Positions 1-57,524 of a stretch of DNA of 57,524 nucleotides are shown one piece after another. The position numbers and the translations under genes are program-made. Source of the stretch: Nostoc sp. LEGE 12450 (GTDB taxonomy: Bacteria; Cyanobacteriota; Cyanobacteriia; Cyanobacteriales; Nostocaceae). The notes under the pieces are model-generated. The model saw only the letters and a program-made list of their open reading frames with translations. It searched no databases and was not told the origin of the DNA. Location of the stretch: positions 1-57,524 of the forward strand of contig NZ_JADEXU010000037.1 of the NCBI RefSeq assembly GCF_015206895.1, read 5' to 3'. Each line of letters opens with the position of its first letter. The stretch's first letter is position 1.

Positions 1-2
1 AG

Positions 3-437
3 ATAGTACTTAAGGGGCTTTCCATGCCCCATTCTCCTCGGTGGTATCGAGACAAATTGTGGTTACTCAACTCTGGGACAGGAGATTTTGGCTACGTAGA
101 CTTAGAACGAGGCAGCTTTGAACCCGTGGCTTTTTGTCCGGGATATATGCGTGGTTGTGCATTTCATGGCAACTTTGCGATCGTGGGGATTTCTCAGCCC
201 AGGCACAACAAGACTTTTAGTGGTTTGCCCCTAGATGAGAAATTGCAACAAAAAAACGTCGAACCTCGATGTGGGTTGCTGGTGATTGACTTGCGGAGTG
301 GAGATATTGTGCATTCCCTGCGAATAGAGGGAGCCGTACTGGAATTATACGACGTGGTGGCACTACCAGGGCTGCGTCGTCCAATGGCGATCGGCTTTAA
401 GAGTGATGAAATTCGGCGGATGGTGACGATGGGATGA
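3..437 (+). CDS. TIGR03032-type protein, C-terminal part (cut by window edge)
   Basis: The reading frame is open from the first bases of the window through the ATG at 24, and the residues before that Met (I-V-L-K-G-L-S) continue the GLSMPHSPRWY motif. The true start therefore lies outside the window and only the last 145 or so residues are here. The motifs GLSMPHSPRWY and LWLLNSGTGDFGYVD are those I know from TIGR03032 (DUF4915) proteins, a beta-propeller-like family of unknown biochemical role, common in cyanobacteria near large calcium-binding or FG-GAP proteins. The next gene here is such a protein, 73 bp downstream on the same strand, so the two may be co-expressed. No signal peptide can be judged because the N-terminus is missing. 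The family call is fairly secure; no function is claimed. Confidence 0.8.
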   Translation: MVLKGLSMPHSPRWYRDKLWLLNSGTGDFGYVDLERGSFEPVAFCPGYMRGCAFHGNFAIVGISQPRHNKTFSGLPLDEKLQQKNVEPRCGLLVIDLRSGDIVHSLRIEGAVLELYDVVALPGLRRPMAIGFKSDEIRRMVTMG

Positions 438-510
438 GTCTAGAGGTGAAATTTCCCGTTTCTAAACTCGAAAAACAACACAAGCAAAATCATGAGGAGA
501 ATCAACAAAA

Positions 511-1455
511 ATGGCGAATGCAGTTTTAAATCTATCTGACCTCAATGGCAGCAACGGCTTTGTAATTAACGGTATTAATACCTTTGATTTCTCAGACGGC
601 TCGGTCAGCATTGCAGGGGACATCAACGGCGACGGCTTTGATGACCTGATTATCGGGGCAAATCGTACCTACCCCAATGGTCAGTTTAATCCTGGGTCAA
701 GCTATGTGGTCTTTGGCAGCAGTAGTGGGTTTGGAGCTAGTCTTAACCTCTCCTCACTCAATGGCAGCAACGGCTTCGTAATTAACGGTATTGGCATTGA
801 TGAGTTTAACAACTCAGATGTTTCCGTCAGCAATGCGGGGGACATCAACGGTGACGGTATTGATGACCTGATTATCGGGGTAATACTTGCCGACCCCAAT
901 GGTCAGTTAAATGCCGGGTCAAGCTATGTGGTCTTCGGCAGCAGTAGTGGGTTTGGAGCCAGTCTCAACCTCTCCTCACTCAATGGCAGCAACGGCTTTG
1001 TAATTAACGGTATTGATAGCAGTGACTACTCAGGCTTTTCTGTGAGCAGTGCAGGGGACATCAACGGTGACGGCATCGATGACCTGATTATCGGGGCATA
1101 TCGTGCCGACTCCAACGGTCAGCCCTTTGCCGGGTCAAGCTACGTGGTCTTTGGCAACAGTAGTGGGTTTGGAGCCAGTCTCAACCTCTCTTCACTCAAT
1201 GGCAGCAATGGCTTTGTGATTAACGGCACCGATCGTTATAAGCGCTCAGGCATTTCCGTCAGCAGTGCGGGAGACATCAATAATGACGGCATTGACGATC
1301 TGATTATTGGGGGATTCCGTGGCGAACCCAGGACAGAGAATTATTCTGGGGAGAGCTACGTAGTGTTTGGTCGCAGTAGTGGGTTTGGAGACAGTCTCAA
1401 CCTCTCCTCACTCAATGGCAGCAACGGCTTTGTAATTAACGGCTTTGTAATTAAC
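511..1455 (+). pseudogene. FG-GAP/RTX exoprotein gene, 5' part, interrupted by IS
   Basis: N-terminal 315 codons of a large calcium-binding exoprotein. The start at 511 has a good ribosome site (GAGGAG, 492-497). There is no classical signal peptide. The sequence is a tandem array of about 70-residue units: an SLNGSNGFVING segment, an AGDINGDGIDDLIIGA loop (DxDGxDDL calcium-binding type of FG-GAP/integrin propellers), then SSYVVFGSSSGFGAS. About four and a half units precede the break. An IS4-family element enters after codon AAC at 1453-1455, and the frame then runs into IS sequence until a stop at 1515. The frame resumes at 2900. The whole gene would encode about 1,050 residues; RTX repeats in its distal half suggest type I secretion. 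As it stands the gene is disrupted and only a truncated propeller could be made. Confidence 0.85.
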
Positions 1456-2905
1456 AATACCTTAGCCAATTTACGATGGTTCAATGCCTGTAGAAACGGG
1501 ATGAATACGTCCTAAAGAAGTAAGCTTGGCAAAAATCTGGGTTAATAAAATAGGCTCAGGCATTTCGGGAAGCATTTTTAAAATTTCATGGACATATCGA
1601 AAACCACGATAGTGAGCCTTAAGGTCAAGAATGCCGGAGTCGGGATTAAGGAGACGAAAATCCCAGAGGAGATGATGGGATAAATTGACCATGAAGAATG
1701 CTAGATTAGCAGCATTAGTCACAGCCGTTTGGCTTAAGTTCATAAAATCTTCCAGCCCCCAGAACTGCTTGGCATCACGAAAATTAAACTCGATTTGGAA
1801 ACGGAGTTTGTAGTAATCGATTATCTTTTCGTATGACAACTTTAGGTCACTAGAAAATAGAATTACATGACTACGAGCATTAGTTTTAAGATTGGTTTTG
1901 ACTAAAATAACTATATTTAGTGCTTGAGCAAATTCCTTGTGGAGTAAAGTAGTTTGATAAATGTCAGTTTTGATATCCTCCTCAATGCTACTTTTACACA
2001 AATCTGCGTCAGGTATATTAGAATAATCCAGCTTATTACCGTATTTACGACGGGAGCGACGATTAGGCTCAGAGTTTTGGTAAGGGATGTATAATGCTGA
2101 ATCATGGCGTAACTTGGAAATTATATGCAACTTAACTTGACGAGCCATCTGCAAGGCATTATTGTTCCCAAAATGACCTTCTAACACTAAGTAAGTCAGA
2201 GGGATAAAGTTAGCTATTAACAAGACTAGCTCATTAATCATCTTTTTAATTCTTAGTAATTCAGATGTGAAACTAACCTCTGTTTTATTCTTGTTCTTAC
2301 TCCCTTTTGGTCGTCCATGCTTACGTTTATCTTTCTTGTTTATTTCTGGGGTTGGTGACAGGCTACTTTTTTCTACATCGCTCTTGATTACCTGTTCTAT
2401 CCGAATCGGATACGAGTGCCTTTGTTCAACACTTACTAATGATAATGCAAAAAAAGATAGTCCTGATATCGGTTTATTTACTAGGCTAGAAAAGAATCTA
2501 TCCAATCCATAAGTCTTTTTACCTGATTTACTCACTACAACTTCATCTCCTGCAAGCAGATACACCTCATTCGCACGGAACAAATGCTTGCGGAAAAATA
2601 ACCAAAACAACGTTGCCCAAGGAATTACTGTATGAAAAAACCGCAACATCGTCCGATAACTACCACTAATGCCTGCCCAACGAGAAATTCCCAACATGGT
2701 GACTCTTCCATTCATTGCTAACATCGCCAGAATTATCTGGTTTAATTGCCGCATCGTCGTAGCATTTATTTGTGGTAGCAGGCACTGTAGCAGTGATAGG
2801 ATATCGAACATGGGCTGCTTGTAGCTTCTGAGTTGTCGTTGTCAGAGACAATAACTCTACTACGGCAGCCCTATCTCTTCATACTCTTTTTTTGGCGAAG
2901 GTATT
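1456..2905 (-). mobile_element. IS4-family insertion sequence, copy 1
   Basis: Element of about 1,450 bp. Its left end AATACCTTAGCCAA (from 1456) is matched, inverted, by TTGGCGAAGGTATT at its right end (to 2905). The same ends bound a second copy at about 52770-54226, which defines the element. It carries one minus-strand transposase gene. The flanking host frame is FG-GAP gene on both sides and rejoins in frame if the element is removed. I see no convincing target-site duplication, though the host bases GGCTTTGTAATTAAC are present twice in a row just before the left end. Exact ends are uncertain by 1-4 bases because host and IS sequence coincide at GGTATTGATG. Confidence 0.88.
1471..2811 (-). 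CDS. IS4-family DDE transposase (second Asp changed to Glu)
   Basis: Transposase of 446 residues that cuts and joins the ends of the element. The C-terminal signature YKLRFQIEFNFRDAK fits the Y-x2-R-x3-E-x6-K motif diagnostic of IS4-family enzymes, and the first acidic residue is in LLAGDEVV. At the second acidic position this copy reads VLEGHFGNNN, whereas the homologous copy at 52784-54131 reads VLDGHFGNNN. If that Asp is the catalytic one, this protein may be inactive although its frame is intact. The gene ends 15 bp from the left end of the element and begins about 95 bp from the right end. A basic linker, KRKHGRPKGSKNKNK, lies near the middle. Confidence 0.88.
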   Translation of the reverse strand: MFDILSLLQCLLPQINATTMRQLNQIILAMLAMNGRVTMLGISRWAGISGSYRTMLRFFHTVIPWATLFWLFFRKHLFRANEVYLLAGDEVVVSKSGKKTYGLDRFFSSLVNKPISGLSFFALSLVSVEQRHSYPIRIEQVIKSDVEKSSLSPTPEINKKDKRKHGRPKGSKNKNKTEVSFTSELLRIKKMINELVLLIANFIPLTYLVLEGHFGNNNALQMARQVKLHIISKLRHDSALYIPYQNSEPNRRSRRKYGNKLDYSNIPDADLCKSSIEEDIKTDIYQTTLLHKEFAQALNIVILVKTNLKTNARSHVILFSSDLKLSYEKIIDYYKLRFQIEFNFRDAKQFWGLEDFMNLSQTAVTNAANLAFFMVNLSHHLLWDFRLLNPDSGILDLKAHYRGFRYVHEILKMLPEMPEPILLTQIFAKLTSLGRIHPVSTGIEPS

Positions 2906-5116
2906 GATGAACTTGACAATGATATAAGTTACAATTTAGGTAACTCCGTCAGCAGTGCGGGGGACATCAACGGTGATGGCATCGATGACCTGATTATCGG
3001 GGCATTGCGTGCCTCTCCCAACGGTCAGGATAGAGCTGGAGAGAGCTATGTAGTCTTTGGCAGCAGTAATGGATTTGGAGCCAGTTTTAACCTCTCTTCC
3101 CTGAATGGCAGCAACGGCTTTGTAATTAACGGCATTGATATTCTTGATTACTCAGGCTCCTCCGTCAGCAATGCTGGGGACATCAACGGTGATGGCATCG
3201 ATGACCTGATTATCGGGGCAAATAATGCCGATCCCAACAGTCAGGACAGAGCCGGGGAGAGCTACGTAGTCTTTGGTAGCAGCAGTGGGTTTGGAGCCAG
3301 TTTTAACCTCTCTTCGCTTAATGGCAGCAACGGCTTTGTGCTTAACGGCATTGATGCGGGTGACGAATCAGGCTCCTCCGTCAGCAATGCGGGGGATATC
3401 AACGGCGACGGCTTCGATGACCTGATTATCGGAGCAAATAATGCCGATCCCAACGGTAAGGATAGAGCCGGAGAGAGCTACGTGGTGTTTGGCTTTGGCA
3501 CGGTGGCTACCACCAACGAAGATACCGCCGTAACTATTCTAGCTAGCAACATTCTACGGAGATATACAGATGCAGATGGTGATGCTTTCAGCATTAGCAA
3601 CTTCACTAACCCCACTAACGGCACACTAACACTCAACGACAATACTACTCCAAACAACCCCAGTGACGACTTCTTTATCTACACCCCCAACGGCAATTTT
3701 AACGGCACTGACAGCTTCACTTTCACTGTCGCTGATGGCAATGGCGGGAACACTACAGGTACTTTTAATCTCAACGTCAAACCAGTCAACGATGCACCCA
3801 TTGCCGTCAATGATACTTTGACTACTGGTTTTAATACTGCTACTACCATCCTTGCTAGTACCCTGTTGGCTAATGATACCGACATCGATAACAGTAACCT
3901 CCGTATTACTAGCGTTAGTGGTGCAACTAATGGTACTGCTGTGCTAAATGATAACGGCACTCCGGGCAACTCGGCGGATGATTTCGTAGTGTTTACCCCA
4001 TTTAATGGATTGAGTGGCAATGCCAACTTCAATTACACCATTAGCGATGGTAGCCTGACTAGTACTGCTACGGTTGTGATCGCAGTTGGTACTAAGATTA
4101 CTGGCACTAACCAAAACGATACCATTTCTGGCACTCCAGGAAATGATGCGATCGCTGGTGGCAAAGGCAATGATATTCTTACAGGCGGTGCAGGTAACGA
4201 TACTTTTATCTTCCGCCTTGGTGATGGGAACGACACCATCACTGATTTTGCTGGAATAGGTATTGGCTCAAATCCATCAGCAACGGTGATTAGCCAACTG
4301 GATACATTGCAATTTATCGGTAGTGGTTTAACTGCCCGAAATCTGCAACTTACTCAAAATGCTAATAACTTAGAACTCACCTTTTCAGATGCAGCTTCTA
4401 CCAAAGTTACTCTGCAAAACTTCCAATTAGAAAATCTGGATAATTTACCAGCAAATGGTTCACAACCTGCTATTGGTAACATCCTGTTTGATGGACAAAC
4501 CAGTATAACTGACAGTTTTGATGTCTTCAATGCTAACTCCACTCAAACTAATCTCTTTAACAAGAATACCGTCACCTTCCTGAATGACCTTAACAATAAC
4601 GTCGCGGGTTTTGACAACTCCAATGATGTGATTAATGGTCAAAAGGGTAACGACATCATCAATGGTAATAGTGGAAATGACCTATTACGGGGTGGTGAAG
4701 GCGATGATATTCTCATCGCTGGAGAAGGCAATGATACTGTTGTAGGTGGCAAAGGCAATGATGTTCTTATTGGTGGTGTAGGTGCTGACCTTTTCGTTTA
4801 CAACAGCAATGCTGACTTTGTTGGTGTTGATGCGATCGCTGACTTCCAAAGCAGCAAAGGTGACAAGATTCTACTGGATAAGACTACCTTTAGTACAATT
4901 ACTTCTGCTGCCGGAACTGGTTTTAGTAATATCACTGATTTTCAAATTACGAGTTCAGCAGCGACTAGCACGGCAAAAATTGTCTACGATCCTCTAAATG
5001 GTGAGTTGTTTTACAACCAAAATGGCAACGCGGCTGGTTTTGGCAGTGGTGGGCTATTTGCAACTCTAACTGGTTCGCCAACTCTCACCGCATCTGATTT
5101 TGTGCTGAAAGCATAG
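2900..5116 (+). pseudogene. FG-GAP/cadherin-like/RTX exoprotein gene, 3' part
   Basis: Continuation of the gene broken at 1455. From GGT at 2900 the frame reads GIDELDND and then three more FG-GAP units. Two cadherin/VCBS-like domains follow (TNEDTAVTILASNIL and NDAPIAVNDTL, about 3510-4090). Next come RTX nonapeptide repeats such as GGKGNDILTGGAGND at about 4160 and a second block around 4690-4780. The C-terminal region contains FVYNSNADFVGVDAIADF, as in many cyanobacterial RTX proteins, and ends FVLKA. RTX repeats bind calcium and mark type I secretion substrates. This half has no start or ribosome site of its own; the first usable codon is an internal TTG at 3005. It is probably silent unless the IS leaves. 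Confidence 0.82.
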
Positions 5117-5161
5117 TTTTCTCAAAACACAGAATGTCGAGTAGACATCTCCGAAAAAGAA

Positions 5162-5192
5162 TGTAGAGACGTAGCACTGCTACGTCTCTACA
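5162..5192. terminator. Perfect palindrome, dispersed repeat or terminator
   Basis: Two 15-base arms, TGTAGAGACGTAGCA and its exact reverse complement, are separated by a single C. It lies 46 bp after the stop of the RTX gene. From general knowledge, similar hairpins recur in Nostocales genomes. No T-run follows, so a terminator role is only possible. Confidence 0.5.
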
Positions 5193-5255
5193 AGGGTTAT
5201 GGGTGAATGGCACTAAGAAAAGCTGAAAGCTCTTCTGGGCTGGATGTTGGAGGTA

Positions 5256-5339
5256 GGGTGTTGGGTGTAGGGAAAGATGAAGAAAAGTAAATATAAGTGG
5301 GGATAGAAATAAATTTTTTCCTCACTACACCCGACACCC
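5256..5339. repeat. Inverted repeat with short tandem CCCGACA units
   Basis: GGGTGTTGGGTGTAG (5256-5270) pairs at 14 of 15 positions with CTACACCCGACACCC (5325-5339). The right arm belongs to a short tandem repeat (ACACCCG ACACCCG ACACCC) typical of intergenic DNA in heterocystous cyanobacteria. The region between 5193 and 5359 holds no gene. Confidence 0.55.
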
Positions 5340-5359
5340 GACACCCAAAAGCCTTATAT

Positions 5360-6995
5360 CAGCAATTCTCATTATGAGAATAGTTATCAATACTTGAGAT
5401 TAAAATTAACTGATGGAACCTGGGATCTGTTGAAAATGCTTCTAAATGCTAAATTGAAAGTATGTCTGGCTATTTAAAACAAATTGTTAGAGGCAACGAT
5501 CTACCAAGTAATACATGGGATCAGGTAGAATATCCATGTATTACACGGAATTGTGAGTATTCTCAAAAAATGATGTTTTCAGCTTGTGTTGGGATGAAAC
5601 TCTAATTCCAAACCGTGGATCATAAAGTCAAGTAGATTTTCCCAGCTACCAAAGTAAAGATAACGGGTTAAAGCTCGTAAGTCATCAAAAAAAGTTTTGC
5701 GCGTTGGTAAATGCTGGCGAATAAATTGGTATTTTTCCGAAGTGAGGTCAAGTAGAGTATGAAACAGAAACGCCAGAATGTTAAAGGTAGCTAATAGGCA
5801 AGATAAATGGTTTTTACCATGTCCAAAGTTGTGTTCTAAGTTATAACCCTTGGTCTTAAGTGTATTGTTATTTTCATTTTCTACCTTCCATCTGGTGCGA
5901 CCAGCCGATACAATTGCTTCGACGTTAATATCAGTAATCTGATGATTTGTGGCAAAGTTATTTTTGTAAATTAGAATGCCATCAGAGCGGGTAATAGTTA
6001 ATTCACACCAGTTAACTAATAAGGCATCTTCACCATCCCGCAAGGGAACTTGATTCACATAACGATAGTTATAAATTTCATAAACTTTACCTTTCCACCG
6101 TTTAATACTCAAGGAATCAAGAGGCATTCCTTGTAACCACTCATAAAGTGTCTTATGTGATTTAGGCTGACACACCAGAACAAAATTTAACTGCTTTATC
6201 AAAAGCAATTCACATAAAGGTTGATGACAATAAAGATCATCCCCTAAGATGGTAATACCAAGAGATGAATACTGTAAACCATATTTTTCAATCCAACGCT
6301 TTGCCGCCGCATTTTCACAATCTTGCTTTTGATGTCCATCTTGAGGCACAACAAATTCTGGTATCAAGGGGATTACTTTGGAATTACCAGGACTAACAAT
6401 TACTGGTGTTACCACTGTATGAAAATACTGAGTTGTTCCATTTCTAAAAGTTCTGCTCGAACAATGTTGGCAGTGAATGTGATTGGAGGAAAAATATTCT
6501 GTCCCATCCAGGGCTATCAATAAATTATTTTTTAAAGAGCGAAACGCTTCCAGGTGCTTACCTTCCTCTAATGCTCTAAAAATCTCATAAAACACCGGAA
6601 ATACTACAGATGGTTCCACATCATCTAGCAAGTCTCTGATATGGTTATCTGTGGGAATCTGATGTACTCCAAATAAGCTTTGAGCATTGTTATGCCCTTT
6701 TTTCTGCGCCATTGACTTTTGATGAGCCAGAAATGAAGGGCTTTGAGTAAAAAATACTGAAAATGCGCTTAATGCTGCATCGCTCATCTGATAGTACTTG
6801 TTTTTACCTGTTCGTTTATCAGGTAAATTTTTCAGGGTTGAGTGAAAGTATTGCACTATTTCATCAAAAATTCCTGGCTGATTCAAAAAAGCCCCTGCAC
6901 TTACGAGTATTGAGATACAAAAACCATACCTTTAACTGAAAATTTTGCATAGATGACGATGATACTGATAATTATTCTCATAATGAGAATTGCTG
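5360..6995 (-). mobile_element. Complete insertion sequence with 30-bp terminal inverted repeats
   Basis: The left end from 5360 (CAGCAATTCTCATTATGAGA, then ATAGTTATCA) is matched at 29 of 30 bases by the reverse complement of the right end at 6966-6995. Each end carries an internal near-palindrome, ATTCTCATTATGAGAAT. The element is 1,636 bp and encodes a single minus-strand transposase. I do not see a clear target-site duplication (flanks GCCTTATAT and TTTGAAAT). The well-matched ends and intact gene suggest a recent, perhaps still active, insertion. Confidence 0.82.
5579..6886 (-). CDS. DDE transposase of the 1.6-kb IS
   Basis: A 435-residue transposase. Candidate catalytic acids are the Asp in LLIALDGTEYFSS, the Asp in ITILGDDLYCHQP and the Glu in RWKVENENNNTLKTKGYN. 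A CxxC-type segment (IHCQHCSSR) follows the first motif. The downstream block QDGHQKQDCENAAAKRW recurs in a decayed copy at about 7099-7323. I place it among IS4-like/ISNCY DDE transposases, but the exact family would need a search. The frame is intact from its ATG at 6886 to a stop about 220 bp inside the left inverted repeat. It is the only gene of the element, so it is presumably sufficient for transposition. Confidence 0.85.
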   Translation of the reverse strand: MNQPGIFDEIVQYFHSTLKNLPDKRTGKNKYYQMSDAALSAFSVFFTQSPSFLAHQKSMAQKKGHNNAQSLFGVHQIPTDNHIRDLLDDVEPSVVFPVFYEIFRALEEGKHLEAFRSLKNNLLIALDGTEYFSSNHIHCQHCSSRTFRNGTTQYFHTVVTPVIVSPGNSKVIPLIPEFVVPQDGHQKQDCENAAAKRWIEKYGLQYSSLGITILGDDLYCHQPLCELLLIKQLNFVLVCQPKSHKTLYEWLQGMPLDSLSIKRWKGKVYEIYNYRYVNQVPLRDGEDALLVNWCELTITRSDGILIYKNNFATNHQITDINVEAIVSAGRTRWKVENENNNTLKTKGYNLEHNFGHGKNHLSCLLATFNILAFLFHTLLDLTSEKYQFIRQHLPTRKTFFDDLRALTRYLYFGSWENLLDFMIHGLELEFHPNTS

Positions 6996-7098
6996 TTTGA
7001 AATCCCTTGAGAGTCTTGGAATCTATTCCCAATAAAGAAGAGGAACTCATATACAATCCTAATTGACAAGCTTTTTATACTACAAATATTTAATACTG

Positions 7099-7323
7099 CG
7101 TAATTGTCGTAATCATCGGAATGTAACTATAATTTATTTTCATGGATATGTCACACCTGTTGTGGTTTCTCCTAATCAAAAACAAGTAATTAATTTAAAA
7201 CCAGAATTTATTAATAAGTAAGATGGACATCAAAAACAAGATTGTGAAAATGCGGCTATAAAAAGATGGTTGAATAAGAATCATCAAAATAAGTATGGTT
7301 ATCCTGTAACCCAAAAGTGTTGA
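7099..7323 (+). pseudogene. Decayed transposase fragment related to the 5579-6886 gene
   Basis: In one forward frame the DNA reads RNVTIIYFH, VTPVVVSPNQKQVINLKPEF, a TAA stop, then DGHQKQDCENAA and KRWLNK. This parallels RNGTTQYFH, VTPVIVSPGNSKVIPLIPEF, QDGHQKQDCENAA and KRWIEK of the neighbouring transposase. It has no start, contains an internal stop and ends at 7323. It lies in the opposite orientation and just outside the neighbouring IS, so it is an older, independent insertion that has mostly been lost. The remaining bases from 6996 to 7594 hold no other gene I can support. Confidence 0.8.
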
Positions 7324-7571
7324 ATGTTAAGAAAAATCAGATAAAAATAACCCAAAATACATTCCTGAACCTTATACATAGTAAGAGTTTTCGAGCATCT
7401 TGCTGCTTTTTACTTGTATCTCTGCTCAATACCTATTTCTGCTGACCTGTACTAGGTTGTTTAAAACAGCTTTCTGGCAACCCTCCTATGTCTAGAAAAG
7501 ATATCAAATACCTGCACTTGGTGTCCACCCTAGCACACGAGCTAAACTTTATACTTTTCATACATCCCCTA

Positions 7572-7587
7572 AGATGCGTTCGCCCTA
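7572..7587. repeat. Short dispersed repeat AGATGCGTTCGCCCTA
   Basis: The 16-mer AGATGCGTTCGCCCTA recurs as its exact reverse complement at 52509-52524. Its role is unknown; both copies lie in non-coding DNA next to IS-related sequence. Confidence 0.5.
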
Positions 7588-7594
7588 AGTTATA

Positions 7595-7634
7595 CTATCT
7601 CTTCATACTCTTTTTTTTGGCAACAGTATTGATG
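7595..7634. repeat. Solo right end of the IS4-family element
   Basis: CTATCTCTTCATACTCTTTT followed by a T-run, TTGGCAACAGTATTGATG, closely matches the right terminus of IS copy 1 (2868-2909) and, less closely, copy 2. No transposase or left end accompanies it. It provides the last dozen codons and the stop of the MFS gene. Confidence 0.6.
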
Positions 7635-8875
7635 TTAAAATGTTTAAAAATCATCAATACACTAATTATTGCGATCGCTAAACTAATTGAAAACACCCCC
7701 CGATAACCGATGGTTGCGGCAATTACACCACTGATTGCCGCAGCACCGAGACTAGCAAAAATACTGACTGAACTTTGAAGAGCATAATCTGTCCCAGGAG
7801 TTTCTAAACTGCTATTGTCCATCATTAATGTAGAAGTAGCAGTACTCATAATCCCTATACTAAATAGTGGACTGATGGCAACTAAATAGACAACAGGTAG
7901 GCTGGTAAAACCAAATGCTGGAAACAAGTAAGTTAGCATGGTGATTACCCACAATAAGCTAAATAAAAATAGCGATCGCTTTCTGCCCCAAACAGAAATC
8001 AACAAACCGCCAACAATTCCACCAATCGCCGCAGCACTTGTACCAACAACTCCCTGTAACCAGCCAATATCTGATAAGGACAGCCCAATATCTACTAGTA
8101 GGGGGCGATACATAGTAGCAGCCATGTGACTGCTTGATGAATATAGCACTAAGATCAGCAACCAGTTCATCATTTCTGGGTGACGACAAAAGTTGATAAA
8201 AGTCTGAAAGTAAGAAACAGGAAACTTCACTGTAGATTGCTCTGTCAAATCCTCAGATTGCCTATTGACTGAGATTTGTTTTTTATGAACATTTTCCTGA
8301 TAGCACAAGATTGGAACTAACGCTACAACCATAATCAACGCTAAGGTTTGTAAACTAGCAGCCCATCCCCAGTAATTGAACAAAATTAGCATTCCTCCGC
8401 CACTGATCACTGAACCGAGAGAATTACCTACAATTTGCACTGTATTACCCAAACCTCTTTCATGAGGCTTGAGTAAGCCTATGGCCAAAGCATCAGTAGC
8501 TATATCTTGGCTGGCAGAAAATAAACTGATTAAAGTTATACAAATCAGTAAGATAGTAAAGTTATTTTCCACACTCAGCCAAGCACAAATAGCCGTCATA
8601 CCGGCAATCAGAAGTTGAAAACAGATAATCCAGAAACGATAGTGTCCCCAGCGTGTGAATCCATAGCGATCAATTAAAGGAGACCACAGAAAGTTGAGTG
8701 ATATGGGTAGAGCAAGTAATTGCAACAAGCCAATTGTTTCTAAAGAAACTCCTTTTTGACGCATGAATAAAGGTAGGGCTTGGTACAGAAACCAAAATGG
8801 CATGAACTGTGACACATACAAGCTGCCAAGTAAGCCAAATTTCTTTAAGCTTTTAATGCTAATCACAACAGTCAA
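7595..8875 (-). CDS. MFS permease, RhtX/FptX/AmpG-like (siderophore uptake)
   Basis: A 426-residue inner-membrane protein with about 12 hydrophobic segments. The opening FGLLGSLYVSQFMPFWFLYQALPLF, the SPLIDRYGFTRWGHYRFW loop and the SASQDIATDALAIGLL segment are like AmpG and the RhtX/FptX permeases, which carry rhizobactin or pyochelin complexes across the inner membrane without an ABC transporter. It lies 33 bp downstream of a TonB-dependent receptor on the same strand and opposite a salicylate-based NRPS cluster, so an intact ferric-siderophore importer is the best guess. Its last 12 or so residues (INTVAKKKSMKR) and stop codon are encoded by a fragment resembling an IS end, so the native C-terminus has probably been replaced; all membrane segments remain. 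Substrate direction is inferred from context. Confidence 0.8.
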   Translation of the reverse strand: MTVVISIKSLKKFGLLGSLYVSQFMPFWFLYQALPLFMRQKGVSLETIGLLQLLALPISLNFLWSPLIDRYGFTRWGHYRFWIICFQLLIAGMTAICAWLSVENNFTILLICITLISLFSASQDIATDALAIGLLKPHERGLGNTVQIVGNSLGSVISGGGMLILFNYWGWAASLQTLALIMVVALVPILCYQENVHKKQISVNRQSEDLTEQSTVKFPVSYFQTFINFCRHPEMMNWLLILVLYSSSSHMAATMYRPLLVDIGLSLSDIGWLQGVVGTSAAAIGGIVGGLLISVWGRKRSLFLFSLLWVITMLTYLFPAFGFTSLPVVYLVAISPLFSIGIMSTATSTLMMDNSSLETPGTDYALQSSVSIFASLGAAAISGVIAATIGYRGVFSISLAIAIISVLMIFKHFNINTVAKKKSMKR

Positions 8876-8908
8876 AATCCTGCTAATTGTTGGCTGGGGG
8901 GACTGAAA

Positions 8909-11506
8909 TTAAAACTGAACTGATACTGAACCAATCACAGTAAAAGGTTCACCGGGATAAATACCGCTAGTTCTGCCAAAAGGTACACCACTGATGTAGT
9001 CAATATCAAAAATGTTCTTGAAATTCAGAGCAAAGCGCCAATTGTCTCGGCGGTAAGAAATGCCTGCATTAGTTAGAAAATAATCATCTAACTTAAAGCT
9101 ATTGTCGAGATCGCCTTCACGTTCTCCGAGGTAGTTGAATCCCACACCAAAGCCTAAGCCTTGCAAACTACCATGTTGGATTTCATAGGTTGTCCATAAA
9201 CTAGCGTTATGTCTCGGAACGCCTATCAGTCTATTCCCCACGGGAATTGTATTATCTGCGGTAACTTCTGCATCTGTGTATCCATAAGAGGCGATGATAT
9301 TCCATCCAGGAATAATTTGCCCACTAATGTCAAACTCTACACCTCGGCTACGTTGTTCACCCGTGGCTATAGAAACCCCCAGCCCTGGCAAACTAGAATC
9401 TGTTGTCGCCACATTTTGTTTGGTAATGTCAAAATAAGCTACAGTGGCAGACACCTTACCTTCAAGTAGTTCAGTTTTGACACCAACTTCATATCCTTCT
9501 CCTCGTTCTGGTCGGAGAGGATTACCATCCGCATCGAAGGTATCAATGTTCGGAGTAAATGACTGGGAATAGCTGGCGTAAACAGATACTTCTTTCAATG
9601 GTTGATAAACAATCCCCAGACGCGGAGTAAAAGCATCATCAAATTGGCTAACATCACCACCTGGATAGAAAAGTGATGATCGGTTGGTAGTGTTTTGGCT
9701 GACAGTTTCGTAGCGTATACCCGCCAGTAATTTGAGATTCTCAAAAAAGGCTATTTGATCTTGCAGATAAACTCCTAATCTATCTGTTGTAGTTTTTCTG
9801 TCTATCAGTACAACATCCAAAGTATTTCGCGGTGTAGCCCCGTAAACTGGGTTAAAGACATCCAATTGCGATGGAGTGAAGAAATTAGACACAGCAAAGG
9901 TGCTAGAGTTGGTGCGATTCAAATCTAGACCAAACAAAAGGGTGTGTTTTATCCCACCTGTAGCAAATTTACCTACAATATTTGACTGTAAGGAGTAATC
10001 ATCAGCATAAAAATTATCAAGAGCAAACACACGACTGACTATACCTGTGGCTTCATCAAAGCCAGTAGTGATTGTTAATGCATCGCTGTATAACCGAGAA
10101 CTGGCGTAGCGAAAATCGTTGCGTATTCTCCAGTTATCACTGAAACGATGCTCTAGAGAGTATCTAGTTGTGATAAATGTCTGATCAATATAGTCGTCGG
10201 GTTCGTTGAGGATGCGATCGCGTGGCACATCAAGAACGCGATCGCCCGAAGCCACTAAACCACTATCATAAGGTCTGACACGGTTAGAATACTGCGCTTC
10301 AAAGGTAAAATCTGTATTCTTACCCTTCCAAGCCAAAACAGGTGCAATAAAAAATTCTTCAAAGTTTTGGTCAAAGCCGCGAAAACTCTCATTATTGAGA
10401 TAAGAGAGATTCAGGCGATATAACACACTTTTATCATCGTTCAAAGGGCCAGAAATATCAATTCGCGGTCTTACCAAATTATAGTTTCCAGCCTGAATTT
10501 CGGCTTCGTAAAAAGGTTCTGCTAACGGCTGTTTAGTAACAGCGTTAATCACCCCCCCTGGTTGAATCTCTCCATATAAAATAGAGGACGGGCCTTTGAG
10601 GACTTCAATACGCTCTAAACCTGCTATGTCTGGCACTACTGCAAAAGAGTATTGTCTGAAGCCGTTGATTAACAACGGTGCTTTATCAAAACCGCGAATT
10701 GTATATCTCGTTTCTGTATTAGTATCAAACCCACCCGGAATGACGTTACTAATATTTCGTAAGGCTTCATCCAGTCTCACCACCTGTTGATCTTGAATCA
10801 CTTTCTGCGGAATCACCTGAATAGACTGTGGAGTATCCCGGAGTGGCGTGTCAGTCCTCGTCCCAGTAGTAGCGTTGAGTGGATTATAGTCATCATTGCG
10901 ATCGCCTGTAACGACTAGTTCTATTGGTTCATTAGACTCAGCTGATGGTGGTTGGACTGGCGTTTCACTTTCTGGTTGTTGTGCTGGCGGTGTTGCCGGT
11001 ACAGATGCAGTTGCAGTTGTCGTCAAGCCAAAAATCAAACCTTCATCACTATCAAATAATTCAACTTTTGGTAAGCTTTGTTCACCCTTTACCGTTACCA
11101 AAATAGTATTGGCATTTTGGTTATTAACTATAATTTCTACAATTCCCGCTACTGGTTTTTCCTGGCGAAATGTGTCACCGCTAGATAGACGCAGTTGAGC
11201 ATTGCTAATCTCTGCAATGTATGTATTACCTTCATTTTTTGGTTTAACTTGTAATTGCTCACCTAAAGAAGTCTGTAAAATTATCTCTACACCTTGAGCA
11301 GTTGAATTAACTTGGACTCTTGTAACTGCTACAACCTGTTGCGAACCTGCTTGACTGAGTACAGGTGGTTGCTGTATTTGAGAAACATCTCCTTTCTCCC
11401 ACAGTTCTGAGTGCTGGCGGATTTCTTCTGCTTGGGCGTGATTTGCCATTAACACAGCAACTGAGACTGTGAACAACAAGCTTGGCACGAATTGCTCTGG
11501 TTTCAT
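8909..11506 (-). CDS. TonB-dependent siderophore receptor with AMIN domain
   Basis: Outer-membrane gated channel for a ferric siderophore. I prefer the start at 11506 (MKPEQFVPSLLF) because AAGGA sits just upstream; the longer ATG at 11533 has no ribosome site. That gives 865 residues with a signal peptide ending ANHAQA. An AMIN domain (VTRVQVNSTAQGVEIILQ) occupies about residues 35-145. A Pro/Gln/Glu-rich linker follows, then the plug (DTPQSIQVIPQKVIQDQQ, IRGFDKAPLLINGFRQ, LERIEVLKGPSSILYGEIQP) and a 22-strand-type barrel ending in the aromatic residues TVIGSVSVQF. An AMIN domain before the plug is characteristic of cyanobacterial receptors. It is transcribed away from the biosynthetic cluster, with the MFS permease gene immediately downstream, so it probably imports the cluster's own product. 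Confidence 0.92.
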   Translation of the reverse strand: MKPEQFVPSLLFTVSVAVLMANHAQAEEIRQHSELWEKGDVSQIQQPPVLSQAGSQQVVAVTRVQVNSTAQGVEIILQTSLGEQLQVKPKNEGNTYIAEISNAQLRLSSGDTFRQEKPVAGIVEIIVNNQNANTILVTVKGEQSLPKVELFDSDEGLIFGLTTTATASVPATPPAQQPESETPVQPPSAESNEPIELVVTGDRNDDYNPLNATTGTRTDTPLRDTPQSIQVIPQKVIQDQQVVRLDEALRNISNVIPGGFDTNTETRYTIRGFDKAPLLINGFRQYSFAVVPDIAGLERIEVLKGPSSILYGEIQPGGVINAVTKQPLAEPFYEAEIQAGNYNLVRPRIDISGPLNDDKSVLYRLNLSYLNNESFRGFDQNFEEFFIAPVLAWKGKNTDFTFEAQYSNRVRPYDSGLVASGDRVLDVPRDRILNEPDDYIDQTFITTRYSLEHRFSDNWRIRNDFRYASSRLYSDALTITTGFDEATGIVSRVFALDNFYADDYSLQSNIVGKFATGGIKHTLLFGLDLNRTNSSTFAVSNFFTPSQLDVFNPVYGATPRNTLDVVLIDRKTTTDRLGVYLQDQIAFFENLKLLAGIRYETVSQNTTNRSSLFYPGGDVSQFDDAFTPRLGIVYQPLKEVSVYASYSQSFTPNIDTFDADGNPLRPERGEGYEVGVKTELLEGKVSATVAYFDITKQNVATTDSSLPGLGVSIATGEQRSRGVEFDISGQIIPGWNIIASYGYTDAEVTADNTIPVGNRLIGVPRHNASLWTTYEIQHGSLQGLGFGVGFNYLGEREGDLDNSFKLDDYFLTNAGISYRRDNWRFALNFKNIFDIDYISGVPFGRTSGIYPGEPFTVIGSVSVQF

Positions 11507-12152
11507 TATTTTCCTTATAATCCATCGTGTCATGCAATTTTTATTAATGACACAACCTTCTCAAATTATTGAAAGTTATTATTAGCTCTTTTGCAAGTTA
11601 AATTAACTTATAAATTACATTACATCTATTGATAATCTATGTCAATTTTAACTTTGTTTAAGATTTACCTGGATTAAATACTTAAAACAAGGAACAAGTT
11701 TTTGTTAATTATAATACAATATTTGAACTAAATAAAGCCAAATAGTCGTTGCTAATCAATGCTTGTAGCGTTTAAAAATAGGTAATATGAAATACTATGA
11801 AATTACGTTACTGAGGCATGAAAGACAACAAAATATTTATTATCCTAAATTACATTTTAAACTTTTATTTAATCAAAGATAAGTAAAACTAATAGTAATA
11901 ATTTTTTATTATATTTTTTATTATGAAAAAGTGCTTGCTAAAATACAATGCTTCCTATTAAAGTAGTTTTTAACCAATTGAGAATTAGTTGCAACATAGT
12001 TTACTGAAGTTCGCAGTTATTCAATATCAAGCGACACCTAAGTTCCTATCAAAAATAAGGTAAGAACAAGTACATTGACTTCCTAAGAGTCAAATAGGCT
12101 GATGGTAACGCTTCATATTTCACTGTATGCTTCTCAATCCCCAAGGTGTAGT
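11507..12152. promoter_or_regulatory. Divergent AT-rich control region with weak Fur-box-like sites
   Basis: About 640 bp without a gene separates the receptor operon from the biosynthetic operon and should hold both promoters. Two stretches resemble the 7-1-7 Fur box TGATAATnATTATCA at 11 of 14 positions: TGAAAGTTATTATTA (11570-11584) and TGATAATCTATGTCA (11630-11644). In DNA this AT-rich such matches can arise by chance, so they are candidates only. I cannot place -10/-35 boxes with confidence. Confidence 0.4.
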
Positions 12153-12488
12153 ATGTATCAACAAGTAGACAACCGAGAAGAAAATTCCTCTAGTTTTTCT
12201 TTCATTGAACCTGGCTGCCAGAATATTTGCAGTATAATGGATACTCTGAAGTCGATACTTCTGAACCTTGGTATTCCAGAAGATTCAATTAGTGAAGACA
12301 CCTTACTGCACAAGGATTTGCAACTTGATTCTGTAGAGGCGGTAGAAATAGCATTGGGATTGAAACGGATACTGGGAGTAAATGTGAAGCTAGAGTCTCG
12401 ACAGGATATGACATTAGCTCAAGTCTGCAATAGAGTCAAAGAAGCGATCGCCCAAAATACTACCAACCATGTTATACCAACAGATTAA
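12153..12488 (+). CDS. Stand-alone acyl/aryl carrier protein
   Basis: Carrier protein of 111 residues from the ATG at 12153, which follows AAGGTG at a good distance. The longer frame from 12102 lacks such a site, and a later ATG at 12237 is also possible. The phosphopantetheine attachment motif is LQLDSVEAVEIALGL with Ser60, and the rest fits a four-helix carrier fold (TLKSILLNLGIPEDSI, LAQVCNRVKEAI). It is the first gene of the cluster. It overlaps by 20 bp an AcpS-type transferase that could convert it to holo form, and is followed by an aryl activating enzyme and salicylate synthase. I infer it carries the salicyl starter to the Cy domain of the first NRPS, because that NRPS has no N-terminal ArCP of its own. 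Confidence 0.85.
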   Translation: MYQQVDNREENSSSFSFIEPGCQNICSIMDTLKSILLNLGIPEDSISEDTLLHKDLQLDSVEAVEIALGLKRILGVNVKLESRQDMTLAQVCNRVKEAIAQNTTNHVIPTD

Positions 12489-12849
12489 AGGGTTAGGTCT
12501 AGATATCACCCCCATTCACAGAATTGCCAGACTTGTTGATAGGTATGACAGTGAAACCTTAAATCTGTTATTCACTGCTAACGAGATCGACCATTGCCAA
12601 TCAGCTAACAACTATCATCAATATTATGCAATCTGCTTTGCCACCAAAGAAGCTGTAGGCAAGGCCCTAAGCACTGGATTGGTCGGCATTGACTGGAATG
12701 AAATTGAAGCCGAAATCACACTTGATAACCTAATTATTCATCTATACGGTAAAGCAAGCCATCAAGCAAAAAAACTTAAGATTCAAAAGTGGGTGGCTAA
12801 TTGGTGTAATTGGGATCAACACGTATTAGTTCAAGTCCTTGCTTTCTAA
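12469..12849 (+). CDS. AcpS-type 4'-phosphopantetheinyl transferase
   Basis: A 126-residue enzyme of the holo-ACP synthase type, which moves phosphopantetheine from CoA to the Ser of a carrier protein. Both family motifs are intact: GLGLDITPI with Asp12 and CFATKEAVGKAL with Lys60-Glu61, the latter providing a magnesium ligand. The length fits the roughly 120-residue AcpS family. It overlaps the end of the carrier protein gene (12469-12488), so translation is probably coupled. NRPS and PKS carriers are usually served by the larger Sfp type, so a dedicated AcpS type inside the cluster is unusual. A second AcpS-like gene lies at 15806. Which carriers each acts on cannot be told from sequence. 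Confidence 0.85.
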   Translation: MLYQQIKGLGLDITPIHRIARLVDRYDSETLNLLFTANEIDHCQSANNYHQYYAICFATKEAVGKALSTGLVGIDWNEIEAEITLDNLIIHLYGKASHQAKKLKIQKWVANWCNWDQHVLVQVLAF

Positions 12850-12886
12850 AGGATCAGAAAGAGGCAGAGAGCAGAGGAAAAATCTA

Positions 12887-14422
12887 ATGACTATGATTTC
12901 TGAACAGTTACCCGATATTTTTAACATTGCAGCTTACTTTATAGAAGGTAACTTTACACAGGGACGAAGCGAGAAAATCGCCTTTTATTATCAGAATCAA
13001 ACATATACTTATGCACAAGTTAGCGGCTTTGTTCGGCGTAGTGCTAGATTATTCGCTAACCTTGGTCTAGAACAGGAAAACCGCATAGCAATTCTACTAC
13101 CCGATTCTCCAGAGTTTGTATTTGGCTTTTGGGGCGCAATTTGGCTAGGAGCAGTACCAGTTCCCATTAATACAACTTGTAGCCTAGATGAGATTCAATA
13201 TATTCTGCAAGATTCTCGCGCCAAACTTTTATTAACTACCAAAGAGTGGCAAGAAAAACTAACTCCTATCCAATCACAATCCTTACGTCATCTGCTGTTA
13301 AAAGATGGAGAGTCTGCTTATCTTTCACTCTTAAACCAACAAGATGAATTACTATCTTGTGCCAAAACTTCTGCCGATGAACCAGCTTTCTGGCTATACA
13401 CATCTGGTAGTACAGGCCGCCCCAAAGGAGTGATTCACCTACATCAAAGTATGGTGGTTTGTGCAGAAAGATATGGTAAAGCAACTCTAGGTTTGCGCCA
13501 AGATGACATCACCTATTCGGTGGCGAAAATGTCCTTTGCCTATGGTTTGGGCAATACCTTATATATGCCAATGGCAGTAGGCGCAGCTAGTGTGTTATCT
13601 GATGCAAGTAACGCCTTCGACATTATTACAGATATTCAGCATTATCGACCGACAATTTTATTTGGTATACCCAGTGTTTATGCAGGTATTCTGGCTCTTT
13701 CAGAAATCGCACCGCTAGATGTTTCTTCCTTGCGGTTGTGTGCATCTGCGGCTGAACAACTACCCAAGAGTATTTGGCATCAATGGTTAGAGACACACAA
13801 CCATGAAATTTGCGAAGGAATTGGCACTACTGAGTTTTTGCATATATTTCTCTCCAATCAAATAGGAGAGTGTAAACCAGGAAGTTCTGGTCGTCCCATT
13901 CCTGGTTATGACGTGCAAATTATTGATGACAATGGTTTACCTTGTCCTCCTGGTGAAATTGGAAATCTCCAAGTTACAGGAGAAAGCCTGATGTGGGGTT
14001 ATTGGAAGCGGCTACAACAAACCCGCCAAGTGATTTACGGCGACACAATGCGAACTGGAGATAAATATCTGCGGGATGCTGATGGTTATTTCTACTTTAT
14101 GGGACGCAATGACGACTTGTTTAAAGTCAATGGTCAGTGGATCTCACCAATGGAAATTGAGGATATATTACATCAACATCCCCAAATTCTAGAGGTGGCT
14201 GTTGTACCTGAGTCTAGTAATGAAGAACAATTAACGCAGATTGTGGCTTATATCAGTCTCAAACCTGGACACCCAGCTACACCAGAAATTGAAATAAATA
14301 TTCGGAAATTTGCTAAACAACAATTGCCGCATTTTAAAGCCCCCAAAATAGTCTATTTTGTGGAGAAATTACCGCGCACTTCAACCGGAAAAATTCACCG
14401 CAGATTATTAAGTAAAAATTAA
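12887..14422 (+). CDS. Benzoate-CoA-ligase-type aryl acid activating enzyme
   Basis: Adenylate-forming enzyme of 511 residues. The ATG at 12887 is preceded by AGAGGA; the frame also extends upstream to a TTG at 12839, which I reject. Core motifs are YTSGSTGRPKGVIH, GIGTTEFLH, TGDKYLRDADGYFYFMGR and the C-terminal lysine region LPRTSTGKIHRR. The segment MSFAYGLGNTLYMPMAVGA and the overall pattern are those of the benzoate-CoA ligase family (TIGR02262 type), not the DhbE/PchD family of salicyl- or dihydroxybenzoyl-AMP ligases. With salicylate synthase as the next gene, the likely substrate is salicylate, loaded as an acyl-adenylate onto CoA or directly onto the stand-alone carrier protein. Confidence 0.88.
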   Translation: MTMISEQLPDIFNIAAYFIEGNFTQGRSEKIAFYYQNQTYTYAQVSGFVRRSARLFANLGLEQENRIAILLPDSPEFVFGFWGAIWLGAVPVPINTTCSLDEIQYILQDSRAKLLLTTKEWQEKLTPIQSQSLRHLLLKDGESAYLSLLNQQDELLSCAKTSADEPAFWLYTSGSTGRPKGVIHLHQSMVVCAERYGKATLGLRQDDITYSVAKMSFAYGLGNTLYMPMAVGAASVLSDASNAFDIITDIQHYRPTILFGIPSVYAGILALSEIAPLDVSSLRLCASAAEQLPKSIWHQWLETHNHEICEGIGTTEFLHIFLSNQIGECKPGSSGRPIPGYDVQIIDDNGLPCPPGEIGNLQVTGESLMWGYWKRLQQTRQVIYGDTMRTGDKYLRDADGYFYFMGRNDDLFKVNGQWISPMEIEDILHQHPQILEVAVVPESSNEEQLTQIVAYISLKPGHPATPEIEINIRKFAKQQLPHFKAPKIVYFVEKLPRTSTGKIHRRLLSKN

Positions 14423-14471
14423 AGTTTACTTGCAGTTATAAGTTTTTAAAAAAAATCCCAACCGAGGCAGA

Positions 14472-15806
14472 ATGATGGTAATAGAGTTTCAGACAGCAAT
14501 CAAATACAAACGTAAATTTATTCCTGGACGAAGGAATCATATTGTAGCTTTGCAGAATTTTCTGCAAGCTGGGATTTTCGATAATTATGTTTTGTATGAA
14601 GGTAAAAATGAAGTTCGGATTGCTGGAAATGAGTTAGCGAAAGTATCAGTTTCTCAAGATTTAGTTTCTCTTAAAGGTTTAGGTAAATCTTATTCAGAAC
14701 CAGCAAAGGAGCCATTTAAACAAATAGAAAAAATGTTGGCGACATTGCCGATTGAAGATTGGACAGCTTATGGCTATGTTGCTTTTGATATGGCTCGGTT
14801 CTATTCGGATTATTCTAAATCAATACAGCAAGACAGCCTGTATTTTTTAATTCCAGAGATTGAACTGATATTTACAAATGAAGGCGTTTGCATCAGAAGT
14901 ACAAAGTCTCTAGAACAGATAGAAGAAATTTTACTTTTAGATTATAAATTACCAGATTATCAACCTGCTGATTTGAAATTAGATTTTGGCGATCGCACCA
15001 ATTATCAGCAAAAAATTGCCCAGTTAATCACAGCTATTCAAAAAGACGAATTGCAAAAAGCAATTATCTCTCGCTCTGTGAAAATTCCTGGCAGTTTAGA
15101 TATATTGGGAACATATATAGTCGGTTCTAGAGTTAATAACTCTGCTCGTTCTTATTGTTTAAATATCGGAGATATCCGCGCAGTTGGCTTTAGTCCTGAA
15201 ACCCTGATGGAAGTTTACGAAGATGGTTTTATTGTGACTAATCCCCTAGCAGGGACTCGTCCACGCAATCAAAATCAAGCAGAAGATTTACAACTAACTC
15301 ATGAACTATTTACTGATGCGAAAGAAGTAAAAGAACACGCACTTTCTATCTGGTTAGCCCAGAGTGAGATTGCTGCACTTTGTTTAGCGGGAAGTATTCA
15401 GGTGTTCAATTTCATGGAAGTGAAAAAATATCGCTGCGTGCAACATTTATCATCGAGAGTTGGTGGACAACTACAACCAGGAAAAACCTTGTGGGATGCG
15501 TTGAAAGTTTTGTTTCCAGGGATTACCGTTTCGGGAATTGATAAACAACAAGCTCTCAAATGGATTGATCGTTTAGAAGACGAACCGAGAGGAATTTATG
15601 CTGGCGGTATTGGTTGGGTAAGTAGTAGTGGTACAGGAGATTTAGCGATCGCTATTCGCTCTGTTTACCAGTATGGTAATCATATTTACTTAAATGCTGG
15701 TGCTGGCATTGTTGCCGAATCAGTACCAGAAAAAGAGTATATCGAGTCCGTCAATAAGATGAATACCATGTTAACTAATCTAGTGTTGGAAACTGAAGAA
15801 AGATAA
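14472..15806 (+). CDS. Salicylate synthase (chorismate-utilising, MbtI/Irp9-like)
   Basis: A 444-residue member of the chorismate-binding family that converts chorismate via isochorismate to salicylate. The catalytic base region is LQKAIISRSVKIP with Lys196. The substrate region GFSPETLMEV contains Glu243, and NPLAGTRPR has Thr262, the residue that separates isochorismate-forming enzymes from anthranilate synthases. C-terminal motifs include HLSSRVGGQL, GITVSGIDKQQA, GIYAGGIGW and the AGAGIVAESVPEKEY metal-binding stretch. No amidotransferase partner is nearby. No separate isochorismate pyruvate-lyase gene is present, which favours the single-enzyme MbtI/Irp9 type over PchA. A GAGG ribosome site lies before the paired ATGs at 14472/14475. 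It supplies the starter of the cluster. Plain isochorismate synthase remains a possible alternative. Confidence 0.85.
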   Translation: MMVIEFQTAIKYKRKFIPGRRNHIVALQNFLQAGIFDNYVLYEGKNEVRIAGNELAKVSVSQDLVSLKGLGKSYSEPAKEPFKQIEKMLATLPIEDWTAYGYVAFDMARFYSDYSKSIQQDSLYFLIPEIELIFTNEGVCIRSTKSLEQIEEILLLDYKLPDYQPADLKLDFGDRTNYQQKIAQLITAIQKDELQKAIISRSVKIPGSLDILGTYIVGSRVNNSARSYCLNIGDIRAVGFSPETLMEVYEDGFIVTNPLAGTRPRNQNQAEDLQLTHELFTDAKEVKEHALSIWLAQSEIAALCLAGSIQVFNFMEVKKYRCVQHLSSRVGGQLQPGKTLWDALKVLFPGITVSGIDKQQALKWIDRLEDEPRGIYAGGIGWVSSSGTGDLAIAIRSVYQYGNHIYLNAGAGIVAESVPEKEYIESVNKMNTMLTNLVLETEER

Positions 15807-16225
15807 TGGCATCAACCTGTATAGATATACTGGCTTTACCTAATACCTCAAATATCATCGGTTATGGCATAGAAATAGTTGCGACTGTTGATATTGCAAC
15901 CCTCATAGAACAAGCAGGGGAAGATTTTGGATTGCAATACTTTACAGCTAGTGAGTGGAGTATGGCTAATGGAATGAGGCGCATCCAGTATCTTGCAGGT
16001 CGTTTCTGTGCTAAAAAAGCAATTCTGAAAGCCTTGGGAATGGAATTAAATCAGAAGACTTTTTGGTTGGATATTGAAGTACAGCGATTACCCACAGGTC
16101 AACCATCAGTAGTATTGCATGGTCAATGTCACGAATTTGCCGATCGCTTAGGGATTGGTAAATGGTTGTTGAGCATTAGTCATGTATCTGATTATGCCGC
16201 AGCTAGTGCGATCGCTGTTTTGTAA
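15806..16225 (+). CDS. Second AcpS-like protein with altered metal-binding residues
   Basis: A 139-residue protein of the holo-ACP synthase fold, overlapping the salicylate synthase stop (TAATG). The first motif reads GYGIEIVATVD, with Glu23 where AcpS has Asp. The second reads RFCAKKAILKALG, with Lys71 where the family has the magnesium-binding Glu (KEA). The C-terminal WLLSISHVSDYAAASAIA is normal for AcpS. The fold is recognisable but the KEA-to-KKA change would be expected to weaken or abolish classical activity, so this may be a specialised or non-catalytic partner of the KASIII-ACP protein encoded next. The canonical AcpS at 12469 could serve the cluster alone. The reading is intact and no frameshift is visible. 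Confidence 0.8.
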   Translation: MASTCIDILALPNTSNIIGYGIEIVATVDIATLIEQAGEDFGLQYFTASEWSMANGMRRIQYLAGRFCAKKAILKALGMELNQKTFWLDIEVQRLPTGQPSVVLHGQCHEFADRLGIGKWLLSISHVSDYAAASAIAVL

Positions 16226-16251
16226 TTTATCTCACGCAAAGGCGTAAGGTT

Positions 16252-17745
16252 ATGATGAATGATTCAATCGGTATTCGCTCACTTGCAGTCAGCTTTGGTA
16301 GGATTATCCGCACAAATGAGTATTGGGTAAAGAAGTTTTCGGAAGTAATTCAGCAAGAAAAGCCGAGAAGAGTCAGACTGTCTCCTTCTAGTGAATCAAC
16401 TTCTAATTCAAATGTTCTAGATATTTGGTCGCAAGCTGTAGCACCTTATTTAGCAGATCCGTTTCGGGGTAATGTCGAGCGACGGATAGTTGATACCGAT
16501 GAATCTTCGCTGACTTTAGAATATCGAGCGGCTAAAGATGCGTTGAATGCTGCACAACTCTCTCCCCAAGAAGTCGATTTGATGATTGTAGCTTCTCTGT
16601 TTCCTGAACAGGTTGGACATGGTAATGCGGTTTATCTGGCTCAGGAATTAGGATTGCACTGTCCGGCTTGGAATTTAGAATCAACCTGCTCTAGTGCTTT
16701 AGTAGCTTTGCAAAACGCTCATGCACTTATTCAAACAGGAGCATATCGCAACGCCTTAGTTGTCGTCTCTCACATTGGTTCTCAAACAGTAGACGAAGCA
16801 GATAGTCTCTCTTGGTCAATGGGTGACGCTGCTGGAGCTTTTGTAGTAGATAGGCTGAAACCAAATCAAGGAATCTTAGCTAGTAAAATCGTCAGTACGG
16901 CTGCAACCAGTGGTGCTTATGTGCATGAATTGCTCACCAATAGCCAAGGACAGCCTCAAATACGAACTCGCACAGGTGAGAATGTTAGTACATTAGCCGA
17001 AACTTCTGTAGATTTTGTGCGTACCTGCTGCAAAGGTGCAGTGGCGGCGGCTGGAGTAACTTTAGCTGATATCGATTTTTTTGCATTCAACACGCCTACT
17101 GCTTGGTATGCCGATGTTTGTACCCAAGCATTAGGGATTAGTGCAGAAAAAACTATCAACCTTTATCCTCGATACGCAAATATTGGCCCAGTATTGGCGA
17201 TCGCTAATTTATATCATGCTGCCCATGAGTGTAAAATTAACAAAAATAACTTAGTTTTAGTTTATACCAAGGGTGCATCAGCCACTGCTGCGGCAACTAT
17301 CATGCGCTGGGGTGATGTCGCACTTGGTTCAGTTCCTGCTCCTCCTTTAAGCCTTACCCCAGAACCAGAAAAGATTTATTTAACAGAAAGACAAAAAAGC
17401 AGCATCTCCAGAGAAAAACTTTTGGCTGCTTCTGTGCAAGAACAACAACAAATGCTGCAAACCTATCTCTTGGAATGGTTGAGTCACTCATTACAGCTTT
17501 CTGTATTGCAAATTAATCAAGAGCAACCATTAGCTTTATTGCTTGACTCTCTGATGGGTTTTTTATTCAAAACTCAAATAGAAAATGATTTGCAAGTACG
17601 GGTTCCCATAGAGAAATTCTTTGGTGAAAATAATCTTAATCATTTAATTGAATGGTTGCTCAATCAGTTAGCCTTAGTCAAAGTTTTAGCATCTACTTCA
17701 GTAGTTAACGCTGAGATTGAAGAAAGAGAAAAATTGAGCCTTTAA
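16252..17745 (+). CDS. KASIII-like acyltransferase fused to an ACP domain
   Basis: A 497-residue two-domain protein. Residues 1-360 form a FabH/KASIII-type thiolase fold with the nucleophile Cys146 in ESTCSSALVAL and the usual Asn310 in YPRYANIGP. The His of the classical PHQAN motif is replaced by Asn280 (FAFNTPTAW). Residues 395-475 are a carrier domain with Ser433 in ALLLDSLMGFLFK. KASIII relatives without the full Cys-His-Asn triad often transfer acyl groups and do not perform decarboxylative condensation. It lies between the salicylate genes and the first NRPS, so it may move a salicyl (or other acyl) group from CoA to a carrier. The exact reaction is unknown. The start may be the second ATG at 16255. 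Confidence 0.82.
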   Translation: MMNDSIGIRSLAVSFGRIIRTNEYWVKKFSEVIQQEKPRRVRLSPSSESTSNSNVLDIWSQAVAPYLADPFRGNVERRIVDTDESSLTLEYRAAKDALNAAQLSPQEVDLMIVASLFPEQVGHGNAVYLAQELGLHCPAWNLESTCSSALVALQNAHALIQTGAYRNALVVVSHIGSQTVDEADSLSWSMGDAAGAFVVDRLKPNQGILASKIVSTAATSGAYVHELLTNSQGQPQIRTRTGENVSTLAETSVDFVRTCCKGAVAAAGVTLADIDFFAFNTPTAWYADVCTQALGISAEKTINLYPRYANIGPVLAIANLYHAAHECKINKNNLVLVYTKGASATAAATIMRWGDVALGSVPAPPLSLTPEPEKIYLTERQKSSISREKLLAASVQEQQQMLQTYLLEWLSHSLQLSVLQINQEQPLALLLDSLMGFLFKTQIENDLQVRVPIEKFFGENNLNHLIEWLLNQLALVKVLASTSVVNAEIEEREKLSL

Positions 17746-17792
17746 CATTTAAGACTTAGACAAAATATCTCTTATATCAAACATAATTACCT

Positions 17793-20700
17793 ATGAATTT
17801 ACACTCACTTTTAACCGATTTATCCCATCAAGGCATAAAATTATCTGCTAATGGCAACTTACTAGATATTGATGCGCCGAAGGGAGTAATTACGCCAGAA
17901 ATACGTAATTCATTAGCGAAATATAAAGCTGAATTATTAGCATTACTCCAAGACAACGGTACAAGTCTCACCTCTCTCCCAACAATTACGCCAGCGCCAG
18001 AGTTGCGCTATGAGCCTTTTCCACTGACTGATATGCAGTATGCCTTTTGGGTAGGACGCAGTGGCGTACTTGAGTTGGGGAATGTTGCTAATCACGGTTA
18101 TTACGAAATTGAATGTAAGTATTTACATTTAGAAAAATTGAATTTGGCGCTACAAAAAATTATCGATCGCCACGATATGCTTAGGGCTGTAGTCTTACCA
18201 AACGGACAACAGCAAATTTTAGAGCAAGTACCTTTCTATACTATTGAAGTTTTAGATTTAAGAGGAAAAGCTGAAGACATTGCCAATGCTGAACTAGATG
18301 CAGTGCGTCAGAGGATGTCTCATCAGGTGATTCCGAGCGATCGCTGGCCTTTATTTGAGTTTAGAGTCACACGTTTAGCAGAAGAGAGTTTTCGGTTACA
18401 CGTTAGTTTCGATTTGCAAATATTTGATGCTTGGAGTTTGTTTCGGTTATTTGACGAATGGTTTCAACTTTACCAGCATCCAGAGGAATCATTACCACCC
18501 TTAGAAATTTCCTTCCGGGATTATGTTTTGGCAGAACAAAGCATAGAACAAACAGAATTTTACAAGCGATCGCAAGCATATTGGTTAAATCGCCTGGATG
18601 ACTTACCACCAGCCCCAGATTTACCATTGGCTAAAAGTCCTAAAGAAATCACACATCACCAAAACAAGCGTTATGAAGGGCGGTTAGAATCAACACAATG
18701 GCAGCAGTTAAAGCAACGCGCTGCTAATGTTGGGTTAACTCCCTCTGGTGTTTTACTGGCTGCTTTTGCAGAAATATTGACTTTATGGAGCAAAAGCTCC
18801 CAATTTACGCTGAATCTTGCCTTATTTAATCGGCTACCATTGCACCCCCAAGTCAACGATATTTTAGGGGACTTTACCTCTGTTACTTTATTAGCCGTAG
18901 ATAATGCTCATTCTGAATCATTTACACAGCGATCGCGCCGCCTCCAACAACAACTATTCCAAGATTTAGAACATCGCTATATCAGTGGCGTGCGCGTCAT
19001 CCGGGAACTTGCCCGCAGACAGGGTACAGCACCCAGCGCCATGCCAGTTATCTTTACTAGCACCCTCGGCTTTAGTTCCCTTGGGCAAGAAACCTTAACC
19101 TTTAGTCATTTTGGTGAGTTAGTTTACGGTATTAGTCAAGCTTCTCAAGCTTGGATGGATATTCAAGTTTGGGAAGAAAAAGAAACTTTAACCTGCAATT
19201 GGGATGTAGTAGAAGAACTATTCCCAGAAGGATTAATTAGCGATATGTTTGAGGCTTATTTTTATTTACTCAAACAACTAGCTACTTCCGAATCAGCTTG
19301 GTTGGAAACAAATAAACAACTAATTCCTCCTCCACAATTAGCACAACGCCATAATATTAATGCAACAGCCGTAACCACACCCGAAGAAACGCTGCACACA
19401 ATGTTTGCCGCTCAAGCACAGCAGTGTGGAACAGCACCAGCCGTCATTTCTTCCCAGCGTACTCTAACTTACCAAGAGTTATACACACTTTCCAATCAAC
19501 TAGGTTATAAACTGCGACGACTGGGGGCTACTCCTAACCAATTGATCGGCGTAGTCATGGAGAAGGGATGGGAGCAAATTGTTACTGTTATGGGGATTTT
19601 AGCTTCCGGTGCGGCTTATGTACCCATAGATCCTGGATTGCCAAAACAGCGAAGAGAATATCTACTAGCAAATAGTGAAGTCAAGATTGTTTTGACCCAA
19701 TCTTGGTTAAATGAAAAATTAGAGTGGCCGTCAGGAATTCAACGTTTGTGTATAGATACAGAAGAACTAGCAAACGAAAGTGACGAGCCACTACAACCAG
19801 CCCAAACACCTGATGATTTAGCCTACGTCATTTACACCTCTGGTTCTACCGGCTTACCCAAAGGCGTGATGATTAGCCATCGCAACGTTGTTAACGTCGT
19901 TGTCCACACTAACCAACGCTTCAATATTGGTTGCCAAGATAGAATTTTGGCTGTGACGGCTTTAAACCATGATTTGTCTGTATATGACATCTTTGGTTTG
20001 TTATGTGCAGGTGGGGCAATTGTTATACTTGATGCTTGTGGTGTTAAAGACCCGACGCACTGGGCAGAGTTGATGATACGGGAAAAAGTGACTCTGTGGA
20101 ATTCTGTACCCGCAATTATGCAGATGTTGGTGGAATATGCAGAAAGTCAATCTGTAACGATACCTGCAAGCTTGCGTTTGGTAATTATGGGTGGCGATTG
20201 GCTGCCGGTGTCTCTCCCTAACCGCCTCAAAACTTTAGTACCAGATGTAGAAATATTGAGTATTGGCGGCCCTACAGAAACAACCATTTGGAATATTGGT
20301 TATTTAATTACAGAGGTTGATCCAAATTGGAAGAGTATTCCTTATGGAAAACCGATGGCTAATGCCAAATACTACATTTTGAACGAAGCTTTAGAAGATT
20401 GTCCCGTTTGGGTTCCTGGTCAAATGTATTGTGCTGGCGTGCAGGTTGCTCAAGGCTATTGGTGTGATGCCGAAAAGACTGTGGCTAAATTTATTACCCA
20501 TCCTCGCACCCAAGAACGTATTTACTGCACAGGCGATCTTGGTCGTTATTTACCCAATGGCAACATTGAATTTTTAGGCAGGGCAGATTTCCAGGTCAAA
20601 ATCAGGGGCTATCGCATCGAATTAGGTGAAATTGAAGCAACTATCAAACAGCATCCAGGGGTAAAAGATGCGATCGCTGTTACACTACCAGGAGCCGAAC

Positions 20701-22418
20701 AATCTCATCAACAAATCATTGCTTGTATAGTGCCAGATCAACAGCAAGCAGAAACGCTGTTTGAAACAGAAATGGCAGATAGTGCTGAGACACAACAGTT
20801 ATGGCAAAATTTGGTCGAAAAAGGAGCGAATATCGCTCAACAAAACTTAGATGCTGTCAAACCAGAAGTCTTTGCTGCTTTCTGGCAACAATATCTAGAC
20901 CCACTTTATACTTACGCTGTGAGCATTGCCTTAGATCAGTTTGGAGTTTATACCCAATTACATGAGGCATACTCCCTCGATGAATTGATGCAGCGAGGCC
21001 AGATTAAACCCCGCTATCGCAAATGGCTGAGTCGCGCTTTATCTTTCTTGGTAGATTTGGGATGGTTACAAGTAAACGGTGACAAGTTTGTTAATACTCG
21101 ACTTTTGCCTAATAGCTTTCCCACAGAATTGTTAGCCAAGATTTTATCAGAAGCAGCGCCAATCCTTGACTACAACCAAAATACCCTGGCACTGTTGGTT
21201 AATTCAGCAAAAAATCTCGCAGCAATTCTCACAGAAAATATTCACTCGGCTCAAATTATTGCGACAGATGAAATTTCCTCACTTTATCGCAAAGAATTTC
21301 AAGCAGGTAGTTTAGTAATTCGGGAAATTTTACATCACCTTGCTCAATCTTGGCAGTCAACAACTAAACTGCGAATTTTAGAAATTGGGGCAGGGACTGG
21401 TGCTGTCACAAGGGAAGTATTACCAGTTTTACCATCAGAAAAGACTACCTACGTTTATACAGATATATCTCAGTATTTCTTGCAATTGGGACAGCAAGAT
21501 TTTGGTCACTATGATTTCTTGGAGACAGCTTTATTCAACTTAGAATTATCACCCCAAGAACAAGGCTATGAACTCCATAGTTTTGATGTGATTATTGCTG
21601 GTGGTGTAATTCATGCTACTCAAAATATCCAAGAATCTTTGGAGAATATGCGATCGCTTTTAGCCCCTAATGGTTTACTACTGTTTGTGGAACCAACGAA
21701 ACTGCATCCCTTTTGGGAACTATTTATGGGATTGCAGCAAGGTTTCGATCGCTTTGAAGATACTTCACTACGTTCTAATCCTCTCCTGTCGCCCAAGCAA
21801 TGGCAAGAGGTGTTGCTGGCGCAAGGATTCACAGATAGCACAGTTTTTAGTAAGCCAGGCTCTATTGCTGACTTTTTAGGAGTTTATACTTTTATGGCGC
21901 GGGGATCTGCATTTGTGCAGAAGTTTAAAAAGCAGGAATTCAGAAGCTTTTTAGAGAAAAAATTGCCAGAGTACATGATTCCTAGCGAATTTATCCTCCT
22001 AAATGCTCTGCCACTGACAGCGAATGGTAAAGTAAATCGCCAAACGTTACCTCAGTTACAAAATCTGCGATCTGCCTTTGGTGGCAGCGCTTCGCTATCG
22101 CAATTCAAAACAAGCTATGTCATGCCGCAGACTGAAACTGAGCAAGTCATTGCCAGTATTTGGCAAGAGGTTTTGCGAGTTGAGAAAGTGGGGATTAACG
22201 ATAACTTCTTTGAATTAGGGGGAGATTCTCTACAAGCGACTCAAGTTATCTCTCGAATGCGTGAGAAATTTCAAGTTAATTTACCTGTGCAGAATTTGAT
22301 TCAAGCACCAACTCTAACTAGCTTGGCAAAGTCTATTGAAGAGATTCAGCAAACAACTCAAAAACTCCAAGCTCCGATTCATGAGGCATTAAATAATCGA
22401 GTGGAGATTGAGCTATGA
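17793..22418 (+). CDS. NRPS Cy-A(Cys)-MT-PCP with TubC docking domain
   Basis: A 1,541-residue NRPS module. Residues 1-55 are a TubC-type docking domain. A heterocyclization (Cy) domain follows, with the diagnostic DxxxxD motif at Asp207-Asp212 (SFDLQIFDAWS) and FNRLPLHPQVNDILGDF. The adenylation domain has YVIYTSGSTGLPKG near residue 676. Its pocket residues read approximately D-L-Y-N-I-G-I-I-W, one conservative step from the cysteine code DLYNLSLIWK of pyochelin and yersiniabactin synthetases. A methyltransferase-type domain interrupts the A domain between cores A8 and A10 (LEIGAGTGAVTREV near 1196). A PCP with LGGDSLQA near 1475 ends the protein. The expected step is condensation of the salicyl starter with Cys and ring closure to a thiazoline. 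The inserted domain may methylate or, as in PchE, act as an epimerase. No thiazoline reductase gene is present. Confidence 0.9.
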   Translation: MNLHSLLTDLSHQGIKLSANGNLLDIDAPKGVITPEIRNSLAKYKAELLALLQDNGTSLTSLPTITPAPELRYEPFPLTDMQYAFWVGRSGVLELGNVANHGYYEIECKYLHLEKLNLALQKIIDRHDMLRAVVLPNGQQQILEQVPFYTIEVLDLRGKAEDIANAELDAVRQRMSHQVIPSDRWPLFEFRVTRLAEESFRLHVSFDLQIFDAWSLFRLFDEWFQLYQHPEESLPPLEISFRDYVLAEQSIEQTEFYKRSQAYWLNRLDDLPPAPDLPLAKSPKEITHHQNKRYEGRLESTQWQQLKQRAANVGLTPSGVLLAAFAEILTLWSKSSQFTLNLALFNRLPLHPQVNDILGDFTSVTLLAVDNAHSESFTQRSRRLQQQLFQDLEHRYISGVRVIRELARRQGTAPSAMPVIFTSTLGFSSLGQETLTFSHFGELVYGISQASQAWMDIQVWEEKETLTCNWDVVEELFPEGLISDMFEAYFYLLKQLATSESAWLETNKQLIPPPQLAQRHNINATAVTTPEETLHTMFAAQAQQCGTAPAVISSQRTLTYQELYTLSNQLGYKLRRLGATPNQLIGVVMEKGWEQIVTVMGILASGAAYVPIDPGLPKQRREYLLANSEVKIVLTQSWLNEKLEWPSGIQRLCIDTEELANESDEPLQPAQTPDDLAYVIYTSGSTGLPKGVMISHRNVVNVVVHTNQRFNIGCQDRILAVTALNHDLSVYDIFGLLCAGGAIVILDACGVKDPTHWAELMIREKVTLWNSVPAIMQMLVEYAESQSVTIPASLRLVIMGGDWLPVSLPNRLKTLVPDVEILSIGGPTETTIWNIGYLITEVDPNWKSIPYGKPMANAKYYILNEALEDCPVWVPGQMYCAGVQVAQGYWCDAEKTVAKFITHPRTQERIYCTGDLGRYLPNGNIEFLGRADFQVKIRGYRIELGEIEATIKQHPGVKDAIAVTLPGAEQSHQQIIACIVPDQQQAETLFETEMADSAETQQLWQNLVEKGANIAQQNLDAVKPEVFAAFWQQYLDPLYTYAVSIALDQFGVYTQLHEAYSLDELMQRGQIKPRYRKWLSRALSFLVDLGWLQVNGDKFVNTRLLPNSFPTELLAKILSEAAPILDYNQNTLALLVNSAKNLAAILTENIHSAQIIATDEISSLYRKEFQAGSLVIREILHHLAQSWQSTTKLRILEIGAGTGAVTREVLPVLPSEKTTYVYTDISQYFLQLGQQDFGHYDFLETALFNLELSPQEQGYELHSFDVIIAGGVIHATQNIQESLENMRSLLAPNGLLLFVEPTKLHPFWELFMGLQQGFDRFEDTSLRSNPLLSPKQWQEVLLAQGFTDSTVFSKPGSIADFLGVYTFMARGSAFVQKFKKQEFRSFLEKKLPEYMIPSEFILLNALPLTANGKVNRQTLPQLQNLRSAFGGSASLSQFKTSYVMPQTETEQVIASIWQEVLRVEKVGINDNFFELGGDSLQATQVISRMREKFQVNLPVQNLIQAPTLTSLAKSIEEIQQTTQKLQAPIHEALNNRVEIEL

Positions 22419-25400
22419 AACCAATTCAAGAGTTTTTATCTGAGCTTAGTAATTTAGATATCAGGCTGTGGTTAGAGGAACAACGGCTGCGCTGTAACGC
22501 CCCTAAAGAAGCACTAACACCAGATTTACAAATAGAGATAGCTGCACGCAAAGCAGAAATTATCCAGTTTCTCAAGCAAGTTAATTCTGCTACTAGTTCC
22601 AGCTTGGAAATTAAACCAGTTCCACGGGATCAAAATTTACCTTTGTCTTTTGGTCAACAAGGACTCTGGTTTATAGACGAATTAGAAGGTGGCAGTACTG
22701 CTTATAATCAATTATTTGCAATTAAGTTACAAGGTGTATTACAAGTAGCCATTCTTGAGCAAGCACTTACAGAAATAATCTGGCGGCACGAAATTCTCCG
22801 TACTACATTCAAAACAATAGATGGGCAAGCTTTCCAAGCGATCGCTCCCAAATTAAATTTCACACTGGTGGTAGAAACCCTGCAATGGCCAGAACTCCAG
22901 CAGTTTGCTGTGGCTCAATCCCAGCTTCCTTTTAACTTGGCAGAGGGGCCATTACTGCGAGTCAATTTAGTTCAACTCGCCTCCGAAGAATATGTATTGC
23001 TGTTTGTCATCCATCATGCGATCGCTGATGCTTGGTCAAGTACAATCATTATCCAAGAACTAGCAGCAATCTATGAAGCCTTTTCTCTAGGTAAGCCGTC
23101 ACCTTTACCAGAGTTACCCATCCAGTATGCTGACTTTGCTTATTGGCAGCATCACAAGTTGCAGGAGTCATTGCCAGAACAACTACGCTACTGGGAACAG
23201 AAACTCAGTGATACACCACCTGTATTACAATTACCAAGCGATCGCCCACGATTAGCGGTGCAAAGTTTCCAGGGATCTGTCATCACCCTAGAACTAAATA
23301 AAGACTTAACTGCCAAGCTGAAACAACTGAGTCAGCAGTCAGGGGTAACTCTATTTATGACCCTCCTGGCAGCCTTTAACACACTTCTGTATCGTTATAC
23401 CAATCATGATGATATCTGCGTCGGTACAACCATTGCTAATCGTCACAGCCGCGAATTAGAATCACTAATTGGTTATTTTCTCAACACCCTCGTTATGCGT
23501 ACCGACTTATCGGGGAATCCGCCTTTTCGAGAGTTGTTGCAGCGAGTACGGGATGTAGCTTGGGAAGCATACAATCACCAAGATTTGCCCTTCGATCAAT
23601 TGGTTGCAAAATTACAGCCAAAGCGGGATTTATCCCATACACCATTATTTCAGGTGATGTTTGTCTTGGAAAATGCACCCAAACAAGAAGTGCAACTTCC
23701 AGGACTCACCCTCAGTTTCTTGGAAATACCATTAGCGTCGGCTAATTTTGATCTCAGCTTGGCGATGCGAGAAACTGAGCAGGGGTTATTAGCGAAGTTC
23801 GAGTACAATACAGACTTGTTTGATACTGGCACGATTACCCGAATGGCGGGACATTTCCAGACTTTGCTCTGGGGAATTGTGACTAATCAAGAGCAGCCTA
23901 TCTCGGAATTATCCCTACTGACTGCAACTGAGCAGCATCAGTTATTAGTAGAGTGGAATAATACTCAGTCTGAGTATGCCCAAGATAAATGTATTCATCA
24001 ACTATTTGAGGCTCAGGTAGAGAAAACACCTGAAGCTGTGGCAGTAGTTTTTGAAGATAGGCATTTAACATACCAAGAATTAAACCATCGAGCTAATCAA
24101 CTAGCACACTATCTACAAACATTAGGATTAGGAAAAGAAGTACTCGTAGGGGTTTATGTGGAACGCTCCCTAGATATGGTTGTGGGACTATTGGGGATTC
24201 TCAAAGCAGGTGGAGCTTACGTACCATTAGACCCAGCATATCCCAAGGAGCGTTTAACCTTTATGCTCTCGGATACACAGGTAGCAGTGTTGTTAACCCA
24301 ACACAGACTGATAGATGCTCTTCCAATACATAATGCCCGTGTAGTTTGTTTAGACAAAGACTGGGAAGACATTTCTCAAAAGAGTCAGGCAAATTTAGTT
24401 AATAATGCTACAGCGCAAAATTTAGCCTATGTAATTTATACATCAGGTTCCACAGGTAAATCTAAAGGAGTGATGATTGCTCATCATAGCTTGGTGAATG
24501 TGTCTCATGCTTGGGAAAATGTATATCAGCTAAGTCTCCTGACCAGTCATCTCCAAATGGCAAGTTTCTCTTTTGATGTCTTTTCTGGAGATTTAATTCG
24601 CGCTCTTTGTTCTGGTAGTAAGTTAGTGCTGTGTCCACGAGAGTGGCTTTTGGAGCCGGAAGATTTGTATAGATTGATGCAGCGAGAGAAAGTTGATAGC
24701 GCAGAGTTTTCTCCAGCCGTTCTCAGAAACTTAATTCAGTATCTAGACATAACCCAGCAAAACCTGCACTTCATGAGGTTGTTAGTAGTAGGTTCTGATA
24801 CCCTATATATTAAAGAATTTGAGGAAATTAAGCGTTTTTGCGGTTCTGAAACTCGCTTGATTAATTCCTATGGGGTAAGTGAAGCCACAATTGACTCTAC
24901 GTATTTTGAAAATACTTTAGTTAATTTAGCTGTAAATGGACTAGTCCCGATTGGACGACCATTTGCTAATACACAAATTTATATCCTTGATCAACATCTG
25001 CAACTAGTTCCTATTGGCGTTACTGGTGAACTCTACATCGCAGGTGTCGGTCTTGCAAGAGGATATCTCAACCGCCCTGATTTGACCGAGCAAAAATTCA
25101 TCTCTAACCCCTTTAGCAATGAACCAGAAAGTCGCCTGTACAAAACTGGAGATTTAGCCCGCTATTTACCCGATGGCAATATTGAATTTATTGGAAGGAT
25201 TGACGATCAGGTAAAAATTCGTGGCTTCCGCATCGAAATCGGAGAAGTTGAGGCGGTACTCAGTCAACATCCCCAAATACAGCAAACAGCAGTAATTGTC
25301 CGCGAAGACCAACCAGGTAATAAGCGCCTAGTGGCTTATGTTGTACCTAAACAGGAACAAGTCACTGCCAATGAACTCCGTCGCTTTCTAAAAGAGAAGC

Positions 25401-27202
25401 TACCTGATTTTATGGTTCCAGGGGTGTTTATGAACCTAGAAACATTACCTCTTACCCCTAATGGCAAAGTTAATCGCCGTGCTTTACCTGCGCCAGATAC
25501 ATCTAGCCTCACGCAAGAAACTAACTTTGTACCGCCTCGCAACAGTACAGAATTGCAACTGGCACAAATTTGGTCAGAGGTTTTAGGTGTCCAATCCGTT
25601 GGTATTCGAGATAATTTCTTTGAGTTAGGCGGGGATTCAATTATTGCTATTCAAATCATTGCCAAAGCTAACCAAGCTAATTTGAAGCTGACAACAAAAC
25701 AATTATTTCAGCATCAAAACATTGCTGAATTGGCAACTGTAGCAGTTCCGAAGCAAGCAATTCAAGCTGAACAAGGACTTGTTACAGGTACAGTATCCTT
25801 AACACCTATTCAGCATTGGTTTTTTGAGGAGCATCTACTTGATCCACACTACTGGAACCAGACGTTTGTGCTGGAAATGCCACAAGCTCTTGACTTAGGC
25901 TTATTAGAGCAAGCATTACAGCAGTTGTTATTACATCACGATGCCTTGCGATCGCGGTTTAAGGAAACAGAGTTTGGCTGGCAGCAGGTACTAGTCGGTT
26001 GTGATCCGAAAGTGGCATTAACACGTTTGGATTTTTCAGAATTTGCCAAGACAGTACAAGAACAAGCTTTTCAAGACAGCGCCGCCGAATTACAAACCAG
26101 TCTTAACCTGTCAACCGGGCTAGTAGTACGATTTGCTGTTTACGACTTTGGAGTGCAGCAACCGCGCCGCTTGCTACTAATTATTCATCATTTAGCTGTA
26201 GATACTGTCTCTTGGCGAGTTTTACTAGAAGATTTGCAAACAGCCTATCAACAGCTAAATCAAGGACAAAAGGTACAGTTACCAGCCAAAACAACTTCTT
26301 TCAAATACTGGTCAGAACATCTGCATGAATATGCAAAATCTGTAACACTGCAAAAAGAAAAAGATTATTGGTTAACCCAGCACCAAAAACAGACGCTGCC
26401 AGTAGATTTTCCTGATGGTGAGAATATAGTTGCTTCTGAACAGAATATTGCGATCGCTCTGGGTGTAGAACAAACCCAAGCCTTACTCCAAGAAGTACCA
26501 CAAGCTTATAACACCCAGATAAATGATGTGTTACTCACAGCCCTGGTACAAGCTTTTTCTCAATGGACAGGTACACGTTCTCTATTAGTATTACTGGAAA
26601 GTCATGGTCGAGAAGAAATTTTTGACGATTTAGATTTGTCTCGTACTGTCGGCTGGTTTACATCTATGTTCCCTGTACTTTTAGATTTGGGAAAAGCTGC
26701 TCATTCTGGGGAAGCATTGAAGACAATTAAAGAGCAACTACGAGCTATTCCCAATCACGGAATTGGTTACGGTATTCTACGTTATTTAAATCAGGATAAT
26801 GTACTGCAAAATTTCTTAGAACCGGAAGTTGTCTTCAATTATTTAGGTCAATTTGACCAAACATTTTCTACTTCATCGCTATTTAGATTTGTCCAAAACT
26901 CTAGTGGATTAATGAGCAGTCCACACAACAAAAGAAGTGCGTTGCTAGAAATCAACAGTTTAGTAGTTAATAATCAACTGCAATTTAATTGGGCATTTAG
27001 CAAAAACATACATCGGCATTCCACTATCGAAAATCTGGCTCAAGAATTTGTCAAAGCTTTAAAAGCAATCATCACTCATTGCCAGTCTTCTCAAGGAAAA
27101 AATTACACACCTTCTGATTTTCCAGAACTAGATTTAAGCCAAAAAGGGCTGGATCAGTTTTTGACAAAAATTAATCGTAAAGGGAAGTCAAAAGTTATAT
27201 GA
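22415..27202 (+). CDS. NRPS C-A-PCP-E, diaminobutyrate/ornithine-type code
   Basis: A 1,595-residue module beginning with a TubC-like docking segment and overlapping the previous gene by 4 bp (ATGA). The C domain has an intact HHAIADAW motif near residue 200. The A domain (YVIYTSGSTGKSKG near 675) has pocket residues read as D-V-G-E-L-V-S-I-D. These are close to DVGEI-type codes that I associate with ornithine and 2,4-diaminobutyrate. A PCP (LGGDSIIA near 1070) is followed by an epimerization domain (IIHHLAVDTVSWRVLLEDL near 1256, VVFNYLGQFDQ). The module should therefore attach a D-configured basic residue. The EctB-like aminotransferase downstream, which would make 2,4-diaminobutyrate, favours D-Dab over D-Orn. 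Confidence 0.88.
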   Translation: MKPIQEFLSELSNLDIRLWLEEQRLRCNAPKEALTPDLQIEIAARKAEIIQFLKQVNSATSSSLEIKPVPRDQNLPLSFGQQGLWFIDELEGGSTAYNQLFAIKLQGVLQVAILEQALTEIIWRHEILRTTFKTIDGQAFQAIAPKLNFTLVVETLQWPELQQFAVAQSQLPFNLAEGPLLRVNLVQLASEEYVLLFVIHHAIADAWSSTIIIQELAAIYEAFSLGKPSPLPELPIQYADFAYWQHHKLQESLPEQLRYWEQKLSDTPPVLQLPSDRPRLAVQSFQGSVITLELNKDLTAKLKQLSQQSGVTLFMTLLAAFNTLLYRYTNHDDICVGTTIANRHSRELESLIGYFLNTLVMRTDLSGNPPFRELLQRVRDVAWEAYNHQDLPFDQLVAKLQPKRDLSHTPLFQVMFVLENAPKQEVQLPGLTLSFLEIPLASANFDLSLAMRETEQGLLAKFEYNTDLFDTGTITRMAGHFQTLLWGIVTNQEQPISELSLLTATEQHQLLVEWNNTQSEYAQDKCIHQLFEAQVEKTPEAVAVVFEDRHLTYQELNHRANQLAHYLQTLGLGKEVLVGVYVERSLDMVVGLLGILKAGGAYVPLDPAYPKERLTFMLSDTQVAVLLTQHRLIDALPIHNARVVCLDKDWEDISQKSQANLVNNATAQNLAYVIYTSGSTGKSKGVMIAHHSLVNVSHAWENVYQLSLLTSHLQMASFSFDVFSGDLIRALCSGSKLVLCPREWLLEPEDLYRLMQREKVDSAEFSPAVLRNLIQYLDITQQNLHFMRLLVVGSDTLYIKEFEEIKRFCGSETRLINSYGVSEATIDSTYFENTLVNLAVNGLVPIGRPFANTQIYILDQHLQLVPIGVTGELYIAGVGLARGYLNRPDLTEQKFISNPFSNEPESRLYKTGDLARYLPDGNIEFIGRIDDQVKIRGFRIEIGEVEAVLSQHPQIQQTAVIVREDQPGNKRLVAYVVPKQEQVTANELRRFLKEKLPDFMVPGVFMNLETLPLTPNGKVNRRALPAPDTSSLTQETNFVPPRNSTELQLAQIWSEVLGVQSVGIRDNFFELGGDSIIAIQIIAKANQANLKLTTKQLFQHQNIAELATVAVPKQAIQAEQGLVTGTVSLTPIQHWFFEEHLLDPHYWNQTFVLEMPQALDLGLLEQALQQLLLHHDALRSRFKETEFGWQQVLVGCDPKVALTRLDFSEFAKTVQEQAFQDSAAELQTSLNLSTGLVVRFAVYDFGVQQPRRLLLIIHHLAVDTVSWRVLLEDLQTAYQQLNQGQKVQLPAKTTSFKYWSEHLHEYAKSVTLQKEKDYWLTQHQKQTLPVDFPDGENIVASEQNIAIALGVEQTQALLQEVPQAYNTQINDVLLTALVQAFSQWTGTRSLLVLLESHGREEIFDDLDLSRTVGWFTSMFPVLLDLGKAAHSGEALKTIKEQLRAIPNHGIGYGILRYLNQDNVLQNFLEPEVVFNYLGQFDQTFSTSSLFRFVQNSSGLMSSPHNKRSALLEINSLVVNNQLQFNWAFSKNIHRHSTIENLAQEFVKALKAIITHCQSSQGKNYTPSDFPELDLSQKGLDQFLTKINRKGKSKVI

Positions 27203-28611
27203 ATACAGAAAAGATTGAAGATATCTACGAAGTGTCACCGCTACAGCACGGTATTCTTTTTCATTGTGTCTATGGTTCTGAAGTGACACTCTACTTTTCC
27301 CAATTGGGCTTTACTTTAAATGTACGTGATAGTTTAAATTCTGCTGCTTTTGAGCGTGCTTGGCAGGAAGTCGTGGCTCGACATACCATGTTACGTACTG
27401 GCTTCTATTGGGAAGATATAGACAAACCTCTACAAGTTGTGTATCGTCATGTCAAATTACCCATAAAGCAGTATGATTGGCGAGGAGTAGAACCAACAGA
27501 ACAGCAAAAGCGTTTAAATGGTTTTTTAAAGAGCGATCGCGAACAAGGCTTTGATTTATCCCAAGCTCCTTTGATGCGTGTAACTTTAATTCGCTTTGAT
27601 GACCATACTTACCAATTTGTTTGGAGTTCACACATGATTATTGTGGATGGATGGTCATCACCGTTAGTAATTAAAGAAGTTATCGAATTATACACAGCCT
27701 ATAGTCAAAGTCAAAATATCAACTTAGGACAAGGGAGTATTTTTCGAGACTATATTGCTTGGTTACGACGACAAGATTCATCAAAAGCTGAGGATTTTTG
27801 GCGCGGAATGCTTAAAGGGTTAAAAGCACCCACTCCCCTCACCAATCTCTATGTTGATAACTTATATAACCCAGAAGAAAGATACGATGAGCCACAGATA
27901 AAATTATCAAAAGCAACCACAACTAAATTACAGTCCTTAGCAAGACAGCATCACTTAACTATTAACGTCATCGCTCAAGCTGCTTGGGTTTTGCTGCTCA
28001 GTCGCTACACCTGTACTACCGAAGTAGTCTATGGTTGTACGGTTTCTGGCCGTCCAGTGGATTTAAAAGGCTCAGAGTCAATGGTGGGGATGTTAATTAA
28101 CACCTTACCTGTTAGAGTCAAAGTAGATGGAGAGCATTATTTACTACCTTGGCTTCAACAATTTCAAGAGCAATTAGTTGAAATTCGTCAGTATGAATAC
28201 ACCTCGCTAGTAGATATTCAACGCTGGAGTGAATTACCTCCAGGAGCCCCTTTATTTGACAGTATTTTTGTCTTTGAAAATCAACCAGTAGATGATATTA
28301 TCCAGGAATCACAAGAACAAGAACAGAGCATAGAACTCAGTCTTAATCTTTACAAAACAAACTATTCTCTTAACTTAGTTGGTTATCCTGGCTCACAATT
28401 ACGCATAGGAATTAGCTACGATTTTCGCAGCTTCGATAGTACAACAATTAACGGCATACTAAGGCATTTCGAGATATTACTTGAAAACATAGCAACAAAT
28501 CCCGAAGTGCGACTTAAAGATTTATCGTTACTGACTGAGCAAGTACGACATATCAGCTTAATGTTGGAAAAAGAAGCAACATTTAATTTCGATTTAGCTG
28601 TGTGTAATTAA
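27199..28611 (+). CDS. Stand-alone condensation domain, catalytic His changed to Met
   Basis: A 470-residue free C domain, translationally coupled to the preceding NRPS (ATGA overlap). The opening YEVSPLQHGILFH and overall pattern are those of DCL domains that follow epimerization domains, as expected after the C-A-PCP-E protein. The active-site motif is WSSHMIIVDGWS at about residues 142-153. Compared with the family HHxxxDGW motif, the first His is kept (His145), the second catalytic His is Met146, and Asp150 is kept. The next NRPS in the cluster begins with only the distal part of a C domain, so this free domain is the only full one placed to join the D-residue to the next amino acid. Either it works with a modified site or this bond is formed another way. 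Confidence 0.85.
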   Translation: MNTEKIEDIYEVSPLQHGILFHCVYGSEVTLYFSQLGFTLNVRDSLNSAAFERAWQEVVARHTMLRTGFYWEDIDKPLQVVYRHVKLPIKQYDWRGVEPTEQQKRLNGFLKSDREQGFDLSQAPLMRVTLIRFDDHTYQFVWSSHMIIVDGWSSPLVIKEVIELYTAYSQSQNINLGQGSIFRDYIAWLRRQDSSKAEDFWRGMLKGLKAPTPLTNLYVDNLYNPEERYDEPQIKLSKATTTKLQSLARQHHLTINVIAQAAWVLLLSRYTCTTEVVYGCTVSGRPVDLKGSESMVGMLINTLPVRVKVDGEHYLLPWLQQFQEQLVEIRQYEYTSLVDIQRWSELPPGAPLFDSIFVFENQPVDDIIQESQEQEQSIELSLNLYKTNYSLNLVGYPGSQLRIGISYDFRSFDSTTINGILRHFEILLENIATNPEVRLKDLSLLTEQVRHISLMLEKEATFNFDLAVCN

Positions 28612-28712
28612 ACCTTTGTTTATCTCAAACAAAAGCGTAGAGATAAAGAGGTATAAATAAAACAACTCAAATCAGCATTGGGGTAATAACTTTAATAAAG
28701 TAGAAAGAAGTT

Positions 28713-29594
28713 ATGCTAACTATTTCTTCAACGATTGACCGACGTTTTCAACTTTCAGGTGAGGAGTTTTTATCAGAGTATGTGAATAAATCTAAACCAG
28801 TAATTATTTCTGGAGTAAGTCAAAATTGGGATGCCTTTACTAAATGGTCATTGCCATATTTTCAAGCGATTGCTCCTGGATTACAAATATATGCTAAACA
28901 TTTTCACAAGGGTAAAATTGAAATAGAAAATTTTACTTTTCAGGAATATGCAGATATTTTAGAGGAATATGAGCAGGGCAAAAATCAAAATCAACCTCCT
29001 TATTGTCATGATCTGCCATTGTTTAGTTTAATTCCGGCACTTGTTAAAGATGTTCAGCCATTTGCTTTAGATTACTTGCCAAAATGGTATACTTATCAAT
29101 GGTGGAGCTATTGCCAATTTTTTATTGGCGCATCTAACAGCCTAACTCCTCTACATTTTGACTGTCTGCTAACCAATAATCTATTTTTTCAAATTGTTGG
29201 GTGTAAACAATTTACTCTCTTCTTAAGTGAAGATTCTAAATACTGTTATCGATATGACTGGCGTTGGTTTAAAGTTGATCCAGAGCATCCAGATTTAGAG
29301 CAACATCCGCTATATAAAAATGCAACTCCCATTAAAGTCATGGTGAATCCTGGCGATATTCTATATATGCCTCCTGGTACTTTGCATCATGTAAGAAGCT
29401 TTGATACTTCAATTTCTTTTAATATTGATTGGCACACGCAGCATAGTGTATTGCAAGGTTTAGCTGCTGGTTTAAAGGGTATGCCAGTAAAAAATGTCTA
29501 TTACAACTTTTTATTGGCACTGGGTTTAATATTTAAAGTTCCACCGCGATTGGTGTTTAGGTTCTATAAATCTTATTTGAATTACGTTTCTTAA
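28713..29594 (+). CDS. JmjC/cupin-8-type Fe(II)/2-oxoglutarate oxygenase
   Basis: A 293-residue protein of the cupin-like JmjC family. The metal triad is visible: LTPLHFDCLLTN gives His148 and Asp150, and GDILYMPPGTLHHVRSF gives His225 or His226. The N-terminus (FLSEYVNKSKPVIISGVSQNW) is typical of this family. Such enzymes hydroxylate free or carrier-bound amino acids or peptides. Its position between a free C domain and the EctB-like gene suggests oxidation of an amino acid building block or of the growing peptide, possibly adding a metal-binding hydroxyl. The target cannot be read from sequence. It lies 101 bp downstream of the C-domain gene and has AGAAAG before its ATG. Confidence 0.8.
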   Translation: MLTISSTIDRRFQLSGEEFLSEYVNKSKPVIISGVSQNWDAFTKWSLPYFQAIAPGLQIYAKHFHKGKIEIENFTFQEYADILEEYEQGKNQNQPPYCHDLPLFSLIPALVKDVQPFALDYLPKWYTYQWWSYCQFFIGASNSLTPLHFDCLLTNNLFFQIVGCKQFTLFLSEDSKYCYRYDWRWFKVDPEHPDLEQHPLYKNATPIKVMVNPGDILYMPPGTLHHVRSFDTSISFNIDWHTQHSVLQGLAAGLKGMPVKNVYYNFLLALGLIFKVPPRLVFRFYKSYLNYVS

Positions 29595-29632
29595 ACCCAA
29601 TAATTTCATCTAATTACAGATAGAAAAAATCC

Positions 29633-30886
29633 ATGAATATTTTTGAAACACGAGAATCGAATGTCAGAAGTTATTGCCGGAGCTTTCCTACTTTATTTCA
29701 CCGAGCCAAAGGTTCTTTTATCTATTCAGAATCAGGAGAGGCTTACATTGATTTTTTGGCAGGTGCAGGTGCTTTAAATTATGGACACAATAATGATTAC
29801 ATAAAACAAAAGGTTATATCATATTTAGATGCAGATGCGATCGCACATGGTTTAGACTTTCATACATCTGCCAAAGAACAGTTTATATCGAAGCTCACTG
29901 AAACAGTATTAACACCAAAAAATTTAGACTACCGACTTCAGTTTTGTGGGCCCACCGGAACAAATGCTGTCGAAGCTGCATTGAAATTAGCAAGAAAGGT
30001 TAAACAAAGACCAGGCATATTTTCATTCATGGGAGCCTATCATGGCATGACATTAGGCAGTTTAGCGATTACTGGTAATCGTGATATTAAAGCTGGCGCA
30101 TTTGGAACATCAAATAATGTGACATTTATGCCCTATCCATTCGGATTTATGGAAAGCTTTGACACCGTAGAATTTATAGAATCAGTCTTGAATGATGTAA
30201 ATTCAGGAATTGAAAAACCAGCTGCCATAATATTTGAAACAGTGCAAGCAGAAGGTGGCGTAGTTGTAGCACCAATAGAGTGGATGCAAAGACTAAGAAA
30301 TTTATGCGATCGCCATGATATTCTATTAATTTGTGATGACATTCAAGTAGGCTGTGGTAGGACTGGGCCATTCTTCTCTTTTGAAAGAGCCAATATTATT
30401 CCTGACATGGTAATACTTTCAAAGTCTATCGGTGGTTATGGCTTCCCGATGTCGTTACTATTGTTGAAACCAGAGTTAGATATTTGGAAACCTGGAGAAC
30501 ACAATGGAACTTTTAGAGGTAATCAATTAGCATTTGTTGGTGGTACCGCTGCACTCGAATATCGAGAAATTGCCAATCTGGAACAAGAAGTTAAACTTAA
30601 AGAATCTTTTTTACATAATTTTTTGGTTAGCAAAATAGCCGTAATTAGTGATAAAATAAAAATACGTGGATTAGGTTTAATCTGGGGTATTGATATTGCT
30701 AATTTTGCTGATGATGAATTAGCTAAAAAAATTACTTCTCGTTGTTTTGAATTAGGTTTAATAATTGAAAAGGCTGGCAGAAATAATACTGTCATTAAAA
30801 TCTTACCTCCTTTAACCATTGAAATTCCTACATTAGAGAAAGGGTGTTTTATTATTAAACAAGCATTTGATGAATGCTTAGTTTAA
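29633..30886 (+). CDS. EctB-like L-2,4-diaminobutyrate aminotransferase
   Basis: A class III PLP-dependent aminotransferase of 417 residues, predicted to convert aspartate semialdehyde plus glutamate to L-2,4-diaminobutyrate. The N-terminal half is strongly EctB-like: SGEAYIDFLAGAGALNYGHN, HGLDFHTSAKE and QFCGPTGTNAVEAALKLARK. The PLP lysine is Lys264 in LSKSIGGYGFPM and CDDIQVGCGRTG holds the cofactor-binding Asp. No ectA or ectC is present, so it does not serve ectoine synthesis here. The upstream NRPS has a Dab/Orn-type adenylation code, making this a dedicated precursor enzyme. A homologous step (RhbA) supplies Dab for rhizobactin-type siderophores, but no IucA/IucC-type synthetase is in the window. 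Confidence 0.88.
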   Translation: MNIFETRESNVRSYCRSFPTLFHRAKGSFIYSESGEAYIDFLAGAGALNYGHNNDYIKQKVISYLDADAIAHGLDFHTSAKEQFISKLTETVLTPKNLDYRLQFCGPTGTNAVEAALKLARKVKQRPGIFSFMGAYHGMTLGSLAITGNRDIKAGAFGTSNNVTFMPYPFGFMESFDTVEFIESVLNDVNSGIEKPAAIIFETVQAEGGVVVAPIEWMQRLRNLCDRHDILLICDDIQVGCGRTGPFFSFERANIIPDMVILSKSIGGYGFPMSLLLLKPELDIWKPGEHNGTFRGNQLAFVGGTAALEYREIANLEQEVKLKESFLHNFLVSKIAVISDKIKIRGLGLIWGIDIANFADDELAKKITSRCFELGLIIEKAGRNNTVIKILPPLTIEIPTLEKGCFIIKQAFDECLV

Positions 30887-30906
30887 TTGTGTCATATATA
30901 AAACTT

Positions 30907-30930
30907 TCTTTGTCTCTGCGTGACACATCT
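30907..30930. repeat. Dispersed CTCTGCG-type intergenic repeat
   Basis: TCTTTGTCTCTGCGTGACAC between two cluster genes is a member of the short repeat family that also appears at 16230, 36890, 41916, 46024 and 47397. Confidence 0.5.
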
Positions 30931-30961
30931 CATCAAGTATTTTGTAACAAGGTGACAGATA

Positions 30962-33900
30962 ATGGTTGCAATTAAGAGTAAACAGACAATCACGACTGAA
31001 GATTTATTTAATCAAAAAATTTATTGGTTGAATCAATTATCTGATGAATTACCAGAGACAAACTTAATTACAGATTATGTTAGACCTGCAATTTATACTG
31101 GTAAGAATAAATCATTTACTTTCCAGTTATCTACATCACTGTCAGAAACTCTGATTAAATTTAGCAATAGTTCTTATTTATCAATATATTTAATTATGTT
31201 GTCTGCATTCAGTATATTGATGCACAAATATACTGGTAACACTGACAATATTATTGGTTCTCCTACTTATCGATTAGCAAAAATTGATAGAAATTTAAAT
31301 GGAATATTACCTTTGCGTATCAGAGTTGATAAAAATCTAACATTTAAAGATTTACTTCTCGCAGTTAAAGAAACAACAATAAACGCATATAGCCATCAAA
31401 ATTATCCTGTTGATGAACTAGCTCAACTCTTAAATTTACCTAATCATCAGAATCGCTACCCATTTTGTGACACTGTTATTTTATTAGAAAATATTCATCA
31501 ACAAAATGATTTCGCGGATATCAGTAATGATCTAATATTTTCATTTAAGAGTATTGAGAATTTATTATTAGGCAGAATAGATTATAAAGAAAATCTCTTT
31601 CGAGAAGATACTATTGAATGTTTTGTTAAAGCATATCTGAATGTTCTTGAGTGTGTTGTTAACAATTTTCACACCAAAATTACAGATATTGTTTTCTTAA
31701 ACACAGGCGATCGGCAACAGCTATTAGAGCAATTTAACAACAAGACAAAACAATATCCTATTACTCAGACAATTGATCAATTATTTGCCAAGCAAGTAAA
31801 AGAGATACCTAACAGAATCGCCGTTGAGTATGAAGGTAATCAGTTAACTTATCAACAATTAAATGAAAAAGCTAACCAATTAGCGAGATTTTTACAACAG
31901 CTAGGAATCCAAAAAGGGGAAATTGTTGGCATTCTGAAAGAAAGAGATATTAATTTTTTGATCGGGATACTTGCAATTTACAAAGCTGGCGGAGCATATC
32001 TACCAATTGATAGCCAGTATCCAACTGATAGAATTAAATATATGGTATCTAACAGTGAAGTCAAAACTATTTTGACAGACTCTTCCTGTTTAGATATTTT
32101 TCCATATTTAGTAGAGAATAACTTTTATTTAAAATCTCTAGTTTGTTTAGATACGTCAGAAAATATAATCAATTCTCTTAAATTAACTGAGATTAATATA
32201 TATAAACACCTGCATTTCCAACATTTATCTACTGAGAATTTAATCACTAGCAATAAAGGCACAGATCCAGCGTATATGCTTTATACATCTGGTTCTACTG
32301 GATTGCCAAAAGGTGCAATAGTTAGACATGATGGGGCTATTAATCATATATATGCTCAATTTGATGAACTAGAGTTAACAGCAGATTTTGCTTTTTTGCA
32401 AAGCGCACCTGCTTCTACTGATATTTCTGTCTGGCAATTTTTAGCTCCGCTTTTAATTGGTGGTAAGACAGTTATCGTAGATATTGAATCGGGTTTTATT
32501 CCTGAAAAATTATTTAAAGTTCTGCAAGATAAAAAAATAACTGTCGTTGAATTAGTCCCAGCAGTGTTAGGAGGATTAATAGATTATATTTGCCAACTAC
32601 CGCCAGACCAAAGACATTTACTAGATTTAAAGTGGATGATGGTAGTGGGTGAACCTGTTTCAGTAAAACGGGTGAATCAATGGTTGAGTTTGTACCCCTC
32701 AATTAGAATAGCTGATGCTTATGGCCCGACAGAAGCTGCGGATGATATCACTCAATTTATTATTGATCAACCTTTACCAGAAAACCAACGAACTGTTTCT
32801 ATTGGTCAGCCTTTAAATAACTTAAATATCTATGTTCTTGACCGAGATATGCGGTTAGTACCGATAGGATTTCCAGGAGAAATATGTGTATCAGGGATTG
32901 GTGTAGGAGATGGCTATTGGAAAAATCCAGAGAAAACAAAATTAAGTTTTGTCCCTAATCCATTCCCTAATCCTACAAAAAAATTACCAGAGAGAAACCC
33001 AGATTTAATCTATAGAACTGGAGATTTAGGTAGATGGCTACCTGATGGTAATATCGAGTTTTTGGGACGCATAGATAATCAAGTCAAGATTCGCGGTTTT
33101 CGGGTGGAACTGGAAGAAATTGAAGCACTACTACGTCAGCATTCATCTGTACGAGAAGTTGTAATTATCGTGCGAGAAGATAATGGTGATAAGTGTTTGG
33201 TAGCTTATATAGTTCCTCAAGCTGAAAGTTCAGCAGATTTAGTATCAGAACTACGGCAACTACTTAAACAAAGATTGCCACAGCACATGATCCCATCAGC
33301 CATCATGTTGCTGGATGATTTACCGTTAGCTCCCAGTGGTAAAGTAGACCACCGCGCCTTACCTGCACCTAACTTTACGGAACTTCAGAACGAAGTTTTT
33401 GTTGCTGCTTCTACTCCCATTCAAGAGATGCTGGCGGGAATTTGGGCGGAAGTCTTGAATCTAGAGCAAGTAGGTATTCACGACAACTTCTTTGAATTGG
33501 GAGGACACTCGCTATTAGCGACTCGTGTGATTTCCAAAGTCAGGCAGGTTTTTGAGGTAGAATTGCTTCTGCGTCGCTTGTTTGAGCAGCCAACAATAGC
33601 TGGGTTAGCAACAATCATTGAAAAAGCTATTAAGGCGGGGATAGGTTTAGAAGCTCCTCCCATTGAGCGCATTTCTAGGGATGGAGAATTAATCTTATCT
33701 TTTGCTCAACAACGTTTGTGGTTCCTCACCCAGCTACAACCAAATAGTCCCTTCAATAATCTCTGCGCTGCTTTTCGCTTACAGGGCCAACTTAACGAAC
33801 AGGCATTACAGCAAAGCCTGAATGAAATTATCCTTCGTCATGAAGTCTTACGCACTAATTTTAAGACTATCGCTGGAAGACCTCTACAAATCATCTCATC

Positions 33901-36900
33901 AGCAGCAACTTTTTCTTTGCCGATAATTGATTTGAGTGATTTATCGGCTGATTTACAAGCAATTAAAATTGAACAACTGACACAAACAGAAGCCCAACAG
34001 CCTTTTAACCTGCAAACAGACTTGATGATGCGGGCGAAATTATTACACTTGGGCGAACAAGAGTTTATGTTGCTATTGACTGTACATCATATTGCCTCTG
34101 ATGGTTGGTCAATAGGTGTGTTTATTCAGGAATTTTCCACGCTTTATCATGGTTTCTGCATCGGACAACTGCCTAATTTACCAGCACTGCCAATCCAGTA
34201 TGCAGACTTTGCCGCTTGGCAACGATGTTGGTTAGTAGGGGATGTACTAGAGTCTCAACTTGCTTACTGGCGACATCATTTAAAGGGCGCACCTGCACTG
34301 TTAGAGTTACCCACAGACCATAAAAGGTCAGCTATTCAGACCTTTCGGGGCGCTTACTATACTTTTGAAATTTCTCCCGAACAAGCTGCTGCGCTGAAAA
34401 CCTTAAGCCAGGAACAGGGATGTACTTTGTTTATGACGCTGCTGGCGGCTTTCAAAACTCTGCTATATCGCTATACAGGCAGCGAGGATATTGTTGTGGG
34501 TTCCCCGATCGCCAACCGCAACCGTGCAGAAATAGAAGGGCTAATTGGCTTTTTTGTCAATACCTTAGTGTTGCGATCGCAGTTTTCTGGTAATCTCTCC
34601 TTTGAAGAATTATTGAGTCGGGTGCGTGAGGTAGCTTTAGGCGCTTATTCTCACCAAGATTTACCCTTCGATGTGCTGGTAGAAGAATTGCAACCACAGC
34701 GTTCTTTGAGTTACACACCTTTATTCCAAGTGATGTTTGTGCTGCAAAACGCACCGATGTCAGAGATAGAGTTATCGGGGTTGAATTTGAGTTTGCTGGA
34801 AAATGACAACGGTACAGCTAAGTTTGATTTGACTCTGTTTATGGAAGAGACGGCGGCGGGAATTGTCGGGACTTTTGAATACAGTACTGATTTATTTGAG
34901 GCTGATACTATACAGCGAATGGCGCAGCATTTGCAGATATTACTAGCAGGAATTGTCAGCGATCCTCAGCAGCAACTTTGGGAGTTACCGTTGTTAACGA
35001 GCGCTGAGAAGACGCAGTTGGCAAAATGGAATGATACCCAAGTTGAATATCCACAACAGTGCATTCATGAGTTATTTGTAGCGCAAGTAGAACGTACACC
35101 CGATGCGGTGGCTGTAGTTTGTGAAGAAGAACAGTTAACTTACAGAGAGTTAAATCAGCGTGCAAATCAACTGGCGCATTATTTGCAAAAGCTGGGTGTA
35201 GGAAAAGAGGTATTGGTGGGAATATGTATAGAACGTTCCCTAGATATGATGGTCGGGCTGTTGGGCATTCTCAAGGCTGGTGGCGCATATTTACCGTTAG
35301 ATCCGGCTTATCCACAACAGCGATTAGCTTTTATGTTGGCGGATGCGGGAATGTCATTGGTCATTAGTCATGCGTCATTTGTTAATAGATTTGACGATAT
35401 GACAGTTGTGTGTATAGATACTGACTGGAATGAGATTGCTCAAGTTAGTCAAGAGAATCCTGTGAGTGATACTACAACCGAGAATCTTGCTTATGTGATT
35501 TACACATCTGGTTCTACTGGCAAACCTAAAGGAGTTTTGGGGTTACATAAAGGTGCTGTCAATCGTTTTCATTGGATGTGGCAGACTTATCCGTTTACAG
35601 AGGGGGAAGTTTGTTGCCAAAAAACATCTTTAAACTTTGTAGACTCAGTTTGGGAGATTTTTGGGCCATTACTGCAAGGGGTGAAGACAGTAATTGTAGG
35701 CGATCGCATTGTCAAAGCTCCACAACAATTTATAGAAATACTCGCTCAACATCATGTCACGCGACTGGTGCTAGTACCCTCTTTGTTGCGGGTGCTGTTA
35801 GACAATTGCAGCAATTTACAAGCAAGATTACCAAAATTGAAGTTTTGGGTAACTAGTGGTGAGGCGCTATCAATTGACTTGTTACAGCAGTTTCGGCAGA
35901 CATTACCTGAGAGCATCCTGCTGAATCTTTACGGTTCTTCAGAAGTATCTGCTGACGTTACTTGCTACAGTTTAACTCCTACAGAGTCACTTCCCGAACG
36001 GGTGGTAATTGGGAGAGCGATCGCTAATACACAAATTCATGTATTAGATGAATACCTGCAACCTGTTCCTATTGGCGTAACTGGCGAACTATATGTCAGT
36101 GGTGCAGGATTAGCTAAAGGTTATATTCATCAACCAGAACTGACTCAAGAAAGATTTATCTCGAAAGCAGGAAGCAGGCTTTACAAAACAGGAGATTTAG
36201 TCCGCTATCAAGCTGATGGTAACTTGGAGTTTTTAGGACGAATTGACAACCAAGTTAAGCTGCGGGGTTTTCGTGTAGAACTGGGAGAAATTGCTGCCAT
36301 TTTACGCCAAAATTCTCAAGTGAGAGATGCTGTTGTTGTAGTTAAAAAAGATGGATTTAACCAACAGTTAGTAGCATATATCGTTGCTAATTTACAACAG
36401 GTAATAACTATTAGTGAATTACAGCATCTACTAAAAGAGCATTTACCAGAATATATGCTGCCTTCGGCTTTTGTGATGTTAGAATTTTTGCCATTACTAC
36501 CCAATGGCAAAGTAGACTATCAATCGCTGCCAATTCCAGAAGGTGTGCGTCCTCAGCTAGAACAGCAATTACAACTTCCGCAAACCGAGGTGGAGAAAAG
36601 TATTGCTAATATTTGGCAAGAAGTTTTGCGGCTTGATGAAGTAGGTATACACGATAATTTCTTTGAACTTGGTGGACATTCTTTACTTTTGATTCAAGTT
36701 CATAGCAAACTGCAAGAAGTATTTCAGCGAGATTTTTCTTTAGTTGAAATGTTTCAATATCCAACTATCAACCAATTAACCCAGTTTTTCAATCAAGAGC
36801 AGAGTTCCAAATTATCTGTAGAAATAACTAATCGAGAGTTGGAAAGTAGGTCGTTAGCTATACAGCGACGTAAAGAAATTAGACAAAAATCTCATGCAAA

Positions 36901-36928
36901 GGCGCAGAGGCGCAAAGAGGAAAAATAG
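30962..36928 (+). CDS. Two-module NRPS (partial C)-A-PCP-C-A(beta-Ala-like)-PCP
   Basis: A 1,988-residue protein with AAGGTGA before its ATG. Residues 1-265 match only the distal lobe of a C domain; there is no HHxxxDG motif. A1 (YMLYTSGSTGLPKG near 440) has pocket residues read as D-I-W-E-M-V-A-D-D with the motif AYGPTEAADD; I cannot assign its substrate. PCP1 has LGGHSLLA near 846. A full C domain follows with HHIASDGWS near 1041. A2 (near 1512) reads V-D-W-V-V-S-L-A-D, very close to the beta-alanine code VDWVISLADK described for bleomycin synthetase, in which Val replaces the Asp that binds an alpha-amino group. PCP2 has LGGHSLLL near 1903. The last residues, SHAKAQRRKEEK, are encoded by a dispersed repeat. 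The next gene is a PanP-like decarboxylase that could make the beta-alanine. Confidence 0.9.
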   Translation: MVAIKSKQTITTEDLFNQKIYWLNQLSDELPETNLITDYVRPAIYTGKNKSFTFQLSTSLSETLIKFSNSSYLSIYLIMLSAFSILMHKYTGNTDNIIGSPTYRLAKIDRNLNGILPLRIRVDKNLTFKDLLLAVKETTINAYSHQNYPVDELAQLLNLPNHQNRYPFCDTVILLENIHQQNDFADISNDLIFSFKSIENLLLGRIDYKENLFREDTIECFVKAYLNVLECVVNNFHTKITDIVFLNTGDRQQLLEQFNNKTKQYPITQTIDQLFAKQVKEIPNRIAVEYEGNQLTYQQLNEKANQLARFLQQLGIQKGEIVGILKERDINFLIGILAIYKAGGAYLPIDSQYPTDRIKYMVSNSEVKTILTDSSCLDIFPYLVENNFYLKSLVCLDTSENIINSLKLTEINIYKHLHFQHLSTENLITSNKGTDPAYMLYTSGSTGLPKGAIVRHDGAINHIYAQFDELELTADFAFLQSAPASTDISVWQFLAPLLIGGKTVIVDIESGFIPEKLFKVLQDKKITVVELVPAVLGGLIDYICQLPPDQRHLLDLKWMMVVGEPVSVKRVNQWLSLYPSIRIADAYGPTEAADDITQFIIDQPLPENQRTVSIGQPLNNLNIYVLDRDMRLVPIGFPGEICVSGIGVGDGYWKNPEKTKLSFVPNPFPNPTKKLPERNPDLIYRTGDLGRWLPDGNIEFLGRIDNQVKIRGFRVELEEIEALLRQHSSVREVVIIVREDNGDKCLVAYIVPQAESSADLVSELRQLLKQRLPQHMIPSAIMLLDDLPLAPSGKVDHRALPAPNFTELQNEVFVAASTPIQEMLAGIWAEVLNLEQVGIHDNFFELGGHSLLATRVISKVRQVFEVELLLRRLFEQPTIAGLATIIEKAIKAGIGLEAPPIERISRDGELILSFAQQRLWFLTQLQPNSPFNNLCAAFRLQGQLNEQALQQSLNEIILRHEVLRTNFKTIAGRPLQIISSAATFSLPIIDLSDLSADLQAIKIEQLTQTEAQQPFNLQTDLMMRAKLLHLGEQEFMLLLTVHHIASDGWSIGVFIQEFSTLYHGFCIGQLPNLPALPIQYADFAAWQRCWLVGDVLESQLAYWRHHLKGAPALLELPTDHKRSAIQTFRGAYYTFEISPEQAAALKTLSQEQGCTLFMTLLAAFKTLLYRYTGSEDIVVGSPIANRNRAEIEGLIGFFVNTLVLRSQFSGNLSFEELLSRVREVALGAYSHQDLPFDVLVEELQPQRSLSYTPLFQVMFVLQNAPMSEIELSGLNLSLLENDNGTAKFDLTLFMEETAAGIVGTFEYSTDLFEADTIQRMAQHLQILLAGIVSDPQQQLWELPLLTSAEKTQLAKWNDTQVEYPQQCIHELFVAQVERTPDAVAVVCEEEQLTYRELNQRANQLAHYLQKLGVGKEVLVGICIERSLDMMVGLLGILKAGGAYLPLDPAYPQQRLAFMLADAGMSLVISHASFVNRFDDMTVVCIDTDWNEIAQVSQENPVSDTTTENLAYVIYTSGSTGKPKGVLGLHKGAVNRFHWMWQTYPFTEGEVCCQKTSLNFVDSVWEIFGPLLQGVKTVIVGDRIVKAPQQFIEILAQHHVTRLVLVPSLLRVLLDNCSNLQARLPKLKFWVTSGEALSIDLLQQFRQTLPESILLNLYGSSEVSADVTCYSLTPTESLPERVVIGRAIANTQIHVLDEYLQPVPIGVTGELYVSGAGLAKGYIHQPELTQERFISKAGSRLYKTGDLVRYQADGNLEFLGRIDNQVKLRGFRVELGEIAAILRQNSQVRDAVVVVKKDGFNQQLVAYIVANLQQVITISELQHLLKEHLPEYMLPSAFVMLEFLPLLPNGKVDYQSLPIPEGVRPQLEQQLQLPQTEVEKSIANIWQEVLRLDEVGIHDNFFELGGHSLLLIQVHSKLQEVFQRDFSLVEMFQYPTINQLTQFFNQEQSSKLSVEITNRELESRSLAIQRRKEIRQKSHAKAQRRKEEK
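36890..36920. repeat. Dispersed repeat read as the NRPS C-terminal tail
   Basis: TCTCATGCAAAGGCGCAGAG continued by GCGCAAAGAGG is a member of the dispersed repeat family found at other gene junctions. Here it is translated in frame and gives the basic tail SHAKAQRRKEEK of the preceding NRPS. Confidence 0.6.
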
Positions 36929-37001
36929 GAGAGTTAACGAATTTTGGAGGTAGTTGGATCTGAGCTTCGGTGGATTAATAAATATTTAGGAATCTAGCAA
37001 T

Positions 37002-38657
37002 ATGACATTAAGTAAACAAGAAATACCAAAACAAAGCTATTTGTTTGAGACTGAAAAAGTATTGCATACTGATATTGAAAAGCAGATTATGCAATTGTTT
37101 AGTCTATCTAGTACAAATATCAAAAATATAGATAAATTTGTTGATGAGATATCTAATAATTTCATAGATGCAGACGATGCCAGTAGTGATATTGATTTAG
37201 ATTCTTTAGCGGCAAAGTTCTGTGATAGTAAAGTACCGAGTCACACCGCCGATTTTGCCAGCTATCTAGAATACTTAGCCGATCATGTTATTGCCCATTC
37301 AATTCATACTGCTTCACCCAGATTTATTGGTCACATGACTTCGGCACTGCCTAGTTTTGTGCAACCATTAGCCAAACTGATGACGGCGATGAATCAAAAT
37401 TCAGTAAAAATTGAGACGGCAAAATCTCTCAGTTTTTACGAACGCCAAGCTTTGGCAATGTTGCATCGGCAAATATATAATTTTTCTGATACTTTTTACG
37501 CTGAACATATACAAAATAGTCAAAGTACACTAGGAATTTTGACATCTGGTGGTACAACAGCAAATATTACTGCTATGTGGTGCGCCCGGAATGCAGTTTT
37601 TGGTGCTAAGGGTAATTTTTTGGGCGTAGAAAAGGAAGGTTTAACAGCAGCATTAAATTTTTACGGCTACAAAGGAGCAGCGATAATTGGCTCTGAGTTG
37701 ATGCATTTTTCTTTTGATAAAGCAGCAGATTTATTAGGTATTGGTAATCGTGGTTTGATTAAAATTGCAGTTGACAGTAACAATCGAGTCAGAGTGCGAT
37801 TGCTACGTCAAGCTGTGGCTAAATGTCGGGACGAAAACTTGTGTATAATTGCCATTATTGGCATTGCTGGCACTACAGATTCTGGCGGCTTAGATCCACT
37901 ATTAGAGATTGTCGAAATTGCCCGCGAAGCTAATGTTTATTTTCATGTAGATGCTGCTTGGGGCGGGCCATTAATTTTTTCCCAACAACATCGCTATAAA
38001 CTTGCAGGTATTGAACAAGCTAATTCAGTCACCATTGATGGACATAAACAACTTTATCTCCCAATGGGCATTGGTATGCTATTTCTGCGCGAACCGCAAA
38101 TGGCACAATCAATTGAAAAACAAGCCAGCTATACAATGCGTAAAGGATCATTTGATTTAGGTAAACGCGCTTTGGAAGGTTCTCGTCCTGGTATGGCCTT
38201 ATTCTTACATGCTGGGCTGAATTTAATTGGCAGTAAAGGATATGAATTTTTAATTGATGAAGGCATTAGAAAAACTCAATATATGGCTAATCAAATTCGT
38301 TCAATGCCTGAGTTTGAATTATTAGCAGAACCTGATACTAATTTACTCATTTATCGGTATATTCCAGAACCCTTAAGAGAGCTTGTTGCTAAAAAGCAAT
38401 TGACGGAAATTGATAATTTAGTTATTAATCAATTTAATGAGCGTCTGCAAAAACATCAACGGCAAGCGGGACGCACTTTTATCTCGCGGACTATGAAAAC
38501 TAGCAACTGTTTTAGTCAAGAAATTTCTATTGTGGCGCTGCGTGCAGTATTGGCAAACCCAATTACCACTGAAGAAGACATTGATGCAGTGTTAAACGAT
38601 CAGATTCAGATTGCCTCAGAAATTTCAATGTCAATATCTTCTGAAAATGTAGCGTAG
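37002..38657 (+). CDS. PanP-like PLP aspartate 1-decarboxylase (beta-alanine supply)
   Basis: A group II PLP decarboxylase of 551 residues. The PLP lysine is Lys349 in VTIDGHKQLYLPMG, and HVDAAWGG holds the cofactor Asp. The segments HTASPRFIGHMTSALPSF, LGILTSGGTTANITAMW and LEGSRPGMALFLHA resemble the PanP family (TIGR03799 type), which makes beta-alanine from aspartate in bacteria without PanD. They resemble it more than diaminobutyrate or glutamate decarboxylases. The gene sits between the two NRPS genes whose A domains have beta-alanine-like pocket codes, so it most likely feeds them. Diaminobutyrate decarboxylase, giving 1,3-diaminopropane from the EctB-like product, is the main alternative and cannot be excluded without a tree or assay. 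Confidence 0.82.
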   Translation: MTLSKQEIPKQSYLFETEKVLHTDIEKQIMQLFSLSSTNIKNIDKFVDEISNNFIDADDASSDIDLDSLAAKFCDSKVPSHTADFASYLEYLADHVIAHSIHTASPRFIGHMTSALPSFVQPLAKLMTAMNQNSVKIETAKSLSFYERQALAMLHRQIYNFSDTFYAEHIQNSQSTLGILTSGGTTANITAMWCARNAVFGAKGNFLGVEKEGLTAALNFYGYKGAAIIGSELMHFSFDKAADLLGIGNRGLIKIAVDSNNRVRVRLLRQAVAKCRDENLCIIAIIGIAGTTDSGGLDPLLEIVEIAREANVYFHVDAAWGGPLIFSQQHRYKLAGIEQANSVTIDGHKQLYLPMGIGMLFLREPQMAQSIEKQASYTMRKGSFDLGKRALEGSRPGMALFLHAGLNLIGSKGYEFLIDEGIRKTQYMANQIRSMPEFELLAEPDTNLLIYRYIPEPLRELVAKKQLTEIDNLVINQFNERLQKHQRQAGRTFISRTMKTSNCFSQEISIVALRAVLANPITTEEDIDAVLNDQIQIASEISMSISSENVA

Positions 38658-38782
38658 AAGATTTGAAAAATACCCTTCCCTAATGAAAATAGGTAATTAA
38701 ATACCATTCTGCAAGAAAGAGAGGGGTAGAAAAAATCAGAGTATTAACAAAATATTTAGAAAACTGCGTAAAGCTTAGTTTG

Positions 38783-41700
38783 ATGAATCCTGACAACAAC
38801 TTTCAAATCATTGATGATGATGCAATCGCAATTATTGGCATGGCTGGTCGTTTTCCTCGTGCTAATAATGTTGATATTTTCTGGCAAAATTTACGAGATG
38901 GTGTAGAGTCAATTACTTTTTTCACTGATGAAGAATTGCTATCAGCCGGAATTAAGCCAGATGTGCTGAATAACTCCAGTTATGTGAAAGCATTTGGTCT
39001 ATTAGAAGATATAGAGTTATTTGATGCTAATTTTTTTGGATTCACTCCTAAAGAAGCAGAAATCATAGATCCGCAACATCGGCTATTTATAGAATGTGTT
39101 TGGGAAGCATTAGAAAATGCTGGCTACAATTCTAAAACTTATCCTGGTCAAATTGGGTTGTTTGCTGGTGCTGCTTTAAGTTCTTATTTATTAAATAATT
39201 TATTCTCTAACTTTTACCCTGATTGGGATGCGTTAAGTTCAGTCGAATCATTCCAAATGTTTGTCGGCAATGATAAAGACCATTTAACTACACAAATATC
39301 TTATAAGTTAAATTTAAAAGGGCCAAGCGTTAATGTACAAACTGCTTGTTCGACATCATTAGTTGCTGTGCATTTTGCTTGTCAAAGTTTGCTTAATGGT
39401 GAAAGTGATATTGCTTTGGCTGGCGGTGTATCTATACATTTGCCGCAAAAAGCAGGTTATTACTACGAACAAGGGGGAATTTTATCAAATGATGGTCATT
39501 GTCGCGCCTTTGATGCTAATGCTAGTGGTACTATTTTCGGCAACGGTTTGGGTGTGGTAGTGCTGAAGCGATTAGAGGATGCTGTACGCGATCGCGATTA
39601 TATTCATGCCATAATTAAGGGTTCAGCAATTAATAATGATGGCTCTTTAAAAGTTGGTTATACAGCACCTAGTGTAGATGGTCAAACAGCAGTAATTTTA
39701 GAAACATTAGCATTAGCTGATGTTGAACCGGAAACTATTTCTTATATTGAAACTCATGGTACGGGTACTATATTAGGCGATCCCATTGAAATTGCGGCTC
39801 TCACACAAGCTTTTCATAGTAGTACTGATAAAAAGGGTTTTTGTGCAATTACTTCAGCAAAAACCAATGTTGGACACCTAAATACAGCAGCAGGCGTGGC
39901 TGGCTTAATTAAAACTGTTCAAGCTTTAAAACATCAACAAATACCTCCCAATCTCCACTTTCAAGCACCTAATCCCCAAATAGATTTTGCTAACAGTCCC
40001 TTTTATGTCAATACCACACTTTCTAAGTGGCAAAGCAACGGCACACCCCGTCGGGCTGGAGTTAGTTCCTTTGGCATTGGTGGAACTAATGCTCATGTAA
40101 TTTTGGAGGAAGCACCGGATTTAGGGGTGAAAGGGAAGGGTGTAGAGGTGCAGGGGAGAAATTATTGGTTGTTACCTTTGTCGGCAAAAAGTGAGCAAGC
40201 GCTGGAGCAAGTAACAACCAATCTGGCTATACATTTACAACAGCATCCTGAATTGGATTTAGCTGATGTAGCTTATACCCTTAGCGTTGGGCGCTGGGCT
40301 TTTGACTATCGTCGGATGGTTGTTTGTCGTGATATTGAAGATGTACTCAAAGCATTAACAACTTTAGATCCGCAACGAGTTTTTACCTACAACCAAAAAC
40401 CGAGCAAGCGTTCAGTTGTTTTTATGTTTTCAGGACAGGGGGCGCAGTATGTGAATATGGCGCGGGAACTGTATGAAGTTGAGGCAATTTTTCAAGAACA
40501 AGTAGATATTTGTGCAGACATTCTTAAACCTTACTTAGGGTTAGATATACGGCAAATTATTTATCCCAGCGAACCACAAACACAAACAGCCTCAGCAAAA
40601 CTACAACAAACATCCATTGCTCAACCTGCATTATTTACCATTGAGTATGCCCTAGCTAAATTATGGATGTCTTGGGGTGTGCTACCAACTGCGATGATAG
40701 GTCATAGCATTGGTGAGTACGTAGCTGCAACTTTAGCTGGTGTGTTCAGTTTGGTAGATGCCTTGGCTTTAGTTGCCGCCAGGGGTAAAATGATGCAGCA
40801 ACAGCCTGCGGGAAGTATGCTGGCTGTACCACTACCAGAAGCAGAAGTGCGATCGCTTTTAGGACAAGAACTTTCTCTGGCAGCTATCAATAGTCCATCT
40901 GCTTGCGTTGTTTCTGGGAAGACAGAAGTTGTCGAGGCACTGCAAAACTATTTAGCTGCTAAAAATATCGATTGTCGTCTACTGCATACATCCCATGCCT
41001 TCCATTCTCAGATGATGGAGCCGATTTTGGCAGCTTTCACAGAACAAGTTAAAAAAGCTAATCCTCAGCCGCCAAAAATTCCCTTTATTTCTAACCTTAC
41101 TGGCACTTGGATTCAATCAAATGAAGCCACAAACCCTCATTATTGGAGTCAACATTTACGCTCTTGCGTTAAATTTTCGGATGGCATATCTGAGTTATTA
41201 AAACAGCCAGAAGGAATTTTTATTGAAGTTAGCCCAAGTCGAACACTAAGCACATTAACAAGGCAGCATTTAACAAGTAATGCTAAACAATTAGTAGTAA
41301 CTTCTTTACGCCATCCCAAAGAACAACAAACAGATATTGCTTTTATATTAAACACATTAGGTCAGCTATGGATGGCAGGTTTAGATATAGATTGGTCGGA
41401 ATTTTACAATTCCAAACAACCATATCGTGTTCCTTTACCAACTTATCCTTTTGAGCGTCAACGTTATTGGATTGAGGCAAAAATCCCATCATTCACATCA
41501 ACAGATAATAATCAAAAGTTTTCTCAGTCCGGGAACTTAACCGAAACAAAAATACAAGAACAAAATACATTTTATTTTCGAACAAATATTAGTGATTCTT
41601 ACATTGCTCCTACTAACGAATTAGAAGAAAAAATCGCCAAAGTTTGGCAAGAAGTTTTAGGAATACAACAAGTTGGGATTTATGATAACTTCTTTGAATG

Positions 41701-41893
41701 TGGGGGAGATTCTTTAATTGCTACTCAACTTGCTTCTCGCCTACAAGCAAACTTCCCTGTAGAATTACCACTCCGCGAATTATTATTACAAGCCTTAACT
41801 GTCGCTAAACAAGCAGAAATGATTGAAGAACTTCTCCTAAAAAAAATCGCCGAATTATCGGAAGAAGAAGTTCAATTTATCCTCAAAACTTAA
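38783..41893 (+). CDS. Type I PKS module KS-AT-ACP (malonyl-type)
   Basis: A single PKS module of 1,036 residues from ATG 38783; a TTG at 38780 extends the frame by one codon. The ketosynthase has the nucleophile in VQTACSTSLVAV (near residue 188), then IETHGTGTILGDP and KTNVGHLNTAAG. The acyltransferase has GHSIGEY near 640 and HAFH near 737, the pattern of malonyl-CoA-specific domains. The carrier domain has CGGDSLIA near 973. There is no ketoreductase, dehydratase, enoylreductase or methyltransferase, so the added two-carbon unit should keep its beta-keto group. Its place between two beta-alanine-type NRPS modules predicts beta-Ala extended by acetate and then amidated by another beta-Ala. 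Confidence 0.93.
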   Translation: MNPDNNFQIIDDDAIAIIGMAGRFPRANNVDIFWQNLRDGVESITFFTDEELLSAGIKPDVLNNSSYVKAFGLLEDIELFDANFFGFTPKEAEIIDPQHRLFIECVWEALENAGYNSKTYPGQIGLFAGAALSSYLLNNLFSNFYPDWDALSSVESFQMFVGNDKDHLTTQISYKLNLKGPSVNVQTACSTSLVAVHFACQSLLNGESDIALAGGVSIHLPQKAGYYYEQGGILSNDGHCRAFDANASGTIFGNGLGVVVLKRLEDAVRDRDYIHAIIKGSAINNDGSLKVGYTAPSVDGQTAVILETLALADVEPETISYIETHGTGTILGDPIEIAALTQAFHSSTDKKGFCAITSAKTNVGHLNTAAGVAGLIKTVQALKHQQIPPNLHFQAPNPQIDFANSPFYVNTTLSKWQSNGTPRRAGVSSFGIGGTNAHVILEEAPDLGVKGKGVEVQGRNYWLLPLSAKSEQALEQVTTNLAIHLQQHPELDLADVAYTLSVGRWAFDYRRMVVCRDIEDVLKALTTLDPQRVFTYNQKPSKRSVVFMFSGQGAQYVNMARELYEVEAIFQEQVDICADILKPYLGLDIRQIIYPSEPQTQTASAKLQQTSIAQPALFTIEYALAKLWMSWGVLPTAMIGHSIGEYVAATLAGVFSLVDALALVAARGKMMQQQPAGSMLAVPLPEAEVRSLLGQELSLAAINSPSACVVSGKTEVVEALQNYLAAKNIDCRLLHTSHAFHSQMMEPILAAFTEQVKKANPQPPKIPFISNLTGTWIQSNEATNPHYWSQHLRSCVKFSDGISELLKQPEGIFIEVSPSRTLSTLTRQHLTSNAKQLVVTSLRHPKEQQTDIAFILNTLGQLWMAGLDIDWSEFYNSKQPYRVPLPTYPFERQRYWIEAKIPSFTSTDNNQKFSQSGNLTETKIQEQNTFYFRTNISDSYIAPTNELEEKIAKVWQEVLGIQQVGIYDNFFECGGDSLIATQLASRLQANFPVELPLRELLLQALTVAKQAEMIEELLLKKIAELSEEEVQFILKT

Positions 41894-41915
41894 ACATTCT
41901 TACTCGACTTTAACC

Positions 41916-41938
41916 TTCGCACCCCTCTGCGCCTTCGG
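41916..41938. repeat. Dispersed CTCTGCGCCTT repeat
   Basis: TTCGCACCCCTCTGCGCCTT sits in the 52-bp gap between the PKS and the final NRPS gene. It belongs to the same short repeat family as the copies at 36890 and 46024. Confidence 0.55.
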
Positions 41939-41945
41939 AAAAATT

Positions 41946-44900
41946 ATGGATAACTCCACCTTATCACCCGCTAAGAAAGCCCTGTTAGAAAAATGGAAAA
42001 AAGGTAAATTTAAAACCGAAACTATTCCTCAACACCAAACCTCTCAACCGATACCATTATCTTTTTCTCAACAAAGACTATGGTTTATAGACCAGCTTTA
42101 TCACGGTAGTTCTTTCTATCATGTTACCAGTGCTTTACATTTAACAGGCTTATTGAATGTACCAGCACTCCAGCAAAGCCTTAACGAAATTATTAGAAGA
42201 CATGAAGTATGGCGGACAATCTTTGTTACAGGAGATAAACAGCCAATACAGATAGTTGTACCCGAATTAGCTTGGGAACTACCTATTATTAATATTAAGC
42301 ATTTATCAAATAAAGATTGGGAAAAAGAAGTTAAACAAATTGCTATTAAAGAAGCACAAAAAACTTTTGATTTAGCTCATGCACCATTAGTAAGAGCAAG
42401 TTTGCTACGCTTGAGTGAAGTAGAAATTATATTACTTTTAACCATACATCATATCATCACCGATGGATGGTCTATGGGTGTGTTCGCGCAAGAATTAGCA
42501 ACGCTGTATGCGGCTTTTTGTGCGGGGAAACCTTCTCCCCTAGCGGAACTACCGATTCAGTATGCAGATTTTAGCATTTGGCAACGCGATCGCCTGCAAG
42601 GAGAACTGCTAAATACTCAACTTAATTACTGGAAGCAACAATTAGCTGGTAAGCTGCCAATACTTCAGTTACCTACAGATTATCCCCGCTCGGCGGTTGC
42701 TACTTTTAAAGGTGCAAAAAAATACTTTAGTTTATCTCCACAATTAACCGCAGCCTTAACTGAATTAAGCCAGCAAGAAGGCTGCACCTTATTTATGACA
42801 CTCCTGGCGGCGTTTAATACATTACTTTATCGGTACACAACGCAAGAAGATATATTAGTAGGTTTCTCTATCGCTAATCGCAACCGCGCCGAATTAGAGG
42901 GTTTACTGGGTTTATTTGTTAATAACTTAGTCTTGCGTAATAACCTGAGTGGTAATCCTAGTTTCCGAGAACTTTTAAGTCGGGTGCGAGAAGTGACTCT
43001 CAATGCTTACGCACATCAAGATTTACCTTTCGAAAAATTAGTAGAAGAATTACAACCTGAACGAGACTTAAGTCGTAATCCTCTGTTTCAGGTAATGTTT
43101 ATTTTGCAAAATGCACCAATACCTGTTGAAGAATTCGCTGATTTAACTTTGCAGAATTTAGAGATTGATCATGGTACATCTGAATTTGATATTACTGTAT
43201 CCATCTCAGAATCATCACAGGAACTAACTGGATTTTGGGAATATAATACAGATTTATTTGATGCAGCTACAATTCAAAGATTTATTGAGAATTTCCAAAT
43301 TTTACTAGAAAGTATTGTTTTAAATCCCCATCAAAGTATTTCCGAATTACCTTTGCTCACAATTACAGAACAAGAGCAATTATTAATAGAGTGGAATAAC
43401 ACTCATGTCAATTATCCAGACGCATCCCTACATCAATTATTTGAGCAGCAAGTTGAGCGATTTCCTGATGCTTTAGCGTTAATTAGTCAGTCAGAACGGC
43501 TAACTTATCAACAACTCAACCAAAAAGTAAATCAGCTTGCTCATTATTTAATCAAATTAGGAGTCACAACTGAAACTATTGTGGCTATATGTCTAGAACG
43601 CTCTGTAGAGATGATAGTAGCGATTCTAGCTATTCTAAAGGCTGGCGGTGCTTATTTACCTTTAGATCCTCATTATCCAGTTGAACGTCTTCAGTTTATG
43701 TTGGCTGATTCCCAAGTTTCATTAATGATGAGTCACACATCATTAATGAATCGTTGGAAAGAAGTAACAGCAATCGCTTTAGACACAGACTGGGATACTA
43801 TTCAACAAGAAAGTCAGGAAAATCCCCTCAGCACATCTGAAGGAAATAATCTCGCCTATGTGATTTACACCTCTGGTTCAACGGGAACGCCTAAAGGTGT
43901 ATTGGGGACGCATAGTGGTACAGTCAACGGCTTACACTGGCTATGGAAAGCCCATCCGTTTGCGCTGGGGGAAATATGTTGTCAGAAAACAGCTACTAGT
44001 TTTGTAGACTCAGTATGGGAAATTTTCACACCCTTATTGCAAGGAGTTCCCACAGTTATTATCCCCGATGCGATCGCCAAAGACCCGCAACTTTTTCTCG
44101 AAACCCTGGCTAATTACAAAGTTTCGCGCCTTCTAGTTGTCCCTTCATTATTGCGGCTACTCCTAGATAATTACGCGCACCTCACGCAAAATTTATCTCA
44201 TCTCAAACTTTGGATTGCGAGTGGAGAAGCGTTAACTGTTGATTTAGTCAAAACTTTTCAACAGTTGCTACCAAAAGCCAAACTAATTAACCTATATGGT
44301 TCCTCAGAAGTTTCTGCCAATGTAACTTATTACGACACAAGTTTATTGAATGAAAAATCTACAACGGTTCCCATTGGGAAACCTATCAATAATACACAAA
44401 TTTATGTCTTAGACAATCATTTGCAACTTGTTCCCATTGGCGTAGTTGGAGAACTATATATTGGCGGTGATGGATTAGCCCAGAGTTATTTACATCGTCC
44501 AGAATTGACACAAGCAAGATTTATTGATAATCCATTTTTACCAAAAAGTCACATTTTTAAAACTGGTGATTTAGTACGCTATAAAAATAACGGTCAATTA
44601 GAATATTTTGGTCGTAATGATGACCAAATTAAAATTCGCGGTTTTCGCGTAGAGTTGGGAGAAATTGCAACTGCGATCGCTCAATATCCATCTGTACAAA
44701 ATTCTGTTGTTATCTCACATTATGATGCTCAAGGTGATAAATGTTTAATTGCTTATGTAGCCACAGCAGAAAAAGAAATAATCCCACAATTACAAGCTTA
44801 TTTGCAGCAGAAACTACCAAATTTTATGGTGCCATCTGCTTTTGTCTTATTAGACGAAATACCACTCACCCCAAATGGTAAAGTAGATAAGCAAGCACTT

Positions 44901-46019
44901 CCAATAAATAATCTAATTACTGGAAAATTAAATAAATCTTTCATTACAGCTAGAACCTTTACAGAATTAGCTTTAGTAAAAATCTGGGAACAACTTCTCA
45001 ACACTAGCCCCATTGGGATTACAGATAACTTTTTTGACTTAGGCGGACATTCATTTTTGGCTGTACGCTTAATGGCACAAATTTATGAGCTATTTGGGCA
45101 TAATCTGAGCCTATCTACCCTTTTTGAAAATACAACAATTGAAAAACTTGCCAAAATTGTTAGTCAACCAGCAAGCTTAGGTGCAAATTCTTCTTTGGTA
45201 GGAATTCAACCTTCTGGTTCCTATCGTCCATTTTTCTGTGTCCACGCAGCCGGAGGAGATGTTAACAACTATCTGATTCTATCGAAAAAATTAGGTAGAG
45301 AACAACCCTTTTACGCTCTAGAACAAACCCATCATCAGCAAGAATTAAATCATTTTTCTATAGAAGAAACAGCAGCTTACTACCTCAAAGAAATTCGTAC
45401 TGTCCAGCCTCATGGGCCTTATCTTTTAGGAGGTTGGTGTTATGGTGGCATCATCGCCTTTGAAATAGCACAACAACTCCAAAGACAAAATGAAATTGTT
45501 GATTTACTAGTGGTAATTGATGCAATATTGCCCAAAACTATCATTCAGCCAAGCAAAGATGATGATGCTAAATTAGTCTTACGTTTAGCTGAAGCTATTA
45601 AAAACTGGTTCAATATAGAATTTGCAGTTTCCTATCATGAAATGCAAGATTTACCGCTAGATGAGCAGTTCCATTTATTATTTAGCAAAGCTAATCTCAA
45701 AATTAGTGATGCAGAAATGGAACAACATCTGCAAAGTTATAAGCTTTTCAAAGTCCATATCCAAGCTATGCGGAATTATGTCCCGCAGACTTATCCCCAT
45801 GAAATTACATTATTCAAAGCCAGTGAAATAATTACCCACGACTTTGAAAGCCAAGAATTTCATACAGATGATCCGTTATTGGGTTGGGGTAAATATTCTC
45901 AAAAACCCATCAACATGATAGAGATTCCCGGTAATCACTTTTCTATCTTTAATGAACCTTACGTTCAAGAATTAGCCAGTCAATTAAAACAATCTCTCAT
46001 TCATGCTCAAAAATTATAA
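41946..46019 (+). CDS. Terminal NRPS C-A(beta-Ala-like)-PCP-TE with Cys thioesterase
   Basis: A 1,357-residue terminal module. The C domain has an intact HHIITDGWS near residue 168. The A domain (YVIYTSGSTGTPKG near 640) has pocket residues read as V-D-W-L-I-S-L-A-N, again of the beta-alanine type with Val in place of the usual anchoring Asp. The PCP has LGGHSFLA near 1033. The type I thioesterase begins FFCVHAAGGDVNNY, and its nucleophile motif is LLGGWCYGGIIAF. The GxSxG serine is Cys1165 (TGT at 45438-45440). The C-terminal catalytic His is probably in GNHFSIF. It should release the finished chain by hydrolysis or cyclisation; Cys thioesterases such as that of obafluorin synthetase are known to make strained products. 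It is the last assembly-line gene. Confidence 0.9.
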   Translation: MDNSTLSPAKKALLEKWKKGKFKTETIPQHQTSQPIPLSFSQQRLWFIDQLYHGSSFYHVTSALHLTGLLNVPALQQSLNEIIRRHEVWRTIFVTGDKQPIQIVVPELAWELPIINIKHLSNKDWEKEVKQIAIKEAQKTFDLAHAPLVRASLLRLSEVEIILLLTIHHIITDGWSMGVFAQELATLYAAFCAGKPSPLAELPIQYADFSIWQRDRLQGELLNTQLNYWKQQLAGKLPILQLPTDYPRSAVATFKGAKKYFSLSPQLTAALTELSQQEGCTLFMTLLAAFNTLLYRYTTQEDILVGFSIANRNRAELEGLLGLFVNNLVLRNNLSGNPSFRELLSRVREVTLNAYAHQDLPFEKLVEELQPERDLSRNPLFQVMFILQNAPIPVEEFADLTLQNLEIDHGTSEFDITVSISESSQELTGFWEYNTDLFDAATIQRFIENFQILLESIVLNPHQSISELPLLTITEQEQLLIEWNNTHVNYPDASLHQLFEQQVERFPDALALISQSERLTYQQLNQKVNQLAHYLIKLGVTTETIVAICLERSVEMIVAILAILKAGGAYLPLDPHYPVERLQFMLADSQVSLMMSHTSLMNRWKEVTAIALDTDWDTIQQESQENPLSTSEGNNLAYVIYTSGSTGTPKGVLGTHSGTVNGLHWLWKAHPFALGEICCQKTATSFVDSVWEIFTPLLQGVPTVIIPDAIAKDPQLFLETLANYKVSRLLVVPSLLRLLLDNYAHLTQNLSHLKLWIASGEALTVDLVKTFQQLLPKAKLINLYGSSEVSANVTYYDTSLLNEKSTTVPIGKPINNTQIYVLDNHLQLVPIGVVGELYIGGDGLAQSYLHRPELTQARFIDNPFLPKSHIFKTGDLVRYKNNGQLEYFGRNDDQIKIRGFRVELGEIATAIAQYPSVQNSVVISHYDAQGDKCLIAYVATAEKEIIPQLQAYLQQKLPNFMVPSAFVLLDEIPLTPNGKVDKQALPINNLITGKLNKSFITARTFTELALVKIWEQLLNTSPIGITDNFFDLGGHSFLAVRLMAQIYELFGHNLSLSTLFENTTIEKLAKIVSQPASLGANSSLVGIQPSGSYRPFFCVHAAGGDVNNYLILSKKLGREQPFYALEQTHHQQELNHFSIEETAAYYLKEIRTVQPHGPYLLGGWCYGGIIAFEIAQQLQRQNEIVDLLVVIDAILPKTIIQPSKDDDAKLVLRLAEAIKNWFNIEFAVSYHEMQDLPLDEQFHLLFSKANLKISDAEMEQHLQSYKLFKVHIQAMRNYVPQTYPHEITLFKASEIITHDFESQEFHTDDPLLGWGKYSQKPINMIEIPGNHFSIFNEPYVQELASQLKQSLIHAQKL

Positions 46020-46023
46020 ATTA

Positions 46024-46050
46024 TCCTCTCTGCGCCTTTGTATCTCTGGG
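46024..46050. repeat. Dispersed CTCTGCGCCTTTG repeat
   Basis: TCCTCTCTGCGCCTTTGTAT in the 43-bp gap between the terminal NRPS and the first P450 gene; same family as the other junction repeats. Confidence 0.55.
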
Positions 46051-46062
46051 TAAGATTTAAAT

Positions 46063-47436
46063 ATGAAAATTCCTGAAGTAAGCATTCCTCTCTGGCTAAA
46101 CATTCTTAAAATAGCCAACGACCCTCTAAATCATCTTGATGTGATCGCTAAAAAATATGGTGATATTTTCATTATTAACTTTGGTGAAACACCGATAGTA
46201 TTTGTTAGCGAACCGCAAGCAATTAAACAAATTTTTACCAATACAAAAGATATTAAAACTCCTGGTGAATTAAACGCCGAGATGGCGTTAATTACTGGCA
46301 ACCAAGGTATATTGCAACTCGATGGTTTACGTCACAAACATCGACGCAAATTAATGATGCCAGCTTTTCACGGTGTGAAAATGCAAACCCAAGGTAAGCT
46401 AATTTGCAACCTGACAAAAAAAGTCATGGATGAATATTTAGCCAGCAAAACCTTCATTGCCTATCCCACTGTTGAAGAGATTACCTTACAAGTCAGCATG
46501 GAAGTTGTCTTGGGCTTACGCGAAGGAGAACGCTATGAAAAACTTAAGCACCTACTTCCCACCATACTCAAGAGTATGCGATCGCCCATCATGCAAATTA
46601 CCTCCTTTCTTCCTTTTCTGCAAAAAGATTTAGGAAAATGGAGTCCGTGGGGATATCTCATGTACCTCCGGCAAGAAATTTTTCAACTGCTTTACGCCGA
46701 AGTTCAAGAACGTCGCCAACAAGCAGACACCTCCCGCACCGATATCTTATCCGAGTTGATATTTGCTCATGATGAGATGGGTGAACTGATGACAGATGAA
46801 GAAGTCCGTGACTTGTTACTCTCACCCTTATTTGCGGCTCAAGATGCTTCTGCTGTAGCTATCACCTGGTTATTGTATTGGGTTCATCACCTACCTCAAG
46901 TTCGTGAACAACTGCTGCAAGAACTTACTAGCCTTGGTGACTCACCTGATCCCATGAGTATTGTGCAACTTCCTTATCTGAGTGCTGTTTGTAACGAAGT
47001 CCTGCGGATTTACCCGGCTCAATTATTCACATTTCCCCGCCGAATCGAATCATCAACTGAATTGATGGGCTATGAATTGAGTGCAGGAACCCTAGTTATG
47101 GGCTGTATCTATCTCACCCATCAACGTCCAGATTTATACCCGCAACCAAAACAATTCCAAGCAGAACGATTTCTGGCAAAACAATACACCCCTTACGAAT
47201 TTTTTCCCTTTGGCGGTGGCGCTCGGGGCTGTATTGGCGCAGCTTTAGCCGTATTTGAAATGAAACTGATATTAGCAACTATACTCTCAAACTATCAACT
47301 CACACTAGGCACAAAACAACCAGAACAACCGAAATTTGAAGGTCTAATGTGCTATCCAGCTAGTGGTGTCAAAATGCACATCTCAACAAAAACTCCCCGC
47401 ACCTCTACGGAAACCACTGCGCCCCTCTGTGTTTAA
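46063..47436 (+). CDS. Cytochrome P450, CYP110-like (first of a pair)
   Basis: A 457-residue heme monooxygenase without a membrane anchor. The heme-binding loop is FFPFGGGARGCIGAALA with Cys390, the K-helix ExxR is in CNEVLRIYP, and the I-helix reads AAQDASAVAITW where the usual motif is AGxDTT. The N-terminus and general pattern suit CYP110, a cyanobacterial family often found in natural-product clusters. It lies 43 bp after the NRPS-TE gene, so it probably oxidises the assembly-line product or a bound intermediate. The last residues (TPRTSTETTAPLCV) are encoded by dispersed-repeat-like sequence. Substrate unknown. Confidence 0.88.
   Translation: MKIPEVSIPLWLNILKIANDPLNHLDVIAKKYGDIFIINFGETPIVFVSEPQAIKQIFTNTKDIKTPGELNAEMALITGNQGILQLDGLRHKHRRKLMMPAFHGVKMQTQGKLICNLTKKVMDEYLASKTFIAYPTVEEITLQVSMEVVLGLREGERYEKLKHLLPTILKSMRSPIMQITSFLPFLQKDLGKWSPWGYLMYLRQEIFQLLYAEVQERRQQADTSRTDILSELIFAHDEMGELMTDEEVRDLLLSPLFAAQDASAVAITWLLYWVHHLPQVREQLLQELTSLGDSPDPMSIVQLPYLSAVCNEVLRIYPAQLFTFPRRIESSTELMGYELSAGTLVMGCIYLTHQRPDLYPQPKQFQAERFLAKQYTPYEFFPFGGGARGCIGAALAVFEMKLILATILSNYQLTLGTKQPEQPKFEGLMCYPASGVKMHISTKTPRTSTETTAPLCV
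47397..47434. repeat. Dispersed repeat read into the P450 C-terminus
   Basis: CCGCACCTCTACGGAAACCA followed by CTGCGCCCCTCTGTG resembles the junction repeat family and is translated as the last dozen residues of the first P450. Confidence 0.45.
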
Positions 47437-47450
47437 ACATACAATCCACT

Positions 47451-48821
47451 ATGAACCTACCTCAAGGCCCAAAATTCCCCGCTTGGTGGTTGAAAATGCA
47501 ATTTTCCGCCGATCCCCTGAGTTTTCTGGATAAAATGAACCAACGCTATGGTGATATTTTCACCATTATGTCTGAATCTACACCCCTAATATTTGTGGGC
47601 AATCCCCAGGGGATAAAGCAGATTTTTACCAATCCAGAAATTATTGCCTCTGGCGAGTTGAACGCAGAATCAGCGCCATTGGTGGGGAAAAATGGATTAC
47701 TTCTGCTCGATGGTGTACGTCACAGATCCCGACGCAAACTGCTGATGTCTTCTTTGCACGGTAATAATATCAGAGCCTACGGACAGCAAATTTGTGACGT
47801 GACAGAAAAAGTCATGAATCAGCTACCCATTGGTAAATCTTTTTTAGCTTACCCAACCATGCAAAAGATTACCCTTGAGGTAATTTTAAATACTTTGTTT
47901 GGCTTACATGAGGGCGATCGCTACGAGCAACTTAAACACCTGCTGACGAATTTAATGAATTATGCGCGATCGCCCTTTGTGGAAATCCCCTTATCCTTCC
48001 CCTTCTTGCAACAAGATTTAGGGCGATGGAGTCCTTGGGGTTACTTTCGTGATTTGTGGCGACAATTTGATCAACTGATTTATGCCGAAATTAGCGATCG
48101 TCGTCAGCAATCAAACCCTGATGCTAATGATGTGCTTTCCGAACTAATCTTTGCTCGCAACGAAACGGGTGAATTGTTAACGAATGAAGAAATACGCGAT
48201 TTATTTCCTTCATTATTATTCGGTGGTCGAGATGCTTCGGCAACTGCAATCACTTGGGCGTTGTACTGGGTTCACCGTCAGCCACAAGTCCGCGAAAAAT
48301 TACTCAAAGAAATCAACAGCCTGGGTGAATCTCCCGACCCAATAAGCATTGTTAAACTCCCTTACCTCAATGCTGTGTGTAATGAAATATTGCGGATTTA
48401 TCCAACTCAAGTGGTGACATTTCCCAGAATAGTCGAATCACCAACCAATCTCATAGGCTATAACTTAAGCCCCGGAGCCATCATCATTGGCTGTATTTAT
48501 TTGACCCATCAAAATCCAGAATTATACCCACAACCGCAGCAATTTCAACCAGAACGTTTTTTAGATAAACAATACTCTCCCTACGAGTTTATGCCTTTTG
48601 GTGGCGGTGCTCGTCGTTGTCCTGGAGAAGCCTTAGCTTTGTTTGAAATGAAACTAGTTCTGTCCACAATTCTTTCAGGTTATCAATTAGCACTGACTAA
48701 TACTAAGAGAGAAAAACCTCAACCACAAGGCGCTAACTATCCTCCAGCTAGCGGATTGAAGATGGTATTATGCCAAATTCAGGAATATAAAGAACAACTG
48801 CAAGAGGCGGGACTCTGTTAA
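47451..48821 (+). CDS. Cytochrome P450, CYP110-like (second of a pair)
   Basis: A 456-residue P450 14 bp downstream of, and clearly paralogous to, the first. The heme loop is FMPFGGGARRCPGEALA with Cys390, the K-helix ExxR is in CNEILRIYP, and the I-helix reads FGGRDASATAITW. The two proteins align almost without gaps and have their heme Cys at the same residue number, so they arose by tandem duplication, yet they differ at many positions and around the heme (CIGA against CPGE). They may act on different sites of the product or form one pathway-specific oxidation step with relaxed selection on the other. Substrate unknown. Confidence 0.88.
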   Translation: MNLPQGPKFPAWWLKMQFSADPLSFLDKMNQRYGDIFTIMSESTPLIFVGNPQGIKQIFTNPEIIASGELNAESAPLVGKNGLLLLDGVRHRSRRKLLMSSLHGNNIRAYGQQICDVTEKVMNQLPIGKSFLAYPTMQKITLEVILNTLFGLHEGDRYEQLKHLLTNLMNYARSPFVEIPLSFPFLQQDLGRWSPWGYFRDLWRQFDQLIYAEISDRRQQSNPDANDVLSELIFARNETGELLTNEEIRDLFPSLLFGGRDASATAITWALYWVHRQPQVREKLLKEINSLGESPDPISIVKLPYLNAVCNEILRIYPTQVVTFPRIVESPTNLIGYNLSPGAIIIGCIYLTHQNPELYPQPQQFQPERFLDKQYSPYEFMPFGGGARRCPGEALALFEMKLVLSTILSGYQLALTNTKREKPQPQGANYPPASGLKMVLCQIQEYKEQLQEAGLC

Positions 48822-48951
48822 ACATTTATGTACTAAATGGAGCTTTTGATGCAAGTTTTATGCAATTATAAAAATTACAAACACTTGATTTTTGGCTGGC
48901 AAAAAATCAAACTCTCAGATGGCATATTAACTTACAAATTAGCAGCTAATT

Positions 48952-50328
48952 ATGACTACAGAACCAAGATCAAAAGTTACTAATGAAATACTCAATGGAA
49001 ATTTATTTCAATTGATGGTAAAATTCACTATTCCCGGTATTTTAGGAATGCTATTAATTGGTTTTAATAGTTTCCTAGATGCATTATTTGCTGGACAACT
49101 AATTGGTGAAACTGCATTAGCAGGCATATCTTTAGCCGTACCCCTTACTTCTATTGTGATTGGTTGCGCTCATTTAGTAGGAGTAGGTTCTGCCTCAGTT
49201 CTCAGTCGGGCAATTGGTTCAGAAGATACCAGAACCAAGTCGAGAATTTTTGGCACTTTAGTAATTATGAGTGTGATTATTGCTTTTTTTATCACTCTTT
49301 TAGGTTACTTTTTTAGCGATACATTAATTGCATTCATGGGAGGAGAAGGGGCGGTAGCATCGGCTGGTACAGAGTATTTTAGAATTTACACATCAGGCTC
49401 AGTATTTTATATTTTAGCAGTTGCTTCGAGTCAGTTGATCAAATCAGAAGGCAAAATTCCCCTAGCCATGATTTTTTCAGGTATTTTTGCAGTTCTTGAT
49501 GCTATTTTAAATCCTATATTTATTAGTGTCTTTAATTTGGGTATTGGAGGAGTAGCATTTTCGACAGTTATTTCTATGTTGGTTTATAGTATTTTAAATA
49601 TTAGCTATTTTCTCTCTAATAAAAGTTCCATTCCTGTTAATTTAAAAAAAATGACTCTGGCATTAGATTTACTCCCAGCAATTTTATCGGTAGGATTAAC
49701 CGCTCTATTGATGGAAATTATTAGCTTAGTAGAACAGTCTGTAATTTTTAAATCTATTGCTCAATATGGAACTGAACATGATATTGCGCTTGCTGGTGCA
49801 ACCTTAAGAATATATGCCTTAGCATTTATTCCTGTAGAAGGTTTTGTGCAAGCCTTACAGCCAGTAGTTGGCATCAACTATGGCGCAAAGAAATATCACC
49901 GAATCAAGCAAGCATTTGTCACATTTAGTATTGCTGCCACATTGTGCTTAGGATTGATTTGGTTGCCTTTACACATATTTCCAACAACATTTTTGAGAAT
50001 TTTATTGCCAAATGTTATTTTTAGTAATGATGATTTATTTAACTTTCAAATTGTAAATTTACTGCTGCTGATATTACCTTTAGGATTTTGTAGTGTGACC
50101 TTATTTCAATCACTGGGCAATGGGAAGGCAGCAGGCTTCTTGATTCTCTCCAAAACTCTTTTCTTTCTCATTCCTTTTGTACTTATATTATCTTCATTTT
50201 TAGGCGTTAGGGGTGTGTATTATGGAATGTTATTAACCGATAGTTTAGTAGTCTTAATTTCTTTAGTAATCACTTACTTAGAGTTTAAAAAACTTGGTAT
50301 TCAAACTAAAACTGCATACGATAATTAG
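48952..50328 (+). CDS. MATE-family efflux transporter
   Basis: A 458-residue inner-membrane protein with about 12 transmembrane segments arranged in two halves. The halves begin MVKFTIPGILGMLLIGFNSFLDALF and ALAFIPVEGFVQALQPVVGINYG; the latter holds the conserved QALQPVVGxNYGA motif of the MATE family. MATE proteins export small, often cationic molecules using sodium or proton gradients. Directly after the tailoring P450s, and with the MFS importer on the other side of the locus, it is the likely exporter of the cluster product. Export polarity and substrate are inferred from context. Confidence 0.88.
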   Translation: MTTEPRSKVTNEILNGNLFQLMVKFTIPGILGMLLIGFNSFLDALFAGQLIGETALAGISLAVPLTSIVIGCAHLVGVGSASVLSRAIGSEDTRTKSRIFGTLVIMSVIIAFFITLLGYFFSDTLIAFMGGEGAVASAGTEYFRIYTSGSVFYILAVASSQLIKSEGKIPLAMIFSGIFAVLDAILNPIFISVFNLGIGGVAFSTVISMLVYSILNISYFLSNKSSIPVNLKKMTLALDLLPAILSVGLTALLMEIISLVEQSVIFKSIAQYGTEHDIALAGATLRIYALAFIPVEGFVQALQPVVGINYGAKKYHRIKQAFVTFSIAATLCLGLIWLPLHIFPTTFLRILLPNVIFSNDDLFNFQIVNLLLLILPLGFCSVTLFQSLGNGKAAGFLILSKTLFFLIPFVLILSSFLGVRGVYYGMLLTDSLVVLISLVITYLEFKKLGIQTKTAYDN

Positions 50329-50336
50329 AAAAATTA

Positions 50337-51209
50337 ATGAACCAAAAAAGTAAAGGTGCTGTAGTCATTACAGGAGCATCTACGGGAGTCGGTAGAGCAA
50401 CTGCACTCTTGTTAGATAAACAAGGATATCAAGTGTTTGCGGTAGTTCGTCAATCAAAAGATGGTGAATTAATCAAGTTAAATTCATCAGGTAATTTAAC
50501 ACCAATTATCTTTGATGTGACAAAAATAGAACAAATTAAATCTGCCGCAGAAATTGTCGCATCAGCAGTTGGTGAAAAAGGATTGTTGGGATTAATCAAT
50601 AATGCTGGCATATTAGTAGATGGCCCCCTGGAATATCTGTCACTAGATGAACTAAGATGGCAATTTGAAGTTAATGTCATTGGACAAGTAGCTGTTACTC
50701 AAACTTTTTTACCAATGATTCGACAAGCCAAGGGGCGAATTATTAATATTGGCTCTGTTTCTGGCAAAATTTCTTCACCATTTTTCTCGGCTTTGTGTGC
50801 TTCTAAGTTTGCTTTAGAAGCATTAAATGATGCTTTAAGGATGGAATTACATCCTTGGGGAATTGAAGTAATTTTAATTGAACCAGGTTCCATTGCTTCT
50901 ACAGCACCAGACAAAGTAGAAGTGAGTTTGCAAAAAAAATTAGCTAATATGTCGCCTACTGCTAAGGCGATGTATGGTGATATTTACAAGTTTTCCCTAG
51001 AGCAGTTAATTAAGTCTAATCGGATGGGAATGCTACCGGAAGAAGTTGCAAGTGTGATTCAAAAAGCTTTAGAAACTATAAAACCGAAAACGCGTTATTT
51101 TGTATCTAAAGAAAAATTAATGTTGAGTTTTCTCATGCTTTTGGCCAAGATTCTCCCAGATAGGGTTTGTGATGCAATTCAACTCCAAGAATTGGAATTA
51201 AAAAATTAG
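50337..51209 (+). CDS. SDR-family oxidoreductase lacking the catalytic Tyr
   Basis: A 290-residue short-chain dehydrogenase/reductase, 8 bp after the MATE gene. The nucleotide site TGASTGVGRATAL and the NNAG motif (88-91) are intact, as are Ser140 in IINIGSVSG and Lys157. The catalytic Tyr position of the YxxxK motif is Leu153 (SALCASKFALEAL; TTG codon). The protein otherwise looks like the retinol-dehydrogenase-like branch of classical SDRs. Without the Tyr, normal ketone reduction is doubtful. It may bind NAD(P)H for another role, use another proton donor, or be losing function. Its position suggests tailoring of the polyketide-derived keto group or self-protection, but neither is shown. 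Confidence 0.82.
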   Translation: MNQKSKGAVVITGASTGVGRATALLLDKQGYQVFAVVRQSKDGELIKLNSSGNLTPIIFDVTKIEQIKSAAEIVASAVGEKGLLGLINNAGILVDGPLEYLSLDELRWQFEVNVIGQVAVTQTFLPMIRQAKGRIINIGSVSGKISSPFFSALCASKFALEALNDALRMELHPWGIEVILIEPGSIASTAPDKVEVSLQKKLANMSPTAKAMYGDIYKFSLEQLIKSNRMGMLPEEVASVIQKALETIKPKTRYFVSKEKLMLSFLMLLAKILPDRVCDAIQLQELELKN

Positions 51210-51223
51210 TAGTGAGGTTAGTT

Positions 51224-52261
51224 GTGACTGTATCAGAATCTATATATGCACCCAGTAATACACCATTTCAAATGACGGCAATGGAATGGATACACGCTTA
51301 CTGGATGTCGCGGTGTGTTTACGTAGTGGCTAAACTTGGGATTGCAGATTTACTTCAAGACGGCCCTCAATATTGTGATGAGTTAGCAACTGTTACTAAT
51401 ATCCAGAGTGATGCACTTTATCGGATATTGCGAGCTTTAGCGAGTGTTGGCATTTTTGCAGAGATTAAACCGCGTTATTTTGGGCTAACTCCACTAGCAG
51501 ATAATTTACAAAGTAACCACCCAGAGTCGGTTCGGGCTATGGCAATTTTACGGGGTGAACAGCATTATTACAAAGCTTGGGGCGACTTGATGTACAGTTT
51601 ACAGACTGGAGAAAGTGCCTTTGAGCGTTTGTATGGCATGAATTTGTTTCAGTACAATGACCAAGATTCTACCCAAGGTGAAATTTTTGACCGCGCAATG
51701 GCAGAGTCCCAAGAGGAAAATTCCTTGGTTTTAGAGGTTTATGATTTTTCATCTATTGGGAAGTTGGTTGATATTGGTGGCGGTAAAGGGCACTTACTGT
51801 CTACCGTTCTCCAAGCCTACCCTAGTATGACAGGGATACTATTCGACCGCCCAGATGTAGTTGAGCGTGCTAAAAACTCCTGGGATTTAGCTTTGAGGAA
51901 TCGCTGCGAATTTATCGGGGGAAGTTTTTTTGAGACTATTCCTACAGAAGGAGATGCTTATATTCTCAAGCATATCATTCAAGACTGGGACGATGAGCGA
52001 TCGCTAGCTATTCTCCAACGCTGCCATCAAGCCATGAAAGCACAAGACCGATTGTTGGTAATAGACTTTGTAATTCCACCAGGAAACGAGTTTTATGGGA
52101 GTAAATTTATAGACGTAAATATGTTGGTTATGTGTCCTGGTGGGCGCATTCGTACAGAAGAAGAATTTCAAGCACTATTTAAAGCCGCAGGGTTCAGAAT
52201 AAGTAAAATTATCCCAACTGAATCGGAGGTGAGTATTATTGAAGTAGTTAAAACTCTGTAG
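51224..52261 (+). CDS. SAM-dependent O-methyltransferase (Methyltransf_2 type)
   Basis: A small-molecule O-methyltransferase of about 345 residues. I prefer the GTG at 51224, which has AGTGAGGT just upstream; an in-frame GTG at 51212 is also possible. An N-terminal winged-helix dimerisation domain (MSRCVYVVAKLGIADLLQDG) precedes the catalytic domain with the SAM motif KLVDIGGGKGHLL. The stretch YILKHIIQDWDDERS holds the catalytic His, as in hydroxyindole/caffeate-type enzymes. It is the last gene of the long plus-strand array. Candidate targets are the salicyl phenol or a hydroxyl placed by the P450s or the JmjC enzyme; methylating the salicyl phenol would weaken metal binding. The target is not known. 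Confidence 0.87.
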   Translation: MTVSESIYAPSNTPFQMTAMEWIHAYWMSRCVYVVAKLGIADLLQDGPQYCDELATVTNIQSDALYRILRALASVGIFAEIKPRYFGLTPLADNLQSNHPESVRAMAILRGEQHYYKAWGDLMYSLQTGESAFERLYGMNLFQYNDQDSTQGEIFDRAMAESQEENSLVLEVYDFSSIGKLVDIGGGKGHLLSTVLQAYPSMTGILFDRPDVVERAKNSWDLALRNRCEFIGGSFFETIPTEGDAYILKHIIQDWDDERSLAILQRCHQAMKAQDRLLVIDFVIPPGNEFYGSKFIDVNMLVMCPGGRIRTEEEFQALFKAAGFRISKIIPTESEVSIIEVVKTL

Positions 52262-52279
52262 GGATTCAGTTAGGTCGAG

Positions 52280-52296
52280 GGGGAGTATATCTCCCC
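52280..52296 (+). terminator. Possible terminator at the end of the biosynthetic operon
   Basis: GGGGAG-TATAT-CTCCCC forms a six-pair stem 18 bp after the last stop codon. A run of six T follows, but only 12 bases further on, so this is a weak candidate. Confidence 0.35.
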
Positions 52297-52769
52297 TGAC
52301 AGGTGTAGGTTTTTTACAAGGTGTGAGTATTCATTCACAAAGTCAGAAAATAAAAGCAGACGGAAGCAACACGATTTGGTGAGGTAGAATAAAAAACCAG
52401 CGATCGCTAACAAGTTTCTTCAGTACTAAAAATATATTAATTACATCAACAATACGTATCGCCACTGGTTTAGCTTCGAATATGCGGCAAGTGAAAGCAG
52501 ATATTAGATAGGGCGAACGCATCTAAATATTAAAGATAGATAATCAAAGTGGGATTCCCCAACACTCTACCACACAGTACTTTCAGAGAATTTGGCATGA
52601 AACTGAATAAGAATGATAATCGTTGTAGGGGGGGATTTGTGCCAGCCGACAGCTGCCAAGCAATACGGGTTCGTTTTTGTAGTAAATTTGATAGTGCGTT
52701 AAACAAAAAGAACCAGATTATAGTTGAATGAAGCTCAAGTCAAAAATCACAATTGCTGACTACTTTACA
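52297..52769. other. Non-coding stretch between operon end and IS copy 2
   Basis: About 470 bp without a convincing gene. A 60-codon frame at 52549-52731 has no homology or ribosome site that I can see. The stretch holds a HIP1 site (52400) and the short repeat at 52509-52524 shared with 7572-7587. Confidence 0.5.
52509..52524. repeat. Short dispersed repeat TAGGGCGAACGCATCT
   Basis: Exact reverse complement of 7572-7587. Role unknown. Confidence 0.5.
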
Positions 52770-54226
52770 ATACCTTAGCCAATTTACGAGGGTTCAACAC
52801 CTGTGGAAAGGGTATGAATACGCCCTAAAGAAGTAAGCTTGGCAAAAATCTGGGTTAATAAAATAGGCTCAGGTATTTCAGGAAGCATTTTTAACATTTC
52901 ACGAACATATCGAACGCCGCGATAATAAGCCTTAAGATCAATAATGCCGGAACCGGGATTGTGCTGACGAAAATCAGCGAGAAGATGATGGGATAAATTG
53001 ACCATAAAGAATGCGCTTATTAGCAGCATTAGTTACAGCAGTTTGGTTTAAGTTCATAAAATCTTCCAGCCCCCAAAATTGCTTGGCATCACGAAAATTA
53101 AATTCGATTTGAAAGCGCAGTTTGTAGTAGTCAATTATTTTTTCGTATGACAAATCCAGGTCACTAGAAAATAAAATTACATGACTACGAGCATTAGTTT
53201 TCAAATTGGTTTTGACCAGAACAACTACATTTAGTGCTTGGGCAAATTCTTTGTGAAGAAGAGTGCATTGATAAATATCAGTTTTAATATCCTTTTCAAT
53301 CTCAATACTACTTTTACATAAATACTCGTCATATATATTACAATAGTCAATCTTCTCTCCATATTTACGACGGGAGCGGTTTTTGGAGTTGGGTTTTTGA
53401 TAAGGTACATATAATGCTGAATCGTAGCGAAGTTTAGAAATTATATGTAAGTTAACAAGACGTGCTATCTGCAAGGCATTATTGTTGCCAAAATGACCAT
53501 CCAAAACTAAATATGTAAGTGGAACAAATCCAGCTAATAATTTGAATGGCGAATTAATCATTTTCTGAATTCGCAGTAATTCAGACCTAAAAATTACATC
53601 TGCTTTGTTTTTGTTTTTGCTCCCTTTTGGCCGTCCACGCTTCCGTTTTTCTTTCTTGTTTATTTCTGGGGTTGGTGATGGGCTACTTTTTTCTACGTTG
53701 CTCTTGATTACTTGTTCTATTTGAATCGGAAATGAGTGCCTTCGCTCTACACTTACTAATGATAAAGTAAAGAAAGACAGTCCTGATATCGGCTTACTTA
53801 TTAGGCTGGAAAAGAATCTATCTAAACCATAAGTCTGTTTACCTGCTTTACTTATTACAACTTCATCTCCTGCCAACAAATACACCTCATTTGCACGGAA
53901 TAAATGCTTGCGAAAAAATAGCCAAAACAACGTTGCCCAAGGTATTACTGTATGAAAGAACCTCAACATCGTCCGGTAACTACCACCAGTGCTTGTCCAA
54001 CGTGAAATTCCCAACATAGTGACTCGGCCGCTCATCGCTAACATTGCCAGGATTATCTGGCTCATTCGACGCATTGTCGTCGCGTTGATCTGCGGTAGCA
54101 GGCATTGTAACAGTGATAGGATGTCTGGCATGGGTGGCTTGTAGTTTTTGAGTTGTCGTTGTGAGAGACAATAACTCTACTACAAAGCGCCCTACCTCTT
54201 CATGCTCTTATTTTGGCTAAGGTATT
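52770..54226 (-). mobile_element. IS4-family insertion sequence, copy 2 (frameshifted)
   Basis: Homologous along its whole length to copy 1 at 1456-2905. Its ends are AATACCTTAGCCAA (from 52770) and, inverted, TTGGCTAAGGTATT (to 54226), a perfect 14-base inverted pair. Copy 2 thus shows the original end sequence better than copy 1, which reads GGCGAAGG. Its transposase is frameshifted, so the element could move only with enzyme from another copy. The right end reads directly into the neighbouring minus-strand gene and supplies its stop codon. No target-site duplication is evident. Confidence 0.88.
52784..54131 (-). pseudogene. IS4-family transposase broken by a frameshift
   Basis: Two overlapping minus-strand frames cover the transposase. 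One, 52974-54131, holds the N-terminal and central part; the other, 52784-53029, holds the C-terminal part. Compared with the intact copy at 1471-2811, one extra base lies near 53014-53020 (AATGCGCTTATTAGC against AATGCTAGATTAGC), which shifts the frame after DFMNLNQTAVTNAAN. The YREK motif (YKLRFQIEFNFRDAK) is upstream of the shift and intact, and the second Asp is present (VLDGHFGNNN). The lesion removes only the C-terminal 80 or so residues. Inactivation is likely but not proven. Confidence 0.87.
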
Positions 54227-54948
54227 GATGTCTTTAGGCAATATTTGAGATATTCAGCACTGGGCAATGAAATATCGGTGCTGAGGGCTTCCAGTTCCTC
54301 TAGCAACCCCAGCGCACCCCAATCTACCAAAATATCCCAATTCATCGGCAAACTGTCGCAAGATGCCCTGGTCACTAACTCCAAGTAGGTTGGTGCATAT
54401 TGATTTTGAGGCGTTGTTTCACGCATAAACGGATTGCGAAGGACATTTAGTGGAACTGCTGTCATCAGCTTAATCTGCTTGTTATCCCAATCGGTAATCA
54501 GACGGTATTGTTGTCCTTGTAACTCAGCAAGTAATGTCCGAGGCTGGTTTAGTTTTGCAGCTCTGACTATTTCCAGACAGCGATCGCGAATTTCATCATC
54601 AATCAACCCAAATAAACTAAACATCATCCAATCCAAGCTCACATCGCTTTCCTGGATTGAAATCTCCGGATTGGTATACCACAAGCATTCAGCAGCATGA
54701 ACACATTGACTCAGATGAGGATGGTTTTGAGAAATCCGCTCAAAAAAAAGTCTATCGATCTCACAATTGAGTAAATGAAGGGCATCTAATCTTTTTAGCA
54801 ATTCATCACGCGACCAAATCACCACCATTGGTTGATAGTATCTTGCTTGATATGTAAAGTAATGAATGTAATCCTTAGCGATATTTTCCAGTTTCTGTAA
54901 CACGCATCGCCGATCAATTGTCCAGTCAGGGTATTCTATTTCTTCCAT
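54217..54948 (-). CDS. Hypothetical protein, 3' end replaced by IS sequence
   Basis: A 243-residue protein from ATG 54948 (MEEIEYPDWTIDRRC). I do not recognise it: it looks soluble, mostly helical, rich in Trp, Tyr and Leu, with no signal peptide, transmembrane segment or known motif. The last codons ATA-CCT-TAG lie within the terminal inverted repeat of the adjacent IS copy 2, so the IS provides the stop and the final residues. The natural C-terminus has been lost or altered, by how much is unknown. It is oriented away from the LprI-like genes and shares no operon with the biosynthetic cluster. Confidence 0.6.
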   Translation of the reverse strand: MEEIEYPDWTIDRRCVLQKLENIAKDYIHYFTYQARYYQPMVVIWSRDELLKRLDALHLLNCEIDRLFFERISQNHPHLSQCVHAAECLWYTNPEISIQESDVSLDWMMFSLFGLIDDEIRDRCLEIVRAAKLNQPRTLLAELQGQQYRLITDWDNKQIKLMTAVPLNVLRNPFMRETTPQNQYAPTYLELVTRASCDSLPMNWDILVDWGALGLLEELEALSTDISLPSAEYLKYCLKTSIP

Positions 54949-55138
54949 TATTCTGTTACTACTCCCCTATGAACCGGCTCAAATAATACGCCTCATATTT
55001 AAAACTTCAATTTAACTACAAGTTCACTTCTAATATTTACGAGAATATACTGAGTTAAATTCAGAATCAACAAAGTCACTATATTTTTTATACTGGATTG
55101 CATATTATTTATGGAGTGAACCGTTCACAGGGCTGGCT

Positions 55139-55414
55139 ATGAAAAAACGCTCAGTTTGGCAGTCGGGGATTGTCCGCTACATCATTTGCGTTAGCTTAGG
55201 ACTGTGGTTAATACGATTATTGCACTTTGTTTGGTTAGATTGGCTGACATGGTTTTTCTTACCATTGCTCTGGATCGAAGGTGCGATCGCAGTATTGATT
55301 GGATTAATTTGGGCGATTTCCTTTTGGGTGCGTGCCATCCAGAAAGGCTCATTTCTAAATCGACGGTGGCAAGTTAACCCATTTGCTCAAATCATTGGTT
55401 TATCAAGATGTTGA
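55139..55414 (+). CDS. Small membrane protein, two hydrophobic segments
   Basis: A 91-residue protein with a basic N-terminus (MKKRSVWQSG) and two hydrophobic helices (IVRYIICVSLGLWLIRLL and FFLPLLWIEGAIAVLIGLIW), ending in a basic cytoplasmic-type tail. I do not recognise a family. Its last 32 bases overlap the next frame, which has no ATG. The two may be one membrane-anchored LprI-like protein separated by a frameshift, or a coupled pair. Confidence 0.5.
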   Translation: MKKRSVWQSGIVRYIICVSLGLWLIRLLHFVWLDWLTWFFLPLLWIEGAIAVLIGLIWAISFWVRAIQKGSFLNRRWQVNPFAQIIGLSRC

Positions 55415-56366
55415 GTCGCAACTTATTCCACACCTTCAACATCAACTGGCGATCGCGGATAAATCCTGGCAACAGTTTCAAACACAACACTGCCAACAGT
55501 TGACTCAACGCTTACGCAATACGCCAGATTTTCCAATTGCAGCATCTGTCTGTTTGGCGCGATTAAATAACGATCGCATTCTAGAATTGCAGAAAGAAGG
55601 CGAGGTTATAACCCTCCAATCTCGCGATCCTCGATTTGAATCCTTACTCGATCGACTCAAATTGAGAAATTCATCGGTGCAACGCCACTGGAAGCAATAT
55701 CAAACTCAGCATTGCCAGATCGCAATAGATATATTCTCCCTGAACACCCTGAGATTGGCTCAATGTTATCAGCGTCTCAGAGAGGCTCGTCTTCGTCAAC
55801 TTGAAGAACTTTTGGCAGTACCTGCTCGTGGTTTGGCTCTCTCCAGTGGTTCTGTACGACCTGGAATTCCAGAGCTAAATTGTGTGGATGAGACACAGAT
55901 CGGGTTAAATCGATGCGCGGTCTATTGGTCGAAAACAACTCAGCTTTTGCAATCAAGCATTTATGGCGATTGGGCAACAAGACTATCGAAGCAGTATCAG
56001 CAAACATTTATGATCGCACAGAAATACTGGCAAGAATATCGTGAAGCACATTGTACTGAGTTGGTTGAGCCTTTTAAGGAAGGTTCCATGTCACCCATGC
56101 TCTATCATCGCTGTTTAGCTCGGCTAAATAACGATCGCATTGCGGATCTAAAGGGGATAGCTGTATACAATCCAGAAGACGAGGCGCAGCGATCGCAAGT
56201 TACATCTGGACAAGATACCACTCAAGCTCTTTGGGAGCGTTATCAAACTCAGTATTGCAAGTTTGAGTCACGGTTTTTTGGTAGTCAAACCAGAAATAAG
56301 CAATGCCCAAATCGTTTAAATCTGGGGCGTTTGCGCCATATCAAAGCAATAATGAATACTCGATAG
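55383..56366 (+). CDS. LprI/DUF1311-like repeat protein (start uncertain)
   Basis: A 327-residue frame with repeated lysozyme-inhibitor-LprI-like units: W-x2-(Y/F)-x-T-x2-C (WQQFQTQHC, WKQYQTQHC, WQEYREAHC, WERYQTQYC) alternating with CLARLNNDRILEL and CYQRLREARLRQLEEL type segments. There are four W-C units in all. The paired Cys in such units normally form disulphides in an exported protein, yet this frame has no signal peptide and begins only at TTG (55383). The upstream overlapping frame carries membrane helices, so the original protein was probably anchored there. Known LprI-type proteins inhibit lysozyme; here that is only an analogy. The 3' end is duplicated at 57123-57219. Confidence 0.65.
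   Translation: MLKSLVYQDVESQLIPHLQHQLAIADKSWQQFQTQHCQQLTQRLRNTPDFPIAASVCLARLNNDRILELQKEGEVITLQSRDPRFESLLDRLKLRNSSVQRHWKQYQTQHCQIAIDIFSLNTLRLAQCYQRLREARLRQLEELLAVPARGLALSSGSVRPGIPELNCVDETQIGLNRCAVYWSKTTQLLQSSIYGDWATRLSKQYQQTFMIAQKYWQEYREAHCTELVEPFKEGSMSPMLYHRCLARLNNDRIADLKGIAVYNPEDEAQRSQVTSGQDTTQALWERYQTQYCKFESRFFGSQTRNKQCPNRLNLGRLRHIKAIMNTR
56266..56362 (+). repeat. 97-bp direct repeat, copy 1 (3' end of LprI-like gene)
   Basis: This 97-bp stretch recurs at 57123-57219 with about nine mismatches and no gaps that I can see. The two copies flank a 760-bp segment holding a minus-strand membrane-protein gene. Confidence 0.8.
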
Positions 56367-56444
56367 AGAGGAAAATAATACTAGTTTATTACTTCCTAGA
56401 AATTTTTCGATATCAAATAGCGTTGCTCCCTCTTGCAATTCAAG

Positions 56445-56951
56445 TCAATCTATTAATAAACTTCCTTTTAATTGAGATTGAGGATAATTATTATTTTCTT
56501 TCAATCTAATTGCAGTTTCATCAGAATTCCAAATTACTTGGAAATCATTCTCTGTTTTGCATCTTCTCTTGGAATTATTGGAGATTGAGCCGATTTCTTT
56601 TTCCAATAGCCAATAATGTCTAAAAACAGCATGATGACAGTCCATATAACATGTCTCACCAATTGCGATAGATTTTTTTCCACTAGGAGAAACAAAGTCA
56701 GTTCTACATCCTGCTCCAAAAATAAAAATTACTACAAACAATTGAACAATAAATAAAGTTAAGGGCATTATCCCCAAGAATTGAGGTATAGACAATACGA
56801 ATTTTAACCACCGAGACAAATTTGATTTAAAAATTAGGATAACTGCTGTAATAGAAATAATTAGGACTAAAATCGTCAAGAAAAAACTACTAAATAATCC
56901 TCCTCTGAGTGAATATTTAGTATTTCCCGATAACCAAATCAAGCATATCAA
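56445..56951 (-). CDS. Hypothetical membrane protein
   Basis: A 168-residue protein from ATG 56951, with three hydrophobic stretches in the first half: LFSSFFLTILVLIISITAVI, LKFVLSIPQFLGIMPLTLFI and VQLFVVIFIFGAGC. A polar second half follows with SPSGKKSIAIGETCYMDCHH and NDFQVIWNSDETAIRL. That pattern suggests a membrane anchor with a small exposed domain. I do not recognise the family. The gene is very AT-rich and lies wholly between two 97-bp direct repeats of the LprI-like gene end, opposite in strand to that gene, so it may have been inserted or trapped there by duplication. Confidence 0.6.
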   Translation of the reverse strand: MICLIWLSGNTKYSLRGGLFSSFFLTILVLIISITAVILIFKSNLSRWLKFVLSIPQFLGIMPLTLFIVQLFVVIFIFGAGCRTDFVSPSGKKSIAIGETCYMDCHHAVFRHYWLLEKEIGSISNNSKRRCKTENDFQVIWNSDETAIRLKENNNYPQSQLKGSLLID

Positions 56952-57122
56952 GGATATAAAACCGAATATAGATAGTATGTATATGTAGAAAATGGGACGA
57001 TTTATAGGAGAAATATTGATATTCTTTTGAGGATTTATATAGAAAATTTTCGTGAAAATATATAAACAATCCAGAAAACCAAGTTGGAGATATTAGCTAT
57101 CATCAAATATAATTCTGATAAT
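56952..57122. other. AT-rich non-coding stretch
   Basis: No gene or RNA is evident. It is the likely upstream region of the minus-strand membrane-protein gene. Confidence 0.4.
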
Positions 57123-57219
57123 AGTCACAGTTTTTTGGTAGTCAAACCAGAAGAAAGCAATGCCTAAATCGTTTAAATCTGGGACGTTTACGCCATATCA
57201 AAGCAATCATGAATACTCG
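57123..57219 (+). pseudogene. Duplicated C-terminal fragment of the LprI-like gene
   Basis: Second copy of the 97-bp repeat. In frame it reads FFGSQTRRKQCLNRLNLGRL and then RHIKAIMNTR with a TAA stop, against FFGSQTRNKQCPNRLNLGRL in the gene at 55383-56366. No start or upstream domain accompanies it. It is the relic of a tandem duplicate or of the recombination that placed the membrane-protein gene here. Between 57220 and 57457 I see no gene. Confidence 0.8.
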
Positions 57220-57457
57220 TTAACAATTCAAAATACCCTGCGGGAAGCTAAAGCTACAAAATTCAAAACTTGTACTGAAGCTCAAGAATTATTCAAAATT
57301 AAAGACAGTTGGAGTCGGGGATTTAAACCCCAAATCAACTGATACTATGTGTAGACGTAGGAGTCTTAAACCCTTGAATTTACAATAAAGAGGAAAAGTA
57401 AGGATTCAGGTAACAGAGTATTGACAAAGGGGACAGTTGAGGTGGAGTATCACAAAT

Positions 57458-57524
57458 ATGAACCAAAACCTGCCTCAAGAAGTAGAGAGAGAAAGTTTGG
57501 GCCAGTTATCGAAAGAAGAACTGG
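57458..57524 (+). CDS. Start of a probable transposase gene (cut by window edge)
   Basis: An ATG at 57458, preceded by GAGGTGGAG, opens a frame that stays open to the window end and reads MNQNLPQEVERESLGQLSKE. The short acidic start with LSKEEL resembles the N-termini of cyanobacterial IS66-like transposases. Only 22 codons are visible, so the call is tentative. Confidence 0.4.
   Translation, partial: MNQNLPQEVERESLGQLSKEEL

Follow-up and report, generated by a model that had tools for sequence, protein, structure and literature searches.

Whether a 45 kb gene cluster of a filamentous cyanobacterium (positions 7595-52261 of the window, that is, the whole stretch of 57,524 nucleotides analysed) belongs to an already described metallophore pathway, and what product it would make, is the question raised by this locus. 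Cyanobacterial metallophores known so far are few. Our reading, to which we assign a probability of about 0.68, is that the cluster is an NRPS/PKS assembly line for a predicted phenolate-thiazoline metallophore, which would be exported via a MATE-family protein and taken back via a TonB-dependent receptor.

Gene order and predicted backbone

Twenty genes lie on the same strand (12102-52261, +) and diverge from the TonB receptor and an MFS permease (-) (Table 1). The first part of the cluster runs from a salicylate starter cassette through Cy-A-MT-PCP, C-A-PCP-E, a free-standing condensation (C) domain and a JmjC oxygenase to EctB, and the second part comprises [C-lobe]-A-PCP-C-A-PCP, PanP, KS-AT-ACP, C-A-PCP-TE, two P450s, a MATE exporter, an SDR and an OMT. 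From the adenylation (A) codes, the predicted backbone is salicyl-(C-methyl)thiazoline - D-Orn - L-Dab - beta-Ala - malonyl - beta-Ala. The corresponding linear acid before any tailoring would be C28H41N7O8S, with a calculated [M+H]+ of 636.2810 (618.2704 after dehydration, 622.2654 if C-methylation is lacking) and a salicyl-methylthiazoline acylium fragment at 220.0427. In the orthologue-bearing strain Plectonema radiosum NIES-515 the module 2 code is different, so the product there would have another mass but should still give the 220.0427 fragment. Salicylate synthase, a Cy domain with a Cys-type A domain and a TonB siderophore receptor, all features of salicyl-capped nonribosomal metallophore clusters, were found.

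The preliminary description of a salicylate-capped NRPS/PKS metallophore-type cluster in a cyanobacterium was well founded, each element that it named being present in its place: salicylate synthase and aryl activation (both over their model cut-offs), the Cys-type Cy-A-MT-PCP module, two beta-Ala-type modules around an unreduced malonyl PKS, a Cys thioesterase, two P450s (heme-Cys motifs FGGGARGCIG and FGGGARRCPG), a MATE exporter and a divergent TonB receptor. The proposed colinear order was also close to ours, although the codes predict D-Orn rather than D-Dab as residue 2 and L-Dab as residue 3, whose module had been present there as X. The free-standing C domain, the JmjC/Cupin_8 gene, EctB, PanP and the half-length C domain (half-C) opening the 30962-36928 protein were absent from that earlier list. 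The module 3 code matches DIWELTADDK, and those of modules 4 and 5 match VDWVISLADK, which we take to be the Dab and beta-Ala codes, respectively; neither was found in print in the open-licence full-text literature. EctB and PanP beside the modules are independent support for the Dab and beta-Ala assignments.

Table 1. Predicted features of the cluster, with position in the window, strand and basis of assignment.
Feature	Coordinates	Strand	Basis
MFS permease, loosely RhtX/FptX-like, predicted metallophore uptake	7595..8875	-	TIGR02718, 2A0125 matches, both below cut-off
TonB-dependent siderophore receptor, N-terminal AMIN domain	8909..11533	-	TIGR01783 408.2 bits, cut-off 223.5
Stand-alone acyl carrier protein (LQLDSVE), same place as FatB	12102..12488	+	profile + motif
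AcpS-like phosphopantetheinyl transferase 1, same place as FatC	12469..12849	+	profile match
Aryl-CoA/AMP ligase, benzoate-CoA ligase family, predicted salicylate activation, same place as FatD	12839..14422	+	TIGR02262 491.6 bits, cut-off 375.25
Salicylate synthase, same place as FatE	14472..15806	+	TIGR03494 330.1 bits, cut-off 325.15
AcpS-like phosphopantetheinyl transferase 2, same place as FatF	15806..16225	+	profile match
KAS III-like protein fused to carrier domain, predicted non-condensing acyl shuttle, same place as FatG	16252..17745	+	sequence comparison
NRPS module 1: TubC_N dock - Cy - A (DLYNIGIIWK, Cys-type) - embedded MT (C-MT-like) - PCP	17793..22418	+	Pfam, motifs, code
NRPS module 2: TubC_N dock - C - A (DVGEVGSIDK, Orn-type) - PCP - E	22415..27202	+	Pfam, motifs, code
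Free-standing condensation domain	27199..28611	+	profile + motif
Cupin_8/JmjC oxygenase, HxD...H (PLHFD, TLHHV), predicted side-chain hydroxylase	28713..29594	+	nearest solved relative JMJD5
EctB-type diaminobutyrate-2-oxoglutarate aminotransferase, predicted Dab supply	29633..30886	+	TIGR02407 569.1 bits, cut-off 552.2
NRPS modules 3 + 4: C-lobe only (residues 1-250) - A (DIWEMVADDK, Dab-type) - PCP - C - A (VDWVVSLADK, beta-Ala-type) - PCP	30962..36928	+	Pfam, codes, structure comparison
PanP-type aspartate 1-decarboxylase, predicted beta-alanine supply	37002..38657	+	TIGR03799 604.4 bits, just under cut-off 606.1
PKS module KS-AT(malonyl)-ACP	38780..41893	+	Pfam; AT motifs GHSIGEY, SHAFHS
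NRPS module 5: C - A (VDWLISLANK, beta-Ala-type) - PCP - TE with active-site Cys	41946..46019	+	Pfam, code, motif
Cytochrome P450 a	46063..47436	+	profile match, heme-Cys motif
Cytochrome P450 b (57-59% like a in orthologues)	47451..48821	+	profile match, heme-Cys motif
MATE-family exporter	48952..50328	+	profile match
SDR oxidoreductase	50337..51209	+	profile match
Methyltransf_2-type O-methyltransferase	51212..52261	+	profile match

Seven further clusters share this order, one ending at a contig edge and another carrying PKS genes instead of the salicylate cassette. Protein identity to the window cluster was 69-97% in six genomes (one cut by the contig end) and 54-81% in the seventh, which has the other starter, and the codes of the first, third and fourth A domains were identical in the four clusters compared. 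Because the order recurs in seven other genomes, its origin by chance is unlikely. A composite transposon was considered and rejected: the two IS701-type copies (about 1448-2909 and 52760-54229) share no more than 84% DNA identity, which makes a recent joint move unlikely.

Biosynthesis would begin with the conversion of chorismate to salicylate by the salicylate synthase, after which the CoA-ligase-type enzyme would load salicylate onto the stand-alone ACP (whose true start is probably nearer 12237) and the KAS III-ACP protein would help to pass the salicyl group on to module 1. In this KAS III-ACP protein, the Cys and Asn of the triad are kept and the His is replaced by Asn; the loss of this condensing His suggests that the protein more likely moves the acyl group than extends it. 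Module 1, whose Cy domain has DLQIFD in place of the C-domain HHxxxDG, would condense, heterocyclise and C-methylate Cys, and its code is close to DLYNLSLIWK, given for Cys in a published paper. Among the solved structures matched, its MT is nearest to the CurJ C-MT. A PchE-like embedded epimerase was rejected for this domain, since its SAM motif, LEIGAGTG, has been preserved and the seven solved matches below 1e-5, with CurJ as the best, are either methyltransferases or synthases that contain one; besides, no PchE chain stood among the listed solved matches, which is weak evidence. Module 2 would then add and epimerise Orn. Its C-A-PCP-E architecture, previously reported as D-Dab/Orn, was recovered, with a code that is Orn-type and not Dab, one change away from DVGEIGSIDK, which a paper reads as Orn.

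Comparison with described pathways

Pyochelin and yersiniabactin share the salicylate cap, the Cy domains and a Cys module whose A domain contains an MT, and they carry several thiazoline/thiazolidine rings, without Dab or beta-Ala modules. The starter half of the cluster is already known, judging from the accessible part of the account of fatuamide (fat, Leptolyngbya sp.; PMC11877528), where FatB-FatH have the same gene order, namely ACP, PPTase, benzoate-CoA-ligase-type enzyme, salicylate synthase, holo-ACP-synthase-like protein, KAS III and Cy-A(Cys)-P, and where the product likewise has a salicyl-thiazoline cap. This cassette, together with the leptochelins, in which a thiazoline or oxazoline ring carries a unit derived from salicylate (PMC11877528), is what could suggest that the cluster is the pathway of a described cyanobacterial metallophore of the fatuamide, lusichelin, cyanochelin or leptochelin type. 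We regard this as highly improbable, considering how the first three of these pathways continue in the portions of their accounts available. FatH has no MT, whereas module 1 here has one, and in fatuamide the Cys module is followed by two reducing PKS modules that bear a cMT and then by Phe, Phe and Gly, where the present cluster has C-A(Orn-type)-PCP-E; Dab, EctB, PanP, beta-Ala modules and paired P450s are not named in that part of the text (PMC11877528). Lusichelin (lus, Lusitaniella coriacea; PMC12210259) resembles the present system in salicylate synthase, Cy-A(Cys) with cMT, type I TE and TonB receptor, but has four Cys modules with PKS genes between them and neither Dab nor beta-Ala, whereas only one code in five is Cys-type here. 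Similarly, cyanochelin B (ccs, Leptolyngbya sp. NIES-3755; PMC12628792) contains a methylthiazoline that a Cys module with Cy and MT domains forms, but it differs in its FAAL/PKS acyl starter, its beta-hydroxy-Asp ligands, which had already been used to set cyanochelin apart, and its reductase release after Asp(OH)-Ser-Asp(OH)-ethanolamine. No Asp-type code was found in the five A domains here, and the only oxygenase beside the modules is JmjC-type. Dab combined with beta-Ala-malonyl-beta-Ala occurs in none of fatuamide, lusichelin and cyanochelin B, as far as their accessible accounts go.

Moreover, no described pathway with the same full order was found in the open-licence full-text literature, the leptochelin cluster and MIBiG lying outside this comparison. 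Searches of the same literature under the names of four orthologue-bearing strains found no paper. The claim that the cluster is undescribed thus stands, as far as that literature reaches, for the remainder after the starter half, but not for the starter half itself, which matches FatB-FatH in the accessible text (PMC11877528).

The Dab unit and the tail

L-Dab, made by EctB, would be coupled in trans by the free-standing C domain onto a module that opens with a C-lobe only, possibly with hydroxylation by the JmjC enzyme at this step. In the free-standing C domain HHxxxDG reads HMIIVDG, the second His being Met, so that the protein may not be the condensing enzyme; a relative that does bear the His occurs in G499. 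This two-protein Dab unit was present in all of the 20 further loci that we chose, the A3 code DIWE..DDK in 29 of 29 loci, and the JmjC oxygenase gene in 10 of the 20 further cassettes. Within the accessible portions of the sources, a literature search turned up no publication that describes, for cyanobacteria, a half-length C domain accompanied by a separate, free-standing one.

Alternatively, gene insertion could have divided a single C domain, leaving the free-standing C and the half-C as relics and the latter as a non-functional stub, and the half-C does evolve faster than its A domain in orthologues (68-85% against 79-96%, comparing residues 1-300 and 301-800 of the 30962-36928 protein). 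We consider this unlikely, in view of the retention of the half-C in all 20 further cassettes at 39-50% identity (in one matched over residues 111-250 only) and of its predicted fold, which aligns confidently on the C-lobe of C-A didomains. In the structure comparison, the best 50 matches listed were all NRPS-type A or C-A folds, and the modelled half-C and A domain superpose, for example, on the C-lobe and A domain of PvdL C3-A3. Interface domains of siderophore beta-hydroxylases, reportedly described by Reitz et al. in 2019, are said to be C-like, to lack HHxxxDG, to stand before an A domain and to have a partner oxygenase. By this definition, the half-C before an A domain and the adjoining free-standing oxygenase gene are similar, whereas the survival of the C-lobe only and a JmjC-type oxygenase present in half of the cassettes are not. 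A full-length degenerate C-like domain after a TauD gene was seen in G180.

The accessible descriptions of PvdL indicate that it incorporates D-Tyr and then L-Dab (PMC6206403), an E domain making the D-residue before a C domain and an L-Dab A domain (E2-C3-A3; PDB 9up2/9lco-9lcq), which is similar to the order predicted here, and a Dab aminotransferase is also present in the pyoverdine pathway. PvdL differs, however, in having one full C domain fused to A instead of a free-standing C and a C-lobe-only module, and its C domain has the paired His in the alignment, in contrast to HMIIVDG.

After Dab, a beta-Ala made by PanP and one unreduced malonyl extension would give a beta-keto amide; no KR, DH or ER was found in the PKS module, KR being absent from the Pfam matches. 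A second beta-Ala would follow, then release by the Cys thioesterase, whose presence does not fix whether an acid or a ring is formed, and tailoring by the two P450s, the SDR and the O-methyltransferase. The thioesterase motif GGWCYGG points to a Cys nucleophile, and the Cys in GGWC[YF]GG was kept in 9/9 terminal modules compared, each following an unreduced malonyl module and carrying a beta-Ala-type A domain (A5 code VDW[LVI]ISLANK, 9/9); the terminal PKS/C-A-PCP-TE also recurs in a wider cyanobacterial set. Cys thioesterases that cyclise by Dieckmann attack exist, and the present one might close the beta-ketoacyl-beta-Ala thioester to a 3-acyl-piperidine-2,4-dione, which would afterwards be O-methylated or oxidised and make the C-terminus a second bidentate ligand. 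The conserved Cys in this setting and the OMT, SDR and P450 genes that follow in orthologues agree with such a closure, which nevertheless is a tentative proposal that we judge to be probably wrong: the best solved match, AB3403 (4zxh), for which we know of no Dieckmann role, also reads GGWCFGG, the pattern GGW[CS]xGG was not found in the thioesterase of 13 of the 16 wider relatives, and a literature search for such thioesterases gave no direct precedent in the accessible sources.

Exchange at residue 2, uptake and metal

The A-core of module 2 (about residues 600-900) is an exchanged segment and the point of sharpest difference among the related clusters, with four codes in eight clusters and 14-37% identity over residues 701-850 where the codes differ. 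In G556, the module 2 code is DILQLGLIWK and the E domain is absent, as expected of a glycine module; DILQLGMIWK is given for Gly in a paper. The window's own genome assembly was rejected as the source of a recent internal copy, its other A domains being at best 44-45% identical to the module 2 A-core, and one 45-residue piece 76% identical. Across the family, A-core exchange has altered residue 2 but left the Cys, Dab and second beta-Ala codes in place, which is why residue 2 probably serves as a spacer and not as a ligand. Co-variation of the receptor with residue 2 was not seen among five receptors, far too few to conclude: from residue 201 on, in 50-residue blocks, the G002 receptor is closest to that of the window (84-98%) despite another module 2 code, and the G570 receptor is 70-88% identical with the same code.

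A receptor relative heads all six further clusters whose compared stretch extends that far, and permease relatives adjoin it in G002, G570 and G399, none being matched beside the receptor in the region compared of G353, a genome of the same family as that of the window. The earlier assignment of an RhtX/FptX-like permease stands as to a divergent MFS permease, but the likeness is loose, TIGR02718 scoring 166.4 bits against a cut-off of 356.15 and the AmpG-type MFS model 2A0125 scoring higher (222.3, cut-off 350). No Fur box stood out, the best matches to the E. coli Fur consensus in seven promoter stretches being reached by 0.11-0.91 of the shuffles (300 single-base shuffles per stretch). The motif ACTTGCAAWATA, found on both sides of the divergent promoter, was dropped: it occurs 29 times in the window, where 23.1 +/- 5.2 were expected, and 17 of 100 shuffles had as many. 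The Fur result, the permease scores below cut-off, the unmatched permease in G353 and the missing second His of the free-standing C count against our main reading.

Phenolate, thiazoline N and beta-keto amide donors suit Fe(III). These predicted donors, and a receptor far over the cut-off of the siderophore-receptor model TIGR01783, argue against a Cu or Zn chelator, or a metal-detoxifying or antagonistic compound, whose receptor would serve another metal complex. This alternative, which we hold to be doubtful but worth keeping in sight, is favoured by the fact that no Fur box stood out and by similar caps in fatuamide, which prefers copper, and lusichelin C, which binds iron and copper (PMC12210259), according to the accessible parts of their accounts. 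Metal binding by salicyl-thiazoline or G556-like relatives has in many cases only been inferred.

Taken together, the observations could be joined into one undescribed mix-and-match family of cyanobacterial metallophores, in which Dab would enter through a two-protein condensation unit (a free-standing C, often without the catalytic His, and a C-lobe-only module), possibly closing a PvdL-like cyclic amidine, the Cys thioesterase would cyclise the beta-Ala-malonyl-beta-Ala tail to an acyl-piperidinedione ligand, and natural A-core exchange would diversify residue 2 with the chelating parts fixed; as a whole, this joint reading is rather unlikely to hold. The phenolate-thiazoline backbone predicted here, if true, would join a salicyl-thiazoline cap to a tail found in no described pathway searched, and the prediction can be tested, since several of the strains with orthologues are isolates from culture collections. 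With its two proteins, the Dab unit raises the question of what a condensation domain requires to function. Besides, one assembly-line residue has been changed by A-core exchange in the eight related clusters, a natural experiment that bears on NRPS re-engineering and on whether siderophore variation tracks the receptor.

Gene content and predicted backbone

The preliminary description of an assembly line combining non-ribosomal peptide synthetase and polyketide synthase (PKS) genes was correct in substance, as judged from the gene and domain content of the window (G000:C295, in an 8.8-Mb genome of 415 contigs). Two IS701-type copies in the same orientation, with 84% DNA identity, bracket the cluster region.

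Features of the window and of its genome
Feature	Position	Strand	Remark
IS701-type copy	1448-2909		open frame of 446 aa
Cadherin-like/Big_9/RTX-repeat protein	3005-5116		upstream of cluster, adjoining FG-GAP proteins
435-aa open frame	5579-6886		no Pfam or NCBIfam match; transposase-like by eye
MFS permease and TonB receptor, divergent pair	7595-11533	minus
20 biosynthesis, tailoring and export genes	12102 to 52261	plus
Genes 1-6		plus	ACP, AcpS-like 1, benzoate-CoA-ligase-type enzyme, salicylate synthase, AcpS-like 2, KAS III-ACP
Genes 7-11		plus	Cy-A-MT-PCP, C-A-PCP-E, free-standing C, JmjC, EctB
Genes 12-15		plus	[C-lobe]-A-PCP-C-A-PCP, PanP, KS-AT-ACP, C-A-PCP-TE
Genes 16-20		plus	P450, P450, MATE, SDR, OMT
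IS701-type copy	52760-54229		shorter open frame (385 aa)
Second KAS III relative	G000:C329:20592-21680		53% identity, without carrier domain

The third adenylation domain (A3, DIWEMVADDK) presumably selects diaminobutyrate (Dab), and A4 (VDWVVSLADK) and A5 (VDWLISLANK) beta-Ala, readings that follow from the codes and gene context: an EctB-type Dab aminotransferase immediately precedes module 3 (TIGR02407, 569.1 against a cut-off of 552.2) and a PanP-type aspartate decarboxylase immediately follows module 4 (604.4 against a cut-off of 606.1). The codes of A1 (DLYNIGIIWK) and A2 (DVGEVGSIDK) resemble those given for Cys (DLYNLSLIWK) and Orn (DVGEIGSIDK) in PMC12283262 and PMC3992020, respectively. 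The AT motifs of the PKS module are malonyl-type, and its Pfam hits included no reducing domain. The colinear backbone is predicted as salicyl-(methyl)thiazoline - D-Orn - L-Dab - beta-Ala - malonyl - beta-Ala. The beta-ketoacyl-beta-Ala thioester ahead of the Cys TE could be released by hydrolysis or by closure into a six-membered ring, and we consider the ring closure rather unlikely.

Starter cassette and orthologous clusters

Within the open-licence full-text literature searched (leptochelin and MIBiG aside), the full module order was unmatched, also by the cluster descriptions for fatuamide, lusichelin and cyanochelin B. The starter half, however, is already known, because the seven starter genes match FatB to FatH of fatuamide in order (PMC11877528). 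The cluster has the sequence features of salicyl-capped metallophore pathways and would work like them, with metal binding predicted.

Relatives of the KAS III-like protein (E <= 1e-60) occurred in 19 of 386 genomes sampled from the phylum, the window's own counted. The active Cys and Asn were retained in all 27 sequences compared and Asn replaced the catalytic His in 26, so acyl transfer rather than condensation is expected. The fused carrier domain reads LLLGSL, not LLLDSL, in Plectonema radiosum NIES-515 (L007) and G353, with the Ser retained.

The same gene order, at 69-97% protein identity, was found in six genomes: Nostoc sp. CHAB 5844 (G001), NIES-515 (G002), G353 (presumably Nostoc sp. 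CENA543), G570, G399 and G566 (presumably Nostoc sp. CMAA1605), the last only in part, as its contig starts within module 1. The free-standing C protein recurred at >=88% in 7 of 217 genomes of the family, again counting the window's. In G570 (L050-L051), module 1 lies in two open frames about 1 kb apart (residues 1-640 and 639-1541) and may be interrupted; in G566 (L056), the terminal C-A-PCP-TE gene reads in three overlapping frames, reflecting either assembly error or decay; and in CHAB 5844 (L022) receptor and ACP gene are separated by 5.8 kb instead of being directly divergent.

A further genome, G556, retains module 1 to the OMT at 60-81% identity (receptor, 54%), with three PKS genes where the others have the salicylate cassette (L057-L059) and neither a JmjC gene nor an E domain in the cluster. 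This is a natural starter exchange, the assembly line being the same from module 1 on.

The terminal module in a wider family

Near full length, the terminal module recurred at 63-69% identity in at least 17 further places, spread over 15 of 388 genomes from the order, a lower bound since two candidates per genome were scored, and with G349 and G612 seemingly identical to G003 and G004; below this group identity drops to 50%. Of 16 fetched loci, 15 had a PKS relative within 20 kb of it, 13 had a P450 relative and 7 had PanP; a TonB receptor was present at the loci of G180, G516 and G185. In G180 (L098-L099, L085), a FAAL start, methoxymalonyl-type genes and a TauD oxygenase accompany the Dab unit and the same tail, adjoining a TonB siderophore receptor; this is another undescribed metallophore-like cluster. 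All nine orthologues and named relatives compared share A5 = VDW[LVI]ISLANK and TE = GGWC[YF]GG. Of the 16 wider loci, 13 lacked a match to the pattern GGW[CS]xGG, and thus the TE Cys is shown for only part of the family.

Adenylation-core exchange at module 2

Module 2 carries DVGEVGSIDK in the window and G570, DVENIGAVTK in G001 and G399 (letters taken from the alignment, with a possible shift of one position around residue 278), DVYYLGGICK in G002, G353 and G566, and DILQLGLIWK in G556, PMC12283262 giving DILQLGMIWK for Gly. Over residues 701-850 of the module 2 protein, G570, whose code is that of the window, was 94-98% identical to it; in the six clusters with a different code the figure was 14-37%. 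Residues 1-500 remained at 76-98% in the five close clusters with a different code and at 54-82% in G556. The module 1 MT of G001 was also replaced (residues 901-1400, 32-68%), with flanks at 85-96% before and 89% after. A-core exchange is an established major route of NRPS change in cyanobacteria, according to PMC8097286; the novelty is that here it is fixed on one residue of a predicted metallophore.
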